This document shows, piece by piece, positions 1 to 64,000 of a stretch of DNA of 64,000 nt (the stretch's first letter is position 1; each line of letters opens with the position of its first letter). The notes beneath the pieces were generated by a model that searched no databases, was not told where the DNA came from, and saw only the letters and a list, made by a program, of their open reading frames with translations. This DNA is from Fontibacillus panacisegetis (GTDB lineage: Bacteria > Bacillota > Bacilli > Paenibacillales > Paenibacillaceae). A program made the translations under genes and the position numbers. Location of the stretch: NCBI RefSeq assembly GCF_900102215.1, contig NZ_FNBG01000029.1, positions 1-64,000 on the forward strand, in the 5' to 3' direction.

Positions 1-126
1 CTGCAAATGTGCAGGCTTTCTCTAAGGATTCTCTTCAAACTAGTCTATTCTGAACCATTTTCCTGCATTTTTGCAGGCTTTTGTTCATCCTTTCATGGCT
101 ACTTAAATAAAACTGTATTTTTGCAT
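1..126. repeat. Intergenic CTGCA-palindrome array, copy 1 (cut by window edge)
   Basis: Three 14-bp near-palindromes of the form CTGCA-N4-TRCAG start at 1, 63 and 113, so the intervals are 62 and 50. The same motif with the same alternating spacing recurs at 8089-8263 and 30187-30362. The window edge probably removes a fourth motif upstream. No coding potential is evident in this stretch. Function is unknown. Confidence 0.7.
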
Positions 127-244
127 CCTTTTCCTGATATCTTGCCTTTCCACTGCTAAACAAGAAGCGTCCCTCAAAGTTATCTGAGATAACTTTTGGG
201 ACAGCCTCTTTCCCCTATTTAACAAGGGATATCCTCCAAACGTG

Positions 245-403
245 CTAGCGACGCCCCACCAGGTCGATGGCTCCAAGTACGATGTGAGCGAGACCAAAGC
301 CAAGGACACCAGTTGCGGCAAGCTTATACCTGCTTCCAAGCAGTGATGCGGCAGAAGCAGATACTACGGTTCCAAGAACTGTAGGAATCAAACCTTCACG
401 CAT
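245..403 (-). CDS. Small hydrophobic protein, 52 aa, unknown function
   Basis: The reading frame begins at an ATG preceded by AAAGGGG at good spacing and encodes MREGLIPTVLGTVVSASAAS and onward, ending in DLVGRR. Two glycine-rich hydrophobic stretches (about residues 5-20 and 28-46) separated by a short basic turn (GSRYK) suggest a small membrane hairpin. I recall similar short proteins in Paenibacillus that carry unhelpful automatic names, and nothing in the sequence indicates an enzyme. It stands alone, with no partner gene next to it. The stretch 404-954 upstream has no convincing gene, only stem-loops. Confidence 0.6.
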   Translation of the reverse strand: MREGLIPTVLGTVVSASAASLLGSRYKLAATGVLGFGLAHIVLGAIDLVGRR

Positions 404-553
404 GTGTAACACCCCTTTGGATTTGTTTGGAAAGACATTGTTAGTCTGGTGTTTCGGGGAGTTAATTATTCGTATTTTTTAAAGTGTCGAATCCAGATGA
501 GGTTGTTCAAGATAGCTAAAAGGATTCTAAAAGATAATGAGCAGCAATACTAA

Positions 554-592
554 AATAAGCATCGCGAGAATGGTTACTCGTCGATGCTTATT
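554..592 (-). terminator. Stem-loop resembling a terminator, orphan
   Basis: An 11-bp perfect stem (AATAAGCATCG with CGATGCTTATT) is followed on the minus strand by a TTATTTTAG tract. A second perfect 7-bp hairpin (GCTATAG, loop CATTT) sits at 606-624, and further weak stems lie near 655-690. No gene ends here, so these may belong to an unrecognised small RNA transcribed leftwards. Otherwise I see nothing in 404-954. Confidence 0.35.
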
Positions 593-954
593 CAAGCTTA
601 TAGCTGCTATAGCATTTCTATAGCTATATAGTAACCCGTGCCCAACTGTACACGTGAAGGACACTTGCGATGTTCCTGCTTAGACTACAACTGCAACTGT
701 AACTGCATGTAATTTTCTAAAACAACAAAAGCCCTACCTCTCATTTGTCCTTGCGGCTCCGATGACCGCGCCAGCGTGAATCAGAATTACTTGAAAAATC
801 CTTACTTTTCGTGAGAGTTTAAAAAGGAATTTCATACCGAACTGGTAATAAGGAGAGTTATAATCTTTTGAGGAACTACATTAATGAGGTTTACTTTCTT
901 ATTATAGTGAAAACAAAATGAAAATGCAAGAAAGTTTTCAAGGGTTATAATAAA

Positions 955-1020
955 GAACCGCTCGTTCATTCGAAACTTCAAAACGTCGAGACGTTAAAGT
1001 TTGTGAACGACGAACGGTTC
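955..1020 (-). terminator. Terminator hairpin downstream of apbE
   Basis: A long interrupted inverted repeat (GAACCG...TCGTTC...AAACTT paired with AAGTTT...GAACGA...CGGTTC) lies 25 bp past the apbE stop and is followed on the minus strand by a T-rich stretch. Confidence 0.6.
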
Positions 1021-1044
1021 CAATGGGTTGAATGACTTTATAGA

Positions 1045-2136
1045 TTAGTTGTCGAATTCATAGCTGTCATTGGTTTTGTTAAGCATTTCTTTAAAGCCGG
1101 AAGAGGCAAAAAGCTTCTTGTCCTTGGAGATGAACAGCGCTTCGGTGTCTTCCGTATTTTCAATGAACTTCAGTCCATCTTCAATCCCAAGTACAAACAA
1201 GGTAGTAGACAGCGCATCAGCGTTAGTAGAAGAATTTGTTACAATCGTTACGCTGCTTATCCCATTATCGACAGGGTATCCTGTTCTAGGATCAAGAATG
1301 TGCTGGTACAGTTTGCCGTCTTCGATGAAAAATCGTTCGTAGATTCCAGAGGTGACGATCGTTTTGTCTTCGACTTTAATCGTTCCGATTGGATTTCCAC
1401 GTTCCTGGTCGGGATCCTGAATACCGATATTCCATGGAAGGTTGCCTGGTTTTTGGCCCATAGCATATACGTTGCCGCCAAGATCTATAATTGCACTGTT
1501 AAAGCCTTGATCAGCCAGATACTCATAAATTTTATCGGCTGCATAGCCTTTACCGATGGAACCAAGGTCAATGGACATGCCTTTTTCCTGTAAGTAGATT
1601 TCATGATTTGCTTCATTTAACTCAATTTTACGGTAATCGCATAGTTTTTGGGCTTCAGCGATCTCTTCCGGCTCAGGCACATGAGCACCCTCATGCCCAA
1701 TATTCCAGAGACTTACTAAATTACCGATCGCAGGGTCGAACATACCATTTGTACGCTTCGCGTAATCCATTGCTTTGGCTACGAGATTATAAGTTTCTTC
1801 AGATACCTGAACTGCGGCAATTCCGGAATTTTCGTTCACTTTATAGATTTCGCTGCCTTCAAGCTGACGGTTAATCTTTTGATCAATATCCTTGAGCAGC
1901 GCTTCGACATCCTCAAGATTTTGCTTGGTAGCACGATTATCATATATTTTGACGTTAACAATCGTATCGAAAATAAAATAAGTTTCAGATAGGGGTTGAA
2001 CCACCTGAGATTGAGTCTGGTGTTCATTAGTTCCTGACTTAGTGTTTGGAGTCTCGTTTGCTCCGCCACAGCCGCTAATCAAAGTCCCAAGCATAGTCAT
2101 AGCGACTAGTAAAATCGCTGTTTTATTCATTCTCAT
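1045..2136 (-). CDS. apbE: ApbE-family FAD:protein FMN transferase lipoprotein (FmnB-like)
   Basis: A 363-residue lipoprotein with signal peptide and lipobox (ending ISGC, Cys about 23), so it should act on the outer face of the membrane. ApbE enzymes cleave FAD and attach FMN through a phosphoester to Ser or Thr of target proteins. Family hallmarks are visible: FDTIVNVKIYD near the start of the catalytic domain, the DLGSIGKGYAADK loop, and HILDPRTGYP near residue 280. The likely substrate is the tandem FMN-binding lipoprotein encoded at 14257-15159. It is divergent from the NusG-II/Gx/ECF genes. The gene context matches fmnB of the Listeria extracellular electron transfer locus. On the minus strand a TTTGTGAAT sequence (2211-2219) upstream resembles a ResD site. 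Start chosen: ATG behind GAGG. Confidence 0.93.
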   Translation of the reverse strand: MRMNKTAILLVAMTMLGTLISGCGGANETPNTKSGTNEHQTQSQVVQPLSETYFIFDTIVNVKIYDNRATKQNLEDVEALLKDIDQKINRQLEGSEIYKVNENSGIAAVQVSEETYNLVAKAMDYAKRTNGMFDPAIGNLVSLWNIGHEGAHVPEPEEIAEAQKLCDYRKIELNEANHEIYLQEKGMSIDLGSIGKGYAADKIYEYLADQGFNSAIIDLGGNVYAMGQKPGNLPWNIGIQDPDQERGNPIGTIKVEDKTIVTSGIYERFFIEDGKLYQHILDPRTGYPVDNGISSVTIVTNSSTNADALSTTLFVLGIEDGLKFIENTEDTEALFISKDKKLFASSGFKEMLNKTNDSYEFDN

Positions 2137-2278
2137 AAGTGCAGCCTCATTTCATTCAGTCATTTCGACCTTGATTTTAGCAGAAAATCTGTTCTACTAA
2201 AAGTATTCCTATTCACAAATAGTTAATGTACTATATATATTCAATTTAAAATGGTAATTCTGTGAATTATACACCCAA

Positions 2279-2322
2279 TGAGACATTTGTCACGCTTCTA
2301 TTCATAGGGTAAAATGTATAAT
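2279..2322 (+). promoter_or_regulatory. Promoter of the NusG-II/Gx/ECF operon with FNR-like box
   Basis: TGAGA-CATTTG-TCACG (2279-2294) matches the FNR/CRP half-sites TGTGA...TCACA at 8 of 10 positions. A TATAAT -10 box at 2317-2322 lies 22 bp further on, placing the site at about -42. An alternative constitutive reading also exists: TTGTCA at 2287-2292, a 17-bp spacer, and TAAAAT at 2310-2315. Which one is used cannot be decided from sequence. Confidence 0.5.
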
Positions 2323-2368
2323 GAATTCGTCTAAGATTTACATTATTAAAAAATAAGGGAGTACATAC

Positions 2369-2761
2369 ATGAAGCGCGGAGATATTATTCTTATTGGAAT
2401 TGTGATAGCTATTGCTTTGGCATTTATAGTCCCTCGATGGCTTAATGAAGACACAAGTGAAACAAATCACGAAGAGGCAAGAGTTGCAAAAATTACAGTG
2501 GATGGCAAGCTGTTCAAAACCGTGTCTTTAACTAAAGAAGAGCAGACGGTTGAGGTTAATACGGAGTTTGGTTCTAATACTCTGAAAATTCATGATTATG
2601 GTATCGAAATGCACGATGCCGATTGCAAGGATAAAGTGTGCTTCACCTTCGGTTTTGTTGATCGCAATGGGGGCACGATTATTTGTTTGCCACATCGACT
2701 CATGGTAGAAGTAGAGGGGCCGTCCGGGGAAGGGGATGACGTCGATGTCATCGTTAAATGA
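2369..2761 (+). CDS. NusG domain II-containing membrane-anchored protein (EetA-like)
   Basis: A 130-residue protein with one N-terminal membrane anchor (IILIGIVIAIALAFIVP, residues about 6-22) followed by an extracytoplasmic beta-rich NusG-II/Lin0431-type domain. The family signature is present: DADCKDKVCFTFGF, then IICLPHRLMVEVEG, including the C-x4-C pair and CLP-(N/H)-R. The biochemical function of this family is not established. Its neighbours (ApbE, Gx transporter, ECF, PplA, Ndh2) suggest it is the EetA component of an electron transfer locus. It overlaps the next gene, which indicates translational coupling. Start: ATG behind AAGGGAG. Confidence 0.8.
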   Translation: MKRGDIILIGIVIAIALAFIVPRWLNEDTSETNHEEARVAKITVDGKLFKTVSLTKEEQTVEVNTEFGSNTLKIHDYGIEMHDADCKDKVCFTFGFVDRNGGTIICLPHRLMVEVEGPSGEGDDVDVIVK

Positions 2762-3302
2762 GCATTCTAGCATAGCATTGAAAAGAACTGTCATCGTCTC
2801 TATTTTTGCAGCGGTAGCCGTTGTTTTAAGTTTGGTAGAGGCCTTGATCCCAGTAAATATGAGCGTGCCGGGTGCAAAGCTTGGTCTGGCTAACATTATG
2901 GTGCTGACGTGTCTGTACTTTCTGCGTCCAAGAGATGCTTTAATGATGGTAGTACTGAAAACGCTGCTTACCGCATTTATTTTCGGGACATTTTCAAGTT
3001 TGCTTTTCAGTATAATGGGAGCTATGTTTAGCTTTGTAGCGATGGGGTTTCTGCTGCTGGTTGGACGTAAGCGGCTTAGCTTGATTGGCATTAGTATAAT
3101 TGGAGGTATTGCTCATAATATCGGTCAGCTTACAGCGGCTACTCTATATTTTAAGACTTCCAAAATATTTTACTATTTACCGATGCTTATGATCATGGGA
3201 GTACTCACTGGAATTGCTGTCGGTATAGCAGTTCGTTACTTGGTACCAGCATTATCGAAACTGTCGCTGTTCGAGGATTTTTTAAAGGAAGAGACAGCAT
3301 AG
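2745..3302 (+). CDS. Gx transporter family membrane protein (EetB-like)
   Basis: An integral membrane protein of about 185 residues with five to six hydrophobic segments, of the family formerly named 'heptaprenyl diphosphate synthase component I' and now Gx transporter. The early motif (VEALIP, then PGAKLGLAN at about residue 45) is typical, and ECF S-components have a similar size and topology. It sits directly upstream of ecfA1-ecfA2-ecfT, so it could be the substrate-binding S-component of that module, or EetB of the electron-transfer locus. These two ideas are not exclusive. The start at 2745 is preferred because AAGGGG lies 9 bp upstream; ATG 2736 is possible. It overlaps the preceding gene. 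Confidence 0.8.
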   Translation: MSSLNEHSSIALKRTVIVSIFAAVAVVLSLVEALIPVNMSVPGAKLGLANIMVLTCLYFLRPRDALMMVVLKTLLTAFIFGTFSSLLFSIMGAMFSFVAMGFLLLVGRKRLSLIGISIIGGIAHNIGQLTAATLYFKTSKIFYYLPMLMIMGVLTGIAVGIAVRYLVPALSKLSLFEDFLKEETA

Positions 3303-3330
3303 GGACAAGACTGGAAGGGGGAGAACGACG

Positions 3331-4170
3331 ATGTCAGGAACCGAAAACGCTTATGAGCTGCATCAGGTGTCTTTTGCTTATGAATCAGAGCAATCGGTAC
3401 TAGACGGCATAACACTTAGTATCCCTTCTGGAAGCTGGGTTTCGCTCGTTGGCCCTAATGGCTGCGGCAAGTCGACGTTAGCTAAATTACTAGGCGGGCT
3501 GCTTGCTGCTAATGCAGGGGAAGTTGTAGTAGAAGGCACTGTGCTGAATCGCGAGACAATCCACCAGATTCGTCCTCGGATCGGCATGGTATTCCAGAAC
3601 CCGGATAATCAATTCATCGGATCTACTGTTGAGGAGGATATCGCTTTTGGATTGGAAGGACGTTGTCTGCCAAGAGAAGAGATGATCCATCGGGTACGTA
3701 AGTATGGGGATAAGCTGGAAATAGGTCATTTGCTGTCCAAACACCCTTCTGAATTATCTGGCGGGCAAAAACAGCGGGTGGCCGTTGCTGCTATTTTGGC
3801 GATGGAACCAGGAATTGTTATCTTTGATGAGGCATCCTCGATGCTTGATGAGAAGGCACGCGGCGAGCTGCTCGACATAATAAAGGAAATGAAACAGTCC
3901 GGTGAATACACGATAGTATCCATTACGCATGATGCTGAAGAGATTATGTACTCAGACAGAGCAATTGTGCTTCTTGATGGTGGAGTTGCAGCTGATCTTA
4001 GTCCAGAAGATTTGTTCCATGATGATGCTCTGTTACAATCCTGTCGTCTTATCGCTCCTTACCGGATTCAGCTAGTACGGGAGCTGGCTAAGCTGGGCGT
4101 ACAGGTCCCACCTTTGCAGCGTGAAGAGGAGGTGACGGAGGCGTTATGGCAATTACACTTGAACAAGTAA
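3331..4170 (+). CDS. ecfA1: ECF transporter ATPase EcfA1
   Basis: A 279-residue ABC ATPase with all the motifs: Walker A GPNGCGKST (41-49), Q-loop in MVFQNPDNQF, signature LSGGQKQR, Walker B IVIFDEA followed by SMLD, and the switch His in ITHDAEE. VFQNPDNQ and DEASSMLD are characteristic of the EcfA1 subfamily. It pairs with EcfA2, whose start codon lies inside the 3' end of this gene. ECF modules normally sit beside ribosomal protein genes (rplQ). Placement here, next to ApbE and Gx-family genes, suggests a dedicated second copy for moving flavin across the membrane. Confidence 0.93.
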   Translation: MSGTENAYELHQVSFAYESEQSVLDGITLSIPSGSWVSLVGPNGCGKSTLAKLLGGLLAANAGEVVVEGTVLNRETIHQIRPRIGMVFQNPDNQFIGSTVEEDIAFGLEGRCLPREEMIHRVRKYGDKLEIGHLLSKHPSELSGGQKQRVAVAAILAMEPGIVIFDEASSMLDEKARGELLDIIKEMKQSGEYTIVSITHDAEEIMYSDRAIVLLDGGVAADLSPEDLFHDDALLQSCRLIAPYRIQLVRELAKLGVQVPPLQREEEVTEALWQLHLNK

Positions 4171-5072
4171 GCTATGCATATGATGATCGCAGCCTTTGGC
4201 GCAATGGTGCGCTGGAGGATATCAATCTGAAGCTGGATCAAGGTGTGTTTGCTGGTATCGTAGGTGCTACCGGATCGGGAAAATCTACTCTGTTGCAGCA
4301 TTTTAACGGAATATTGAAACCAACCTCAGGGAAGGTGCAGGTTTTTGATTACATTTTGCAGGCCGGGGAAAAGAATCCTCCGCTTCGTGAACTGCGCCGG
4401 CGAGTTGGACTTGTATTTCAATTCCCGGAGCATCAGTTATTTGAGGATACTGTCGAGAAGGACATTTGTTTTGGACCTCTTAACTTTGGAATGTCTAAGG
4501 AAGAAGCGAAAGAGCGGACAAGTCGTGCATTAAATATGTTAGGTCTCGATGATTCGTTCCTCTCTCGAAATCCGTTTCATTTAAGCGGAGGACAGATGCG
4601 CAAGGTAGCGATTGCCTCCGTGCTGGCGATGGACCCGGATATTATCGTGCTGGATGAGCCTACTGCGACTCTTGATCCACAGAGCAGGGCTGAGCTGGCA
4701 GAGCTGCTGTTCCGCCTGCAGCGCGATCTGGGCAAGACCGTCATAGTTGTTACACATCGGATGGAGGAAATGCTTCCATATGCCGATACGTGGATCGTTA
4801 TGAAAGATGGACGGAAAATATTTCAGGGTTCGAAGATCGAGCTAGTACGAGAAGCTAATACACTTGCCAAGTCAGGCCTTTCATTGCCAACCTGTATAAC
4901 AGAATGGAATCAGCTTGCTGCCCGATTTGGTCTGGAGCATGAGGAGCCGTGTCTGACCGCGGGATCGGCAGCTGTAAGGATCGCGAAGCTGCTCACAAAT
5001 CGTATGGACAAGGACACTGATCCTGGTAGCAATTCAACCAGTCCGGACGAAGGGGGCGAGCCGTATGCGTAA
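4146..5072 (+). CDS. ecfA2: ECF transporter ATPase EcfA2
   Basis: A 308-residue ABC ATPase with Walker A GATGSGKST (about 40-48), FQFPEHQLFEDTV (Q-loop, EcfA2 type), signature LSGGQMRKVAIAS, Walker B IIVLDEPTATLDP and switch His in VVTHRMEEM. The C-terminal tail of about 40 residues is low-complexity and hydrophilic. It overlaps ecfA1 by 25 bp and ecfT by 8 bp, so the three are translationally coupled. It powers the ECF complex together with EcfA1. The start ATG is preceded by GGAGG. Confidence 0.93.
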   Translation: MAITLEQVSYAYDDRSLWRNGALEDINLKLDQGVFAGIVGATGSGKSTLLQHFNGILKPTSGKVQVFDYILQAGEKNPPLRELRRRVGLVFQFPEHQLFEDTVEKDICFGPLNFGMSKEEAKERTSRALNMLGLDDSFLSRNPFHLSGGQMRKVAIASVLAMDPDIIVLDEPTATLDPQSRAELAELLFRLQRDLGKTVIVVTHRMEEMLPYADTWIVMKDGRKIFQGSKIELVREANTLAKSGLSLPTCITEWNQLAARFGLEHEEPCLTAGSAAVRIAKLLTNRMDKDTDPGSNSTSPDEGGEPYA

Positions 5073-5865
5073 CAAGCTTCTGTTTGGCCGCTGCATTGAT
5101 ACCGGATCATGGGTTCATGCTGTGGACCCGCGGGCCAAGCTTACAGCTATGGTGCTCTATCTGGCGGCATTATTGGCTGTGGGTTCATGGATACCGCTTG
5201 CTATTGCCGCGGCTTTTTCGTTAGCGTACATGCTTGCTACCCAGATTCCCTTGAAATATTTTGTGAAGGCGGCAAAGCCGCTTTGGGTTCTCATGGTGTT
5301 CATCTTTGTCATTCAATGTCTTACGGTGGATGAAGGCGTGGCCTTGTGGCAGATCGGGTCATGGACGTTGTATAGCGAAGGGCTTAGCAAAGGTCTGATC
5401 GCAGCTTTACGGATGGCATTATTGGTCTCTTTTACCGCGATTCTAACCTTTACGACTACACCTGGTTTGCTGAATCAAGGGATGTCCGGCGTACTGAAGC
5501 CGCTTGAGAAGATTGGGATTTCTGCAGAGCGTTTGACGCTCATGATGAGCATAGCGCTGCGGTTCATTCCAACGATTCTTGATGAGACTCACAAAATAGT
5601 AAAAGCTCAGGCAGCACGTGGTGCGGATCTTAAGGAGCTGCCGTGGAAGGAGAAAGGGAAACTGCTGGTTTCACTGCTTGTTCCGGTGACGGTAAGTGCT
5701 TTTCGCCGTGCGGAAGACCTTGTGCTTTCGATGGAATCCAGAGGGTACTTGATCGGCGCTCCGCGTTCGGAGTATCACTTGCTGGTATGGCGAAGCAGGG
5801 ACACAGGGTTTATCTTGTCTTTTATCGTACTGGTAGCAGTTGTTGTTGTTCTCAGATTTATATAG
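5065..5865 (+). CDS. ecfT: ECF transporter transmembrane subunit EcfT (FmnA-like candidate)
   Basis: A 266-residue membrane protein with five or more hydrophobic segments. The two coupling-helix motifs that contact the ATPases are visible: AARGADL (about 178-184) and MESRGY (about 221-226). The opening (IDTGSWVHAVDPRAKL) is the classic EcfT/CbiQ N-terminus. In Listeria a dedicated EcfT homologue, FmnA, works with RibU to move FAD outward for flavinylation. The gene neighbourhood here suggests the same role, but that is an inference. No RibU gene is in the window, so either a distant RibU or the neighbouring Gx protein would be the S-component. Confidence 0.9.
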   Translation: MRNKLLFGRCIDTGSWVHAVDPRAKLTAMVLYLAALLAVGSWIPLAIAAAFSLAYMLATQIPLKYFVKAAKPLWVLMVFIFVIQCLTVDEGVALWQIGSWTLYSEGLSKGLIAALRMALLVSFTAILTFTTTPGLLNQGMSGVLKPLEKIGISAERLTLMMSIALRFIPTILDETHKIVKAQAARGADLKELPWKEKGKLLVSLLVPVTVSAFRRAEDLVLSMESRGYLIGAPRSEYHLLVWRSRDTGFILSFIVLVAVVVVLRFI

Positions 5866-5882
5866 TTCGTATTGCAAGTCCA

Positions 5883-5941
5883 AGTGAAGGAGCGGATATG
5901 TTATTTATGATCCTAGAACATCATCCGCTTCCTAACTTCAC
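5883..5941 (+). terminator. Long imperfect hairpin after ecfT
   Basis: GTGAAGgAGCGGAT pairs with ATCCGCTtCCTaACTTCAC around a loop of about 25 bp, directly after the ecfT stop codon. There is no clear T-run, so it may be a processing or stabilising stem rather than an intrinsic terminator. Confidence 0.4.
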
Positions 5942-5961
5942 CTATTCCTGACGCATATATG

Positions 5962-5977
5962 TGTGAAAAAAATCACA
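5962..5977. promoter_or_regulatory. FNR-type box upstream of the U32 gene
   Basis: TGTGA-AAAAAA-TCACA is a perfect match to the Gram-positive FNR/CRP consensus, centred 51.5 bp before the U32 start codon. No good -10 box lies at the spacing expected for a -41.5 activator site. TAAATT at 5988-5993 would put the box over the -35 region. Confidence 0.65.
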
Positions 5978-6020
5978 TTTTACATCATAAATTACTACAG
6001 CGATTTGAGGGGGAAGCGCT

Positions 6021-8033
6021 ATGGCACGTTATTTTAATGGAAAAGAAATTGAACTGCTCGCACCAACGGGAACGTTTGAAATATTCAAAGAAGTGATTCA
6101 TGCGAATTGTGACGCCGTCTACTTGGGTGGGCCAAGTCTGAATATGCGTCTTATGCGTAAAGGGTACAACTTCACATTAGAACAAATTACAGAGGCCGCT
6201 GAAATCGCACATTCCTTAGGCAAAAAGGTGTATGTAACAGTAAACAATTTGCTGAATGAAGGAGAGCTGAATGAGGCCCGTACTTATTTGAAATTTCTTG
6301 AGAACGCAGGCCCGGACGCTATCATCGTTCAGGATTTTGCCATTCTTGCTCTGATTCGTGAAATGGGGCTCTCGATTCCGGTGCATTCCTCCGTCATGAT
6401 GAACGTGCATAATGTGGAAATGGTCAAAGCGCTTCAAGAGTTAGGAGTCACTCGTGTCGTAACATCACGTGAAATGGATTTGATGACGACTCGATACCTG
6501 CAGGCGGCTACTGGCATGGAGCTGGAGTACTTTGTTCACGGTGATATGTGCTCTGTTCATGGAGCAAATTGCTATTTTAGTTCGATGGTATTCGGTATGA
6601 GCGCTAACAGAGGAAAGTGCCTTAAGCCTTGCCGCTGGGATTATCGCGTGAAGAAGGATGGTCACGTCTACCCTGCAGAATATCCTCTGGCCGCAAAAGA
6701 TATGTTCATGTACGAGCATATTCCAGAACTGATTCATGGCGGGATTACTTCGTTCAAAATCGAAGGACGCATGCGTGATGCCAATTTTGTGCTGATGCTT
6801 ATTAATGCTTACGGAGATGCGATTGATCGTTATATCGAAGATCCGGCCGGATTTAATCGCAGCAAGGATACCAAGCTGCTGTATGATAACCGCAAACGTG
6901 ATTTCTCAACGGCATATGCATTTGGAAAACCGGGTCTCTCGTATATTAACAAACGTTATGAGGGAACAGGTAAATTTTATAGCACAGGCAAGGTATTCAG
7001 CACACCAACGGAAGAGCGTGAGCTAAGCGACAAACGCCTGGAAGACATTCGTAATAAATGGACTGCTGCTCAGACGGATAAGGTTCATGGCATGAATAAA
7101 TCGGAGCTTTCCGTTCATGTGAACAATATGGCTCAGGCGAAAGTTGCAATTAAGGCGGGGGCTGACCATATTTATTTGTCGGGTGATGTGTACGAACCGG
7201 ATCGTCCTTTTACTAAGGATGAGATCAAAGAGCTTGCAACAATAAAAGGTAATGCAAAAATATATCTATGTCTGCCACGGATGATGACCGAGCTGCATTT
7301 TGAAATCTATGACGGGCTGTTGTCGGGCGAGAGATTGCCGATTGATGGTGTAATGGTAACGAACCTTGGGGCGATTCACAAATTTGCTTCCAAGGGTTAT
7401 TCGCTGATCGGTGACTTTAATCTGAATGTATTTAACCCGCTTGCAGTACAATTCTATGCAAATTACGGGGTAAAACGTCTTACTGCATCAATGGAATTGC
7501 CATTGAATGATTTGATGGATCTGCTCAGAAATGCAAATGCGCCACTTGAGGGCATAGTGCACGGATCTCCTACAATGATGTATATGGAGCATGACCTGTA
7601 TGCAAATACTGAAGCTTTTGAGCCGATTGATGAAGAAGATAATCATTATGTAGATAACAGCATTCTTGTGCTGAAGACTGATAAGGGAGAGAATCCGGTG
7701 TATCGCGATACACATGGCCGCTGCCATTTGACATTGGCAAAGGAGCTGTGCCTGTTACCGCTTGTGAAGGAGTTGACCGAAGCAGGCCTGTCCGTCATCC
7801 GTATTGAAGGTGCTACCTATAAGCCAGAGCAGCTTGAAGCTGTTGTGGGGGCCTATAGAGCCGTACTGGATAACCCGGATATGGCGGCTGAGGAATTCTC
7901 CAAACTGGCTCCTGTTTATGCAGGATACACGCTGGGCGCGTTGCAATTTAACGGGGGACGGACGGCAGAAGCTGATAAAAGTGTAGAGCAAACAGAGGCC
8001 TCACAGCTAGTAAAGGAACCGCAGCATGTTTAG
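6021..8033 (+). CDS. Peptidase U32 family protein (probable Fe-S enzyme)
   Basis: A 670-residue protein. The N-terminal half is a TIM-barrel-like U32 domain beginning IELLAPTGTFEIFKEVI. It carries the conserved cysteine cluster HGDMCSVHGANC (about 174-186) and GKCLKPCRWDY (about 196-206), which in studied relatives (UbiU/UbiV, RlhA, TrhP) binds a 4Fe-4S cluster or supports hydroxylation without O2. The C-terminal half is a collagenase-like extension typical of long U32 proteins. True proteolysis is doubtful. It is preceded by a perfect FNR-type box and lies among flavin and quinone genes, so anaerobic hydroxylation of rRNA, tRNA or a quinone precursor is a reasonable guess. Strong RBS GAGGGGG. 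Confidence 0.88.
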   Translation: MARYFNGKEIELLAPTGTFEIFKEVIHANCDAVYLGGPSLNMRLMRKGYNFTLEQITEAAEIAHSLGKKVYVTVNNLLNEGELNEARTYLKFLENAGPDAIIVQDFAILALIREMGLSIPVHSSVMMNVHNVEMVKALQELGVTRVVTSREMDLMTTRYLQAATGMELEYFVHGDMCSVHGANCYFSSMVFGMSANRGKCLKPCRWDYRVKKDGHVYPAEYPLAAKDMFMYEHIPELIHGGITSFKIEGRMRDANFVLMLINAYGDAIDRYIEDPAGFNRSKDTKLLYDNRKRDFSTAYAFGKPGLSYINKRYEGTGKFYSTGKVFSTPTEERELSDKRLEDIRNKWTAAQTDKVHGMNKSELSVHVNNMAQAKVAIKAGADHIYLSGDVYEPDRPFTKDEIKELATIKGNAKIYLCLPRMMTELHFEIYDGLLSGERLPIDGVMVTNLGAIHKFASKGYSLIGDFNLNVFNPLAVQFYANYGVKRLTASMELPLNDLMDLLRNANAPLEGIVHGSPTMMYMEHDLYANTEAFEPIDEEDNHYVDNSILVLKTDKGENPVYRDTHGRCHLTLAKELCLLPLVKELTEAGLSVIRIEGATYKPEQLEAVVGAYRAVLDNPDMAAEEFSKLAPVYAGYTLGALQFNGGRTAEADKSVEQTEASQLVKEPQHV

Positions 8034-8088
8034 CTTGGTAGGGTAACTCGATTTGATAGTGAAAGCCGCTAACATGATGGCGAAATTC

Positions 8089-8263
8089 CTGCAAAAGTAC
8101 ATCTTTATACTAAGAGCTTCATTCATCAGGTAAAGTTCCTGCAAAAATACACCTTTTTATTCTCCAAACGTTGGTTTGGGGCGTAATCGTTTGAAATTAC
8201 TGCACTCATGCAAGCTTTTTCATAAATATGGTTATTTCAGCTCGAAAAAACTGTATTTTTGCT
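8089..8263. repeat. Intergenic CTGCA-palindrome array, copy 2
   Basis: Four motifs start at 8089, 8139, 8200 and 8251 (intervals 50, 61, 51): CTGCAAAAGTACA, CTGCAAAAATACA, CTGCACTCATGCA, CTGTATTTTTGCT. The first three are preceded by AAATT or AGTTC. This array accounts for most of the 300-bp gap between the U32 and aminotransferase genes, and no gene is apparent in it. Confidence 0.7.
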
Positions 8264-8339
8264 GCTTTTTCTGGAGTGGGAGAGACTGGCCAATCGGATT
8301 AGGCTACCTTGTATTCAAGTGTAAATAGGAGAGGAGAGA

Positions 8340-9629
8340 ATGAACATGCAGCAATATATCGGACCGGAGGGTATTCTCTCAAAAAGAGGGCAGTATTTCT
8401 ATCCTTGTACCAGTTATTTTTATCGGAATCCGCCCCAGCTAGTGAAAGGAGAAATGCAATATCTATATGGTCATGATGGAAAATGCTATACTGATTTTTT
8501 TGCAGGCGTTTCTGTCGTGGCGAGCGGTCATTGCAATCCAGAAATTGCGGAGCGAACAGCAGAGCAGCTAAAGACGCTGCAGCATACGTGTACTATATAT
8601 TTGACTCAGCCTAATGTAGATCTTGCGGAGCGTCTTGCAGGAGTGCTGCCGGGTAAGCTTAGCCGGACGTTTTTTGTAAACAGCGGGTCTGAAGCTAATG
8701 AAGGGGCATTACTGCTTGCCCGTCTTCATACGAAGCGGCGCGGTTTTATTGCGCTGGAGCAAGGACTGCACGGCCGTACCTATCTGACCATGAGCGTGAC
8801 AGGCTTAAAAATGTGGCGTTCAGACCCGCAGCTAGCCGAATCAGGTGAGGATGTGACCTTTATACCTCGGCCTTATGAGCCTGGGCTTAGCAAGGATGAG
8901 GCAGCTCGTCGCTCCATCGGTGCACTCAAAAAGGTGCTTGAGGAGAAGGGACATGAAATTGCAGCTATGATCGCTGAGCCGATTCAAGGGAACGGCGGGA
9001 TGATCGTGCCTCCGGATTGGTATTTCCCTGAAGTGAAGTCACTCTTGGAGCAATATGGTATACTGCTCATTGCTGACGAAATTCAGACAGGATTCGGTCG
9101 TACAGGACGCATGTTTGCAATGGATCTATGGGGAGTAGAACCTGATATAGTGACGATGGCAAAAGCGCTTGGAAGCGGCATTCCAGTGGCAGCATTCGCT
9201 TCTACAGATGAAATCGCGGCAAGCTTCAATAAGCCGTCAGCCTCCACCTTTGGGGGAAATCCGGTTTCATCTGCAACTGCACTCGCAGTGCTGGATTATA
9301 TTGAGTCACATAGCCTGGCAGAGCGCGCTGAACGTCTTGGCGACTTGTTAAAGAGTGGGCTTCAGGAGTTGGCTGGTCGTTACCCTGATATGATCTCTGA
9401 GGTGCGTGGAGCAGGGTTGATGATCGGTGTGGAGCTGTGTGCGGAGGACTCCGAAAGGGGGGCCGTGCTAGTTGATGACCTTCTGGAGGAAATGAAGGAC
9501 CGCGGCTTTATCATCGGTAAAAATGGCGTTGGACGCAATGTGCTTGCTTTCCAGCCACCTCTCGTCATTACAGAGGATGATATCCGCGAGATGCTGTCTG
9601 CCCTCTCAGCTTCACTATCAAGCGTGTAA
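8340..9629 (+). CDS. Class III PLP-dependent aminotransferase
   Basis: A 429-residue fold-type I aminotransferase of the acetylornithine/GABA/AGXT2 group. Visible features are FVNSGSEANEGALLLAR (PLP phosphate site, about 112-128), LIADEIQTGFGRTGR (Asp contacting the pyridine nitrogen) and MAKALGSGIPVAAF with the Schiff-base lysine at about 276. The closest family resemblance is to alanine-glyoxylate or 3-aminoisobutyrate-pyruvate aminotransferases, but the substrate cannot be fixed from sequence. It is embedded between the electron-transfer genes without an obvious metabolic partner, so it may be a passenger. RBS GGAGAGGAG. Confidence 0.88.
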   Translation: MNMQQYIGPEGILSKRGQYFYPCTSYFYRNPPQLVKGEMQYLYGHDGKCYTDFFAGVSVVASGHCNPEIAERTAEQLKTLQHTCTIYLTQPNVDLAERLAGVLPGKLSRTFFVNSGSEANEGALLLARLHTKRRGFIALEQGLHGRTYLTMSVTGLKMWRSDPQLAESGEDVTFIPRPYEPGLSKDEAARRSIGALKKVLEEKGHEIAAMIAEPIQGNGGMIVPPDWYFPEVKSLLEQYGILLIADEIQTGFGRTGRMFAMDLWGVEPDIVTMAKALGSGIPVAAFASTDEIAASFNKPSASTFGGNPVSSATALAVLDYIESHSLAERAERLGDLLKSGLQELAGRYPDMISEVRGAGLMIGVELCAEDSERGAVLVDDLLEEMKDRGFIIGKNGVGRNVLAFQPPLVITEDDIREMLSALSASLSSV

Positions 9630-9746
9630 ATATACCTAAGCAACCTCTTAAAGATTTGGATGATTTAGCCGTTAAATTAGCATGGACTTCATTTCAGTGG
9701 AGACAGTGTAGATGAACACAGGCAAGGAACGTTTCAAGGAGAGTGG

Positions 9747-10625
9747 ATGAAGATGGAATATGCTCGGAAAATCGGTACAAAAATAAAGCTGTACAGCCAG
9801 CTGGTGATGTTCTCGCATACATTATTTTCACTGCCATTTGCGGTGATCTCGATGATATGGGCTGCTGAGGGATTGCCCTCCTGGCATGTGATGCTATGGG
9901 GATTGATCGCGCTTGTGGCTGCGCGTAATGGTGCTAATGCGTTTAATCGCGTTGTCGATCAATCATTTGATGCGATGAACCCTAGAACCGCTCATAGGCA
10001 CCTTCCCAAGCGTCTGCTGGCGTCTAAAGAAGTGCTGTGGTTCGTGGTAGTGAACTACGCGATATTTATTTTTGCAGCGGGCATGCTCAATATGCTGTGC
10101 TTTATTTTATCGCCAGTAGCTATTTTTCTGATCTCATCTTACTCGTATACAAAACGCTTCACCTATTTGAGCCATCTGTATCTTGGCTTTACGATAGCTT
10201 CAGCACCGATTGGAGCCTGGTTTGCGGTCACCGGACAATTCGCCTTTACTCCGTTTATTCTGGGTACGATTGTGATGCTGTGGATCGCCGGGTTTGATAT
10301 CATTTACGGCTCACAGGACATCGAATTTGACCGTAATCATGGACTCTGGTCTATTCCTAGCATATTCGGCCTGAAAAACGGTCTGAGAATAGCTGCAGCA
10401 CTTCATAGTATCATGGTGCTCCTGTTGATTGTCCTTATTCCAATTCGTCAGCTAGGCTGGATCTATATTGTCGGAATTATAGTTTCTATCTTACTGCTGC
10501 TAACGGAGCATAAAATCATTAAGCCTTCCAGTCGAAAAGTAATGAAAGTTGCCTCCTATAACTTGAATCAGGTTATTAGCATGGTTATTCTGATCTCAGC
10601 CCTATGTGATTTTTTCTTATTATAA
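9747..10625 (+). CDS. UbiA-family polyprenyltransferase (DmkA-like)
   Basis: A 292-residue integral membrane prenyltransferase with about eight hydrophobic segments. The two Mg-prenyl-diphosphate motifs are clear: NAFNRVVDQSFDAMNPRTA (about 67-85) and GFDIIYGSQDIEFDRNHG (about 180-197). UbiA/MenA enzymes attach a polyprenyl chain to 4-hydroxybenzoate or 1,4-dihydroxy-2-naphthoate. No ubi or men genes surround it. Convergence with a polyprenyl diphosphate synthase and nearness to Ndh2 and PplA point to DmkA, which makes the demethylmenaquinone pool used for extracellular electron transfer in Listeria. It is cytoplasmic-membrane located. Start ATG behind AAGGAG. Confidence 0.88.
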   Translation: MKMEYARKIGTKIKLYSQLVMFSHTLFSLPFAVISMIWAAEGLPSWHVMLWGLIALVAARNGANAFNRVVDQSFDAMNPRTAHRHLPKRLLASKEVLWFVVVNYAIFIFAAGMLNMLCFILSPVAIFLISSYSYTKRFTYLSHLYLGFTIASAPIGAWFAVTGQFAFTPFILGTIVMLWIAGFDIIYGSQDIEFDRNHGLWSIPSIFGLKNGLRIAAALHSIMVLLLIVLIPIRQLGWIYIVGIIVSILLLLTEHKIIKPSSRKVMKVASYNLNQVISMVILISALCDFFLL

Positions 10626-10681
10626 AAAAAGCTGCTCTATCCGGTCACATTGTACGGTGACCCGAAGAGCAGCTTTTTTTT
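10624..10681. terminator. Bidirectional terminator between convergent genes
   Basis: AAAAAAGCTGCTCT...GGTCAC / GGTGACC...AGAGCAGCTTTTTTTT forms a long stem with an A-run on one side and a T-run on the other, so it can serve both the UbiA-type gene and the polyprenyl synthetase gene. Confidence 0.92.
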
Positions 10682-10691
10682 ATCTATTCAT

Positions 10692-11672
10692 TTATTTATC
10701 CCGACCGCTGAAAAAATGCAATAACGCTTGCAGATCCTTGTGCGCCGGGTACATGTCCAGTTCATTGATAATGGCCTGAGCTTCGTCCAGATATTGATTG
10801 CTAAGGGCCTCTGTTCTTATGAGAGCGTCTGACGCCTGTATGCTGGCGATGACAGCATCGATTTCGGATGAAGGGGTATCTGAGTTAATAGCCCTTATAG
10901 AAGGGGCGAGACGGCTGTCCTGGAGGGCATAGAGTACAGGAAGAGTGACTTGACCCTTACGCAGGTCGCTGCCTGCTGGTTTTCCGAGCTGCTGTGAAGA
11001 CTGAGTGAAGTCCAGCAGATCATCGAGAATCTGAAATGACATTCCGAGCTTCTCTCCAAAGCTATATAAGAGATTAAAGACTTCATCCTTTGCACCAGCT
11101 GATTGTGCACCAATACGCAGGCAAGTAGCCATAAGCTGTGCTGTTTTGTTCTTTGATTTCTCAAGATATTCTTCAGCCGTTACATCATAATCGTAAAGAT
11201 GGGACAGCTGTTGGTATTCTCCAAGGCACAGCTGTGTTGTGGCTAGCGATGACAAGTCATATACGAAGCGCTCCCGCTCTGCAGAGTAAGCAGCGATGAG
11301 CTCAATTACCCGTGCTGACATGTAGTTGCCGACATATATAGCTTCCTGAACCCCGAGCTTGACATGCAGTGCGGTCTGCCCCCGTCTAACAGGGGAATCA
11401 TCTATAATATCGTCGTGGATCAGGGAAGCGGCATGAATAAATTCTGCTGCTGCGGCAAGGCGCCACACCTTGCGTTCATTGGGGGTGGGGCCGAAACGGC
11501 TGCCGACAATGACCATCAACGGACGAACTCTTTTGCCACCAGAACGAACGAGATCAACAATACTTTTGGCAAGTGTGGAGGAGCGAGGTACATCCTTATC
11601 GAATTTGACCATATTCTCAATTTCCCGATCAACAGCGGCAAGAGAAATGTCTAATGCTTCATTGAGCTTCAT
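10692..11672 (-). CDS. Polyprenyl diphosphate synthase (DmkB-like)
   Basis: A 326-residue trans-isoprenyl diphosphate synthase with both aspartate-rich motifs: the first in LIHDDIIDDSPVRRG (about 81-95) and the second in ILDDLLDFT (about 214-222). GGKRVRPLM binds the diphosphate. It makes long-chain polyprenyl diphosphate. The genomic partner DmkA-like prenyltransferase is convergent, and a short HepS-like gene is immediately upstream on the same strand (52-bp gap), which suggests a heterodimeric enzyme. Start ATG at 11672 is chosen because AAGGGAGGG lies 7 bp upstream; an in-frame upstream ATG (11696) has no such site. Confidence 0.9.
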   Translation of the reverse strand: MKLNEALDISLAAVDREIENMVKFDKDVPRSSTLAKSIVDLVRSGGKRVRPLMVIVGSRFGPTPNERKVWRLAAAAEFIHAASLIHDDIIDDSPVRRGQTALHVKLGVQEAIYVGNYMSARVIELIAAYSAERERFVYDLSSLATTQLCLGEYQQLSHLYDYDVTAEEYLEKSKNKTAQLMATCLRIGAQSAGAKDEVFNLLYSFGEKLGMSFQILDDLLDFTQSSQQLGKPAGSDLRKGQVTLPVLYALQDSRLAPSIRAINSDTPSSEIDAVIASIQASDALIRTEALSNQYLDEAQAIINELDMYPAHKDLQALLHFFSGRDK

Positions 11673-11724
11673 AGCTGAACCCTCCCTTGATTCCATTCCT
11701 GGATGTCAAATTTACAGATGTGTA

Positions 11725-12177
11725 CTAGATCGCCTTGCTTGCACTGTTACGGCTGTGATCCAGCTTCAGGAATAATTCAAAGGCTTTTAAGAGTTTATCA
11801 TCATCTGGTTTGCCGTCCATCCGCTTAATCTGGATTTGTTTAATGACGGGAGCGAGATGTGTGATCAGGTCGTATTCGTTCCATTCGAGACATAATTGAA
11901 TATACATGCTATATAGGTAATCGCCGTCCAGCACCAAGCGGGTGAGTGTTTCGCCAGTAATGGATTCATCACAACTACTGTGGCGTAGAAGGGCGACCTT
12001 GATTGCAATGTAAATGGATAACAAGCGGCGCGCACGAAGTTGATGGAGATCATATTGCTCCAAAAGGTCGGTCATGGGCTGCACGTCATCTTCTAACAGA
12101 TTCAGGTGAATGCCGGCCTCGGGCGATATTTCGCCCTGCAACAAGTGACAAGCGTCTTGGATGAGCTTAGATTTCAT
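11725..12177 (-). CDS. Short HepS-like protein (possible small subunit of polyprenyl synthase)
   Basis: A 150-residue soluble protein directly upstream of the polyprenyl synthase gene. The segment LVLDGDYLYSMYIQLCLEW followed by NEYDLITHLAPVIKQIQ (about residues 83-118) resembles the core of heptaprenyl diphosphate synthase component I (HepS: LaGDyysglYYklLAe...IxxLaegIkeIN). It is much shorter than the usual ~250 residues and diverged. I infer it is a regulatory or chain-length subunit partnering the downstream enzyme. If the resemblance is coincidental, it is a hypothetical protein. Start ATG behind GGAGTG. Confidence 0.6.
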   Translation of the reverse strand: MKSKLIQDACHLLQGEISPEAGIHLNLLEDDVQPMTDLLEQYDLHQLRARRLLSIYIAIKVALLRHSSCDESITGETLTRLVLDGDYLYSMYIQLCLEWNEYDLITHLAPVIKQIQIKRMDGKPDDDKLLKAFELFLKLDHSRNSASKAI

Positions 12178-12242
12178 AAGGACACACTCCTTAAAAAACA
12201 GGTAGGCTTGCAGGGACCCGAACACCGAGTTCGGCAAGGGTG

Positions 12243-12284
12243 TAAAAATATAGAGTAATGCGCGACTAGCGCACATTACTCTAT
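12243..12284 (-). terminator. Intrinsic terminator after ndh2
   Basis: ATAGAGTAATG-TGCGC-TAGT-CGCGCA-TTACTCTAT followed on the minus strand by ATTTTTA. It ends the pplA-ndh2 transcript before the HepS-like gene. A smaller hairpin (CCGAAC-ACCGA-GTTCGG) lies at 12219-12235. Confidence 0.85.
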
Positions 12285-12317
12285 TGTAAATCGGTAATTA
12301 AGGTGATTGATATGATA

Positions 12318-14195
12318 TTAGTCCGTGTATAAGTACCATCTTCTTACAATCGGAATTTTCTTCCATTGTTTTTTGAGCCAAGGAAGAACATAGTAATCGA
12401 GACCAAGCATGCTGCCTGAACCACCGATTAGAGCCACACCTGCAGTCATGTACCAGAGCATTTCGGTAGATGCCATGCTGGAGGACCAGATCATAACGCC
12501 AAGCGCGACAGTAACTGCAGAAGCTACTGCGGTGAACAGGCCGAGAATCAACAGGATGCCGATTGCGATTTCCGCAAAAACCATAAAGAACTGGAATACG
12601 GTAGCAAGCGCGGTATATCCGCCGTCTGCTGTATAGAAGAATACATCCATGAACCAGCCAACGATACTCTTGATGAACCCAGGTACAGGCAGTGCTGTAA
12701 CAGCGGTAGAAGCACTTTCAACGGCAGAAGCTGCAGTTTGTGCGTCTACAGTTGAAGTTACATTTCCAGCCGCTTCACTAGCCGCTGAGATTGCGTCACC
12801 AGCATTTGGAGAAGCAGGGATCAGGAATATATTGTTCGGATCTTTCAAAATCTTAGGAAGCTTGTCGATACCTTCCTCAAGCCATTTGTAACCCACAAAA
12901 ATACGGAGCGGGAACAACCAGAAGTTTGGTGAACGCTTGGAGAAATGACCGCCCAGGAAGCTTCTGCGATTGTGTACATGGAAAAATTCGTGCATCATGT
13001 AGGTCCACATTTGGGTAAAGCCAGCAACAGTAAACAAATAGTACATATTAATCATGTGCTTACTGAGCATAGCCATAAATCCGCTAAGCATGAACATTTT
13101 ATTCGGAAGACCAACGTTGGCTACGCCATAGCGGCTACCGATACATACCATCGTTCCGTGGAATCCTGGTTTGTAAGATTTTTTTGGTTTATTATGCACA
13201 TCTGCATAAATGTTGTGAGCGATGAGCGGACCTGCTTGCTCAGCATTCTCAACCATTTGTGGTACAGGACGTGTTTCACCCTCAGGAATGAAGAAGATGT
13301 TGTCGCCTACAACGTAGACATTGTCATGATCTACGCTTTGCAACTTGTCGTTAGTTACAATCCGTTTGCGTCCTTCTTGCTTGACATCAAGCTTGCCAAC
13401 GAGATCAGAGCCTTCTACACCGGCTGTCCATACAATAGTATCTGCTTCAAGCTCGGTATCACCGAGAATAACACTTGATTTAGTAACTCCGGTAATTTTG
13501 GCGCTAGTGATGATTTCAACATTCATTTTGTTGAGACGTTTAGCAGCCTTTTGAATCAGTTTGTCAGGAAGAATTGGCAAAATCTTAGGAGCCATATCAG
13601 CAACAACGAGACGAACCTCACTGCGATCAATGTAGAACTCCTTGCACAATTCATCACGGAATTCTGCAAGCTCTCCGACGAGCTCGACACCGGTAAATCC
13701 GGCACCTACTACAACGAAGGACAGCATCTTGCGACGTTTTGCAGGGTTGTTCTCTTTAGCAGCTTCTCCGAATTTATTGCGGATCTGTTCTTTCAGACGA
13801 ACAGCATCCTCATAGGACCAGAGAGTAAGAGCATTCTCTTCAGCACCAGGGATGCCGAAGAAAGTGGGCTTACAACCTGTACCGATAACAAGGTAGTCAT
13901 ATTTGTAGGTTTCGGTTTCAGAGCGAAGCTGATTGTTGGCAAAATCAATGTTGTCGATGGAATCTAGTACAACATCAACCTTTTGGCCAGCAAAAATCTT
14001 TTTCAGCTCAATTTTGACAGAATCTTCCGGAGCCCGGTTAGCTGCAACCTCGTGTAACTCGGTTAGAAGCGTATGGTACGGATTCCGGTCAATCAGCTTG
14101 ATTTCTACGTCTTTGTCTTTTTTGAACAGTTTGGCAAGATGCTTGGATGTAACGACACCGCCATAACCGCCGCCTAGGACGACTATTCTTTTCAA
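12318..14195 (-). CDS. ndh2: Type II NADH dehydrogenase with membrane-embedded C-terminal domain (Ndh2)
   Basis: About 625 residues. The N-terminal ~400 residues form a flavoprotein of the NDH-2 family: FAD site VVLGGGYGG (residues 5-13), NAD site VVVGAGFTGVELVGELAE (about 163-180) and the second FAD contact VYVVGDNIFF...PQMVENAEQAG. Unlike ordinary Ndh, a C-terminal extension of about 220 residues follows, with an Ala/Ser/Thr-rich linker (about 470-520) and four hydrophobic helices like a DoxX/quinol-oxidase module. This architecture matches the EET-specific Ndh2 that feeds electrons from NADH to demethylmenaquinone. Start: TTG at 14195, six bases after GAAGGTGA; GTG at 14204 is the alternative. 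It is cotranscribed with pplA. Confidence 0.9.
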   Translation of the reverse strand: MKRIVVLGGGYGGVVTSKHLAKLFKKDKDVEIKLIDRNPYHTLLTELHEVAANRAPEDSVKIELKKIFAGQKVDVVLDSIDNIDFANNQLRSETETYKYDYLVIGTGCKPTFFGIPGAEENALTLWSYEDAVRLKEQIRNKFGEAAKENNPAKRRKMLSFVVVGAGFTGVELVGELAEFRDELCKEFYIDRSEVRLVVADMAPKILPILPDKLIQKAAKRLNKMNVEIITSAKITGVTKSSVILGDTELEADTIVWTAGVEGSDLVGKLDVKQEGRKRIVTNDKLQSVDHDNVYVVGDNIFFIPEGETRPVPQMVENAEQAGPLIAHNIYADVHNKPKKSYKPGFHGTMVCIGSRYGVANVGLPNKMFMLSGFMAMLSKHMINMYYLFTVAGFTQMWTYMMHEFFHVHNRRSFLGGHFSKRSPNFWLFPLRIFVGYKWLEEGIDKLPKILKDPNNIFLIPASPNAGDAISAASEAAGNVTSTVDAQTAASAVESASTAVTALPVPGFIKSIVGWFMDVFFYTADGGYTALATVFQFFMVFAEIAIGILLILGLFTAVASAVTVALGVMIWSSSMASTEMLWYMTAGVALIGGSGSMLGLDYYVLPWLKKQWKKIPIVRRWYLYTD

Positions 14196-14256
14196 GAGAT
14201 TCACCTTCTTTATTTAGGGTGGTAATCATGAAGTAATATATTGCTAAAAACCGATA

Positions 14257-15159
14257 TTATTTTGCTTGTTCCAGAGCTTTTGCAGCAAGATCATAGTAGG
14301 ATTGCAAGCTGATGGATACGCCGGAAATTGCGTCGGTTTTACCTTCTTCGTTGAACGTTAATGCTGCTGGATCTTGTTTTTCTACAAGGTATGCTTCAGC
14401 TTTTACAGCTTGTTCGTGCCATTCAGCTTGAGCGCCACCTTTTTCCTTCATACCGTATTTACCGTCGATGGAGTTTTGTTTCTTGTCTTCGCCAGCTGCG
14501 TTTACACCGCTGAAGTTAACTTTGATTACTTTGCCTGCTGCTACTACAACATCAGCAGTTTCTTTCCAGCCGGATTTAGCATCGAAATCAGCTGCTTCGG
14601 CATGGTAGGTACCATCTTTGTAAGTACCAGCTTGAACTGGTCCAGCAGTCAATGCTTGATCTGCCAATGTAAAGAATTCATTAACGTGTACGGATACGCC
14701 AGTGATTGCGTCAGTTTTACCTTCGTCGTTCAAAGTAATGTCTTTAGGATCTTGTTTTTCAATGAGGTAAGCTTCAGCTTTTTCAGCTTGCTCATGCCAT
14801 TCGGATTGAGCGCCGCCAGCTTTCATGCCGTATTTACCTTCCTTGGAATAAGTAACCTTATCTACTCCAACGTTAGCATTAGTTGCATTCCATTTAGCTT
14901 CAGTAATTTTACCGCCGGAAACAGTTAATGTAACAAAAGCTTGCCAACCAGTTTTTGCATCAGCTTCGCCTTGTGCAAAATACACGCCGTCCTGATATTT
15001 GCTTTGTTCAGCTGGTGCGTTAGTGCCTGTGTTCGTGCTGTTCTCTGTTGCAGGTGTGTTGTTAGCTTTGTCAGCTGTGTTTCCTTCATTGCTAGATCCA
15101 CATCCAGCAAGAAGACCTAGTAACAGGGCACTGCTTAGAATGATAGATGCTTTTTTCAT
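14257..15159 (-). CDS. pplA: Lipoprotein with two FMN-binding domains (PplA-like)
   Basis: A 300-residue lipoprotein: signal peptide with lipobox LLAGC (Cys20), a Thr/Asn-rich linker to about 50, then two homologous FMN-binding domains. Each ends in a flavinylation-type motif, DAITGVS (150-156) and DAISGVS (276-282), with the last Ser as expected FMN acceptor. The commonest acceptor context is S/T-G-A-T/S, so Val for Ala is a variation. The domains also share GWxxxxxV, KYGMK and a QxEWHEQAxKAEAYLxEKQDP block. ApbE at 1045 would attach the FMN. The protein would carry electrons from Ndh2/quinol to external acceptors on the outer membrane surface. Start ATG behind GGAGGT; the in-frame codons upstream to 15303 lie in the promoter. 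Confidence 0.93.
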   Translation of the reverse strand: MKKASIILSSALLLGLLAGCGSSNEGNTADKANNTPATENSTNTGTNAPAEQSKYQDGVYFAQGEADAKTGWQAFVTLTVSGGKITEAKWNATNANVGVDKVTYSKEGKYGMKAGGAQSEWHEQAEKAEAYLIEKQDPKDITLNDEGKTDAITGVSVHVNEFFTLADQALTAGPVQAGTYKDGTYHAEAADFDAKSGWKETADVVVAAGKVIKVNFSGVNAAGEDKKQNSIDGKYGMKEKGGAQAEWHEQAVKAEAYLVEKQDPAALTFNEEGKTDAISGVSISLQSYYDLAAKALEQAK

Positions 15160-15293
15160 GATAGATGACCTCCAAGTAATAAAATTATATATATTAAAAT
15201 GTGAGTACATTTTAATAACAGAGTAAAAGAAAAATGCATAGATATAAGGATTATAAGCCATTTTATATAGTTCGAAAAGCCTTGTTCGATGGA

Positions 15294-15336
15294 ATTTTAG
15301 CATATTACTATATAGCTTTATGTGAAAAAAGTCACA
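15294..15336 (-). promoter_or_regulatory. FNR-activated promoter of pplA-ndh2
   Basis: A perfect TGTGA-N6-TCACA box (15321-15336) is followed on the minus strand, after exactly 21 bp, by the -10 hexamer TAAAAT (15299-15294). This is the geometry of a class II site centred at -41.5. No -35 hexamer is needed or visible. A second half-site TTGTGACAT lies at 15341. The remaining stretch to 15662 shows no gene. Confidence 0.75.
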
Positions 15337-15662
15337 TAGATTGTGACATAGGTTACTACCTTGATGGGCGTGGGCCCTTTCAGGGTAAGGGATGGCAGGG
15401 TTTGGAACGGGTATATAAATTTTTTAATTATTTTTAAGAATATAAAATTTTCTGTATCTTGAGACTTAACAACATAAAAAATTTATATTATAAAAATTAT
15501 CTTGAATTGTTATACAAAAAAGAAGAATATATAAACAAGTCGGAATGGTTGGTCAAGGAAATCGTTTACGTCTATGAAATGTATATCATTATTAGCCGAT
15601 AATTATAGTAAATAAATTTCTGTCTACTACTATTTGCGAGATGGAAGGAATGAAGATTCCCT

Positions 15663-17156
15663 GTGACAGTGTATAACACATTTATTTCTCGCTTAAAAAT
15701 GAATTATGCTGTAGCATCTGTCCTGACGATTATAGCTATTGGCAGTTTGATTATACTGTCACCTTTGCATATCGATAGCAAGGAATACTTCTGGTTGTTC
15801 AGTGTTTTGTTCTTGTCGCTGGTTCTCATGCTCAGTCTTGAATGGCTGGTCTTTACTCTGCAGATCAGGCCGATTCGGGTCTGCTTCGAGCATGAGATTG
15901 AGAGTTTTTCTGCTTTGCAAAATGTTTACTTAAGAACCCATCGTCTACCCTCGCTTGCGGTAAAACGCATACTAGGACCGCATTTATTCGGAATGTTGCT
16001 GCCAGCATGCGGTTTAGGCTTCTATTTTATACATATCGGTAAATTGTCTATACCTTATTATTATGTTACTTTAGCTATTTTGGGGGTTGTGCTCGTAGTT
16101 GGAATGCGAGCGATGATAGAGTTCTACTTGACTTCTTATGCGATTCGTCCGCTTCTGAATGAGCTATGTGAATGGTCCATCCGATTGTTCGGCAAAGAGC
16201 TGACTCTTGGCGGAAGAGTGCTCATATCGATTCGGCGCAAACTGCGGTGGAGTTTCTTTATGATCGGAGCCTTTCCTATATTATTGTATAGTTTATTTGT
16301 TCAACTTCAGTTAGGTAACTGGAGCATGGCGGATAATACATATTGGATTAATGCTGTATTCATTTTGATCGTTGGATTAGGTTTTGCCTTCATCGGCTCC
16401 CGTCTGTTGACTCGAGAGATTGAACTGCCGATTCAGCACCTGTACGAACGAATGGGGGAAGTGAAGATCGGGAATCTGCGGACTGGGGCTTTCGATCTGT
16501 TCTCAGATGAATTTTCTCGGCTTGTATCCGGTTTTAATCATATGCTTCGAGGGATTAAGGTTCAGGCAGCCAGAAACAATCAATTGCTGGAAAGCTATTT
16601 TGCCACCTTGGCAGCCGCGCTGGATGCGCGAGATCCGTATACAGCAGGCCATTCATTGAGAGTAGCCGAATATGCCGTTAACATTGGGATTCTTGCAAAG
16701 CTTCCGGATGATCAATTACATGATTTAAGAAAAGCAGCGCTTCTTCATGACATCGGGAAGATTGGGATTCGTGATGATGTACTGCTAAAAGACGGCCGAC
16801 TAACGGATGAGGAATGGGAGCAAATTAAACAGCATCCGGTTTTAGGGGAATCGATTCTGAAGCAGATTGAGCCTATGGATGCAATGGCCCCATTTTTGCC
16901 GGGCGTGCGTTCGCATCATGAACGCTATGACGGTCAAGGATACCCGGATGGACTTCAGGGTGATGAGATTCCATTGTTTGGACGAATCATTGCAGTTGCA
17001 GATGCCTTTGATGCGATGACCTCGGATAGGCCATACCGGAAGGGAATGGATAAAAGTACCGCAATAGGAATATTAGAGGAAGGCCGGGGAACACAATGGG
17101 ACCCGCTTTTTGCCGACCTGTTCATTGAAGCTTATCGTAAGCATTTGAAGAGTTAG
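15663..17156 (+). CDS. Membrane HD-GYP domain protein (predicted c-di-GMP phosphodiesterase)
   Basis: A 497-residue protein. The N-terminal half has several membrane segments in roughly two blocks (about 15-60, 100-155 and 195-240), then a HAMP-like region (LLTREIELPIQHLYERM onwards, about 245-300) and an HD-GYP domain (about 318-495). Catalytic signatures are complete: GHSLRVAEYA, LLHDIGKIGI, HPVLGESIL, RSHHERYDGQGYPDG and DAFDAMTSDRPYRK. It should hydrolyse cyclic di-GMP. No adjacent partner gene. Start is a GTG behind GGAAGG; the first ATG nearby is out of frame. Confidence 0.88.
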   Translation: MTVYNTFISRLKMNYAVASVLTIIAIGSLIILSPLHIDSKEYFWLFSVLFLSLVLMLSLEWLVFTLQIRPIRVCFEHEIESFSALQNVYLRTHRLPSLAVKRILGPHLFGMLLPACGLGFYFIHIGKLSIPYYYVTLAILGVVLVVGMRAMIEFYLTSYAIRPLLNELCEWSIRLFGKELTLGGRVLISIRRKLRWSFFMIGAFPILLYSLFVQLQLGNWSMADNTYWINAVFILIVGLGFAFIGSRLLTREIELPIQHLYERMGEVKIGNLRTGAFDLFSDEFSRLVSGFNHMLRGIKVQAARNNQLLESYFATLAAALDARDPYTAGHSLRVAEYAVNIGILAKLPDDQLHDLRKAALLHDIGKIGIRDDVLLKDGRLTDEEWEQIKQHPVLGESILKQIEPMDAMAPFLPGVRSHHERYDGQGYPDGLQGDEIPLFGRIIAVADAFDAMTSDRPYRKGMDKSTAIGILEEGRGTQWDPLFADLFIEAYRKHLKS

Positions 17157-17225
17157 TGAGAAAGAAATGCCTATAGATAAAAAATAAGCTACAATAGAAA
17201 GAAAACAATAAGGTGGAGATGTTCC

Positions 17226-17603
17226 ATGGCAAAACAAGTTATTTCTACATCTGCAGCACCGGGCGCGATCGGGCCGTATTCTCAGGCTGTACAAATCGGA
17301 GATTTCGTCTTCACTTCCGGTCAGCTTGGTCTCATTCCTGAGACAGGACAGCTTGCTGAAGGAGTAGAAGCTCAAGCGACTCAATCATTGCGCAACGTTA
17401 GCGCTATATTGGAAGCTGCAGGTAGCAGTCTGGATAAAGTGATTAAAACGACGGTATTCCTGAAGGATATGAATGATTTTGCAAAGGTAAATGAAATTTA
17501 CGGATCATTTTTCGCTGAGCCCTATCCAGCACGTAGTGCGGTTGAAGTGGCACGTCTGCCAAAAGACGGTCTTGTAGAGATTGAAGTTATCGCAGCAAAA
17601 TAA
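17226..17603 (+). CDS. ridA: RidA family enamine/imine deaminase
   Basis: A 125-residue protein, full length for the YjgF/YER057c/UK114 family. GAIGPYSQAVQIGDFVFTSG at the start and the substrate-binding Arg in PARSAVEVARLPKDG near residue 105 are diagnostic. RidA hydrolyses reactive 2-aminoacrylate released by PLP enzymes. It is an isolated gene with RBS AAGGTGGAGA and a terminator directly downstream. Confidence 0.95.
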   Translation: MAKQVISTSAAPGAIGPYSQAVQIGDFVFTSGQLGLIPETGQLAEGVEAQATQSLRNVSAILEAAGSSLDKVIKTTVFLKDMNDFAKVNEIYGSFFAEPYPARSAVEVARLPKDGLVEIEVIAAK

Positions 17604-17623
17604 AATATGATTGTTAGCTAGAG

Positions 17624-17671
17624 CAAGCCGGATCGAAGAGGACGATAACGTTCTGCTCGTCCGGCTTTTAA
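17624..17671 (+). terminator. Terminator of ridA
   Basis: AAGCCGGA...GACGA / TCGTC...CGGCTTTTA stem with a loop-out, 20 bp after the ridA stop codon. Confidence 0.7.
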
Positions 17672-17798
17672 TATGGTGTAAAATGAAATGAGATTAAATT
17701 CAGTGACATCCCGAGAGTGCTTTGGTTTTATTGTATGGCAGTTTCGTATAAGATATTATTATGAAACTGGATGGAATTAGAAATGACGGGAGATCATC

Positions 17799-20700
17799 AT
17801 GAATCAACGTCTTTATGGAATATGGCTTGGAGAAGTTTTGTTCTGCTTCTCTGGTGAAATATCAGAATCAAAAGTGGATGCCTGGACGGCCTTGATTAGA
17901 CCGCTGGAATTTTCTTCAGGAGGACGTCCCTTTCAACATGCAGCTCTTCGGCTTGCGGAGTTAAGATATCCGGTATCTACAATGCGCAGATCGGCTAAAC
18001 CAGGCGAACGTAGAGGTTTGATCGGAAGGACTTTGGAGGGCTTGGCTTTACCGGTACAAGAAGCTTGGTCTCTGCTGTTAAACTATGATGAGACTGAATT
18101 TATAAGTCAGGGAATACAGCCTGGAGCAGAATTCGGATACTGGAGTATAGCAGCGCGGTTTGCTCTAGGGCTTATGTTGAGAGGGAGAATTACACCTGGG
18201 GCAAGGGAAGTAGCAGCTGGTCCAGGAAGACGGCGTGGACAATCGTCGTTAGACTCGGTATGGAAGCCGCTTCTAACTGAAGGTGGCGATATGGAGACCT
18301 TTCGTCAGCTTGCAGGTGCGATGCCGCCGATTTGTTTGGCAGCTATACAAGGTGGATCTGGTGCAGAAGAGGGATCAATAGCAAGTCGTCAGATGGCGCT
18401 ACTGTACTCCTTTTTGACTTCGATGATTAATGCCGAGACCCGAAAGGCTGTTAGCGATCTGGGAAGAAAACTGAACTCTGCTCGTGCGGATTATCGCAGA
18501 GGAACCTCGCCTCTTACTGAATTATGGTGGAATGGTGTATTAACAGGCGGCAAACCTCCCGAAATACAGGGTAGTGTTGCGGAGATGGAGGATCTTGAAC
18601 AGGAAATATCGTCTATGCTTGGAGATTGTCCCAGTGATGAAGAGGATCAAAAACTGGTTAAGGGTGAAGTGCCCGGGACTGTTCGTCTTTGCCTGCGAAT
18701 TGAGCCGCAGCAAGAGAGTCGTGGGCTAATGGGCGAAGATAACAATGGTCCGGTATGGCAATTAAGTATTTGGTGTGAAGGGGCGGAAGATCCGTCGATG
18801 CTGCTTCCAGCGGAATTGATCTGGAGCTATCCCGATAAAGATATTATCTTTAGAGGCAGACGGTATAAGGATGTACAGGAGAATCTCCTTCTTCGTATAG
18901 CTAAAGCAGCAGCTATGTCAGTAGAAATAGAATCTGCACTGAACATAGAGCGTCCTGCCGGGAAATTACTTCGTTCGGAAGAATTGTATGTTTTTTTGAG
19001 CAAATCAGTATCAACTCTGCGCAAGCATGGAATTACAGTACAGATGCCTTCCAGTTGGACGAAGGAAGGAAGACGTTCTGCGGGAATCAAGCTGAAGGTT
19101 TCCGGTTGGAGAGATTCTGACAAGCATAATAAGACTGAAAATCGAGTTCATCGTCTTGGAGTAGAGCAATTGCTCTCTTTTGAGGCGGAAGCCATGCTGG
19201 GGGACAAGGAGCTGGCTTCAGAGGAGCTTGCCGAGCTCGCATCCTCGAAATCCCCGCTAGTCCTGTTTCGTGGCGAGTGGATTGAGATTGATGTGAAGGA
19301 AATTCGCCAAGTGCTGAAATACATGAAACGTCAAGAGAACGGAAATATGACGTTTAGAGAATTAATGTATTTGACTTCGGAAGAGGAGCAGGATGCGCGA
19401 TGGGACGGTTTGCTGGTTGAAGGCATCGAGATCGAAGGCAAGCTGTCGATGCTTGCTAACAGCGATGGAGGAGCAGGTCGTTATTCCACTATCCATACGG
19501 TACCTGGCTCTTTGCAGGGCATACTCCGCCCCTATCAGGAGCGTGGGTATCAATGGCTGGCCTCTATGAAGGATCTTGGCTTTGGTGCGCTTCTCGCAGA
19601 TGATATGGGACTCGGTAAGACCGTACAGGTTATAACCACGTTGTTGGATGGATTAGATCGTTCCGATCATCCATGTTTGATTATTTGTCCAACCTCGTTG
19701 CTGGGCAACTGGCAGCGTGAGTTTGCACGTTTTGCGCCGGAGATGCTCCTTTATGTGCATCATGGCGGCAACAGGCTGCATGGAGATCAATTTCTGCAGG
19801 AATGCCGTCGCTGTGACGTCATTCTGACCACGTATCAGTTGGTTGGCCGAGATAGTAATGAATTACGTTCACTTGAGTGGTCTACGATCGTGCTTGATGA
19901 AGCGCAATATATTAAAAACTACGGGACAAAGCAGACACAGAGCGTTATGAAGCTGAACGCACCTCACAGAATCGCGATGACAGGAACGCCCGTAGAGAAT
20001 CGCCTAAGTGAGCTGTGGTCTATTTTTCAATTTTTGAATCCGGGGTATCTTGGTTCGTATTCGATGTTTAGATCGAGATATACCGGTTCTGGCGAGCAGC
20101 AGACTGCGGAGTTATCCAAATTGCGAAAATTGGTATCCCCACTTTTGCTGAGACGACTAAAGAGTGATCCAGACATACGTAAGGATCTTCCAGAGAAGAT
20201 CGAATTGAAATCGTATTGTTCAATGACGGTGGAGCAGGTCAGAATGTATGAAGCGATTACTGAGGAACTGATGACCAGAATATCCGGTACTGGCGGCATT
20301 GCACGCAAGGGTCTGGTGCTCTCTTCGCTAACGAAGCTGAAACAAATTTGCGACCATCCCCAGCTGGCTGGGGGCAGAGTTAGAATGATCAATCGTCCCG
20401 AGAGATCAGGAAAGCTGGAACGCCTATCTGAACTACTGGATCTTATAGTGGATAATGGAGAAGCTGCGCTTATTTTTACACAATACGTACAGATGGGAGA
20501 GCTGTTGAAGGAATTTTTAAGTGAACGCTATGGGAAGACGCCGTTTTTCTTGCATGGTGGAACTGTTAAGCAGGAGCGGGATGATATGGTTCATGCTTTT
20601 CAGGAGGGAAGCAGTTCTCCGTTGTTTGTACTCTCGTTGAAAGCTGGCGGTGTAGGGCTGAATTTAACGAGGGCGAATCATGTGATTCATTATGATAGAT

Positions 20701-20954
20701 GGTGGAATCCTGCGGTAGAGAATCAAGCAACGGATCGTGTCTTCCGAATCGGGCAGAAGAGAAATGTAGAAGTGCATAAGCTGATATGTCAAGGAACGCT
20801 TGAGGAACGAATTGATGAGCTGATTGAAAGGAAAAGGACCCTTTCGGAGCAGGTCGTAGGTTCTGGTGAACAATGGCTGACGGAAATGTCCAATGATGAG
20901 CTCCGCAGCCTGATTACGCTGCATCAAGGCAGCTTTCTGGAGGAGAATCTATGA
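17799..20954 (+). CDS. SNF2-family DEAD/DEAH helicase
   Basis: 1051 residues. The N-terminal ~560 residues form the bacterial SNF2-associated region with no recognisable catalytic motif. Then comes a SNF2 ATPase core: motif I ADDMGLGKTVQ (about 600), motif Ia ICPTSLLGNWQREF, motif II LDEAQYIKN, motif III MTGTPVENRLSELWSI, and the helicase C lobe with FLHGGT, LKAGGVGLNLTRANHV and RVFRIGQKRNV. It probably translocates on double-stranded DNA to remodel protein-DNA complexes. The downstream gene overlaps by 4 bp (ATGATGA region), so the pair is cotranslated. Confidence 0.92.
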   Translation: MNQRLYGIWLGEVLFCFSGEISESKVDAWTALIRPLEFSSGGRPFQHAALRLAELRYPVSTMRRSAKPGERRGLIGRTLEGLALPVQEAWSLLLNYDETEFISQGIQPGAEFGYWSIAARFALGLMLRGRITPGAREVAAGPGRRRGQSSLDSVWKPLLTEGGDMETFRQLAGAMPPICLAAIQGGSGAEEGSIASRQMALLYSFLTSMINAETRKAVSDLGRKLNSARADYRRGTSPLTELWWNGVLTGGKPPEIQGSVAEMEDLEQEISSMLGDCPSDEEDQKLVKGEVPGTVRLCLRIEPQQESRGLMGEDNNGPVWQLSIWCEGAEDPSMLLPAELIWSYPDKDIIFRGRRYKDVQENLLLRIAKAAAMSVEIESALNIERPAGKLLRSEELYVFLSKSVSTLRKHGITVQMPSSWTKEGRRSAGIKLKVSGWRDSDKHNKTENRVHRLGVEQLLSFEAEAMLGDKELASEELAELASSKSPLVLFRGEWIEIDVKEIRQVLKYMKRQENGNMTFRELMYLTSEEEQDARWDGLLVEGIEIEGKLSMLANSDGGAGRYSTIHTVPGSLQGILRPYQERGYQWLASMKDLGFGALLADDMGLGKTVQVITTLLDGLDRSDHPCLIICPTSLLGNWQREFARFAPEMLLYVHHGGNRLHGDQFLQECRRCDVILTTYQLVGRDSNELRSLEWSTIVLDEAQYIKNYGTKQTQSVMKLNAPHRIAMTGTPVENRLSELWSIFQFLNPGYLGSYSMFRSRYTGSGEQQTAELSKLRKLVSPLLLRRLKSDPDIRKDLPEKIELKSYCSMTVEQVRMYEAITEELMTRISGTGGIARKGLVLSSLTKLKQICDHPQLAGGRVRMINRPERSGKLERLSELLDLIVDNGEAALIFTQYVQMGELLKEFLSERYGKTPFFLHGGTVKQERDDMVHAFQEGSSSPLFVLSLKAGGVGLNLTRANHVIHYDRWWNPAVENQATDRVFRIGQKRNVEVHKLICQGTLEERIDELIERKRTLSEQVVGSGEQWLTEMSNDELRSLITLHQGSFLEENL

Positions 20955-21769
20955 TGAGCAGACATATCAATATTCCGGACAATGTTCATATAGAGCTTGT
21001 TTCAGATGGCCTTAGAATCGATATTCCGAGGGTGGCGCAGTGTAACGATGGAGAGCTTCCGCAGGTCGTATCGTTGCTGCTTCCAAAGGCTTCAAAGGAC
21101 GATCTTCAAAGCCAAAAACTGCTGCGTGATCTGCGGTGTCACCCGTTTGATTTAGCAGCTTTGATTGAGAAGGGACCAGAGGCTCTGGCGCCAGTAAGTA
21201 AACGGTTGGATCTTGTGCCGCCATGGCGATATGAGGGTGACAGCGATGGCATGGCTAGTGATGTCCACACGGGTGCAATAGGTCAGCGGTTAACACCTGA
21301 TGAGATTCTGGCGATGGATTATGGGGATGTCTTGTGGAAAAAAGACATGAGCCTGCAACTCGCACTGCTTAGCTGGACGAAGGAGTCGCTGATTGCAGCG
21401 GTATGGGAAGCTTGGGCGCAGGCTGCCCCTCTTCCTGACGCCGAGCTCGCGCTTCGTGAGGCGGCAGGGCAGCCTGAGGAGCCGCCACGCGGTGCGGCAA
21501 ACGAAGGGCCGAGCATAGCTGAGTGGCTGGCCGAAATGGCCGAGCAGGGAAGACTTCACCTGCCCGGCCCGCAGTTCCACGATGTGGAGATAGGACTCCA
21601 TATCGTGGGACAAGGCAGCGAGCCTGCGGCTGATGCCTCTCAGTCGGATGGGCTGGCTGCGCTGCTGCCTGGCGTTCCCGGGGCGGCCAGGGGCTTGAGC
21701 CTAGTCGCCGCTGTGTTGATGCAGCGAGCCGAGCAGCTGGCGGCCCCGCTTCGAGGAACTAAGATGTAG
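20951..21769 (+). CDS. Unknown protein coupled to SNF2 helicase
   Basis: 272 residues, not recognised. The first ~150 residues look like an ordinary soluble domain. The C-terminal third is unusually rich in Ala, Pro, Glu and Gly and its DNA is clearly more GC-rich than the neighbours (about 21400-21760). SNF2 genes of this type often accompany a SWIM zinc-finger protein, but no CxCx(n)CxH pattern is present here. The 4-bp overlap with the helicase gene suggests an accessory subunit. Confidence 0.7.
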   Translation: MMSRHINIPDNVHIELVSDGLRIDIPRVAQCNDGELPQVVSLLLPKASKDDLQSQKLLRDLRCHPFDLAALIEKGPEALAPVSKRLDLVPPWRYEGDSDGMASDVHTGAIGQRLTPDEILAMDYGDVLWKKDMSLQLALLSWTKESLIAAVWEAWAQAAPLPDAELALREAAGQPEEPPRGAANEGPSIAEWLAEMAEQGRLHLPGPQFHDVEIGLHIVGQGSEPAADASQSDGLAALLPGVPGAARGLSLVAAVLMQRAEQLAAPLRGTKM

Positions 21770-21775
21770 TGAAAT

Positions 21776-21823
21776 AATAAGGCTACCCTGGTCATATAAT
21801 GACATATAGGGTAGCTTTATTTT
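21776..21823. terminator. Bidirectional terminator
   Basis: AATAAGGCTACCCT...CATAT / ATAT...AGGGTAGCTTTATTTT lies between convergent genes. Confidence 0.85.
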
Positions 21824-21844
21824 GATGCTTCGAATATTTTTACA

Positions 21845-22552
21845 TTAGCGCAGCAGGTTAGTGTTAGTTTTTTGAGGTAGAGCAGCCTCACTCACACCCA
21901 TAATTTCTTTTCGCAATCGGTGCATTTTTTTATCCAGCGAGTCTGCTGCTCTGGCTGCTTCAGTCAGCTCCATGACAACGTGGGAAGGGACTTGCTTCTC
22001 ATACTTATAGAACAAAATATGCTCCATACTGGCCCAGAAATCCATAGCAAGGGTACGCATTTGAATCTCAACCTTTATCCACCGTTGTCCCTCAAATAAA
22101 GTGAGGGGAACCGCGACAATGACGTGCAGACTTTGATATCCGTTTGGTTTAGGAACTGCAATGTAATCTTTTATTTCGATGATTTTTAGGTCGTCCCTCA
22201 TCTTGAGATGGTCCAGCAGAAGATAAATATCCTGTGCAAAGGAGAATACAATTCTCATTCCAGCTATATCATGTATATTAGCAATCATGTTCTCTACGGT
22301 TAGATCAAATCCCTTGCGCTCCAGCTTTTCCAGTATGCTCTTAGGTTCTTTAATTCTTGTCTTGATATGTTCGATAGGGCTATAGCCGTTAATCACTTTC
22401 CATTCTGTCTGTATGAGCTTGATTTTGTTTTTTAATTCATCCAGAGCAAGCTGATACAGCATAGGGAGCTTTTTCCACTCCTCCAGCTGACGGATTTCTT
22501 TTTCTCCGATGTCATAGTGGTATAATTCTCGCAAATCCAACTGGTTCAGCAA
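21845..22552 (-). CDS. Small alarmone synthetase, RelA/SpoT domain (RelQ/YjbM-like)
   Basis: About 235 residues with a (p)ppGpp synthetase domain: DIAGMRIVFSFAQD, YIAVPKPNGYQSLHVIV and VEIQMRTLAMDFWASMEH are all characteristic. There is no HD hydrolase, TGS or ACT domain, so it is a stand-alone synthetase. The start is uncertain. The TTG at 22552 has a poor RBS. A strong GGAG (22604-22610) precedes only non-ATG codons in this frame (CTG at 22597, ATC at 22603), which would add 15-17 Ser/Asn-rich residues. Confidence 0.88.
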   Translation of the reverse strand: MLNQLDLRELYHYDIGEKEIRQLEEWKKLPMLYQLALDELKNKIKLIQTEWKVINGYSPIEHIKTRIKEPKSILEKLERKGFDLTVENMIANIHDIAGMRIVFSFAQDIYLLLDHLKMRDDLKIIEIKDYIAVPKPNGYQSLHVIVAVPLTLFEGQRWIKVEIQMRTLAMDFWASMEHILFYKYEKQVPSHVVMELTEAARAADSLDKKMHRLRKEIMGVSEAALPQKTNTNLLR

Positions 22553-22810
22553 ACTGTCGCTTTCATTACTAGAATTGTTTCCATTTGATTTACTCAGTGT
22601 GATCTACTCCTAATAAGATTGGTTATATATATTTATTGTACATTGAATAGTTAATTAAAATCAAAATTTGCATTAAGCCAAAGGGCGGTTTTCCCTAACC
22701 CTTTATTTCTGGTATGATTATGTCAGATTTCGAGAATTGGGTATATAATTTGATACAATAGTTGATTTGCGAAGGGATATGGCGAGCAAATGGATTGGAG
22801 GACTACAACT

Positions 22811-23569
22811 ATGAATTTTTTACAGAAGATTAAAAATGGTGCCGGTAAAGTAACCGATCGTGCTCAGAATGTTGTTGAGATCGGCAAGCTTAATACGCAA
22901 ATTTCTAATATTGAACGTGAAATGGGACTGTACTATCAACGAATGGGTGAAGTATTTTACGAGGGATATCGTCTAAAGGACATGTCCAAAGCGGAAAAGG
23001 AAATGGTCGAGCTAGCCAAGACCTGCGATTTGCTGGCTGAAGAGCGAGACGATATTCGTTCAAAAATTGCTAATCTAAAAAATGAACGTTTATGCTACCA
23101 ATGCGGTAAAGTTGTAGCAGAGGACGCTATGTTCTGTCCTTATTGCGGAGAGAAGCTTCTGAAGCCTAAAGCGAAGGAATTTGTCAGCTCGACTGAAGCA
23201 GTCAAAGAGCAATCCGCTTCAATTCTCAGCCCGGTACTTGAAGATGATGATATATTCAAATCATTGTACAATTCGACTTCAACAAAAATAGAAGACACTG
23301 TGCTCGTTACAGAGCCTCAGGCTACTCCCGCTAACAATGTTGTGGATCAGGAAGCCGAGGCTAGAAGACAGCGGGAGCTAGACCGCGAACGTGAACGGCA
23401 AGAGGAGCTGGATCGCCGAATTCGCACATGGAAGGAAAATGTGAATTCGAAGGAACCGGCAAAAACGGTAGTTGAGACAGCGATTCCGACATCAATCTGT
23501 CAAATATGCTCGACTGCGTTAGTTAAGGGGACGAAATGGTGTCCGCACTGCGGTTCAGAACAAATTTAG
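22811..23569 (+). CDS. Zinc-ribbon protein with coiled-coil N-terminus
   Basis: 252 residues. An alpha-helical, probably coiled-coil N-terminus (about 5-85) is followed by a zinc ribbon CYQCGK...FCPYCGEKL (about 91-113). A charged Arg/Glu-rich linker (about 180-215) leads to a second ribbon, CQIC...WCPHCGSE, at the extreme C-terminus. Function unknown; such proteins are often adaptors. Start ATG at 22811 is supported by GGAGG; an upstream in-frame ATG (22790) contains that RBS. Confidence 0.8.
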   Translation: MNFLQKIKNGAGKVTDRAQNVVEIGKLNTQISNIEREMGLYYQRMGEVFYEGYRLKDMSKAEKEMVELAKTCDLLAEERDDIRSKIANLKNERLCYQCGKVVAEDAMFCPYCGEKLLKPKAKEFVSSTEAVKEQSASILSPVLEDDDIFKSLYNSTSTKIEDTVLVTEPQATPANNVVDQEAEARRQRELDRERERQEELDRRIRTWKENVNSKEPAKTVVETAIPTSICQICSTALVKGTKWCPHCGSEQI

Positions 23570-23677
23570 CTATTATCTTTCAGGTACTACAAAAATTATT
23601 CACCAAGTTGTAATAAGTTACGTCATACTAACGGATAATATATCCGTACTAAGTAGTAGGCGTACCAAACATTAAGA

Positions 23678-23734
23678 GGCACGCTGGATCAGTTAGCGAA
23701 GTTGGCTACAGATCCCGACGTGCCGTCGCTTTTT
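23678..23734 (+). terminator. Terminator after the zinc-ribbon gene
   Basis: GGCACG...GATC / GATC...CGTGCC stem followed by GTCGCTTTTT. A small ACGGATAATATATCCGT palindrome lies at about 23629-23645. Confidence 0.6.
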
Positions 23735-23781
23735 AAATGGTGTTTCGTGAAACTTTAATATGGGATGAGGAGCGTTTAATT

Positions 23782-24087
23782 ATGGAATGTATTGTATATT
23801 TCGATGTAACGCATGGTAGTACGGTTAAGGAATTAAGGGGGCTAATCTTTTTGGATGAGGGTCAAATTCCGACCGAAAGTGATTTCCTGAAAATGTTTGA
23901 AGAGATGGGATATAAGTTGAGACTAGAAGATCGTGATAACCTTGTATTTAAGCCGATCGAATCGGGTGCAAGTTATAGCCAGATTCGAGTTCGCAGATTG
24001 GATACAGGTGAAAAAAGCTATAAGGAAGATACTGAATTGAAATCAGTTCTTACCAATCTGTTACCACGGGAGTCTAGACCAATATAA
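23782..24087 (+). CDS. Hypothetical protein, about 101 aa
   Basis: A small soluble protein opening MECIVYFDVTHGSTVKELRG, with no family that I recognise. The mixed alpha/beta pattern and lack of a signal peptide suggest a cytoplasmic protein. Start ATG 23782 is preferred because GAGGAG lies 9 bp upstream, although the frame is open back to an ATG at 23737. It is followed by a strong terminator. Confidence 0.6.
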   Translation: MECIVYFDVTHGSTVKELRGLIFLDEGQIPTESDFLKMFEEMGYKLRLEDRDNLVFKPIESGASYSQIRVRRLDTGEKSYKEDTELKSVLTNLLPRESRPI

Positions 24088-24142
24088 TAAGGACCTGATT
24101 CTCATATGAAGTGAAATGTCCTATGAGAATCAGGTCCTTTGT
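24088..24142. terminator. Strong bidirectional terminator
   Basis: AAGGACCTGATTCTCATA and its exact complement TATGAGAATCAGGTCCTTT form an 18-bp perfect stem between convergent genes. Confidence 0.92.
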
Positions 24143-24155
24143 ACCGTAATGATTA

Positions 24156-24647
24156 CTATTGTGGTGTCCCGGCATGCTCTTCAAGATGGGAAGTACAGTG
24201 AGAACAGCGAACGGCTTTAATAGGAACTTCTGACAGACAGAAGGGGCATTCCTTTGTTGTCTTTTCAGGCTTCGCTTGCTCCTTTTCTTGACTGCGACGC
24301 AGGAAATTAATACCTTTGACGAGTAAGAATACGCAAAAAGCGACGATAAGAAAATCAAGCAAAGTGTTAATGAATTGTCCGTAAGCAACAACCGCTGCCC
24401 CGGCTTCATTTGCTTGCTTGAGCGAGTGAATTTCTCCACCGGATGGCAATGTTTTATCGGGATCCAGATTTATGAATAAGTCACTGAAGTTAGCGCCCCC
24501 GAGCAATTTACCAATAGGAGGCATAAGGATATCGTTAACGACGGAAGTAACTATTTTTCCGAATGCTCCCCCGATAATGACACCGACTGCCAGATCAATT
24601 ACATTGCCTCGTACAGCAAACTCTTTAAATTCTTTGATAAAGCCCAT
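24156..24647 (-). CDS. mscL: Large-conductance mechanosensitive channel with C-terminal zinc ribbon
   Basis: 163 residues. The N-terminus [20 protein letters not shown] is the MscL pore helix, with the second membrane helix at about 82-105. The channel opens under membrane tension to release solutes during osmotic downshock. Typical MscL ends soon after a short C-terminal helix. This one continues with a zinc ribbon ([10 protein letters not shown]...CSHCTSHL, about 134-155). That extension is the unusual feature. Single gene with a good AGGAG RBS. Confidence 0.93.
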
Positions 24648-24821
24648 AATAGAACTCCTTCCATGTGAGGTAGATAATTAAATACTATACCCTCTTAAGT
24701 GTAAATCGCAATGAAATTGTCTGAAATATTTCAAGAACACCACGAAATACCTCTTTATTTCCGCTATAATTTTGCGTTATACTTCTAACGTTACATGATT
24801 CGACATATATTTATATATCTT

Positions 24822-24892
24822 TTCTCGTATATGTGCAGGAATGGGCCTGCATGTCTCTACCTGATCACCGGAAATGATCGGACTACGAGGAG
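24822..24892 (+). promoter_or_regulatory. Purine (guanine-type) riboswitch aptamer
   Basis: P1 pairs CTCGTA (824-829 of the block) with TACGAG (884-889). P2 is GTGCAGG/CCTGCAT, and the J2/3 core TCTCTACC plus P3 CTGATCACCGGAAATGATCG match the purine aptamer. The base before TACGAG is C (GACTACGAG), the guanine/xanthine-sensing identity rather than adenine. It precedes xpt-pbuX. I could not draw a convincing expression-platform terminator; a T-run lies near 24980. Confidence 0.93.
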
Positions 24893-25007
24893 AATCTATA
24901 TCTGTGCCTGTTTGCAGAAGTACGGAAGACAGATGGTGGGTTCTACCTTTTAAAGTTCATTATTCCTTTGGGGAAATGGGCTTTTTTTATCTGGGGAGAA
25001 TGAATAG

Positions 25008-25616
<609 letters not shown>

Positions 25617-25662
25617 ACTTGAACACATAAATAGATAGAGACGTGGGGGGCAATTACTTATT

Positions 25663-26988
25663 ATGGCAAACGATCGAATTTTTCAAAAAAATCGACATCC
25701 GTTCAAAACTTTTTCTTTAGGGATTCAGCATGTATTGGCCATGTACGCAGGGGCTGTTATCGTACCGCTGATTGTTGGTGGAGCACTTAATTTATCGCAC
25801 CAGAATCTTACGTATCTAATAGCTATCGATTTGCTTGCTTGCGGTATTGCTACATTGCTCCAGGTGTTCGGAAATCGCTTTTTCGGTATAGGACTTCCGG
25901 TTATGCTTGGCTGTGCTTTTCAGGCAGTATCACCGATGATTGCAATCGGACTAGAGGATGGAATGGGCATGAGGGCGATTTATGGCGCGATCATTGCCTC
26001 AGGCCTCTTCGTGTTTCTATTTGCAGGTCTGTTCGGAAAACTAATAGCATTCTTCCCACCTGTTGTAACCGGATCGGTAGTGACAATTATCGGGGTAACC
26101 TTGATTCCAGTCGCATTAACGGATCTTGGTGGGGGTAATGTGCAAGACCCCAATTTTGGTAGTCCGCTGAATTTGGCGCTGGGGTTCGGTGTATTTCTGT
26201 TTGTTATTTTAATGAACCGATTTGCCAAAGGGTTTCTTCAATCCATTTCCGTCTTGCTTGGCTTGATCTTTGGAACTATTGTTGCTGCTATCGTTGGGAA
26301 GGTAGATCTGGCTCCTCTAAAAGAAGCAAGCTGGTTCCACATGATTCAGCCGTTTTACTTTGGAGTGCCTACTTTCCATGTGACGCCGATCATTACAATG
26401 ATACTTGTAGCGATCGTCAGCGTTGCAGAATCGACAGGTGTTTTTATGGCGCTTGGAAAAATCGTGGACAAAGATATTACCGCAAAAGATTTGACTCGCG
26501 GATATCGGGCTGAAGGTCTGGCTATTATGCTCGGCGGTATCTTCAACTCATTCCCATATACAACATATTCGCAAAATGTAGGGCTCATCCAAATGAGCCG
26601 TGTAAAAACTCGTGACGTTATCGTGGTGGCAGGTAGTTTGCTTATTCTGATCGGTTTTGTACCTAAAATTGCTGCATTAACTCAGCTTGTGCCTACATCC
26701 GTACTTGGTGGAGCCATGATTGCGTTGTTCGGACTTGTATTGTCCTCCGGTATTCGAATGCTTGGTGAACAAGTGGATCTGAATCGTCATGAAAATTTGT
26801 TGATCATTGCATGCTCCGTCGGTATGGGGTTAGGTGTTACGGTTGTACCGCAAATTTTTGATGCCTTGCCTGCATGGCTTCGTATTCTTGTTGATAACGG
26901 GATTGTAGCGGGCAGCTTTACGGCTATTGCTTTGAACCTGTTGTTTAACGGTCTAGGCAACAAAAAGAAAGACGCAGCTTCGGTGTAA
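25663..26988 (+). CDS. pbuX: Xanthine permease
   Basis: A 441-residue nucleobase:cation symporter-2 with 12-14 hydrophobic segments. The signature FLAVAEstG region reads VAIVSVAESTGVFMALGKI (about 247-265), and the N-terminal GIQHVLAMYAGAVIVPLIVG is classic for uracil-xanthine permeases. It imports xanthine for Xpt. It forms a riboswitch-controlled operon with xpt and ends 4 bp before the convergent DUF4870 gene. Confidence 0.95.
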   Translation: MANDRIFQKNRHPFKTFSLGIQHVLAMYAGAVIVPLIVGGALNLSHQNLTYLIAIDLLACGIATLLQVFGNRFFGIGLPVMLGCAFQAVSPMIAIGLEDGMGMRAIYGAIIASGLFVFLFAGLFGKLIAFFPPVVTGSVVTIIGVTLIPVALTDLGGGNVQDPNFGSPLNLALGFGVFLFVILMNRFAKGFLQSISVLLGLIFGTIVAAIVGKVDLAPLKEASWFHMIQPFYFGVPTFHVTPIITMILVAIVSVAESTGVFMALGKIVDKDITAKDLTRGYRAEGLAIMLGGIFNSFPYTTYSQNVGLIQMSRVKTRDVIVVAGSLLILIGFVPKIAALTQLVPTSVLGGAMIALFGLVLSSGIRMLGEQVDLNRHENLLIIACSVGMGLGVTVVPQIFDALPAWLRILVDNGIVAGSFTAIALNLLFNGLGNKKKDAASV

Positions 26989-26992
26989 CGAT

Positions 26993-27331
26993 TTACATTC
27001 TGTTCAGCTGTTTTTCAGCCATGTCACCGATCAGGGGGAGCTTAAGCCATTTGCCCTGCAAGGAAGCCAGCATCATAATAACCCAGAGGGTTACCCCCAG
27101 TAAGGTAAGCAGTAAATTGACTACAATGCCGATGAAGGGTAAAAAACCTGAGAGCATATGAAAGACCATTAAACCTGCAAACATCATGAAGGATTGCAAG
27201 GCATGAAACAGCACAAAACGGCTTCTTCGTTCGATAGCTATAAAAAAGACACCACCAACAAAGGCGAACAAGTAACATAAAAAGCCTGCAACATTCTCAT
27301 AAAGTCCGATTGATGATTTAAATGGTGACAA
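26993..27331 (-). CDS. DUF4870 domain membrane protein
   Basis: About 112 residues with three hydrophobic helices. NVAGFLCYLFAFVGGVFFI, followed by ERRSRFVLFHALQSFMMF, is the DUF4870/Tic20-like signature. Function unknown. The start TTG at 27331 sits 7 bp after AAGGTG; the frame is open further upstream, but those codons include the RBS. Confidence 0.8.
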   Translation of the reverse strand: MSPFKSSIGLYENVAGFLCYLFAFVGGVFFIAIERRSRFVLFHALQSFMMFAGLMVFHMLSGFLPFIGIVVNLLLTLLGVTLWVIMMLASLQGKWLKLPLIGDMAEKQLNRM

Positions 27332-27443
27332 GGCCAAGCACCTTCTTTCGTGAGCGTAGTGATTTCTTAACATAATGTATGACGAGCCCCCTGCAACAAG
27401 AACTGCCTTTTAATTCAGCTTGGCTTGTTAAGTCAACTAATGA

Positions 27444-28565
27444 TCACGAGGTTACAAAGCACTGCTCCATAATATCGTTAACGATGACCTCCGCAGCTTC
27501 GGGCTTGCGGAGGTCATTTATTTTGTGCTGGATTTCCTGAAATCTCGTTTCGTCGTGGAGCATAGAGTTGATTTGCACCATCAGTGAATCTACGTTATGA
27601 GCGATCGCGGCGATGCCCTTTCGTTGCAAATAGAGAGCGTTGTTCAACTCTTGACCGGGGACAGGGCGATACAGAATAAGCGGAAGGCGGCATTCGATCG
27701 CTTCTGATAACGTTATTCCACCTGGTTTGGTAATCATACAGTCACTCATGGTCATTACATCAGCTACATTATTTATATATCCGTAAATATGAACATCAGG
27801 ACGATTGCCAAAGCGATCATTTAGTTGACGGTACAATTCCTTGTTACGCCCGCATACTACAATGAGTTGATATTGACTGCTTGAAGTTAGCGCTTCACAA
27901 ATGTCATGGTTTCCCTGCATAACTCCGTACGCACCGGCCATCAATAAAATTGTTTTTTTATTTTTGTGCAATAGATTATTAAGGTGGCTGCTCTCCTGCT
28001 GGATACGGTTAAAATCAGGCTGGATCGGTATTCCGCTTGCCATGATACGCTCCTCAGGTATACCGAGATCTTTCATTTCTTGCTTGAGATCGTCAGTTGC
28101 CACATAATAACGATGAATTTCCGGATGCAGCCATCTTCCATGAAGATCAAAATCAGTAATAATGTTGATTAGAGGAATCGACATCCCTGTCTTTTTCAGA
28201 AGCCTCGGCAAAGTTAATTGTGGAAAAGTATGAATGACCAAATCTGGATCAAATGAAGTAACTGCCTGAAGCAGTGTGCTGGTTCCGAATGAATTGATTA
28301 AACGGAGCAGGGCGGTTTCTGATTGCATTTTTCTGGTGGCGTTATATATCCATCCATAGATAGATGGGAGTGTCTTGAAGCTGTTGAGATACACAAATTT
28401 AGTGAATTCATTGATCAGTGGGTGGGCTTGTGCCATCAAATCAAGGAGGACAATGTCAGTTACGCCCTTCCTGCGGAAAACGGTCTCGATCGCTTTGGAG
28501 GCTTGATAATGACCATTCCCGTAGCTAGCGTATAAAATCATTACTTTGAGCGTTTTCGAATTCAA
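27444..28565 (-). CDS. MGDG synthase/UgtP-type diacylglycerol glycosyltransferase
   Basis: 373 residues, GT28/GT-B fold. The opening LYASYGNGHYQASKAI is the hallmark of MGDG synthases and UgtP. The C-terminal donor site MITKPGGITLSEAIECRLPLI matches the UDP-sugar loop. It probably transfers glucose or galactose to diacylglycerol at the inner membrane face, making glycolipid and lipoteichoic acid anchor. A TTG start sits behind a perfect AGGAGG. Confidence 0.88.
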   Translation of the reverse strand: MNSKTLKVMILYASYGNGHYQASKAIETVFRRKGVTDIVLLDLMAQAHPLINEFTKFVYLNSFKTLPSIYGWIYNATRKMQSETALLRLINSFGTSTLLQAVTSFDPDLVIHTFPQLTLPRLLKKTGMSIPLINIITDFDLHGRWLHPEIHRYYVATDDLKQEMKDLGIPEERIMASGIPIQPDFNRIQQESSHLNNLLHKNKKTILLMAGAYGVMQGNHDICEALTSSSQYQLIVVCGRNKELYRQLNDRFGNRPDVHIYGYINNVADVMTMSDCMITKPGGITLSEAIECRLPLILYRPVPGQELNNALYLQRKGIAAIAHNVDSLMVQINSMLHDETRFQEIQHKINDLRKPEAAEVIVNDIMEQCFVTS

Positions 28566-28981
28566 GTGAGATTCCTCCTGTATAGGGTAGTCTTAATATA
28601 CATTCCCTCTATTTCGAGAATACTGTACTTTTATCAGCTCTTGATAAACTTCACGTCAAACTGCATACTAAAGAGAAAATAGTTCCATAGTATATTTTAA
28701 CCAGCTAATAAGCAACTATAAAAATAATTTCTAAATTAATAAATTTTAATTAGGTGTTTGGAAGAAAGCTGTAACTGTTGGCTGAATATGATACAATATG
28801 GAGGGTAGAGGTCTTTTTCCAACAAATTGCATTCACTGCAAAGACCGGCATACACTGCAAGGCGCTTTTCAACCGTGCTTGATCAATCGAGATTGAGCTT
28901 GCAACTTCATGAGCAGTCTACTTTGTCGCTTTTCTCGATTTTCGGAGCATTCATTTACAAGCGTTCTGGGAGGGAATTGGT

Positions 28982-29170
28982 ATGGCAACTAAAGGTCACA
29001 ATGAAGTAAAGGAAAGTTTGCGGGAAATGACCCGGATTTATAAACCTAAGGACCCTAAGAAATTCGTTAAGGATTATGTTCGCAAATACCGGATTACGGG
29101 CGGGTATGAAGAAGAATTGACCCATCTTGTTGAGCTTGAATTAGGTAAACTGGATTCCTCTGTCTCCTGA
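28982..29170 (+). CDS. Small conserved-looking hypothetical protein, 62 aa
   Basis: A highly charged, probably helical cytoplasmic protein (about 35% Lys/Arg/Glu/Asp) with GGAGGGA before the ATG. A likely -10 TACAAT at 28792-28797 would give an unusually long leader of about 180 nt containing a TCAATCGAGATTGA palindrome near 28883. The family is not recognised. Between 28566 and 28981 no other gene is seen. Confidence 0.65.
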   Translation: MATKGHNEVKESLREMTRIYKPKDPKKFVKDYVRKYRITGGYEEELTHLVELELGKLDSSVS

Positions 29171-29231
29171 TACATACTCGGGACAGGCATCATAGTAATC
29201 CGGCTGACAACAATTTGTGTTTAGTGATAAT

Positions 29232-29266
29232 CGTCCTGGCGGATTGATCGCTGGGGCGTTTTTTTT
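29232..29266 (+). terminator. Intrinsic terminator
   Basis: CGTCCTGGCG-GATTGAT-CGCTGGGGCG gives a 10-bp stem including G-U pairs, followed by eight T. Confidence 0.85.
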
Positions 29267-29343
29267 GTTAGGTTCAGACATATATTATATAGAAATTATT
29301 TTGTATTGTAGATCTTGCAGTAGCCGCGAAAGGAGAGGCGGAC

Positions 29344-30093
29344 ATGAAAATTAATTTAAAGTCCAAAGAAGAAATAGCTAGAATTGGAGAGGCAGGGGGA
29401 ATTCTTGCCGAGTGTCATAAAGAAATTGCCAAAATGATCGCTCCAGGGATCACAACACTTGAAATTGATGAATTTGTAGAATCATTTTTGGCGGACAGGA
29501 AAGCTACACCTGAACAAAAGGGATATCGTGGATTCCCATTTGCAACATGCGCTTCAATTAATGATGTGGTGTGCCATGGATTTCCGAGCCAGCAGCAATT
29601 ACAGCCAGGAGATATTGTAACGATAGATCTCGTAGTTAATAAAAGCGGATGGTTAGCGGATTCTGCATGGTCATATCGGGTGGGAGAAGTCAGTGCGGAG
29701 GCTGACAAATTGCTTAAAATGACGGAAAAAGCACTTTATGCAGGGATTGCTCAAGCTTTACCGGGTAAAAGAATCGGGGACATAGGCTACGCTGTGCAAC
29801 GTGTCGCTCAAGAAGCGGGAATAGGCATTGTCAGACCTTTGATCGGTCATGGGATCGGTAAAACCATGCACGAAGCACCAGACGTTCCTAACTTCGGACG
29901 GCCTCATAGCGGAGTGAAGCTTCAGTCTGGAATGGTCATAACGATTGAACCGATCTTTACCCTTGGTGAGACAGGGGCGATTATATGGGAAAATGATGGA
30001 TGGACGATACGCTCCGCAGATCGAAGCTTGGGAGCTCATTATGAACACACATTAGCCATCACAGATGAGAGGCCAGTTATTTTGACTGCCTGA
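29344..30093 (+). CDS. map: Methionine aminopeptidase, type I
   Basis: 249 residues. The metal ligands of the pita-bread fold are in place: Asp in TIDLVVNK and Asp in LADSAWSY (spacing as in the family), His in IGHGIGKTMHEAP, Glu in ITIEPIF, and Glu in HYEHTLAI. It removes N-terminal Met from nascent proteins. ATG start behind AGGAGAGG. This is an extra copy outside the usual adk-map-infA ribosomal cluster. Whether another map exists cannot be seen here. Confidence 0.93.
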   Translation: MKINLKSKEEIARIGEAGGILAECHKEIAKMIAPGITTLEIDEFVESFLADRKATPEQKGYRGFPFATCASINDVVCHGFPSQQQLQPGDIVTIDLVVNKSGWLADSAWSYRVGEVSAEADKLLKMTEKALYAGIAQALPGKRIGDIGYAVQRVAQEAGIGIVRPLIGHGIGKTMHEAPDVPNFGRPHSGVKLQSGMVITIEPIFTLGETGAIIWENDGWTIRSADRSLGAHYEHTLAITDERPVILTA

Positions 30094-30133
30094 CTCTAGA
30101 TAGAATTGGAAAAGTAATAGTTTGTGAAGGAGT

Positions 30134-30165
30134 AGGAACCTCTTATAAAGGAGGTTCTTTTTTTT
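30134..30165 (+). terminator. Terminator of map
   Basis: AGGAACCTC-TTATAAAG-GAGGTTCTTTTTTTT. Confidence 0.9.
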
Positions 30166-30186
30166 GCGTGATTAGATTCCAAATTC

Positions 30187-30362
30187 CTGCAATGGTGCAT
30201 CTTTTTTTTCGATATGTTAGTCAGTATCGTACAATTCCTGCGAAAATGCAGTTTTTCAGCATACTTTTTGGTTTACTGGACTAAAATGATGAAATTACCT
30301 GCACTTTTACAGTTTTTTTGCATAGACGAGAGACATAGCTTTATAAAGCTGCACTTTTACAG
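30187..30362. repeat. Intergenic CTGCA-palindrome array, copy 3
   Basis: Motifs start at 30187, 30238, 30299 and 30349 (intervals 51, 61, 50): CTGCAATGGTGCA, CTGCGAAAATGCAG, CTGCACTTTTACAG (twice). It has the same order of intervals as copy 2. The rest of the 30094-30859 gap holds the cta promoter and a cre-like site. Confidence 0.75.
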
Positions 30363-30634
30363 GTTTTAGCATTTGCATCGTGAGAAACTCGAAGACAGAA
30401 TCACGAAATTCATAAAATGAACAGACCCAAAAAGGCGATAATTAGCTTGATTGTTAAACTTTGTAATTCGGAATTTTACCTAAAAAAGTAAATTGAGACC
30501 ATGTACCAAGCTATTTTCATAAAAATATCAAACAAAGTTAAAAGAAATGTCAAAAATGAATTAAGGATGAATATACCGATAATTTGGAATTATTATGGAA
30601 ATATAAAAAGGTGTACGAGAGTATTAATAATAGC

Positions 30635-30648
30635 TGCAAACGCTAACA
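30635..30648. promoter_or_regulatory. cre-like CcpA site upstream of ctaC
   Basis: TGCAAACGCTAACA matches the cre consensus TGWAANCGNTWNCA except at the third base. It lies about 100 bp upstream of the predicted transcription start. Catabolite repression of the cta cluster is known in Bacillus subtilis. Confidence 0.45.
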
Positions 30649-30708
30649 AAGCCTTTAACGACGCGGGTTTTCGGATTTTTGAACAATTTGTGAACTTGGT
30701 TGTGATCA

Positions 30709-30737
30709 TTGACAAAATGGGGGTTCAATCATATATT
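30709..30737 (+). promoter_or_regulatory. Sigma-A promoter of ctaCDEF
   Basis: TTGACA (30709-30714), a 17-bp spacer and TATATT (30732-30737). TTTGTGAAC (30687-30695), similar to the ResD consensus TTTGTGAAT, lies 13 bp before the -35 box. Confidence 0.8.
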
Positions 30738-30859
30738 TAATAGGTGATTGTGTTAATTGACAGGGTGAAGTTTCCGTGATAAAGCAGGTAGGTTTTTGGC
30801 AGGGTGTGTAGAAATGCCTGTACATAATCGGGAAGAAAACGTAAAAGTGGGGTAGATGA

Positions 30860-31918
30860 ATGATGAAACCGTGGAAGGCTGTAAAGCGGCTCTTACCTTT
30901 GTTCGTCGGGCTTTCGCTCTTGCTGTCCGCTTGCGGTCGTGAGGATTTATCGGTGCTCAGACCACAAGGACCGGTAGCAGAAGGACAATTGGGCTTGATT
31001 AAACTGGCAATAACGATCATGGTTGCCGTAATGCTGATTGTGTTTGGGATCGCGGCTTATGTGTGGGTCAAATTCCGCCGTAAACCCGGACAAAATGAAA
31101 TTCCGAAGCAAGTCGAAGGTAACTTTAAGCTGGAAGTCATCTGGACGGCTATCCCGCTTGTACTCGTCATTATTTTAGGCGTATTCACAGTTCAGAAAGT
31201 ATTTGCTTTCGGAGAAAACTATTCCTCTGATAAAAATGCGGTAAAGGTGAAAGTTACTTCGCATTTGTTCTGGTGGGAATTCAGCTACCCGGATTATGGA
31301 GTAACGACTGCTCAGGATTTAATTATTCCTACAGGAAAGAAAATCGCTCTTGAGCTTAAGACTGCCGATGTGCTTCACTCCTTCTGGGTTCCTTCCTTGG
31401 CGGGGAAAACCGACACGAATACCGATGGGACAATAAACAACGCCTGGTTTGAAGCGTCCAAAGAAGGTGTTTATCTGGGTAAATGTGCTGAGTTGTGTGG
31501 ACCATCCCATGCATTTATGGAATTTAAAGTGAAAGCAGTTAATCAGGAATCGTTTGACAATTGGGTTGCAGCGATGAAGGCTCCGGCAGTCCTTCCAGAA
31601 GAACCGGCTGTAGCTGAAGTGTTCAAGACACAATGTCTGTCCTGTCATGCTGTTGGTGATCAAGGACTTCCGGTTGGACCGAACCTTACAGGGATCGGAA
31701 GCAGAGAGGCTATCGCAGGTATCCTCCTTAATGCTGAGGGTGAAGGCAGACCGGAAGACGGCAAGCCAATTAGAGATAATCTCGTTGACTGGCTCAAAGA
31801 TCCTCAAGGAGTTAAGCCAGGCAACAAAATGCCTGCTCCAAAAGAAGATCTTGGTCTAACAGATACGGAAATCGAAGCGATTGCAGATTACCTGGCTGAT
31901 TACAAACTAACTTATTGA
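30860..31918 (+). CDS. ctaC: Cytochrome c oxidase subunit II (caa3 type, fused cytochrome c)
   Basis: 352 residues: lipoprotein signal (LLSAC, Cys about 25), two membrane helices, cupredoxin domain with the CuA site (HSFWVPSLAGKTD and KCAELCGPSHAFM with C-x3-C), then a C-terminal cytochrome c domain with haem motif CLSCH and a distal Met (NKMPAP). This fusion is the caa3 architecture of Bacillus. First gene of the ctaCDEF operon. Two ATGs adjoin, and 30860 is taken. Confidence 0.96.
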   Translation: MMKPWKAVKRLLPLFVGLSLLLSACGREDLSVLRPQGPVAEGQLGLIKLAITIMVAVMLIVFGIAAYVWVKFRRKPGQNEIPKQVEGNFKLEVIWTAIPLVLVIILGVFTVQKVFAFGENYSSDKNAVKVKVTSHLFWWEFSYPDYGVTTAQDLIIPTGKKIALELKTADVLHSFWVPSLAGKTDTNTDGTINNAWFEASKEGVYLGKCAELCGPSHAFMEFKVKAVNQESFDNWVAAMKAPAVLPEEPAVAEVFKTQCLSCHAVGDQGLPVGPNLTGIGSREAIAGILLNAEGEGRPEDGKPIRDNLVDWLKDPQGVKPGNKMPAPKEDLGLTDTEIEAIADYLADYKLTY

Positions 31919-31978
31919 TCTTTGGTGCCTCTGACGGCATTTGCATTAATGTATAGGAATTTAAAGGGGGTACAAACC

Positions 31979-33868
31979 TTGGCTCACGCTCACAGTGTCA
32001 AGCGGCACAAGGGTTTGATGGACTGGCTTACTACAGTTGATCACAAAAAAATCGCAATCCTGTATTTATTGGCGGGAGGTTTGTTCTTCGGAATAGGCGG
32101 TATTGAAGCGCTTCTTATCCGCGTACAGCTAGCTAAGCCGATGAACGACTTCGTAACAGCGCAGCAATTTAACGAATTGATTACGATGCATGGTACAACA
32201 ATGATTTTTCTTGGTGTAATGCCTGTCATTTTCGCGCTAATGAATGCGGTTATTCCGCTGCAAATAGGAGCGCGTGACGTTGCATTTCCCTTCTTGAACG
32301 CGCTTGGGTTCTGGACCTTCCTGTTCGGTGGTTTGTTGCTGAACCTTAGCTGGATTATGGGGGGAGCTCCTGATGCGGGCTGGACATCTTACACTCCCTT
32401 GTCATCGACAACCTACAGCTTGACTCATGGCGTTGACTTTTACACGATTGGTCTGCAGATTGCTGGTCTCGGTACTCTGATCGGGGGGATCAACTTCCTC
32501 GCAACGATCATTACGATGCGTGCACCTGGAATGTCCTACATGCGGATGCCGATGTTTACATGGACGACTTTTGTTACTTCGGCGATGATTTTGTTTGCAT
32601 TCCCTGCGATTACCGTTGGGCTTGTATTGCTTACTTTTGACCGGATACTTGGCGCTAACTTCTTTAACGTAGAGGCTGGCGGTAACCCTGTACTCTGGCA
32701 GCACATTTTCTGGATTTTTGGACATCCTGAAGTATACATTTTGATTTTGCCTGCGTTCGGGGTTATTTCAGAAGTAGTAAGTACATTTTCACGTAAACGT
32801 CTGTTCGGATACAGCTCCATGGTATTTGCGACGATCCTTATCGCATTCCTTGGCTTCATGGTTTGGGCGCATCACATGTTCACAACAGGAATGGGTCCAG
32901 TAGCTAATGCGCTGTTCTCCATTGCAACGATGTTGATTGCGGTTCCGACCGGTATTAAAATTTTCAACTGGCTGTTTACCATGTGGGGCGGTCAAATTAC
33001 ATTCAATACTGCGAATTTATTCGCTTCGGGTTTTATTCCGACCTTCGTAATGGGCGGGGTTACCGGAGTAATGCTGGCTTCTGCTCCTGCTGACTACCAA
33101 TATCATGATACTTATTTTGTCGTAGCTCACTTCCACTATGTTATTGTGGGTGGTCTCGTACTTGGACTTTTCGCTGGCTTGCATTACTGGTGGCCAAAAA
33201 TGTTCGGACGTATGCTGAATGAAAAGCTTGGTAAATGGGAATTCTGGACGTTTATTATCGGCTTCCATCTAACCTTCTTTGTACAGCATTTCCTTGGTCT
33301 GATCGGTATGCAGCGCCGTGTATTTACTTATTTACCGAATCAAGGTTTTGACTTAATGAACTTGGTTAGTACAGTCGGTGCGTTCTTGATGGGTGTAGGT
33401 GTTATTATTTTCCTTGTTAACATCGCTATTTCATTCAAGAAGCCAGTTGGGCTTCCGGATGATCCTTGGGGAGACGGACGTACTCTGGAATGGAGCATCC
33501 CATCGCCGCCACCGGAATATAACTTCAAACAAACTCCGCTTGTACGTGGAATTGATGCTTTATGGAAAGAGAAGGTAGCAGGACATACTGAAATGACTCC
33601 AGCGGAACCTGTTGGTCCGATTCATATGCCTTCACCAACGATCCTTCCGTTCTTGATGTCTGTAGGTCTGTTCATTGCCGGTCTTGGATTCATGTTTACG
33701 AGTGATGATTTCGGAAACAGCTTCTTGAACTTCATTTTCAGTAATTACATCGTTACAGGTATTGGTCTTGCGATTACTTTAGGCTCGATGCTGCTTCGTT
33801 CGCTCTTTGACGATCATGGCTGGCATATCGAACCGGAAGAACTGAACAATAAGGGGGTAAAAGCATGA
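31979..33868 (+). CDS. ctaD: Cytochrome c oxidase subunit I
   Basis: About 629 residues, with 12 core membrane helices plus a C-terminal extension typical of caa3 enzymes. Visible haem-copper motifs are FGHPEVYILILPAFG (CuB His and the cross-linked Tyr region), HHMFTTGMGP and HFHYVIVGG (haem ligands). WTTVDHKKIAILYL marks the N-terminus. Start TTG at 31979 lies 7 bp after AAAGGGGGT; the frame is open 57 bp further upstream without an RBS. It pumps protons while reducing O2 to water. Confidence 0.96.
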   Translation: MAHAHSVKRHKGLMDWLTTVDHKKIAILYLLAGGLFFGIGGIEALLIRVQLAKPMNDFVTAQQFNELITMHGTTMIFLGVMPVIFALMNAVIPLQIGARDVAFPFLNALGFWTFLFGGLLLNLSWIMGGAPDAGWTSYTPLSSTTYSLTHGVDFYTIGLQIAGLGTLIGGINFLATIITMRAPGMSYMRMPMFTWTTFVTSAMILFAFPAITVGLVLLTFDRILGANFFNVEAGGNPVLWQHIFWIFGHPEVYILILPAFGVISEVVSTFSRKRLFGYSSMVFATILIAFLGFMVWAHHMFTTGMGPVANALFSIATMLIAVPTGIKIFNWLFTMWGGQITFNTANLFASGFIPTFVMGGVTGVMLASAPADYQYHDTYFVVAHFHYVIVGGLVLGLFAGLHYWWPKMFGRMLNEKLGKWEFWTFIIGFHLTFFVQHFLGLIGMQRRVFTYLPNQGFDLMNLVSTVGAFLMGVGVIIFLVNIAISFKKPVGLPDDPWGDGRTLEWSIPSPPPEYNFKQTPLVRGIDALWKEKVAGHTEMTPAEPVGPIHMPSPTILPFLMSVGLFIAGLGFMFTSDDFGNSFLNFIFSNYIVTGIGLAITLGSMLLRSLFDDHGWHIEPEELNNKGVKA

Positions 33869-34494
33869 CGAATCCTCATGTACAGCACGCTTCAGGCGAT
33901 CTTCCTCATGAACCGGAAAAAGCGACGCTTGAAGGACGCAATAAGGTGCTAGCCTTCTGGCTTTTCCTCGGCGGTGAAGCGGTATTGTTCGGTACGTTGT
34001 TTGCAACCTTCCTGACACTGCGTAATCAGATTGCTGACGGCCCATCTGCGAGTGAGTTGTTCAGCCTGCCGATGACAGCTGCAGCTACCTTTATTTTGTT
34101 AGTCAGTAGTTTGACGAGTGTATTTGCGATTCAAGCAATGCATCGCGGTAACAAAAAAAATCTGCAAGGTTGGCTTGCTGTAACTGTACTGCTTGGTCTT
34201 GCGTTCCTCATTCTAGAAATTTACGAGTTTTACGAGTATATCGTTCATGAAGATTATGGAATGACAACTAGCGCTTTCAGCTCTGCGTTCTACACGTTGG
34301 TAGGCTTCCACGGAGCGCACGTATTGTTCGGTATTCTGTGGATATCCATTCTCATAGGTCAATTGTCGAAAAAGGGATTGACTGTGGTTACGGCTCCAAA
34401 AGTATATGTATCTGCTATGTATTGGCACTTTATCGATGTAGTGTGGGTGTTCATTTTCACTGTTGTATACCTGCTCGGAAAGGTGGTTGGTTAG
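33865..34494 (+). CDS. ctaE: Cytochrome c oxidase subunit III
   Basis: 209 residues with five membrane helices. LAFWLFLGGEAVLFGTLFAT and GFHGAHVLFGILWI are characteristic. The start overlaps the ctaD stop by 4 bp (ATGA), and the next gene follows after 3 bp. Confidence 0.95.
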   Translation: MTNPHVQHASGDLPHEPEKATLEGRNKVLAFWLFLGGEAVLFGTLFATFLTLRNQIADGPSASELFSLPMTAAATFILLVSSLTSVFAIQAMHRGNKKNLQGWLAVTVLLGLAFLILEIYEFYEYIVHEDYGMTTSAFSSAFYTLVGFHGAHVLFGILWISILIGQLSKKGLTVVTAPKVYVSAMYWHFIDVVWVFIFTVVYLLGKVVG

Positions 34495-34497
34495 AGG

Positions 34498-34818
34498 ATG
34501 ACAAATCACGATTCCAATGGGGGCGCTGCTGTTAAACATCGTCACCGTCATGAAGGACCACAGAAGCACGTAGTAGCTTTTATATTTTCGATTGCCTTGA
34601 CCTTGATCGCTTTTGCCGCTGTAGCAGCGGGTGGTGTGAATACCGCATTTACAGTTCTGATCCTGCTCGTAATGGCAGTGCTTCAAGTGCTGGTGCAGTT
34701 AGGCTACTGGATGCATCTGAAAGACAAAGGCCACATGATCCCGATCATATTTATGGCTGGTGGATTTTTTGTAGCGGCTACTGCTGTAGTTGCGGCGTTA
34801 TATTGGATGTGGTGGTAA
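34498..34818 (+). CDS. ctaF: Cytochrome c oxidase subunit IV
   Basis: 106 residues with a His-rich hydrophilic start and three membrane helices. QVLVQLGYWMHLKDK is the subunit IV (CyoD/CtaF) signature. Last gene before the terminator-like hairpin. Confidence 0.93.
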   Translation: MTNHDSNGGAAVKHRHRHEGPQKHVVAFIFSIALTLIAFAAVAAGGVNTAFTVLILLVMAVLQVLVQLGYWMHLKDKGHMIPIIFMAGGFFVAATAVVAALYWMWW

Positions 34819-34823
34819 AGTTG

Positions 34824-34856
34824 AAAGAGGTGGGCTTACATCAAGCCCCCTCTTTT
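34824..34856 (+). terminator. Terminator after ctaF
   Basis: AAAGAGGtGGGCTT-ACATC-AAGCCCcCTCTTTT lies between ctaF and ctaG. Some read-through to ctaG is likely. Confidence 0.75.
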
Positions 34857-34917
34857 GCATTATTTGAGATGTAGTTCAAAAAGTCGGCTATGAAAGCTGG
34901 TGGAAGGAAGGTAAAGC

Positions 34918-35808
34918 GTGCTTGGGCTAGAATATTTTAAATTTGCGCAAGTGTGGAGTCCTGTCGCTCTAGCGGTGACGCTGCTCTTAATCGCGGGATA
35001 TTTCATATTGATCGGCCCCATCGGGGACAAGTATGGCCAAGGAGAGACGGTACCGACAGGACGAAGATGCCTTTTTGTTGCGGGTTTGTTATTTCTTTAT
35101 TTGGCACAGGCTGGGCCGATAGAATTGCTAGGTCATATGATGTTCAGTTTTCATATGGTCAGTATGGCATTATCTTATTTGGTAGCTCCTCCGCTTCTGA
35201 TGCTTGGAGTACCGTTATGGATATGGAGAGGACTTGTTTCTTGGCTGAAACGCAGTCCGCTTCGACATCTTAAATTTATGCTCCATCCAGTTGTAGCGGC
35301 TGTAATTTTTAATGGTCTTTTCTCGTTCTATCATATCCCGGCTATTCATGATTATGTCATGCTGCATTTTGGGGTTCACAGGCTGTACTATATTGTCTTG
35401 TTCATCACTTCAGCTATGATGTGGTGGTCCTTGGTAGATCCTTTGCCGAAGCAGGGAGAGGCCCAAGGTCTCAAAAAAATGGGGTTTATTTTTCTAAATA
35501 TGGTGCTGCTGACTCCGGCATGCGGGTTAATCATTTTTGCAGGTGAGCCATTATACGCGACATACAGTGATCCGATGATTTGGGCTAAAGCGATGGGATA
35601 TTGTATCCCCGGTGATTCATCCAATCTGCTGGAGCGGTTTGGCGGTCCGGAGTTTTTTGGTTATTTGGAGCCGAAAATTGATCAGCAGGTAGGCGGGATC
35701 TTGATGAAATTTTTCCAGGAGATTATATTTGCAACTATGCTTGCTTATGTGTTCCTTCAATGGTATAGACAGGAGAATCGGGAGGATGCTGAAGAGGAAT
35801 TGGCTTAG
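34918..35808 (+). CDS. ctaG: Cytochrome c oxidase assembly factor CtaG (caa3 type)
   Basis: 296 residues with about seven membrane helices, of the Bacillus CtaG_BACSU family needed for CuA/CuB insertion into the caa3 oxidase. GHMMFSFHMVSMALSYLVAPP (His/Met-rich) is the typical motif. GTG start behind GGAAGG. It follows ctaF in the usual order. Confidence 0.92.
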   Translation: MLGLEYFKFAQVWSPVALAVTLLLIAGYFILIGPIGDKYGQGETVPTGRRCLFVAGLLFLYLAQAGPIELLGHMMFSFHMVSMALSYLVAPPLLMLGVPLWIWRGLVSWLKRSPLRHLKFMLHPVVAAVIFNGLFSFYHIPAIHDYVMLHFGVHRLYYIVLFITSAMMWWSLVDPLPKQGEAQGLKKMGFIFLNMVLLTPACGLIIFAGEPLYATYSDPMIWAKAMGYCIPGDSSNLLERFGGPEFFGYLEPKIDQQVGGILMKFFQEIIFATMLAYVFLQWYRQENREDAEEELA

Positions 35809-35837
35809 ATTAACAAGAGAATGCAATCGATGGCTCC

Positions 35838-35917
35838 TGTGCGATTAATCACAATTGTGAATAAATGATGGATTATTGCAGAATTCCTTGAACTGTAGAG
35901 CTCAAAATCGTTATAGT
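35838..35917 (+). promoter_or_regulatory. Promoter of DUF420 gene with FNR-like box
   Basis: The -35 TTGAAC (35888-35893), 18-bp spacer and -10 TATAGT (35912-35917) form a reasonable promoter. Upstream, TGTGC-GATTAA-TCACA (35838-35853) differs from the FNR consensus at one base, and it adjoins the palindrome TCACAATTGTGA. The distance, about -78, is not a standard activator position. Confidence 0.45.
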
Positions 35918-35988
35918 CTATGTATGAGATTCTGTTGGTAGCTTCTGTACTGTAATACTGAGTTGTGAACAACTATAGGAGGATACGT

Positions 35989-36459
35989 ATGAATTTGGAT
36001 GTTTTTACAGTGTTTCCCACCATAAGCACATCATTTATTGTCATTAGTGCTGTGCTTGTAGCAATTGGATGGTGGCAGATCATCAAGGGTAAAAGAAATG
36101 CCCATAAAAAAACGATGATTGCGGCTGCCGTTGCTGCGCTCATTTTTTTCATCGTATACATGTCCAGAACAGTATTCATAGGGAATACTTCCTGGGGCGG
36201 TCCTGATGATTTGAAAGTATACTATCAGGTGTTTCTGATTTTTCATATTGTTCTTGCGACTGTAGCAGCTGTATTTGGAATCACGACGCTTGTCCTCGGT
36301 TTTAAAGAAAAGTATGCTAAGCATCGTAAGTGGGGGCGTGTTACCGCGGTCATTTGGTTCATTACAGCGATAACTGGTGTTGCTGTATATGTACTGCTGT
36401 ACCTATTGTATCCTGGCGGACATACAAAGCCGGTGTGGGAAGTAATTTTAGGGGCCTGA
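35989..36459 (+). CDS. DUF420 membrane protein (YozB/CtaM-like)
   Basis: 156 residues with five hydrophobic helices. Conserved His in NAHKKTMIAAA and in HIVLATVAAVFGI, plus KHRKWGRVTAVIWF, match DUF420. CtaM of Staphylococcus, in this family, is needed for haem-copper oxidase maturation, which suits the neighbouring cta genes. Start ATG behind AGGAGGA. Confidence 0.85.
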   Translation: MNLDVFTVFPTISTSFIVISAVLVAIGWWQIIKGKRNAHKKTMIAAAVAALIFFIVYMSRTVFIGNTSWGGPDDLKVYYQVFLIFHIVLATVAAVFGITTLVLGFKEKYAKHRKWGRVTAVIWFITAITGVAVYVLLYLLYPGGHTKPVWEVILGA

Positions 36460-36480
36460 CGAGAGTCGGGTTCTTTTTTT
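36455..36480 (+). terminator. Terminator overlapping the DUF420 stop codon
   Basis: CCTGAC-GAGA-GTCGGG followed by TTCTTTTTTT. The stop codon TGA lies in the stem. Confidence 0.75.
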
Positions 36481-36594
36481 ACTATGAAAATGATGTTGAA
36501 GACGCTTAAATTAATTTATATGATTAACTATATCTGGGATAAGGCGTTAAGACATGGGAGGGGCTTATTCAGGCTGGTGTGAGTAGTTCATTAA

Positions 36595-36789
36595 GAACTG
36601 TTCCCGTCTCCAGTAGGTTATGGGTGTATCTCCATTGATGAAATCCTACACCGTCTGATCGCGGATGGATATAACGACATCGTGGCCATTGAGCATTTTG
36701 ATGCTGCAGATGAGCTTTCCTATATACAAAGATCTGCTGAGTGGCTCCGATCCAGGCTGTCAGGTGGAAGAACGTCAAAAGTGACGTAG
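36595..36789 (+). pseudogene. C-terminal remnant of a sugar phosphate isomerase/epimerase
   Basis: A 64-codon open stretch reads (…)PVGYGCISIDEILHRLIADG, then YNDIVAIEHFDAAD and a YIQRSAEWLRS ending. G-x-IDxxxILxxLxxxGYxxxxxIEH and the final sAEWLR are hallmarks of the C-terminus of xylose-isomerase-like TIM barrels. It begins just after a stop codon, with no start or RBS, so only the tail of the gene survives. Confidence 0.55.
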
Positions 36790-36847
36790 AAATGGTGGAT
36801 AGGGCATCGAACGGGTGAATGAGTCGAGCCACCCGTATTCATGAAAG

Positions 36848-36879
36848 AGCTTAAGCATCCAATGCTAGAGCTTTTTTTT
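36848..36879 (+). terminator. Terminator-like hairpin
   Basis: AGCT-TA-AGCAT-CCA-ATGCT-AG-AGCT followed by TTTTTTT, downstream of the isomerase remnant. Confidence 0.6.
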
Positions 36880-36920
36880 GTTCTCAGCAGGCATTAAAAC
36901 GGCAATTTCCATAAACAGGG

Positions 36921-36952
36921 TTGACGACATTACGAGCACAGTATATACTGTG
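36921..36952 (+). promoter_or_regulatory. Promoter with palindromic operator for the GntR-ABC operon
   Basis: TTGACG (36921-36926), 17-bp spacer, TATACT (36944-36949). The 16-bp perfect palindrome CACAGTATATACTGTG (36937-36952) covers the -10 box, and a further ACAGTAAGCACAG follows at about 36966. This is ideal for repression by the GntR regulator encoded in the same operon. Confidence 0.75.
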
Positions 36953-37004
36953 TATAAAGATATAAACAGTAAGCACAGTGAATGTTAATCAGAGGAAGGG
37001 TTGG

Positions 37005-37730
37005 ATGGCCTTGAAAAGCTGGCAGGATGCGTGGTTCATTTTTTTTAGGGATATACGGAGAGACTGGTTGTATCTCATATTTACAGTATTATTCATGATT
37101 TATACAGGCATTATGCTGGGTAGTATGATTCATTCTCGAATAGAGGCGCAGTTTATACTGAACCCAATGGTAGATATGTTGATGATGATGCTGAGTCCGA
37201 TGATTGGATTTTATTTTACAAGAAGATCATTAAGTTATCTGAAAGAAGATTCACACTCTCAGATGCTAATGTATTATCGTAGCCTTCCGATTCCGACTGA
37301 AATAGTTGTGATGAGCAGATATGTTCAGATGGGAACTGCGATCATAGTTAACGGGATTGTTTTGTACGGTGCAATGTACGTTTTACCGTTTGGGCTGGAC
37401 GATATGAATTTTTCGAATTATCTAGTATTCGTTCTTACATGGATTGGGTTCGCAATGATGATTAATACCATTTACATTCACTTTGAATTATTGAGTAATG
37501 GTCGAGTGTATATGATGATGACATTGCTTATCATGGTATGTACGATAATCCTGGCTTTAATCATTACAGTATTTGATGGTAACGCTGTGATGTATTCGAT
37601 AGAGTGCTCACAGCGATATGGATTTGCATCTCCGTTGATGTGGGGCAGCCTGATTTTAGGATTTATTATGATTGGAACGTTTGGGAAGAAGACGAAATAC
37701 AGACTTGCTCAGCGCAGTTTTGTTAAATGA
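37005..37730 (+). CDS. Integral membrane protein of the yhcE type
   Basis: About 241 residues with six hydrophobic segments, resembling the permease-like first gene of the B. subtilis yhcEFGHI operon. YMYRSLPI-type text (MYYRSLPIPTEIVVMSRY) is typical of ABC-2 type permeases that exchange signals with their ATPase. The gene order membrane protein, GntR, ATPase, ATPase, permease supports this. ATG at 37005 follows GAGGAAGGG; the upstream GTG frame lacks a good RBS. Confidence 0.7.
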   Translation: MALKSWQDAWFIFFRDIRRDWLYLIFTVLFMIYTGIMLGSMIHSRIEAQFILNPMVDMLMMMLSPMIGFYFTRRSLSYLKEDSHSQMLMYYRSLPIPTEIVVMSRYVQMGTAIIVNGIVLYGAMYVLPFGLDDMNFSNYLVFVLTWIGFAMMINTIYIHFELLSNGRVYMMMTLLIMVCTIILALIITVFDGNAVMYSIECSQRYGFASPLMWGSLILGFIMIGTFGKKTKYRLAQRSFVK

Positions 37731-37769
37731 TAGAGCACGGAAGGGGTATGTTGGAGGTGAATGTAAAAG

Positions 37770-38183
37770 GTGTGGATTCCCATTCAAATTAATGAAAACA
37801 GTACTGAGCCATTATATCACCAAATAGAGACGCAGCTTAGGTCACTGATCGTTAGCGGGCAGGTAGAGGAAGGGACGCTTCTTCCTTCAATACGTGAATT
37901 TGCAGGTAATTTGAATTGCAGCGTCATTACAGTCCGGCGTGTATATCAGGATTTGGAGAATGAAGGTCTGCTTCGAACGAAACAAGGTACGGGAACTTTT
38001 GTTGCCAGGGTTGGAAAAGATGAGCGTGATGAATATCGCCGAAATGTAGTGCTGGAAGCGGTAGAGGTTACGGTAGACACTGGTTTATCTGTGCAATATC
38101 CAGAGGATGATCTTAGGGATCTGTTCCTGGAAATTCTAAAGAAGAAATACGGTGAATCTCATAATAAGGGGAATTCCAAATGA
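37770..38183 (+). CDS. GntR-family regulator (YtrA/YhcF type)
   Basis: 137 residues: a winged helix at about 8-75 (EPLYHQIETQLRSLIVSGQV, LLPSIREFAGNLNCSVITVRRVYQDLENEG, GTGTFVA) and a short C-terminal tail rather than a large effector domain. This short form is the YtrA subfamily, which represses its own ABC operon and is often relieved by cell-envelope antibiotics. The palindrome at 36937 is its probable site. Overlaps the next gene by 4 bp. GTG start behind GGAGGTGA. Confidence 0.88.
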   Translation: MWIPIQINENSTEPLYHQIETQLRSLIVSGQVEEGTLLPSIREFAGNLNCSVITVRRVYQDLENEGLLRTKQGTGTFVARVGKDERDEYRRNVVLEAVEVTVDTGLSVQYPEDDLRDLFLEILKKKYGESHNKGNSK

Positions 38184-39103
38184 CAGAGTACTTAATGGAA
38201 CAAGATATAGCAATCGAACTTACTGGGGTGAAGATTACGCGAAGACGGAGAAAAACGATCGGACCAATCAATCTCCGAATTCCACAAGGACACATTGTTG
38301 CCCTGGTTGGACCAAACGGTTCTGGTAAAAGCACTATCATTAATATGATACTTCAGACGATTAGTCCAGATGAGGGAAGTATAACTTGGTTAGGCGAAAC
38401 GTCAAAGACTGCTCTTCCGCTAGAAATCAGACAGCAGATCGCTTACGTTCCAGAGCATCCAATTAATGAAGAGAATTTCATGACTGCGGATGAGGCGGCA
38501 CGCTTCAGATCACATTGGTATCCAAACTGGGATGAGGTACGATTTGATCAATTGATGAGTCGATTTGAAGTGTCTAGACATGAAAGGTTAAACCGTTTGT
38601 CCAAAGGTGAAAGACGGAAATTTGAAATAGCAGCTGCATTTGCGGCTAAACCTAAAATTCTTTTACTGGATGAACCTTCATCAGGGCTGGACCCTTTTGC
38701 ATGGAAGGATATGATCGAGCAGCTCCGATGCTTCATGGAGGGTGAGGATGTTACCGTCATTTTGTCTTCTCATATTGTGGAGGAAGTGAAACGTCTGGCG
38801 GATTATATTGTGTTGGTCAACTCTGGTCAAGTATTAGGGATGGCTGAGAAAGACGCTTTGTTTGCTAACTGGAAGGAAATTTGGGTGCGCGGTGAGCTGG
38901 AAGGATTGGATGGGCTTGAGGCAGATATCCTGAGACGTGATTATGGACCAGCGATGACCAAATTGATTGTACGAGAAAGTGAAGCATTGGAACTGTGGCA
39001 GCATGAAAACCGTATACAAATGGTGAAGAGCCGTAGTCTGGAGCTAGATGAAATTTTAGAAATTTGGATTCAAGGTCACACACCGGATGTTTTATCAAAA
39101 TAG
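38180..39103 (+). CDS. ABC transporter ATPase (YhcG-like)
   Basis: 307 residues. Walker A GPNGSGKST (about 41-49), signature LSKGERRKFEIA, Walker B ILLLDEPSSGLDPF and switch His in LSSHIVEEVKR are all present. LSKGE instead of LSGGQ is common in exporters of the YtrB/EcsA branch. It partners the YhcE-like membrane protein or YhcI-like permease of the same operon. Confidence 0.85.
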   Translation: MTEYLMEQDIAIELTGVKITRRRRKTIGPINLRIPQGHIVALVGPNGSGKSTIINMILQTISPDEGSITWLGETSKTALPLEIRQQIAYVPEHPINEENFMTADEAARFRSHWYPNWDEVRFDQLMSRFEVSRHERLNRLSKGERRKFEIAAAFAAKPKILLLDEPSSGLDPFAWKDMIEQLRCFMEGEDVTVILSSHIVEEVKRLADYIVLVNSGQVLGMAEKDALFANWKEIWVRGELEGLDGLEADILRRDYGPAMTKLIVRESEALELWQHENRIQMVKSRSLELDEILEIWIQGHTPDVLSK

Positions 39104-39120
39104 GAAAAGAGGGTGCCATT

Positions 39121-40026
39121 ATGTCAAAACCTTTAGTTTTGCAGCAGGTTGTTAAGCAATTTGGTGAAAAAACAGCAGTGGATCAAATATCTTTTCAGGT
39201 TGAAGAAGGGGAAATATACGGATTGCTCGGTGCAAATGGAGCGGGCAAGACAACAACGATGCGGATGGTGCTTGGTCTGATCTATCCGGATGGTGGAGAA
39301 ATCACATATAACGGTAAGCCATATGGTAAAGAGCTGCAACGAGAATTGGGTTACCTGCCTGAAGAGCGCGGTTTATATCCGAAAGTAAAAGTTAGCGATC
39401 AAATTATTTATTTGGCTAAATTACGTGGAATGCCTGCGGCTGAAGCGGATAAAAATTTACGGTACTGGCTCGATCGATTTGAGGTGCCGGAGTATTACGA
39501 TAAAAAAATTGAAGAATTGTCCAAAGGGAATCAGCAGAAAATGGGTTTTATCGCCGCAGTTGTGCATAAGCCGAAAATCGTCATCATGGATGAAGCATTT
39601 AGCGGACTGGACCCAGTTAATGTAGAGTTGCTTAAGGCCACTGTAAAAGAGCTTCGTGATCAAGGAACAAGTATTTTGTTCTCAACACACCGAATGGAGC
39701 ATGTCGAAGAATTGTGCCGCAATATTACCATTCTGGATCGTTCCAAGACCGTGCTTCAAGGAAATATTCGGGAGATTAAGAAGCGGTATCCGCGAGAGGA
39801 AGTTTTGCTTCATACGACAGGTGAAGTAACCGGACTGGAATCAATATCCGGAGTAGACTCGGTAGAACGTAAGGAACGGGGATATTTGGTCAGAATCTCA
39901 GAAGTAGCAGCGGCTAAGTTGATCCTGCGTAAAGCGATGGAAGATAGCGAAGTGGAACATTTTGAAATCAAGGAACCAACCTTAAATCAAATCTTTATTA
40001 AAGAAGTAGGTGAATCTAATGAATAG
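39121..40026 (+). CDS. ABC transporter ATPase, NatA/YhcH type
   Basis: About 301 residues. Walker A GANGAGKTT (about 41-49), GYLPEERGLYPK (typical of NatA/YhcH), signature LSKGNQQKMGFIAA, Walker B IVIMDEAFSGLDP and STHRMEHVE. The ~80-residue C-terminal domain is of the DUF4162 kind. It works with the NatB-like permease next to it. ATG behind GAGGGTG. Confidence 0.88.
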   Translation: MSKPLVLQQVVKQFGEKTAVDQISFQVEEGEIYGLLGANGAGKTTTMRMVLGLIYPDGGEITYNGKPYGKELQRELGYLPEERGLYPKVKVSDQIIYLAKLRGMPAAEADKNLRYWLDRFEVPEYYDKKIEELSKGNQQKMGFIAAVVHKPKIVIMDEAFSGLDPVNVELLKATVKELRDQGTSILFSTHRMEHVEELCRNITILDRSKTVLQGNIREIKKRYPREEVLLHTTGEVTGLESISGVDSVERKERGYLVRISEVAAAKLILRKAMEDSEVEHFEIKEPTLNQIFIKEVGESNE

Positions 40027-41311
40027 AATGGGCGCAGTTATTCGTTTTACATTCATGAATAAAGTAAAGACAAAGTCGTTCCTTATAACGACGTTAGTAT
40101 TGCTGCTTCTCGTAACTGTGGGTCTTAATATACCATACTTCATTGATAAATTCTCAGGCAATGATGATTCTGGAACGAAAATAGGAATTGTGCTTGAAAA
40201 TCAACCGGAAATTGCTGCGTCATTGAAATCATATCAGGATAAAGCAAAGGCTGCTTCCTATACTTTTGTTGAATATGACAAGGGTGATGCACAGGGCCTG
40301 AAACAAGAGATTGATAAGGGGAATATTGACGGTTATCTGTGGTTTGATAATAGTGAAGGCGGAGTATTTCCTGCGGTAAGCTACGTTTCCAATGATGAGA
40401 GCTTAAGTAATGGAATCTACACATTTCTGCAAGCTGCTCTGCAAAGCGTAAAAGCAGAGTATATCACGAAAGGGGCGCTTAGTGATGAGCAGATCGCCGC
40501 ACTTACAGCGCCGGTAAACATAGAATCACAGCAAGTGAAAAATTCAGTAGATGGCGGAAGTGCAAATGATCCGAAGTCGGATAATGAGCCAACAAAAGCT
40601 ATAAATTACGGTGTAGTTTATATACTGATCATTTTGTTCTTCATGACCAGTATGATGACCGGAAATATGATCGCTGCTGAAGTGACGGCAGAGAAAAGCT
40701 CGCGAATTATGGAAATTTTGATTACGAGCGTATCTCCTTTAGTTCAAATGTTCGGAAAAATTCTAGGTATGTTCCTTGTAGGGTTATTTCAAATCCTGTT
40801 GTTTATCGCGGTGATCGGAATCAACGTTTCACTGCCGCATAATCAAGGTGTGTTGGCTGAGTTTGATCTTAATCTCTCACAAATTAATCTCGAAGTACTT
40901 ATCCTTGGCCTGATCTTCTATGTTCTTGGTTACTTCTTGTATGCGACACTGTTTGCCGCGGTTGGCTCTTTGGTCAGTCGGACTGAGGAATTAGGACAGG
41001 CGGTTATGCCGATAACGATGATTTCGCTGGTAGCATTCTATATTGGTATTTTCAGCATGGGGGCGCCAAATTCACTGTTGCTCAAGGTATGCTCATATAT
41101 TCCGTTTGTTTCTCCGGTCTCTATGATTATTCGAGTAGGTTTGGGAGATACACCGGTATGGGAAATTATAATTTCACTTTTGATTCTTGTCGCAGGTATT
41201 TTCGTATTCGGATGGTTGTCGGCTAAAATTTATCGCACAGGCGTGCTGCTTTACGGTAAACGTCCTACATTCAAAGAGCTTCGCAAAGCTATGAAGGCTT
41301 ATAAAATTTAG
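40019..41311 (+). CDS. ABC transporter permease, NatB/YhcI type
   Basis: 430 residues: one N-terminal membrane helix (about 20-42), a large extracytoplasmic domain (about 43-195), and five to six C-terminal helices. MTGNMIAAEVTAEKSSRIMEILI followed by the SVSPLVQMFGKI tail is the ABC-2 NatB signature. It probably exports Na+ or a toxic compound. Overlaps the ATPase gene by 8 bp; ATG at 40019 chosen because AGTAGGTGA lies 7 bp before it. Confidence 0.88.
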   Translation: MNRMGAVIRFTFMNKVKTKSFLITTLVLLLLVTVGLNIPYFIDKFSGNDDSGTKIGIVLENQPEIAASLKSYQDKAKAASYTFVEYDKGDAQGLKQEIDKGNIDGYLWFDNSEGGVFPAVSYVSNDESLSNGIYTFLQAALQSVKAEYITKGALSDEQIAALTAPVNIESQQVKNSVDGGSANDPKSDNEPTKAINYGVVYILIILFFMTSMMTGNMIAAEVTAEKSSRIMEILITSVSPLVQMFGKILGMFLVGLFQILLFIAVIGINVSLPHNQGVLAEFDLNLSQINLEVLILGLIFYVLGYFLYATLFAAVGSLVSRTEELGQAVMPITMISLVAFYIGIFSMGAPNSLLLKVCSYIPFVSPVSMIIRVGLGDTPVWEIIISLLILVAGIFVFGWLSAKIYRTGVLLYGKRPTFKELRKAMKAYKI

Positions 41312-41333
41312 GGAAATTGAGGAGGAGTATAAA

Positions 41334-41525
41334 ATGAAACAAGGAATGAAACAGATACATTGGACACTAATTGCAGGTATGCTACTTTCGTTGGGAGCTA
41401 TTGTGATTAGACGTACAGATCTAGAAATTGGTGATTTCACCTCTGGTATGTTAAGCGGATTGACGATTGTGCTTATCATTAACGGCATTGTTCAATTTGC
41501 TAAGAATCGGGCAGTGGTAAAGTAA
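41334..41525 (+). CDS. Small membrane protein, last gene of ABC operon, 63 aa
   Basis: Two hydrophobic segments (about 9-25 and 38-54) separated by an RRTDLEIGD loop; RBS GAGGAG. Function unknown. Its last 17 codons and the following terminator are duplicated at 62974, on the far side of the carbohydrate island. Confidence 0.7.
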   Translation: MKQGMKQIHWTLIAGMLLSLGAIVIRRTDLEIGDFTSGMLSGLTIVLIINGIVQFAKNRAVVK

Positions 41526-41616
41526 AGGATTTGGGGTAATACAATAACGTCATGTGATTACTGTAAGACGCAGTGCGGAAAAGTGGTTGGATTTCAGCTT
41601 ATCTGCACTGCGTTTT
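41474..41616. repeat. Left flanking direct repeat of the carbohydrate island
   Basis: It covers the 3' end of the 63-aa gene and a terminator hairpin (ACGCAGTGCGGA...CTGCACTGCGTTTT, 41568-41616). About nine bases in ten match 62974-63114 in direct orientation; the first 38 bases are identical. Confidence 0.9.
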
Positions 41617-41694
41617 GCTCGAACTATCTATTCTAGCATTAAGCGAAGCCAACTTCCCCTTTCGCCAAATCTTCCTCGCTTTCCAGCAGCATTA

Positions 41695-41757
41695 GCGAAT
41701 ATCTCATCGTAGAAGTTCAAACAAATCCGAGCGATTTCTTAAAAATTCAATGAATAA
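41695..41757 (+). pseudogene. Decayed C-terminal tail of a YesN/AraC-type response regulator
   Basis: Read in frame, this stretch gives NISS*KFKQIRAIS*KFNE*, which lines up with YFSRVFKKITGVSPKRFNG at the end of the intact regulator at 47358-48962. It carries two internal stops. It lies directly before the first binding-protein gene, exactly where the intact regulator lies before the second. It is therefore a relic of a duplicated regulator gene. Confidence 0.6.
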
Positions 41758-41761
41758 CCGT

Positions 41762-41800
41762 AAAAAGTTCACTTTTTCATTAAAAAGTGAACTTTTCCGT
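41762..41800 (+). terminator. Terminator of the decayed regulator
   Basis: AAAAAGTTCACTTTTT-CAT-TAAAAAGTGAACTTTT-CCGTTTT. A near-identical copy follows the intact regulator at 48968. Confidence 0.75.
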
Positions 41801-41950
41801 TTTATGATCGAACTATATTCAGCAACATCATCAATATAAGTGAATATCGAATAAGAAAGTGCAGGATTTCGATAGTAATTGCATTAAGAGCAAAAAAAAA
41901 ATGTTCTATACTAATTTCAGTAAATAAAATTCATCATTTGGAGGGCAAAA

Positions 41951-43321
41951 ATGAAGAGGCTCACGAGAATACTTTCATTGATGCTGGTTGGAATCATGAT
42001 GACAGGTCTTGTCGCAGCGTGCGGTAATAATTCATCGTCAAATTCCCCGGCCAATTCGCCAAGTTCAAGCAATGCGTCAAGTTCCGACGAGACGAAGGAA
42101 GAGCCGGTCACAATTAAAATATTTTTGGATTCGGCAAAATCCAAAAATAATGTGTATCTGGACACGATCTCAGAATACAATGCGCTTGGTGGTGACCAGG
42201 TTGAAATGAATGTGTTGCCTGGAGATGGAGTAGCGGCTGTTCAGAAAATGAATATTTTGATGGGGTCAGGCGATTCCACAGATGTAGTCATACTTGATAA
42301 TCCGATCATTCAGAAGAAATATGTAGAGGCAGGATATCTTGCTCCATTGAATGATTTGGCTAACAATGCGAGCGTCGATCTGGGGAAAATCTATGGTCAA
42401 TATCTTCCTAAAGAGGATGACGGAAATTCCTATTATCTGAGAACGGATATCGGTCAATGGTATGTCTTTTACAATAAAAAAATATTTGATGATGCCAACG
42501 TACCATATCCTTCCGGCAAATGGACGTGGAGTGAATATATCGAAACGGCTAAAAAGCTGACAAACGCTGATAAAAAAATCTATGGTTCCCTTATGCTGGA
42601 CTACGATAATTATCTATATTTTACAGCAAGACAAAAGGATGTGCCAACTTATAAGGAAGACGGAATGTCAAATTACGACGACCCGGCTTATAAGGAAGCA
42701 TTGCAATTCTTTGCGGATTTGGGCAATGTTCACAAAATTCAACCGAGCTGGCTCGAATTTAAAACGCAGAGGGTTGCATGGGATGCCTTTATGACTGGAA
42801 ATTATGGCATGCATCTGATCGGAAGCTGGTACATGGGAATAATAACCGATATGGAGACGTATCCGATTAACTGGAAATGGGGTATTACGCAAGTACCTGT
42901 ACCGGATTCTGGCGATGGAGACCGGACATTAGTGGCCGGAGCGGCGTTCGGAGTAAACAGCAAATCCAAGCATAAAGAGGCTGCGTTTAAATTTATCAAC
43001 TACATGTCGCAAAACATATACAAGAAAAACAAGGCGATTCCACCGATGGAAAATGTAAGCGATGCTGATAAGACAGCATTACTTCAAGGAATTGTGGATT
43101 CCTCCAATGGAAGTGTCACCGTTGACGAACTGAACAAAGTCATATTTGATAGCGGCTTGGGCGTTGCAGATGAAAAGATTTCCGGGCCGGGATCTTCTGT
43201 AATCAGCCAAACGGTTCTCCAGGAAGGCGAACTTTACATGGTCGGGCAAAAATCGCTGGATGATGCCATTCAAGCGATCAAGAAAAAATCCGATGAGGCC
43301 ATACAATCAGAAGAAGAATAA
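41951..43321 (+). CDS. Extracellular sugar-binding lipoprotein, copy 1
   Basis: 456 residues, family 1 solute-binding protein of an ABC importer: lipoprotein signal with lipobox GLVAAC (Cys about 24), a Ser/Asn-rich tether, then the two-lobe binding domain starting EEPVTIKIFLDSAKSK. About 90% identical to the protein at 49158-50528. The ligand is unknown; the setting suggests a plant-derived oligosaccharide. The -10 TATACT upstream lacks a good -35, consistent with activation by the AraC-type regulator. RBS GGAGGG. A stem-loop separates it from the permease genes. Confidence 0.92.
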   Translation: MKRLTRILSLMLVGIMMTGLVAACGNNSSSNSPANSPSSSNASSSDETKEEPVTIKIFLDSAKSKNNVYLDTISEYNALGGDQVEMNVLPGDGVAAVQKMNILMGSGDSTDVVILDNPIIQKKYVEAGYLAPLNDLANNASVDLGKIYGQYLPKEDDGNSYYLRTDIGQWYVFYNKKIFDDANVPYPSGKWTWSEYIETAKKLTNADKKIYGSLMLDYDNYLYFTARQKDVPTYKEDGMSNYDDPAYKEALQFFADLGNVHKIQPSWLEFKTQRVAWDAFMTGNYGMHLIGSWYMGIITDMETYPINWKWGITQVPVPDSGDGDRTLVAGAAFGVNSKSKHKEAAFKFINYMSQNIYKKNKAIPPMENVSDADKTALLQGIVDSSNGSVTVDELNKVIFDSGLGVADEKISGPGSSVISQTVLQEGELYMVGQKSLDDAIQAIKKKSDEAIQSEEE

Positions 43322-43352
43322 AACAATCAGCACCATATTTTAGAGGAAATAA

Positions 43353-43398
43353 GCACCAACAAGGTGAGAAATTGATCAACTTCTCATCTTGTTGGTAC
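43353..43398 (+). terminator. Hairpin between binding-protein and permease genes
   Basis: CACCAACAAGgTGAGAA pairs with TTCTCAtCTTGTTGGT. It has no T-run, so it probably attenuates read-through or protects the 3' end, giving more binding protein than permease. Duplicated at 50561. Confidence 0.65.
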
Positions 43399-43417
43399 AA
43401 ATAGTGAGGTTTTCGTA

Positions 43418-44308
43418 ATGAGTAAAATAAAAAAACCATCGTCTGAGGAATTATCCGCCATACTTTTTTTAGCACCGATCTTTATTGGGTTTTTCATTTT
43501 TATTCTGATACCTATTCTATTCACAGTTGTTCTTAGTTTTGTGGATTATAATAAGGTCGGACCTTTGAATATGGATTTTGTCGGTTTGAAAAATTATATA
43601 AATGTATTTTCCGACGAACAAGCTATGAACGGCTATCTGCAAAGTTTGTACTTCTCAATAATATACGTGCCCGTGATGCTTATTTTGTCCTTATTGCTGG
43701 CGATCTTGATTAACAAGAGCTTTTACTTTAGGACAGCAACTCGAACGTTGATCTTCATGCCGTATGTATCGAATGTTACTGCAGTGGCGATGGTATGGTC
43801 ATTAATATTTGATCCGCTCAATGGGCCTATCAACCAGTTGTTAGAGCTCATGGGTGTATCTAACCCTCCACTTTGGTTTGGCGGAGTGAATACTTCCTTG
43901 ATCTCGGTCATTATTGTCAATGTCTGGATCAACCTGGCTTTCCAAACTATTGTCTTTCTGGCAGCCTTGCAAGGGGTGTCAAAGGACCTTTATGAGTCAG
44001 CCTCTATCGATGGGGCCGGAACATGGAGAAAATTCATAAGCATTACAGTTCCTTCAATATCGCCAATCACTTTTTTCTTGGTCATTACAACTTTGATAGG
44101 GTCGTTTCAAAACTATGCTATCGTCAAGTTGCTTACAAATGGAGGTCCTGGCACGTCCTCAAGGGTAATATCGTTAAACATCTATGAAGAAGCCTTCACC
44201 TTTAATAGATACAGTTTTGCTTCAGCACAAGCGATGTTACTGTTTCTAGTTATTCTTATTATCACTCTAATACAATGGAAGTGGCAAAAAAAATGGGCAC
44301 AAAATTGA
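43418..44308 (+). CDS. Sugar ABC transporter permease 1 (MalF type)
   Basis: 296 residues with six membrane helices. The EAA loop reads LYESASIDGAGTWRKFISIT (about 190-210). Pairs with the following permease. No ATP-binding subunit is encoded anywhere in the island, so a shared MsmX-type ATPase must energise it. RBS GTGAGG; 15-bp overlap with the next gene. Confidence 0.92.
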   Translation: MSKIKKPSSEELSAILFLAPIFIGFFIFILIPILFTVVLSFVDYNKVGPLNMDFVGLKNYINVFSDEQAMNGYLQSLYFSIIYVPVMLILSLLLAILINKSFYFRTATRTLIFMPYVSNVTAVAMVWSLIFDPLNGPINQLLELMGVSNPPLWFGGVNTSLISVIIVNVWINLAFQTIVFLAALQGVSKDLYESASIDGAGTWRKFISITVPSISPITFFLVITTLIGSFQNYAIVKLLTNGGPGTSSRVISLNIYEEAFTFNRYSFASAQAMLLFLVILIITLIQWKWQKKWAQN

Positions 44309-45144
44309 CTTTAAAAAGTTCCTCCATGAACTATAAAAAGCTGCTTTTTTCCGTGATTATGCTTCTCGTTGGAATCCTGATGATTGTACCTTTTATCATT
44401 ATGATTTCGTCATCATTCAAAACCCAGGCCATGGTCTTCGAAAGTCCATTCACCACAATTATTCCTGAAACAATCACTTGGGAAAACTATTCAAGCATTT
44501 TTAAAGATGAATATTACTTTGGTTGGTACTTTAATAGCCTTCGAGTTGTCGTTTTGACGATTGTCCTAAGAGGAATATTTGTAACGATGGCAGCTTATGC
44601 CTTTGCAAAAATTGAATTCAGGTTAAAAAATGTATTATTCATGGTATTTATTTCAACCATGATGATTACGCCGGATACTACGATAGTATCAAGGTTCCTG
44701 TTTTACAAAAATATCGGTCTGACCGATTCGTATTGGGCACTTGTATTGCCGGCAGCATTTGATGTTTATTTTATCTTTATGCTAAGACAATTTATGATGG
44801 GTATTCCCAAAGAATTATCTGAAGCAGCAGTTCTTGACGGGTGCGGACATTTCAGAATATATTCCAAAATTATAATGCCGCTTATCAAGCCTCCTCTGGT
44901 AACTATGGTCCTGTTTACGTTCATTTGGTCATGGAATGATTATGCCAACCCGTATGTTTTTATTAACACTATTAAAAGCCAGACTTTAACTGTCGGACTG
45001 ACAACTTTCCAGGGACTGGGCGGGGCGAACTACGCTTTGCAAATGGCTGGCGCCACCTTGGCAGTCATACCTACTGTGGTATTATTTAGTTTCCTCCAAA
45101 AATATTTTGTGGAAGGCATTGCTTCAACTGGTGTAAAAGGTTAG
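44293..45144 (+). CDS. Sugar ABC transporter permease 2 (MalG type)
   Basis: 283 residues with six membrane helices. The EAA loop reads ELSEAAVLDGCGHFRIYSKI (about 178-197). MalG/UgpE family. The start at 44293 is chosen for GGAAGTGG 7 bp upstream; ATG 44275 is the alternative. After it, instead of a third transport gene, comes a 5S rRNA-like segment. Confidence 0.92.
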   Translation: MGTKLTLKSSSMNYKKLLFSVIMLLVGILMIVPFIIMISSSFKTQAMVFESPFTTIIPETITWENYSSIFKDEYYFGWYFNSLRVVVLTIVLRGIFVTMAAYAFAKIEFRLKNVLFMVFISTMMITPDTTIVSRFLFYKNIGLTDSYWALVLPAAFDVYFIFMLRQFMMGIPKELSEAAVLDGCGHFRIYSKIIMPLIKPPLVTMVLFTFIWSWNDYANPYVFINTIKSQTLTVGLTTFQGLGGANYALQMAGATLAVIPTVVLFSFLQKYFVEGIASTGVKG

Positions 45145-45145
45145 G

Positions 45146-45276
45146 TGCATTCCGCGATAGCCTCATGATGTGATGACGGAGGGCTTTACACGTACCCATC
45201 CCGAACACGACCGTTTAGCCCTCCAGCGCTGATGGTACTTGAACCGAAGAGTTCCGGGAGAACAGGAAGCAGCCAA
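45146..45276 (+). pseudogene. Degenerate 5S rRNA-like gene
   Basis: CGCGATAGC, a 15-nt insertion, then CGGAGGGCTTTACACGTACC, CATCCCGAACACGACCGTTT, AGCCCTCCAGCGCTGATGGT and a GGGAGAACAGGA end match a Bacillales 5S rRNA in order. B. subtilis 5S has CCGAACACGGAAGTTAAGC, CAGCGCCGATGGTA and GAGAGTAGGA in the same positions. The terminal helix I (GGTGGCG/CGCCGCC) is lost and loops are altered, so it is not a working rRNA. It has its own terminator. No 16S, 23S or tRNA sequence is nearby. Confidence 0.75.
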
Positions 45277-45284
45277 TCAAGTAG

Positions 45285-45318
45285 AAAGCACTGCCGAATA
45301 TGGGTAGTGCTTTTTTTC
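45285..45318 (+). terminator. Terminator after the 5S-like segment
   Basis: AAAGCACTgCC-GAATAT-GGgtAGTGCTTTTTTTCT. The stretch from here to 45540 shows no gene that I can support. Confidence 0.85.
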
Positions 45319-45555
45319 TAGTGGTTTTAGCCATTAAGCTCGTGAAGCGGAAGAAGATTGACTTGTTTATCTCGAACCGCGCCAGATTCATATATGTCCT
45401 GCTTGCAGGCCAATAATTAAACAATTGAAATATCTTAAATCACTTTTTCCTAGGTATTTACTTTGATAAAATATACATATGTTTTGAGAGCAAGCCCTTT
45501 CGTATTCTTCGTGAATAATCTGACTTTGCGAATAGATTTTAAGGTGGAGGATATC

Positions 45556-47343
45556 TTGAAAATTGAGAATTTATTTAACATGAAAAAAAGCATTCAGAGC
45601 AGAATATTTGTCGCTTTTTTATTTGCTTTGGTTGTACCGACTCTTGTTATTAGTCTGAGTTCTTACTATATTTCAGTAAAGGTGCTTAAAAATAAAGTAA
45701 GCTCTTCCTACATTGAGACTGCTATGTATATTGGAAATAGTATAGAGAAAGACTTGTTTCAGTTGGAACAAATGAGTGATTATTTTTTTTCAAATTCAAG
45801 AGAATATGATTATTTGTCTAATTATTATGGCAATACTGCCGAATTATACTCCGGTTTTAATAAAATGAATCAAAGTGTAGATAATTATTTTTCTTATGTA
45901 CAAATCTCTCCATATGTATCAAGCATTGCAATGTTAGGGAGGAATGGGAATTTATATTTATATGGGAGCGATTCTTTCAAGTTCGAACCAGAAAGCATGA
46001 AACAATCTGCATGGTTCAATCAGACTATAAGTTTAGATGGTAAAATTAACTGGATTGGGGTTCAGAATCTTAAAACAACTACCGGATTATCCAAAACAGT
46101 GGTTTCGTTTTCTCGAGTAATCAAAGACAGCGACTTCAAAAAAATGATAGGTGTTGCTTATTTTGCGGTCTCTAATGATGTGTTTTCTAATTCGCTTAAA
46201 AAAGTGAATACAAATTCAAATAATCAAATTATTATCTTGGATAATAACGGTAGTGTTGTTGTGCATCCTGATACCAGTCAGGTACATCAATCTTTTAAAG
46301 ATTTGAGTAAACTGGATGCTGAAAACGGAAGCTTCATCTCGACCGAAAACGGTAAGCGCTATCTAGTTGCTTATCAATATTTGAATCAATATGGCTGGTG
46401 GGTTGTAGAAAAAATTCCATATAGCGAATTAATCAAGGATAACAAGCAAATTATTAATGCTACATTATACGTTTTTTTGATTTCGTTAATTATTTTTACT
46501 TTTATATTGTTTTTTGTATCATCGGCTATTGTTAAGCCTATAAAGGGACTTACAAAAATAATGAAAAATGTGAAGAACGGAAAATTGGACTCCAGGTCAA
46601 CTTATACCAGAGAAGATGAAATCGGTATAATGAGTCATAATTTCAACTACATGCTGGATCGAATTAATATGCTTTTCGATACCATTATAGAAGAACAAAA
46701 AATGAAAAGAGATGCCGAATACAAAGCCCTTCAATCACAGATCAATCCTCATTTTCTATATAATACGCTAAATACGATCCGATGGATGGCCATTATAAAG
46801 AAAGAAGACAATATTAAAGCAGTAGTTGAATCGCTCGGAAGACTACTAAAGAATACAACGAGCAAGATGGATCCATATATTTTAGTGAAGGACGAGCTAA
46901 ATAATCTGAAGGATTATGTTTTTATTCAAATGCTAAGATACAAAGATAAGTTTGAAATTATCTATGAAGTAGAGGAAGAATGTTTGGATTGCCAATGCAT
47001 CAAATTCATTTTGCAGCCTATTATTGAAAATGCTATTTTTCACGGAATTGAGCCGAAGGAAGGAAGAGGGACCATTTGGATTAAAGCTGAAATCCACAAT
47101 AATGAGCTCATATTTACGATCAAGGATAACGGTGTTGGAATACCCTCTCATAAAATTAAAGATTTACTGTCGGATGATAAAAAAAGGTTTAACGGTATAG
47201 GAATAAAAAATATTAATGATCGAATTAAACTGGAATATGGTCAACAGTACGGGGTTCAAATTGAAAGCAGGGAGAATGAATACACGATATATAAAGTCAT
47301 CCTGCCATCGATAACTTTGAAGGATGAAACAACGCAGAATTGA
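45556..47343 (+). CDS. YesM-type sensor histidine kinase
   Basis: 595 residues: membrane helix (about 20-42), extracytoplasmic dCache-like sensor (about 43-300), second helix (about 308-330), HAMP (about 332-385), then the His_kinase box QSQINPHFLYNTLN with the phosphoacceptor His (about 399) and the HATPase region ENAIFHGIEPKEGRG...DNGVGIP...GIGIKNINDRI. This is the LytS/YesM class that pairs with AraC-type regulators for carbohydrate uptake. Start: TTG behind GGTGGAGG; the frame extends 93 bp further up without an RBS. It overlaps no gene, and the regulator start lies 14 bp beyond its stop. Confidence 0.9.
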   Translation: MKIENLFNMKKSIQSRIFVAFLFALVVPTLVISLSSYYISVKVLKNKVSSSYIETAMYIGNSIEKDLFQLEQMSDYFFSNSREYDYLSNYYGNTAELYSGFNKMNQSVDNYFSYVQISPYVSSIAMLGRNGNLYLYGSDSFKFEPESMKQSAWFNQTISLDGKINWIGVQNLKTTTGLSKTVVSFSRVIKDSDFKKMIGVAYFAVSNDVFSNSLKKVNTNSNNQIIILDNNGSVVVHPDTSQVHQSFKDLSKLDAENGSFISTENGKRYLVAYQYLNQYGWWVVEKIPYSELIKDNKQIINATLYVFLISLIIFTFILFFVSSAIVKPIKGLTKIMKNVKNGKLDSRSTYTREDEIGIMSHNFNYMLDRINMLFDTIIEEQKMKRDAEYKALQSQINPHFLYNTLNTIRWMAIIKKEDNIKAVVESLGRLLKNTTSKMDPYILVKDELNNLKDYVFIQMLRYKDKFEIIYEVEEECLDCQCIKFILQPIIENAIFHGIEPKEGRGTIWIKAEIHNNELIFTIKDNGVGIPSHKIKDLLSDDKKRFNGIGIKNINDRIKLEYGQQYGVQIESRENEYTIYKVILPSITLKDETTQN

Positions 47344-47357
47344 ACGGAGGAATTGGA

Positions 47358-48962
47358 TTGCACAAGGTGCTTATTGTTGATGATGAAGTGCTGGCAAGAG
47401 TAGGAATAAAATCTTTTGTTCAATGGAATGAAGCAGGGTTTGAAGTTGTTGGGGAAGCTGAAAATGGTAAAAAGGCATTTGCTATGATTATGGACTTGCA
47501 GCCTGATATTGTAATTACCGATATTCATATGCCTGTTATGAACGGGATCGAATTGATCAAAGCGGTAAAAAAGGAAAACATTCCGGTAGAATTTTTAGTC
47601 CTAAGCGCTTACGATGACTTTGAATATGTCAAGGAAGCAATGAGACTTGGGGCTAATGATTATATATTAAAACTTGAAATGGAACCTAAAGCTTTAACTG
47701 AGCTATTGAATAAATTGAGGGAGAAAATTGAAACAGAACATACGAAAAAGACGGCAGAAAAATACTTCATGCGTTCAAAAGAGAATATATCGACCATTCA
47801 GGAAAAGCTGTTTAAGGAAATGGTATTCGGACATAAGTACCGGAATGACGAGTTTGAGGGAAAATTAAAAGAGATTCAGATTACTTTGCCAGGGCAAAAT
47901 TTGATTTGCCTGGTTCTGAACCTGGATAACAAAGGCCGCTTTGATGAAAGGAATACAAAGGATGTTTACCTTTTAGATTATGCGATAATGAACATTATTA
48001 ATGAGGTTTTGGTAGACTATCAATATGGAGTTGTATTTTGCTCCCGACCGGAAGAATATATCATTATATTTTCCGCCGGAGAAGAAAAAAATCTCGATCA
48101 ATATGATCATAAGGTTGCAGAATTGGAACGATTAATAAAACGATTTTTGAAGGAATACCTGAACATTAGCGTTACTATAGGGGTTAGTAATTTTTTTCAG
48201 GAATATGTAAAATTGCCAATTGCGTATCAACAGGCATTGTATGCAGTTAACCAGAATTTCAATCTACCGAGGGGTAGTACAATAAGATATAAGGATATTA
48301 TTCCCGAGTCGTCGGAGGATGACGACTTATCTCTTGATTTAGATCTCAAAAATTTGGAAAGACAGTTTGAAGCAGCCGATGTTCTAGGGATTGGTAATTC
48401 ATTTGATATGATGATCAATTATTTTCTTGTGGACGCTAAAAAAATTACAAGGGAGCATTTAAAAGCCACCTGTGCTGCACTGATTTTTATGATCAATTCT
48501 TATCTGGATAAATACAAAATGGAGAAAGGAAAGTTATGGGAAATTGATCCGTATAAGCAGCTTGAGGAGTTAAAAACACAAAGAGATTTTATCTCTTGGA
48601 TCGAACAATTAAAAGTGAAATTATTGAATGAGCTTGACCATGCCGACGAACCGAAACGGATGATCGCCAAAGCAAAGCAGTTTGTAAATCGAAACTATAT
48701 GGAAGAGATATCATTAGAGTCTGTATCCAAGTATATCAATTTTTCGGCTAATTATTTTAGTGCGGTGTTTAAAAAGGAAACGGGTACTAATTTTATTGAT
48801 TACGTGACGAATGTTCGCATTGAAGCTGCGAAACGGCTTCTTACCGAACAAAAATATAAAATTTATGAAATTTCACAGATGGTCGGATATGAAAATGAAC
48901 ATTACTTTAGTAGAGTTTTCAAAAAAATCACGGGCGTTTCGCCCAAAAGATTTAATGGATAA
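47358..48962 (+). CDS. YesN-type response regulator, AraC-family output
   Basis: 534 residues: receiver domain at 1-120 with acidic pair DDE (8-10), phosphoacceptor Asp in VITDIHMP (about 55), Ser/Thr in VLSAYDD and Lys in YILKLE; a variable middle region (about 130-425); and a C-terminal AraC helix-turn-helix pair (about 435-534) ending FKKITGVSPKRFNG. It is the partner of the kinase just upstream and the likely activator of both binding-protein promoters. Start TTG behind GGAGGAATT. Confidence 0.92.
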   Translation: MHKVLIVDDEVLARVGIKSFVQWNEAGFEVVGEAENGKKAFAMIMDLQPDIVITDIHMPVMNGIELIKAVKKENIPVEFLVLSAYDDFEYVKEAMRLGANDYILKLEMEPKALTELLNKLREKIETEHTKKTAEKYFMRSKENISTIQEKLFKEMVFGHKYRNDEFEGKLKEIQITLPGQNLICLVLNLDNKGRFDERNTKDVYLLDYAIMNIINEVLVDYQYGVVFCSRPEEYIIIFSAGEEKNLDQYDHKVAELERLIKRFLKEYLNISVTIGVSNFFQEYVKLPIAYQQALYAVNQNFNLPRGSTIRYKDIIPESSEDDDLSLDLDLKNLERQFEAADVLGIGNSFDMMINYFLVDAKKITREHLKATCAALIFMINSYLDKYKMEKGKLWEIDPYKQLEELKTQRDFISWIEQLKVKLLNELDHADEPKRMIAKAKQFVNRNYMEEISLESVSKYINFSANYFSAVFKKETGTNFIDYVTNVRIEAAKRLLTEQKYKIYEISQMVGYENEHYFSRVFKKITGVSPKRFNG

Positions 48963-48967
48963 ACCGT

Positions 48968-49012
48968 AAAAAGTTCACTTTTTAATAAAAAAAGTGAACT
49001 TTTCTGTTTTTT
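48968..49012 (+). terminator. Terminator of the regulator gene
   Basis: AAAAGTTCACTTTTT-AATA-AAAAAAGTGAACTTTT-CTGTTTTTT; the duplicate of the hairpin at 41762. Confidence 0.85.
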
Positions 49013-49157
49013 GCCCGAACCCTAATCAGCAGCAGCGTCAATATTAGTGAATATCTAATAAGAAAGTGTAAGATTTCGGTAGTAATTGCATTAAGGGCAC
49101 AAAGAAAGTGTTCTATACTAACTTTGCAAATAAAATAAACAGCTAGGAGGCAATAAA

Positions 49158-50528
49158 ATGAAGGGGTTTATGAAAGTGCTTTCATTGATGCTGGTTGGAA
49201 TCATGCTGACAGGTCTTGTCGCTGCGTGCGGCAATAATTCATCGTCAGATTCCTCAGGCAATTCGCCAGGTGCAAACAATGCGTCGGGTTCCGACGGGAC
49301 GAAGAAAGAGCCGGTCACCATTAAAATGTTTTTGGATTCGGCAAAATCCAAAAATAAGGTGTTTTCCGACATGATATCGGAATATAATGCGCTTGGCGGA
49401 GATCAGGTTGAAATGAATGTGTTGCCCGGAGATGGAGTAGCAGCTGTACAGAAAATGAATATTTTGCTGGGTTCAGGCGATTCCACAGATGTAGTCATCC
49501 TTGATAATCCGATCACTCAAGAGAAATATGTAAAGGCAGGATATCTTGCTCCATTGAATGATTTGGCAAACAATGCGAGCGTCGATCTGGGGAAGAGCTA
49601 TGGTAAATATCTCCCGAAAGCGGATGACGGAAATACCTATTTTCTGAGAACGGATATCGGTCAATGGTATGTCTTTTACAATAAAAAAATATTTGACGAT
49701 GCCAACGTGCCATATCCTTCCGGTAAATGGACCTGGAGTGAATATATCGAAACAGCTAAAAAGCTGACAAACGCTGAAAAAGGAATCTACGGATCCCTTA
49801 TGCTGGACTACGATAATTATCTATATTTTACAGCTAGACAAAAGGACGTGCCGGCTTATAAGGAGGACGGAACATCCAATTATGACGACCCGGCGTATAA
49901 GGAAGCGTTGAAATTATTTGCGGATTTAGGTAATGTTGACAAGATTCAACCTAGCTGGCTCGAATTTAAAACGCAGAAGGTAGCATGGGACGCCTTCATG
50001 ACCGGGAATTATGGCATGCATCTGATCGGCGGCTGGTACATGGGATTACTAACCGATCAGAAGACGTATCCGATTGACTGGAAATGGGGTGTTACGCAAG
50101 TACCTGTACCGGATTCCGGCGATGGAGATCGGACATTAGTGGCCGGAGCGGCGTTTGGAGTAAACAGCAAGTCCGAGCATAAAGAGGCTGCGTTTAAATT
50201 TATCAACTACTTGTCACAGAACCTATACAAGGAAAACAAGGGAATTCCACCAATGGAAAATGTAAGCGATGCTGATAAGGTAGCATTACTTCAAGGAATT
50301 GCGGATTCCTCCAATGGAAGCGTTACCGTTGACGAACTGAACAAAGTCATATTTGATAGCGGATTGGGCGTTGCAGATGAAAAGATTTCCGGGCCGGGGT
50401 CTTCTGTAATCAGCCAAACGGTTCTCCAGGAAGGCGAGCTTTACATGGTCGGGCAAAAATCGCTGGATGATGCCATTCAAGCGATCAAGAAAAAATCTGA
50501 TGAGGCCATACAATCAGAAGAAGAGTAG
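49158..50528 (+). CDS. Extracellular sugar-binding lipoprotein, copy 2
   Basis: 456 residues, same length as copy 1 with about 90% identity. The final ~75 residues are nearly invariant; differences cluster in the tether (SSDSSGNSPGANNASGSDGT) and scattered surface positions. Lipobox GLVAAC, RBS AGGAGG. No permease genes follow it, so it either uses the permeases at 43.4-45.1 kb or is a spare copy. The next gene encodes the wall-anchored hydrolase. Confidence 0.92.
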   Translation: MKGFMKVLSLMLVGIMLTGLVAACGNNSSSDSSGNSPGANNASGSDGTKKEPVTIKMFLDSAKSKNKVFSDMISEYNALGGDQVEMNVLPGDGVAAVQKMNILLGSGDSTDVVILDNPITQEKYVKAGYLAPLNDLANNASVDLGKSYGKYLPKADDGNTYFLRTDIGQWYVFYNKKIFDDANVPYPSGKWTWSEYIETAKKLTNAEKGIYGSLMLDYDNYLYFTARQKDVPAYKEDGTSNYDDPAYKEALKLFADLGNVDKIQPSWLEFKTQKVAWDAFMTGNYGMHLIGGWYMGLLTDQKTYPIDWKWGVTQVPVPDSGDGDRTLVAGAAFGVNSKSEHKEAAFKFINYLSQNLYKENKGIPPMENVSDADKVALLQGIADSSNGSVTVDELNKVIFDSGLGVADEKISGPGSSVISQTVLQEGELYMVGQKSLDDAIQAIKKKSDEAIQSEEE

Positions 50529-50560
50529 AATCAATCAGCACTATAATTTATGGGAAATAA

Positions 50561-50606
50561 GCACCAACAAGATGAGAAACTGATCGGCTTCTTATTTTGT
50601 TGGTGC
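50561..50606 (+). terminator. Hairpin after binding-protein copy 2
   Basis: GCACCAACAAgATgAGAA paired with TTCTtATtTTGTTGGTGC, a duplicate of 43353-43398. Homology to the left copy ends just after it, at AAATAGTGAGG. Confidence 0.65.
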
Positions 50607-50674
50607 AAATAGTGAGGATTGAAAAGAATCTTCACTTCACATTAGTGCGCGTGAAGGTCTTATTATGGTTTATA

Positions 50675-50688
50675 TGAAAGCGCTTGCG
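50675..50688. promoter_or_regulatory. cre site (CcpA) upstream of the giant hydrolase gene
   Basis: TGAAAGCGCTTGCG closely matches the cre consensus (TGWAANCGNTWNCW), about 47-60 bp before the start codon, so glucose repression is expected. Confidence 0.7.
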
Positions 50689-50734
50689 AGTATTTAATAA
50701 TGAATCGTGAGTTTTGGGTAAAGGAGATGAAAGT

Positions 50735-53700
50735 GTGTTGAAGAGTTTGTATTTTAGCAGAAGTATAAAAAGACCTGGTGTGATGTTATTGGTGTTTGCA
50801 ATGCTAGTATCATCCTTACCGGTATTGTTAAGTTTTCCGGCCAAAGCTCAAGCGGCAACTACATTAGTGACGTATCCTGCACCTGAGGGGGTCACATTAA
50901 ATAATACCTATACGGTAAAAGTCCGAGAACCTGGAGGCGAGTGGAACGATTTAGACGAATATAATACAAGAGTAGGATATGGAGCTACAGCCTCAAATGT
51001 TTCATTTGTTTATTTTGATACAAATGGTCCGGTAGAGCTATCTGTTACTGATAATACCGGAAACATTGAATCAGCGGAAATTCGGCCATCACATAATAAC
51101 ATTATTCCCGATATCAACGGCAATACAATGACCTTTACCATATCGGGTCCTGTGAAACTTTCGGTTGAGGTGAATGGCAATGTGCAAGACAACTTGCATA
51201 TTTTTGCCAACCCGTTAGAGGTTAACCCGCCAAATCCCGATGATCCGGATGTGCTGTATGTAGCTCCTGGCACTACGTATACCCCAAGTCCCAGCGACCC
51301 AAGCATCATTTATGTTGCCCCGGGTTATCATACACAGGATTTTGTAGTGAAAAGTGGTAAAACACTTTACATCGCAGGTGGTGCGGCTATCAAAGGTGGA
51401 ATTGTTTTGGATAATGCCACTAATGCCAAAGTCATCGGTCGTGGTGTACTTGATAGACCCTTGGAAAAAGCCATTTCAGCTGACTATACCAACCAAATCG
51501 TGATAGATGGAATCATTGCTAACAATTACGGAGTCGCAAATAATGGTGGCTACGGCGCTACATTCGGCAATGCCACCAATGTTCTCGTCAATAACTATAA
51601 AGCTTTCAGTTACATGAGATGGGGGGATGGCATTGATATATTTTCCTCCCACAATATCACCATCAATGATGTCTTTATGCGTACTAGTGATGATTCGATT
51701 GCAATATATAACGCACGTCCTAACGGCGGTAGAATCTGGTCGGGGAATTCAAACAATATCAACGTAACAAACTCGATTCTTATGCCCGGACTTGCTCATC
51801 CGATCAATATCGCGACTCACGGGGATCCAACGAAACCTGGAGAAGGCGAAACACTTGATACACTTAACTTTTCGAATCTGGATGTTCTGCTCGATAAGCC
51901 ATACGGGGTAGGTCCGATTCGTCTGGATGCCAGTGACGGTAATTTGATAATCAATGTGAATTTTTCGGATATCCGGATCGAAGATCGAACTGTGGGGCTA
52001 GGCAAAGCTGTAGAGCTGCGTACAGACAAGAACGGTGGTTACGGCCTTGCGCCGGGGCGTGGCATTAACAACGTTTATTTCAAGAATGTTACCTATAATG
52101 GAACCAATGCAAACGGATCTAACATCTATGGTTATAACTCTACTCGTCTGACTCAAAATATAACATTTGAGAATTTGGTGATTAACGGAACTGTTGTTGA
52201 GAGTGCCGAGGCCGGAAACTTCAAGATTGGCAACTACACTCAGAATATTAATTTTATTCCTGGTGGAGGAGTTGCACCTAAATCGGCGGCAGAGATTCCT
52301 GCCCCTGTGCCGATTGATCTGGCGATTAATAAGACCGCAACTGTGGATAGTTCCGGTCATTCGTGGACAGTGGATCTGGGCTCGAGCATGAATATTACCA
52401 ATGGCACTCAGGTCACGTGGGGAAATAGCGGAGTTGCCTATCCGTACAAGATTGAGACTTCCAATGACAATACCAACTGGACCTTAAAATCTGACAAGAC
52501 CGATAATACTAACACGGATCAGGTTCAATCTGATGTCTTCCTTGATACCACCCGGTATGTCAGAATTACCGTGACCGGTCAGCCAAGCGGTGCTTCAGAA
52601 GGGCTTGTCGGATTCAAGGTGTTGGGGGAACCAACCAATCTGGCGCTGAGCAAGACCGCAAGTGCAGATAGTTCGGAATCGGAAAATCCGGCTTCCAATG
52701 GTAGCGATGGCAATCCAACCACCCTTTGGAGAGCTGCTGACGATGCAGTCGATCATTCGTTTACGGTTGATCTTGGCGTGAACAGGAATATTACCTATGG
52801 TACGCAGGTATCATGGCTTAATAGTGGCGTTGCCCACCAGTATAAGATTGAAACCTCCAAGGATGCTGCCGACTGGAACGTAGTGGTGGACAATACTGGT
52901 AATACCAGCACGGATCAGGTTCAAACTGATTATTTTATCGATACCGCCAGGTATGTAAAAATTACGGTTACCGGATTGCCGAGCGGTGCCAGAGCGGGCT
53001 TCTATGATTTCAAGGTATTCGGTGAACCTATCAATCTGGCGTTGAATAAACCCGCAAGTGCGGATAGTTCAGAGGCAGGCTATCCGGCTTCCAATGGGAT
53101 TGATGCCAGTACGACGACTCGCTGGAGCGCTGCTGACCGTAAGACCGGCCATTGGTATATGGTTGATCTGGGCTCGGTTATGAAAATCACCGAAGGTACG
53201 CAGATCATGTGGGAGCGGCCTGAAGCTATCTATAAGTATAAGATTGAAACATCTACAGATGGTACTAATTGGACTACGAAAATTGACAAAGAGGCTAGTC
53301 AGTATAATCAGGGCAATACAAAAAGCGCCCAGGTTCAAGCCGACTACTTTACCGGAACAGCCCGGTATGTCAGACTTACCGTCTCCACTCTACCAGACGG
53401 TGCCAAGGCCAGCTTCTATGATTTCAAGGTATTCGGGGAGTCTGAGCAAGGAAATTACCAAGTCAGCTTTGATACAAATGGCGGCGAGCCTGCACTTGAT
53501 GCTGTTACTGTACCGGATGGCTCTCTGGTTAATGAACCAACGAATAGCATTGAGAAAGATTACTTTACTTTTAAGGGATGGTATAACGGAGAGCAGAAGT
53601 GGGATTTCGCAAAGGATATTGTTACGAATGATATGGTATTAAAAGCGCATTGGGCGCTTGAATCGCCGGAAGATATCACGAACGTCGAGGTCATTGAGGA

Positions 53701-56224
53701 TTCGACGGTTGTTAAGAAGGAATACCGGATCAACGATTCATTAAGCGTCGAAGGTTTAAGCTTGAAAGTATCCTGGAGCAATGGTAATGAGATTATTATC
53801 CCTGTAACTATGGATATGGTAAGCGGCTTTAACAGCAGCGCTCCTGCTGAAAGCCAGACGCTTACTGTAACCATTGATGACCGTACAGCGACTTATACAG
53901 TTTCGATTGTGAAACCGATTAAGATTGATGTGTATAACGAAGCAACGATTGTAGCCTCGCATCCACAGTGGGCACCCAGTGGCACCACTCCTGAGCCGAA
54001 GGAAGTAGTGGGATATCGTTTGTTTGACGGAGATACGAACACGGCTGGCGATTTGAACGCAGGGCGATCCTACTATGACATCGATTTCGGGGAGCTTCGC
54101 TCTGTTAAGCTTACTGACATCCGAATGCTGCCTCGTAACAAAGCCGACAATGTAAACAGGATGAACGGTGCGTATCTCCTTGGCTCCAACGACAAACAAA
54201 CCTGGACCCGACTGACGAACAACGTCAGCAATGCAACATTGGGTACGTGGACAATATATGAGCCGGATGACATATTGGATCACGGAGCATACCGTTATTT
54301 CAGGCTGACAAATGACAGCAACTGGTTTGGTAACGTTGCGGAATTGGAGTTCTACGGCAAAATTATTCAGCCTCAATCTGTTGCAGTCAGCAGCGAATCA
54401 ACGTATAAGACTCAATATCAGGTGGGCGAGCCGATTAGCGTAGAAGGATTGTCGCTTGCGGTAAACTGGAGTGACGGAAGCAAGACAACCGTTCCGGTAA
54501 CAGCAGACATGGTCAGCGGCTTCAACAGCAATGCCGCGGTGGAAAGTCAGATACTGACTATCACATACGGAGGTCTTACCGCTACGTATACCGTCAGCAT
54601 TGGGGCTGACCCTGGTGAAAAGGTCATTACCGGCATCTCGGTAAGCGATTCAGTCTACAAAACTGATTATAAAGTAGGAGAACCGCTGAATGTGACGGGA
54701 CTTGCTCTGAATGTCAGTTGGAGCGACGAAAGCACAACAACCATTCCGGTAACAGTGGAAATGGTGAGCGGCTTCAACAGTAGCACTGCGGTGGAAAGTC
54801 AGATACTGACCATCACATACGGAGGCTTTACCGCTACGTACACCATCAGTATTGAGGAACTCCCAGCGGAAAAGGTCATTACTGGTATCACGGTAAGCGA
54901 TTCGGTTTACAAAACCGAGTATAAAGTAGGAGAACCGCTGGATGTGACGGGGCTTACGCTTGATATCGCCTGGAGCGACGGAAGTAATACAGTCGTTCCG
55001 GTAACGGCGGAAATGGTAAGCGGCTTCAACAGCAGCGCCGCGGTGGAAAGCCAGATACTGACGATCACATACGGAGACTATACCGCCACGTACACTATCA
55101 GTATTGAGGCGCTCCCGACCGAAAAGGTCATGACCAGCATTGTGCTGAACAATTCGGGCTACAAAACCAGCTACTGGGTCGGCGAAGCACTGGATGTGAC
55201 AGGACTTTCTCTCATTGTCAACTGGAGTGACGACACGACTACTACCGTCCCTGTAACAGCAGAAATGGTAAGCGGGTTTAATAGTAGTGCTCCTGCAGCC
55301 AATCAGACGCTGACCGTGAATTATGAAGGATTTCATGTCGTGTATACAGTATCTATTGTGTCCAGACCTGTCGTACAGCCGTCATCGGTTGTAGTTCAGC
55401 CGCCAGTTGTATACTATGTCGTCAGCTTTGATGCAAACGGAGGAACGCCTGCAGGAAGCGTAAAGGTTCAGTCGGGCTCAATGGTATCTTCGATGCCGAC
55501 AAGCGAACGCGAGGGATACATTTTTGAAGGATGGTTTACGAACGGCGGAACGAAGTTTGCGAGCTCTACAAGAGTGTATTCCAATTTAACGCTTGTGGCT
55601 AAATGGAGCCGTACGGGAGAAAAGGCCAAGCCTGAAACTCCGGTAGTGCCGGGAACGACGGAGAAACCGAAGGTTCAGTTTACGGATGTGGCTGAATCGT
55701 ACTGGGCAAAAAATGAGCTTGAACGTCTGATTGAAATGGGAGCTATATCCGGTTTTGAAGACGGAAGCTTCCGACCTGATGACTCTATTACGAGAGCGGA
55801 ATTTTTGAAAATTGTAGTGACTGCGCTTGGCTTGAAAGCTTCTGGGACCATGGTGTTTGAGGATACCAACCAACATTGGGCTAAGGATTATATTTCTACT
55901 GCCGGTGCTTTGGACATTATCTCTGGCAGAAGCAAAGAAACTTTTGCACCGGATGCAAAAGTTACCAGACAGGAAATGTCGGTTATTCTGGCTCGTGCTG
56001 GTAAGCTGACCCCGAAATCCGAGGATTCGTCAAACCGTTACACCGACCAAGGGGAAATAGCTGATTGGGCAAGCAAAGCCATTAACGCTATGACAGATGC
56101 AAGCATAACGAACGGCTATCCGGATGGAAGCTTTAAGCCTGACCAAACGGCGACAAGGGCGCAAGCTGCTGTCATGATCGTAAGATTGCTGGATTACCTC
56201 CAATCTCAGAAGCAGTCCGAGTGA
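50735..56224 (+). CDS. Giant SLH-anchored beta-helix glycoside hydrolase with carbohydrate-binding modules
   Basis: About 1829 residues. Order: signal peptide (cut near KAQA, about 40); N-terminal beta sandwich; right-handed beta-helix catalytic domain (about 170-520) of GH28/GH49/pectate-lyase-like type with GDGIDIFSSHNITI and RTSDDSIAIYN; three discoidin-like F5/8C modules (about 530-900), the first lacking its middle; a Listeria-Bacteroides repeat; a bacterial Ig-like (Big) module; another discoidin-like module (about 1070-1210); four Big modules of about 82 residues, highly alike at DNA level; a second Listeria-Bacteroides repeat; and three SLH domains (about 1650-1820) holding it to the cell wall. 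It probably attacks pectic or related plant polysaccharide. GTG start behind GGAG. Confidence 0.88.
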   Translation: MLKSLYFSRSIKRPGVMLLVFAMLVSSLPVLLSFPAKAQAATTLVTYPAPEGVTLNNTYTVKVREPGGEWNDLDEYNTRVGYGATASNVSFVYFDTNGPVELSVTDNTGNIESAEIRPSHNNIIPDINGNTMTFTISGPVKLSVEVNGNVQDNLHIFANPLEVNPPNPDDPDVLYVAPGTTYTPSPSDPSIIYVAPGYHTQDFVVKSGKTLYIAGGAAIKGGIVLDNATNAKVIGRGVLDRPLEKAISADYTNQIVIDGIIANNYGVANNGGYGATFGNATNVLVNNYKAFSYMRWGDGIDIFSSHNITINDVFMRTSDDSIAIYNARPNGGRIWSGNSNNINVTNSILMPGLAHPINIATHGDPTKPGEGETLDTLNFSNLDVLLDKPYGVGPIRLDASDGNLIINVNFSDIRIEDRTVGLGKAVELRTDKNGGYGLAPGRGINNVYFKNVTYNGTNANGSNIYGYNSTRLTQNITFENLVINGTVVESAEAGNFKIGNYTQNINFIPGGGVAPKSAAEIPAPVPIDLAINKTATVDSSGHSWTVDLGSSMNITNGTQVTWGNSGVAYPYKIETSNDNTNWTLKSDKTDNTNTDQVQSDVFLDTTRYVRITVTGQPSGASEGLVGFKVLGEPTNLALSKTASADSSESENPASNGSDGNPTTLWRAADDAVDHSFTVDLGVNRNITYGTQVSWLNSGVAHQYKIETSKDAADWNVVVDNTGNTSTDQVQTDYFIDTARYVKITVTGLPSGARAGFYDFKVFGEPINLALNKPASADSSEAGYPASNGIDASTTTRWSAADRKTGHWYMVDLGSVMKITEGTQIMWERPEAIYKYKIETSTDGTNWTTKIDKEASQYNQGNTKSAQVQADYFTGTARYVRLTVSTLPDGAKASFYDFKVFGESEQGNYQVSFDTNGGEPALDAVTVPDGSLVNEPTNSIEKDYFTFKGWYNGEQKWDFAKDIVTNDMVLKAHWALESPEDITNVEVIEDSTVVKKEYRINDSLSVEGLSLKVSWSNGNEIIIPVTMDMVSGFNSSAPAESQTLTVTIDDRTATYTVSIVKPIKIDVYNEATIVASHPQWAPSGTTPEPKEVVGYRLFDGDTNTAGDLNAGRSYYDIDFGELRSVKLTDIRMLPRNKADNVNRMNGAYLLGSNDKQTWTRLTNNVSNATLGTWTIYEPDDILDHGAYRYFRLTNDSNWFGNVAELEFYGKIIQPQSVAVSSESTYKTQYQVGEPISVEGLSLAVNWSDGSKTTVPVTADMVSGFNSNAAVESQILTITYGGLTATYTVSIGADPGEKVITGISVSDSVYKTDYKVGEPLNVTGLALNVSWSDESTTTIPVTVEMVSGFNSSTAVESQILTITYGGFTATYTISIEELPAEKVITGITVSDSVYKTEYKVGEPLDVTGLTLDIAWSDGSNTVVPVTAEMVSGFNSSAAVESQILTITYGDYTATYTISIEALPTEKVMTSIVLNNSGYKTSYWVGEALDVTGLSLIVNWSDDTTTTVPVTAEMVSGFNSSAPAANQTLTVNYEGFHVVYTVSIVSRPVVQPSSVVVQPPVVYYVVSFDANGGTPAGSVKVQSGSMVSSMPTSEREGYIFEGWFTNGGTKFASSTRVYSNLTLVAKWSRTGEKAKPETPVVPGTTEKPKVQFTDVAESYWAKNELERLIEMGAISGFEDGSFRPDDSITRAEFLKIVVTALGLKASGTMVFEDTNQHWAKDYISTAGALDIISGRSKETFAPDAKVTRQEMSVILARAGKLTPKSEDSSNRYTDQGEIADWASKAINAMTDASITNGYPDGSFKPDQTATRAQAAVMIVRLLDYLQSQKQSE

Positions 56225-56308
56225 CTCTAACCAAGGAATAGTAGTCCTGCTGCCAAAAAGGCTGCAAGTGGATGGAAATTTCGGGCTAATGTATTATTAC
56301 TAAGCAAG

Positions 56309-56341
56309 ATAGGGCTCTCTTTAATAGATAGCCCTATTTTT
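56309..56341 (+). terminator. Terminator of the giant hydrolase gene
   Basis: ATAGGGCT-CTCTTTAATAGAT-AGCCCTATTTTT. Confidence 0.88.
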
Positions 56342-56528
56342 GCTTTCTCTGTTCATGATTGAGGTAGAAGGGGGTATATCGTAATTTTGTTTTATTAATA
56401 TAAAAATTCTGCTATTTTAGTTGGGTTTATTAACAATTATAATAAGAATAAAGTTGAAGTACATTGCCGTTCAGCAGTGGGCCATTGCCTTGCTCAAGGT
56501 GGGTAGTAGCGTGAAAGGATGAAGAGAA

Positions 56529-58970
56529 TTGAAATCGTTCGCTAACCGGATTGAAACATTGATTAATGATAGCTGGAAATTTTCCTATGGAGACTGTATA
56601 GAAGGCAAGGATAAGGATTTTGACGACACGGCTTGGTATGATATCGGTATTCCGCATTCATTCGGTACCCCCTATTTTATGGAAAATGAATTTTATGTAG
56701 GCTATGGCAGCTACCGCAAGGAGCTTCAAATTGATCGGGAATGGATAGGGAAGACGATTCTGCTTGAGTTTCAGGCTGCCTTTCAAGAAGCAGAGATTTA
56801 TCTGAACGGACAATTTGCCGGCAGCCACAAAGGTGGTTACACAGCATTTGTGATCGACATTTCCACTCTGGCTCTGGAAGGGACGAATCTGTTGTTTGTA
56901 AGGCTGAATAATCTATGGAATCCACGGCTTGCTCCGCGCGCGGGAGAACATGTATTTAATGGAGGACTCTACCGGGATGTCAGTCTTATTATCACGGATC
57001 CTCTGCATATCGAGTGGTATGGCACTCATGTGACCACACCGGAAGTATCGGCTGACCGGGCCGTCTTGAACATAGAGACTGAAGTCGTCAATGCGAACCT
57101 GCATCCAGTGAAGTGCAAGCTGGTATCGAGAATTGAATATGAGGGAGTAACTGTGTTTGAAACCGTAGCAGAATCGGATGTCCTGCAACCTGGACAAAGC
57201 CTGATTTTTAAGCAGACGGGAATTGTAGATCAGCCAAATCTCTGGCATCCGGATACTCCGCATCTGTACACGCTAACCAGCCAATTGTATGAGAATGGCT
57301 TGTTAAAAGACGACTATACTACGACATTTGGTATCCGCTGGTTCTATTTCGATGCCAAGAAGGGTTTTTTTCTTAACGGCAGCCACTATGACATTCTGGG
57401 AGCCAACGTGCATCAGGATCATGCGGGGTGGGGCGACGCTGTTACCCGTGCGGGAATGCGGCGTGATGTGAAGCTGATCAAGGATTGCGGGATGAACTTT
57501 ATACGCGGATCACACTATCCCCATCATCCTTATTTTGCGGCAGAATGCGACAAACAGGGCATTCTGTTCTGGTCGGAGCTGTGCTTCTGGGGAGTAGGGG
57601 GAGCTAATGTTGAAGGGTATTGGACAGCAAGCGCTTACCCGATTCATGAAGAAGACAAAGCCGAGTTTAAAGAGAGCTGTTTGATGACACTCCGCGAAAT
57701 GATCCGAACGAACCGGAATCACCCAAGCATTATCGTATGGAGCATGTGCAACGAGCCTTTCTTCAGCAATGAAGAAGTCATGGAAGATGCGCGTGCATTG
57801 ATCGTTCGTTTAGTGGAGGAAAGCCACCGGTTAGATCCCGCCCGTCCGGCTGCTGTCGGAGGCGCCCAGAGAGAGGGGGTTGACGCATTAGGCGATCTGG
57901 CTGGCTATAACGGCGACGGAGCGTCGCTGTATATCGATCCCGGATTTCCGAGTTTTGTGTCAGAATATGGCAGCACAATCGATTGGCGGCCAGGGGAGTA
58001 TACCCCGAGTTACACGGATAGGGTTGAGCGGAATCCGCAATGGCGTTCGGGCAAGGCTCTATGGTGCGGATTTCATCATGGAAGCTTTGTCTTCGATATG
58101 GGCTCTATGGGGATGATTGATTACCACCGACTACCTTTGGGTTCCTGGTATTGGTACCGAAACGAGCTTCTGGGAATAGCTCCTCCTCCTGAAATCCGGG
58201 AAGGGGTGCCGTACGCGCTCAGGCTTACAGCCGACAAGTATGTGATGGGAACCGACGGTACGGACGATGCGCATTTAATCGTTGAATTGCTGGATGAGCA
58301 AGGAAATCGGATAAGCAACACGATTGAAGTTACATTAGAAATCGTGCAGGGCGGGGCTATTTTCCCTACCGGAAGAACGCTGGTGCTTTCCCCGGAGAAT
58401 GGCAGCTTCCTGGATGGAGCGGGTGCGATCGAAGTGCGTTCCTATTATGCGGGAAATAATCAGATCGTGGCCAGAGCTGAAGGGGTTCAGTTCGCATCAA
58501 TTGATCTGATGACTGAAGGTGAACAGGCATGGTCAGGACAGATGATCCACATTCAGACAGGACCACCCGATGTACAGAAAATACCAAGCAGCGGTGAGAG
58601 CACAAATATAGCGAAAAGTCGTCCCGTATTTTGCAGCAGCTATGCACTGGAGCATCCGGCGATGAATGTTGCGGACGGAAGAGAGGACACATGCTGGGAA
58701 GCGAATGATTCCGATTCCGGTCAATGGGTTATGGTGGACTTGGAAGGAAGGAAAAATGCAGAGGGGGCTGTTATCGCTTTTGCGGAATCTTCTCAGGATG
58801 ATGTGGAGGTTTCTTATTCGTATGACGGCAAGCTGTTCAAAAGATTATTTTTCGGTAATCTTTCGGATAAGCCTTCTATCGAAGTGGATTTATCAGGAGG
58901 GCTCAGGTATCTGAAAGTTTATTTTCCACAGAATCCGGTTGCAGTGAAGCATATTGAGATCTTTGATTGA
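56529..58970 (+). CDS. Glycoside hydrolase family 2 enzyme with C-terminal discoidin module
   Basis: 813 residues, no signal peptide, so intracellular. GH2 sugar-binding domain (about 1-165), Ig-like domain (about 170-270), and catalytic TIM barrel (about 275-560) with acid/base Glu in IIVWSMCNEPFF (about 410) and nucleophile Glu in PSFVSEYGST (about 478). A C-terminal F5/8C-like module begins at NIAKSRPVFCSSYALEHPAM (about 690). Family members are beta-galactosidases, glucuronidases or mannosidases; the substrate is not decidable. TTG start behind AAGGATG. Confidence 0.9.
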   Translation: MKSFANRIETLINDSWKFSYGDCIEGKDKDFDDTAWYDIGIPHSFGTPYFMENEFYVGYGSYRKELQIDREWIGKTILLEFQAAFQEAEIYLNGQFAGSHKGGYTAFVIDISTLALEGTNLLFVRLNNLWNPRLAPRAGEHVFNGGLYRDVSLIITDPLHIEWYGTHVTTPEVSADRAVLNIETEVVNANLHPVKCKLVSRIEYEGVTVFETVAESDVLQPGQSLIFKQTGIVDQPNLWHPDTPHLYTLTSQLYENGLLKDDYTTTFGIRWFYFDAKKGFFLNGSHYDILGANVHQDHAGWGDAVTRAGMRRDVKLIKDCGMNFIRGSHYPHHPYFAAECDKQGILFWSELCFWGVGGANVEGYWTASAYPIHEEDKAEFKESCLMTLREMIRTNRNHPSIIVWSMCNEPFFSNEEVMEDARALIVRLVEESHRLDPARPAAVGGAQREGVDALGDLAGYNGDGASLYIDPGFPSFVSEYGSTIDWRPGEYTPSYTDRVERNPQWRSGKALWCGFHHGSFVFDMGSMGMIDYHRLPLGSWYWYRNELLGIAPPPEIREGVPYALRLTADKYVMGTDGTDDAHLIVELLDEQGNRISNTIEVTLEIVQGGAIFPTGRTLVLSPENGSFLDGAGAIEVRSYYAGNNQIVARAEGVQFASIDLMTEGEQAWSGQMIHIQTGPPDVQKIPSSGESTNIAKSRPVFCSSYALEHPAMNVADGREDTCWEANDSDSGQWVMVDLEGRKNAEGAVIAFAESSQDDVEVSYSYDGKLFKRLFFGNLSDKPSIEVDLSGGLRYLKVYFPQNPVAVKHIEIFD

Positions 58971-59176
58971 CTATCAGACGAGTTCAAAGAAAAAAGCAGT
59001 GCATTAACGAGATACCCGTACTACTGCATGGCTAAACCTCGTTAGCTATTGATTTAATGGTCTTCTGATCCTACGGATTGGAAGGCTTTTTTTATTTGGA
59101 TAAAGGCGGTCAGCCTCTGAAGCATTGACAATATTAATGGGAGTCCCCCAGTGAGTTGGGTAGACTCCGTCCACGC

Positions 59177-60010
59177 TCACTTGAAGTGAATATTGCGAAA
59201 TTCGGTCGGCGTCATGCCTTCCATATGCATAAAAGTTTTGTTATAGTAGCTGACGCTCGGATAGCCGGAACTGATGGCAATCTCCTTAATTGCCATATCA
59301 GGATGTCCAAGCAGCAACTGTTTGCTGTGTTGAATACGGCATTTTGTAATGTAGGAAAGAGGCGTCACACGGGTTACTCTTTTGAAGAGACTACAGAAAT
59401 AATTGGGAGTTAAATTCAGCTTGTCCGCCCATTCATTCAATTCAAAAGGGAGGTGGGCGTTTTTTTGCATAGTTGGAAGAATCTGAATGATTTTATCTAC
59501 GTTTTGCGTTCCTCTTTTGCTGCTGAAAGGAATGGCTTTACTGACAAATTCAATAAGCACCGCGTAAGTGAGGGCGGATAATTTGGCCGGTTGCAAAAAA
59601 TTGTTTGCTTTCATCTCGTCCAGCAATTCGCAAAAAGCTTGTTCCAGCCAGTTTAGATCGTTCATATACCATATAGAAGTTTCATGGAACCCTCTTTCGA
59701 GTAGAAAATCTGAAAGATTGCTTCCATTGAACTGCATCCAATAAATTACCCAGGGGTCGTTCTCTGATGAGTAATAACGCATGTTCTGGTATGGACAATG
59801 AAAAAAGATATCTCCTTGTTTTAAGGTATGGACTGAGTCGTGAAGCTCGATATAGCCTTTCCCGCTTGTTACGAAATGTAAGCTGAAATCTTTGACTCCC
59901 CCCGGACGTGTGACATTATGATCAATAGTTCTTGTATATTTGCCGGCAGAGTGAGGGAAACAGAAAAAGTTGTATTCCTCAAAAGAGGGCAGAAAGTAAT
60001 GGCAGTACAA
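59177..60010 (-). CDS. AraC-family transcriptional regulator
   Basis: 277 residues: N-terminal cupin-like sensing domain (DFSLHFVTSGKGYIELHD, about 35-55) and a C-terminal double helix-turn-helix (about 175-277) with LNLTPNYFCSLFKRVTRVTP and the signature GYPSVSYYNKTFMHMEGMTP. It is divergent from the GH95 gene and probably controls that gene or the GH2 gene in response to a sugar. TTG start behind GGAGTGAAC. The 58971-59176 gap has stem-loop-rich sequence with a GGCTTTTTTTA run but no gene; 60011-60378 is AT-rich promoter DNA. Confidence 0.9.
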   Translation of the reverse strand: MYCHYFLPSFEEYNFFCFPHSAGKYTRTIDHNVTRPGGVKDFSLHFVTSGKGYIELHDSVHTLKQGDIFFHCPYQNMRYYSSENDPWVIYWMQFNGSNLSDFLLERGFHETSIWYMNDLNWLEQAFCELLDEMKANNFLQPAKLSALTYAVLIEFVSKAIPFSSKRGTQNVDKIIQILPTMQKNAHLPFELNEWADKLNLTPNYFCSLFKRVTRVTPLSYITKCRIQHSKQLLLGHPDMAIKEIAISSGYPSVSYYNKTFMHMEGMTPTEFRNIHFK

Positions 60011-60378
60011 GAGGTGTTCACTCCGATCATTAACGTAATTTTATTATAGTATCTCTATCATATTCATTTCCAATATACGTTGCAACACGAGCTTAGGTGA
60101 GAAGTTATTTTATTAATATTGTTATATTTTATAATTAGATGAAAAATCGAGTTGATTCCTAATTAAATAGGCGGTGAAAAACGCTGACAATCTAATAACT
60201 ATCTCCTTGTTAAGCGGATTTATTTTCTTTTAAAAAAGTAATTTTGTTATATCGTTTGTAATATTATATTATTTATTCAACATCACAAGGAAGGTTATAA
60301 TGGAAGAAAATCATAATGTAGTGTTACTGAAGACAACAGATTTCAGTTGATCGAAATTAATGTGGAGGTTACATATCA

Positions 60379-62757
60379 ATGAACATTCAATTTTCTTCCC
60401 CTGCCGCGTATTGGGTGGAGGCGCTTCCTGTTGGCAACGGTAGACTTGGTGCAATGATCTTCGGTGGGATTAAGAAGGAACGGCTTGCCTTGAACGAGGA
60501 TACGCTCTGGTCAGGTTATCCAACAGATTGGGATAATCAGAAAGCGAAGGAAGTCCTTCCAAAGGTAAGAGAGCTTATCAAGCAGCAAAAGTATAGAGAA
60601 GCCGACCAGTTGTGCAAGCAGATGATGGGACCTTATACGCAATCCTACCTACCGTTCGGAGATTTGCACATTTTGATGGAACACGGCCAGTTAAGCGGAA
60701 GTCATTACAGCCGAAAACTGGAGCTATCTTCTGGAATCGTCACCGTTTCGTACACGATCGGTGGGGTTCGATACACCCGTGAAATCTTTGCGTCTTATCC
60801 CGATCAAGTCATTGTTGTACGCTTGTCGGCTAGCAAGGAGGGGAGCCTCAGTTTCCGTGCGAGACTGGACAGTCCGCTCCGTTATTCAACAAAGGTGGAC
60901 GGGGATCACTATACGATATCGGGAACAGCTCCGGATTATGTGGCTCCCAATTATCACGACGTCGAAGATCCCGTTCGCTACACCGCCCCTGAATCCTCTC
61001 CAAGCTTGAAATATCATGGCCGGCTGGCTGCTGAACAGAAAGGCGGTGCATTGGAAGTCGATGCGGACGGCCTCCGTATTGTCGATGCGACGGAAGCAAT
61101 CCTCTATTTCAGTGCAGCGACTACATTTGATCCGTGTACTGGTGCAATCAGTGCGGTGCGGAATCCAACTAAGCTGACTGCAGAAACTATTGGTGCGTTA
61201 AAAGGGGAAAATTATGCTGAGGTTCGCAGCCACCATGTGAGCGATTTTCGCAAATTGTTCGACAGAGTTGAACTGCATTTAGGCGAAGGACTCGCACCTG
61301 ACGACTTACCAATTAACCGGCGGATTGCAGAATATGGAAGTAGCGACCCGGGTCTGGTAGAGCTTTTGTTCCATTACGGACGTTATCTGCTGATTGCATG
61401 CTCTCGAACGGGAACCCAGCCGGCCAATCTTCAAGGTATATGGAACGAAGAGACTCGGGCGCCTTGGAGCAGTAATTATACGCTCAATATAAATGTTGAG
61501 ATGAACTATTGGCCAGCGGAGACCTGCAATATGGCCGAATTGCACGAGCCCTTGATAGATTTTATCAGCAGGCTTGCCGTTAACGGCAAGAAAACTGCAG
61601 CGACGAATTACGGTGCCAGAGGATGGGTAGCTCACCACAACTCCGATTTGTGGGCACAGAGCGCTCCAGTAGGAGACTATGGCGACGGAGACCCTGTTTG
61701 GGCATTTTGGCCCATGGGTGGCGTATGGCTAACTCAGCATCTTTGGGAGCATTATGCGTTTAGCGGGGACGAGTTCTATTTGAGGGATACGGCTTATCCG
61801 ATTATGAAGGAAGCGGCTATGTTCTGTCTGGATTGGATGATTGAGAGCAAGGACGGATATTTAATCACATCTCCCGCCACGTCTCCTGAGCAGAAATTCA
61901 AGATAAGGGAGGACCTTTGTGCCGCTAGCGAAGCAACAACCATGGATCTTTCCCTGATTACGGAGTTGTTCGATAACTGCATTCAATCGTCGGAGGTATT
62001 AAACCTGGACGAAGAGTTTGCCAAAATCCTCCAGAAGGCTAAAAGCCGGATGCTGCCACTGCAGATCGGAGCACAAGGACAGCTTCAGGAATGGTCTAAT
62101 GATTTCGAAGGTGAAGACGTCCATCATCGACATGTCTCTCATCTGATAGGTGTGTACCCCGGACGGCTCATTACTGAGAAAAGAACTCCTGAATTATTCC
62201 AAGCCGCGCGACGCTCACTTGAAATACGCGGCGACGGGGGAACAGGCTGGAGTCTGGGCTGGAAAATCGGCCTGTGGGCGAGATTCAAGGACGGCGACCG
62301 GGCAGAACAGCTGATTTCCAATCTTCTGACGCTGGTGAAACCGAATGAACCGATCCATCGTGAGCAAGGCGGTGTGTATCCTAATTTGTTCGACGCCCAT
62401 CCTCCATTCCAAATCGACGGCAATTTTGCGGCGACAGCGGGAATCGCTGAGATGCTTTTGCAGTCCCATCAAGGCTATTTTGAATTTCTGCCCGCATTGC
62501 CCAAACGCTGGCAGGAGGGCTTCGTTAAGGGGCTGAGAGCCCGCGGCGGATTTGAGGTCAGCTTGAAATGGAAAAACGGCCAGGTAGCAGAAGCAGATAT
62601 CGTTTCTCATCTTGGAGAGGTGTGCTCCGTTCTCAGCAGCACGCCTGTGTCGGTCGGGGAAGGCGTTTCGAAGAAGCGAGTAGAGGCCGCTTCGAACGGG
62701 CTGATAGAATTTCCGACAAAAGCCGGAGAGAAGTATGTACTGACCTTCATGGAATAA
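60379..62757 (+). CDS. Glycoside hydrolase family 95 (alpha-L-fucosidase/galactosidase type)
   Basis: 792 residues, no signal peptide. The N-terminal beta domain opens with [19 protein letters not shown] and [10 protein letters not shown], both GH95 hallmarks. The (alpha/alpha)6 barrel includes [20 protein letters not shown] and [15 protein letters not shown], which carry the two catalytic Asn; a conserved Glu follows in [10 protein letters not shown] (about 572-581), and the C-terminal [20 protein letters not shown] is typical. It likely removes terminal alpha-L-fucose or alpha-L-galactose from oligosaccharides imported by the cell. ATG start behind GGAGG. Confidence 0.92.
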
Positions 62758-62905
62758 GCGGAGCGGTTTGTAAGCTTGTTGAATTCAGGATCAAGCCTGC
62801 ATGAGTATCTGGACATCATCAAAATGGAGTGGAAGTGATCTGTCAAACAAGTGTAAGAAGCGAGAGAATACAAAGAGCGTCTCAGAAGAGGCTCTAAGAT
62901 TGTCG

Positions 62906-62942
62906 AGAAACCCACATCTTTCAGTGTAGGGTTTCTCTTTTT
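62906..62942 (+). terminator. Terminator of the GH95 gene
   Basis: AGAAACCC-ACATCTTTCAGTGTA-GGGTTTCTCTTTTT, about 150 bp after the stop codon. Confidence 0.8.
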
Positions 62943-62973
62943 AATAATATTGGTTGAAAAACAACTTTTACCC

Positions 62974-63114
62974 TATCATTAACGGCATTGTTCAATTTGC
63001 TAAGAATCGGGTAGTGGTAAAGTAAAGTCTGGGGTAATACAAATAACGTCATGTGATTACTGTAAAACGCAGTGCGGAAAAGCTGGGCTTCAGGCCTATC
63101 TGCACTGCGTTTTT
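62974..63114. repeat. Right flanking direct repeat of the carbohydrate island
   Basis: A second copy of the 3' end of the small membrane-protein gene (last 17 codons through TAA) and its terminator (63067-63114), now without the rest of the gene. Matches 41474-41616. Confidence 0.9.
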
Positions 63115-63182
63115 ATTTATTTCTAAATTGGGATATATTTACTCAGTATATCTATTCAAGTATATTAAATGGAATAGATTGA

Positions 63183-64000
<818 letters not shown>

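Follow-up and report, generated by a model that had tools for sequence, protein, structure and literature searches.

Gene Content and Conservation of the Locus

The locus analyzed here spans positions 1045..15159 of a 64-kb stretch of Fontibacillus panacisegetis DNA, referred to as the window. All genes that an earlier note had named in it are full-length open reading frames, and their family assignments were confirmed by Pfam, NCBIfam, or solved-structure matches (Table 1). The products listed from ApbE through the polyprenyl synthase, both ECF ATPases among them, all score over the Pfam cut-off. The list was sound in everything it named but had missed the HepS-like subunit.

Table 1. Genes and palindromes of the locus (positions in the window; E, E-value of the match)
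Feature	Position	Strand	Support or context
ApbE-type FAD:protein FMN transferase lipoprotein, FmnB-like	1045..2136	-	PF02424, E 5.9e-93
EetA, NusG domain II (NusG_II) membrane protein	2369..2761	+	PF07009, E 2.5e-28
EetB, Gx family, ECF-S type subunit	2736..3302	+	PF07456, E 4.1e-43
EcfA1 ATPase	3331..4170	+	PF00005; TIGR04520, 308 bits, just below cut-off 315
EcfA2 ATPase	4146..5072	+	TIGR04521, 338.5 bits, over cut-off 330
EcfT, FmnA-like transmembrane subunit	5065..5865	+	PF02361, E 3.8e-37
Exact TGTGA-N6-TCACA palindrome	5962..5977	.	upstream of U32 gene
U32-family protein	6021..8033	+	PF01136, E 5.5e-91
Class-III PLP aminotransferase (AMT3)	8340..9629	+	PF00202, E 3.2e-106
UbiA prenyltransferase, MqnP-like, FLEET-specific second copy	9747..10625	+	PF01040, E 1.4e-52
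Polyprenyl diphosphate synthase, HepT/DmkB-like	10692..11696	-	PF00348, E 7.5e-65
Divergent HepS-like small subunit	11725..12276	-	PF07307, E 2.2e-4, below cut-off
Ndh2, type II NADH dehydrogenase with C-terminal tail	12318..14204	-	PF07992 (Pyr_redox_2), E 2.3e-40
PplA-like lipoprotein, two FMN-binding-type domains	14257..15159 (ATG at 15159)	-	2kzx, E 9.2e-34
Exact TGTGA-N6-TCACA palindrome	15321..15336	.	upstream of pplA-ndh2-hepS-pps

The genes for ApbE, EetA, EetB, Ndh2, PplA, and quinone synthesis are clustered, and an ECF-T gene adjoins the PF07456 gene eetB. Both this gene set and the gene order in relatives identify the region as a flavin-based extracellular electron transfer (EET), or FLEET, locus of a Paenibacillus-type cell. 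Among 148 genomes of the family, 58 have an EetB over the Pfam cut-off; a 59th (G037) has a weak, sub-threshold match that contains two stops. The order eetB-ecfA1-ecfA2-ecfT is kept in all 57 fetched loci of the family, each of which has both EcfA1 and EcfA2, while EetA was detected in 53 by tblastn and the HepS-like gene in 46. ApbE lies within the fetched stretch of 28 loci, in one of them (L075) at a different place and on a different strand. In 10 of the 57 loci the stretch lacks pps and ndh2; four of these (L054, L064, L066, L071) end at a contig end, and the other six are full 20 kb stretches beyond which the genes may lie. The genomes are related, so that the counts for the family and the phylum are not independent. 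Conservation of the gene order far exceeds what chance would give, and the co-occurrence in relatives that the earlier note had proposed as a check was found, since the locus is conserved in them.

According to its published gene list, the EET locus of Listeria monocytogenes comprises fmnA, fmnB, eetA, eetB, dmkA, dmkB, ndh2, and pplA (PMC8906456, PMC10373932). Both loci thus have ApbE, the NusG_II protein EetA, the PF07456 protein EetB, an ECF-T protein, a UbiA-superfamily enzyme, a polyprenyl synthase, Ndh2, and PplA, whereas the window differs in its own EcfA1 and EcfA2, an MqnP-like UbiA, an extra HepS-like gene, the U32 and aminotransferase genes, and G-V-S at the PplA sites. The ECF ATPases, which had been taken as a distinguishing feature, recur elsewhere: ATPase 1/2 is part of the L. 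plantarum FLEET locus (PMC9888254), eetB adjoins ECF-A genes in 796 genomes (PMC9973259), and the operon of Paenibacillus sp. Cedars contains seven of the eight Listeria genes together with ecfA1-ecfA2-ecfT, as in the window (PMC10373932). As FLEET with EcfA1-EcfA2-EcfT is in print for an iron-reducing Paenibacillus and FAD export by EetB for Listeria, the general claim is already known. New here are the locus's own quinone-making genes, which are of an unexpected type, and two uncharacterized enzyme genes that usually accompany the locus in the family. In Cedars, dmkA lies elsewhere in the genome, unlike the in-locus UbiA of the window, and the published description of its operon, as excerpted, does not mention U32, an aminotransferase, or an MqnP-like UbiA (PMC10373932).

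Predicted Flavin Export, Ndh2, and PplA

The ApbE of the locus carries the putative lipobox ISGC, and the genome encodes two more ApbE proteins. EetB is the sole PF07456 match in the genome (147.4 bits, cut-off 30) and, by analogy with Listeria, is predicted to be the FAD-export subunit.

Ndh2 scores over the cut-off for Pyr_redox_2 and has a solved relative (9pxk, E 2.9e-74); its tail, described earlier as a membrane tail, is weakly DoxD-like (E 0.0015, below the cut-off). In PplA, the second domain resembles the solved domain 2kzx and the first one 3o6u (E 3.1e-5), while the match to PF04205 (FMN_bind) is weak (E 0.029, below the cut-off). The predicted FMN acceptors, Ser156 and Ser282, lie in DAITGVS and DAISGVS, and thus both sites read G-V-S in place of the G-A-[S/T] of the published motif D-x-x-[S/T]-G-A-[S/T]; motif counts for PplA cover the 120 homologues listed out of 990. 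It is plausible that PplA has two FMN sites, but its flavinylation stays a prediction because of the G-V-S, and it counts against it that the motif contains two changes, either of which made flavinylation of other targets less efficient (PMC12052999).

An MqnP-Like UbiA and the Quinone Genes

The UbiA of the locus scores 285 bits against TIGR01475 (cut-off 181), and its best NCBIfam models are PRK12886, UbiA-other, and MqnP. None of its 21 NCBIfam matches at E 1e-3 is the DHNA prenyltransferase (menA) model, which NCBIfam presumably holds as TIGR00751. Scores against the three NCBIfam MqnP models (269, 222, and 221 bits) all fall below the respective cut-offs of 430, 375, and 420 bits. In a tree of 52 of 86 sequences, in which roughly every third FLEET copy was retained and long branches were flagged, the window copy groups with clostridial FLEET-linked and UbiA-U32-adjacent copies and is separated from the MqnP of MqnA-containing clusters (split 100/99). 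The genome has its own mqn genes with a separate MqnP (L085 and L088), to which the locus UbiA is 42% identical. FLEET-type UbiA was found in 55 of the 58 EetB-positive family genomes and in none of the other 90.

By these comparisons the enzyme is MqnP-like and not MenA-like, stands beside the cell's own MqnP, and, by tree side and model cut-offs, falls outside the MqnP of the futalosine pathway. A MenA paralogue was rejected on the lack of a menA match and on tree placement; the enzyme occupies the place of DmkA without being MenA-like. In L. plantarum, dmkA encodes a DHNA prenyltransferase (PMC10746273). The demethylmenaquinone step proposed in the earlier note, in the sense of "demethylmenaquinone from DHNA", is not simply transferable to this locus.

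The polyprenyl synthase has the motifs DDIID and DDLLD and reaches 267 bits against TIGR02748 (HepT), below the cut-off. The HepS-like protein aligned with the genome's HepS in HHalign over 58 columns (probability 80.8, E 1.3e-5), compared with a probability of 0.4 for the polyprenyl synthase as control. UbiA, synthase, and HepS-like protein thus belong to the same families as members of the genome's late futalosine set at L085 (MqnP, UbiX/MqnM, UbiD/MqnL, HepT, HepS), but no UbiX, UbiD, or MqnA is among the locus genes, and the UbiA lies elsewhere in the tree. Two Thermacetogenium genomes carry UbiA-U32-AMT3, and since T. phaeum makes ordinary menaquinone-7 (PMC3551663), a special quinone is less favored.

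A literature search, outside of which most subscription papers lay, returned nothing that joins the futalosine pathway and MqnA with Paenibacillus, nothing linking U32 peptidases with menaquinone and futalosine, nothing on Fnr boxes for Paenibacillus EET, and only phenazine oxidation as a subject joining demethylmenaquinone, futalosine, and EET.

The U32 Protein and the Aminotransferase

The U32 protein has 670 residues and the motif CX6CX15CX3C, a predicted [4Fe-4S] site. Four cysteines of this kind occur in all 93 U32 ORFs from the fetched loci, in line with the CX6CX15CX3/4C of most U32 families, UbiU/UbiV among the proteins that have it (PMC6747719). NCBIfam scores were below the cut-offs for TrhP (181/534 bits), UbiU (150/440), and UbiV (66/275), placing the protein in none of these groups; in a sequence comparison at E 1e-3, no solved structure matched it. 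Judging by how helices and strands follow one another in a structure model (mean pLDDT 80.6), the chain probably folds into two barrels, and in this, in its length, and in having an aminotransferase as partner gene it differs from UbiU/UbiV. Placement by fold was tried and abandoned, as Foldseek returned general barrel enzymes, with the U32 entry 5d88 in tenth place at a query TM of 0.22. A second cysteine motif in the C-terminal half was absent from all 54 Paenibacillaceae ORFs but present in 44 of 99 other AMT3-linked or named U32 ORFs and in 12 of 15 without AMT3.

The predicted PLP lysine of AMT3, Lys275, is conserved in 98% or more of the sequences in an alignment of 78, and AMT3 is present in 74 of 80 named U32 loci. 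U32 occurs in 52 of the 57 related loci and ecfT-U32-AMT3-UbiA is contiguous in 52, so that the pair, previously described as insertions, belongs to the family's locus; random insertion was rejected on this ground. The five loci without U32-AMT3 are L037, L042, and L050 (also without UbiA), L044 (UbiA kept), and L066, which ends at a contig end but whose genome (G048) contains no match to either U32 or the FLEET-type UbiA; in G078 (L042), a UbiA-U32-AMT3 trio lies elsewhere, at L127. Genome-wide, a U32 orthologue was detected in 54 of 58 EetB-positive family genomes and in 0 of 90 others. A sample of 398 phylum genomes was also searched, with at most three U32 candidates scored per genome; a U32 relative counted as full-length if its match extended to query residue 606 or further. 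All 50 genomes with such a relative encode an MqnP-like UbiA (matching the UbiA of the window at E no higher than 1e-20), compared with 46 of the 97 genomes whose U32 matches were only partial and 43 of the 251 lacking any U32 match.

A Palindrome Upstream of Both Operons

Exact TGTGA-N6-TCACA palindromes occur twice in the window, one ahead of U32 and one ahead of pplA-ndh2. In the 350 bases preceding U32, the box was exact in 9 of 53 loci and had at most one mismatch in 16; upstream of pplA these numbers were 13 and 30 of 36 (window included in each; an estimated eetA start was used for loci without an EetA match). The same palindrome before both operons suggests that a Crp/Fnr-type regulator controls the two together. 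Counting against this, the 13 other loci of the same genus had no exact box before U32. A promoter scan was uninformative (26 found, 26.9 expected by shuffling).

Proposed Function and Alternative Explanations

A role of the locus in EET is likely, judging from its genes. We propose that electrons from NADH would enter Ndh2, pass to a membrane naphthoquinone made for the EET pathway and on to the surface lipoprotein PplA with its FMN, and from there reach outside acceptors such as ferric iron. FAD would be exported by EetB with EcfA1, EcfA2, and EcfT, and ApbE would attach FMN to PplA. The quinone side would add another module to the futalosine-pathway genes that the cell has already, formed by the MqnP-like UbiA and the HepT/HepS-like synthase pair, with no MenA-type DmkA, and U32 and the class-III aminotransferase of the same operon would most likely serve this quinone branch. 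Including joint control of the two operons, we put the probability of this explanation as a whole at about three in four. Gene content, conservation, co-occurrence, the type of the UbiA, and the shared box are observations, whereas the path of the electrons, FMN on PplA, the identity of the quinone, and the regulator are inferred. In its favor, a Paenibacillus carrying such an operon reduces iron minerals (PMC10373932). Two reports count against it: deletion of eetA in Listeria gave no EET phenotype (PMC9973259), and L. plantarum given DHNA did not require dmkA or dmkB for EET (PMC9888254). The five loci without U32-AMT3 count against it too, as do the loci and genomes named below in which U32-AMT3 lacks a nearby UbiA or has one of the MqnP side.

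The locus might instead serve another flavinylated process, such as an extracytosolic reductase or redox maintenance, with no electron export. ApbE is linked to several further extracytosolic systems (PMC8238504), and the PplA motif here is atypical; still, we consider this improbable, as the locus combines Ndh2, a two-domain PplA, and quinone genes, which together correspond to the EET set, and the iron-reducing Paenibacillus points the same way. The ECF module could also import a flavin or another vitamin in place of exporting FAD, or serve several S subunits. The genome has seven PF02361 (ECF-T) matches including the locus EcfT, and the other six do not lie by ribosomal-protein genes (translations read by eye), which makes a shared role conceivable. 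However, EetB of Listeria is an FAD-binding protein required for FAD export (PMC9973259), and EetB and the local EcfA1 are in one frame in 8 of the 57 loci, so that we regard this reading as very unlikely.

U32 and AMT3 might also be an unrelated metabolic or RNA-modification pair sharing the operon of an otherwise plain FLEET locus, a possibility to be kept in mind, though we hold it less likely than not. In its favor, the best NCBIfam match of U32 is the tRNA hydroxylase TrhP (below cut-off), 60 of 80 named loci have U32-AMT3 without UbiA in the examined stretch, L044 retains UbiA alone, and G378, G400, and G169 combine U32-AMT3 with a UbiA that the tree places on the MqnP side (L146-L148). 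Against it stand the restriction of U32 to EetB-positive genomes in the family, the MqnP-like UbiA in every phylum genome with a full-length U32, the clusters UbiD-UbiA-UbiX-U32-AMT3 (L166) and L095, and the position of the box, which with at most one mismatch precedes AMT3 in 3 of 53 loci and UbiA in 0 of 54, fewer than for U32. Within the EET explanation, a more specific and tentative idea, which we would not call probable, is that UbiA, U32, and AMT3 perform an undescribed oxygen-independent step of naphthoquinone biosynthesis, be it ring hydroxylation, amination, or a different late reaction. Anaerobic Bacillota and Brocadiaceae would have kept this step, and in Paenibacillaceae it would give EET its own quinone.

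If the proposed EET explanation is right, Gram-positive EET would not be tied to a single route to its quinone: lactic acid bacteria and Listeria would keep a DHNA prenyltransferase with the pathway, and Paenibacillaceae an MqnP-like copy. This may also account for the report of a Paenibacillus whose dmkA lies outside its EET operon. PplA proteins with G-V-S offer a natural set for asking how strict the ApbE target motif is, and the widely paired, uncharacterized U32 protein and class-III aminotransferase would gain a concrete, testable place.

Gene content and conservation of the locus

The window spans bases 1 to 64,000 of a contig 66,184 bases long, in a genome of 5.26 Mb; its homologues bear names that indicate Paenibacillus and neighbouring genera such as Fontibacillus. 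Each named gene of the flavin-based extracellular electron transfer (FLEET) locus proposed in the earlier note was present as a full-length open reading frame (ORF) and could be placed in a family; a divergent HepS-like subunit had been absent from its list. The PplA lipoprotein starts at 15159; its lipobox reads LAGC, and of its two repeats the second matches the solved domain 2kzx.

Features of the window and of other contig stretches (L012, L013, same genome; L055, another EetB locus)
Stretch	Feature	Coordinates	Strand	Remark
Window	BsrC sRNA, Rfam match	712-799	+	73.5 bits, cut-off 38; past apbE 3' end
Window	EetB	2736-3302	+	PF07456
Window	Exact box	5962-5977		before U32
Window	U32	6021-8033	+
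Window	Class-III PLP aminotransferase (AMT3)	8340-9629	+
Window	UbiA	9747-10625	+	MqnP-like
Window	HepS-like subunit	11725-12276	-	adjoins HepT-like synthase
Window	PplA	14257-15159	-
Window	Exact box	15321-15336		before pplA
Window	Purine riboswitch aptamer	24805-24905	+	83.3 bits
L012	Flavodoxin/ferredoxin-like ORF	12574-13362		next after second ApbE gene
L012	Second ApbE gene	13384-14787		adjoining FMN-binding-type partner with usual S-G-A-T
L013	Third ApbE gene	4051-5130		lipoprotein, 45% identity to window ApbE; neighbours ABC and ECF genes, no FMN-binding-type partner seen adjoining
L055	ORF of ~194-residue family	16258-17010	-	family near polyprenyl synthase, 11/58 loci

EetB (PF07456) was found above cut-off in 58 of 148 family genomes, including that of the window, and the 57 other EetB loci, at most 20 kb each around EetB, were compared with the window proteins. 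The order eetB-ecfA1-ecfA2-ecfT was unbroken in all 57 loci and ecfT-U32-AMT3-UbiA in 52, which upholds the conservation of the neighbourhood in relatives. Within these stretches, EetA and UbiA were each present in 53 loci, polyprenyl synthase and Ndh2 in 47, the HepS-like gene in 46, PplA in 35 and ApbE in 28. Synthase and Ndh2 were missing from the stretch in 10 loci, 4 of which stop at a contig end. No cluster among the remaining ORFs exceeded 14 of the 58 loci.

EetB and EcfA1 form a single stop-free reading frame in 8 of the 57 loci, with linkers of 38-56 residues in six of them, consistent with EetB acting as substrate subunit of this same ECF transporter. The loci joining substrate subunit and ATPase are L044, L053, L054, L055, L056, L063, L064 and L074. 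For Listeria, Rivera-Lugo et al. (PMC9973259) demonstrated that EetB binds FAD and is required for FAD export.

Paenibacillus FLEET with ecfA1-ecfA2-ecfT, together with iron-mineral reduction, is described in PMC10373932, so the main claim of the earlier note was already known. In searches that had most subscription journals outside their scope and were not each aimed at all five features, no literature report was found of the MqnP-like UbiA, the U32-aminotransferase pair, the HepS-like gene, the G-V-S motif or the shared box.

PplA motif and shared upstream box

PMC12052999 gives the flavinylation motif as D-x-x-[S/T]-G-A-[S/T], with ~50% flavinylation left after exchange of this Ala for Val in one target and values 10 to 55% lower after Thr to Ser. 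PplA of the window has G-V-S at both predicted sites. Among the 120 matches listed, 52 were two-domain homologues of 290-315 residues, and these carry G-V-[S/T] at the first site in all 52 cases and at the second in 41, the other 11 having G-A-[S/T]. Because G-V-[S/T] recurs across these homologues, G-V-S is a family trait and does not mark a broken PplA copy. Among the longer relatives (~400-440 residues, within P0032-P0120 of the matches), several are named as spirochaetes and many have G-V-S.

The box TGTGA-N6-TCACA, which resembles the Fnr site of Bacillus, has two exact matches in the 64 kb; tolerating one mismatch gives 3 against 2.4 expected, so its significance lies in placement and not in count. 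Within at most 350 bases upstream of the gene, window included, the exact box precedes pplA in 13 of 36 loci and U32 in 9 of 53; at one mismatch or fewer the counts are 30/36 for pplA and 16/53 for U32, against 9/58 for eetA, 3/53 for AMT3 and 0/54 for UbiA. Outside these upstream regions there are 9 exact boxes in 1.03 Mb. All loci together hold 32, and six control palindromes gave 0, 0, 1, 0, 3 and 0. The U32 site is patchy, since no exact box precedes U32 in any of the 13 further loci from the genus to which the window belongs.

The quinone branch and the U32-aminotransferase pair

Futalosine-pathway genes are present in the genome, namely two PF02621 genes, and the translations around them read as UbiX, MqnP, a methyltransferase, HepT and HepS (contig stretch L085) and MqnB (L088). 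The window UbiA shares 42% identity with this MqnP. At E 1e-40, every family genome except G015 (147 of 148) has an MqnP-like UbiA. FLEET-type UbiA (67-100% identity) is confined to 55 genomes, all EetB-positive, and U32 orthologues (E ≤ 1e-60) to 54, likewise all EetB-positive; the 90 genomes without EetB above cut-off have neither. EetB occurs without U32 in G015, G048, G068 and G146, of which only G146 has FLEET-type UbiA. In one genus (g8), EetB, U32 and FLEET-type UbiA are all present in 7 genomes and all absent in 7, and in G078 the U32-AMT3-UbiA trio lies on a separate contig (L127).

In the tree, the window UbiA groups with clostridial FLEET-linked and U32-adjacent copies, away from MqnP of MqnA-containing clusters. 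PMC3551663 reports menaquinone-7 in Thermacetogenium phaeum, whose sole UbiA-like gene is not MenA-like, and two Thermacetogenium genomes (L160, L162) contain UbiA-U32-AMT3; the window's UbiA type is therefore compatible with ordinary menaquinone, a point against an exotic quinone. According to PMC9888254, EET of L. plantarum supplied with DHNA is independent of dmkA and dmkB. UbiD-UbiA clusters near FLEET-type genes (ndh2, apbE, eetA, eetB or pplA) and an ABC ATPase were seen in L129, L132, L133, L138 and L140, three of them with UbiX and none with an MqnA match nearby; they possibly reflect uptake of a quinone precursor.

Across the phylum sample of 398 mutually related genomes, MqnP-like UbiA was present in 50/50 with full-length U32 (3 of them Paenibacillaceae), 46/97 with partial matches only and 43/251 without a U32 match. 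The 80 named U32 loci (the best 80 of 435), from organisms including Syntrophaceticus, Moorella, Thermacetogenium, Sporomusa, Pelosinus, Selenomonas and Candidatus Scalindua, have an aminotransferase relative in 74 (in 4 of the other 6 the stretch ends no more than 160 bases from the U32 match) and UbiA in 16. A fixed link of the pair to the window's UbiA type is disfavoured, because U32-AMT3 lacks UbiA in the stretch in 60 of these 80 and, in G378, G400 and G169, accompanies a UbiA on the MqnP side of the tree. Locus L095 combines U32-AMT3 with UbiX, UbiA, UbiD, synthase, ApbE, an FMN-binding-type protein and Ndh2. Translations of L166 read UbiD-UbiA-UbiX-U32-AMT3 followed by importer-like genes, and those of L192 and L208 show one ORF between U32 and AMT3 and cytochrome b-like and multihaem-cytochrome-like genes downstream.

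All 93 U32 ORFs contain CX6CX15CX3C, a pattern that PMC6747719 ascribes to most U32 families and ties to [4Fe-4S] clusters. The strand-helix order of the predicted model (pLDDT 80.6) suggests that U32 probably consists of two barrels, and in an alignment of 78 sequences at least 98% retain the predicted PLP lysine of AMT3, Lys275. Taken together, the locus is real and ordinary in outline, its quinone branch is a new variant, and the U32-aminotransferase pair is the part of it that deserves experiment.
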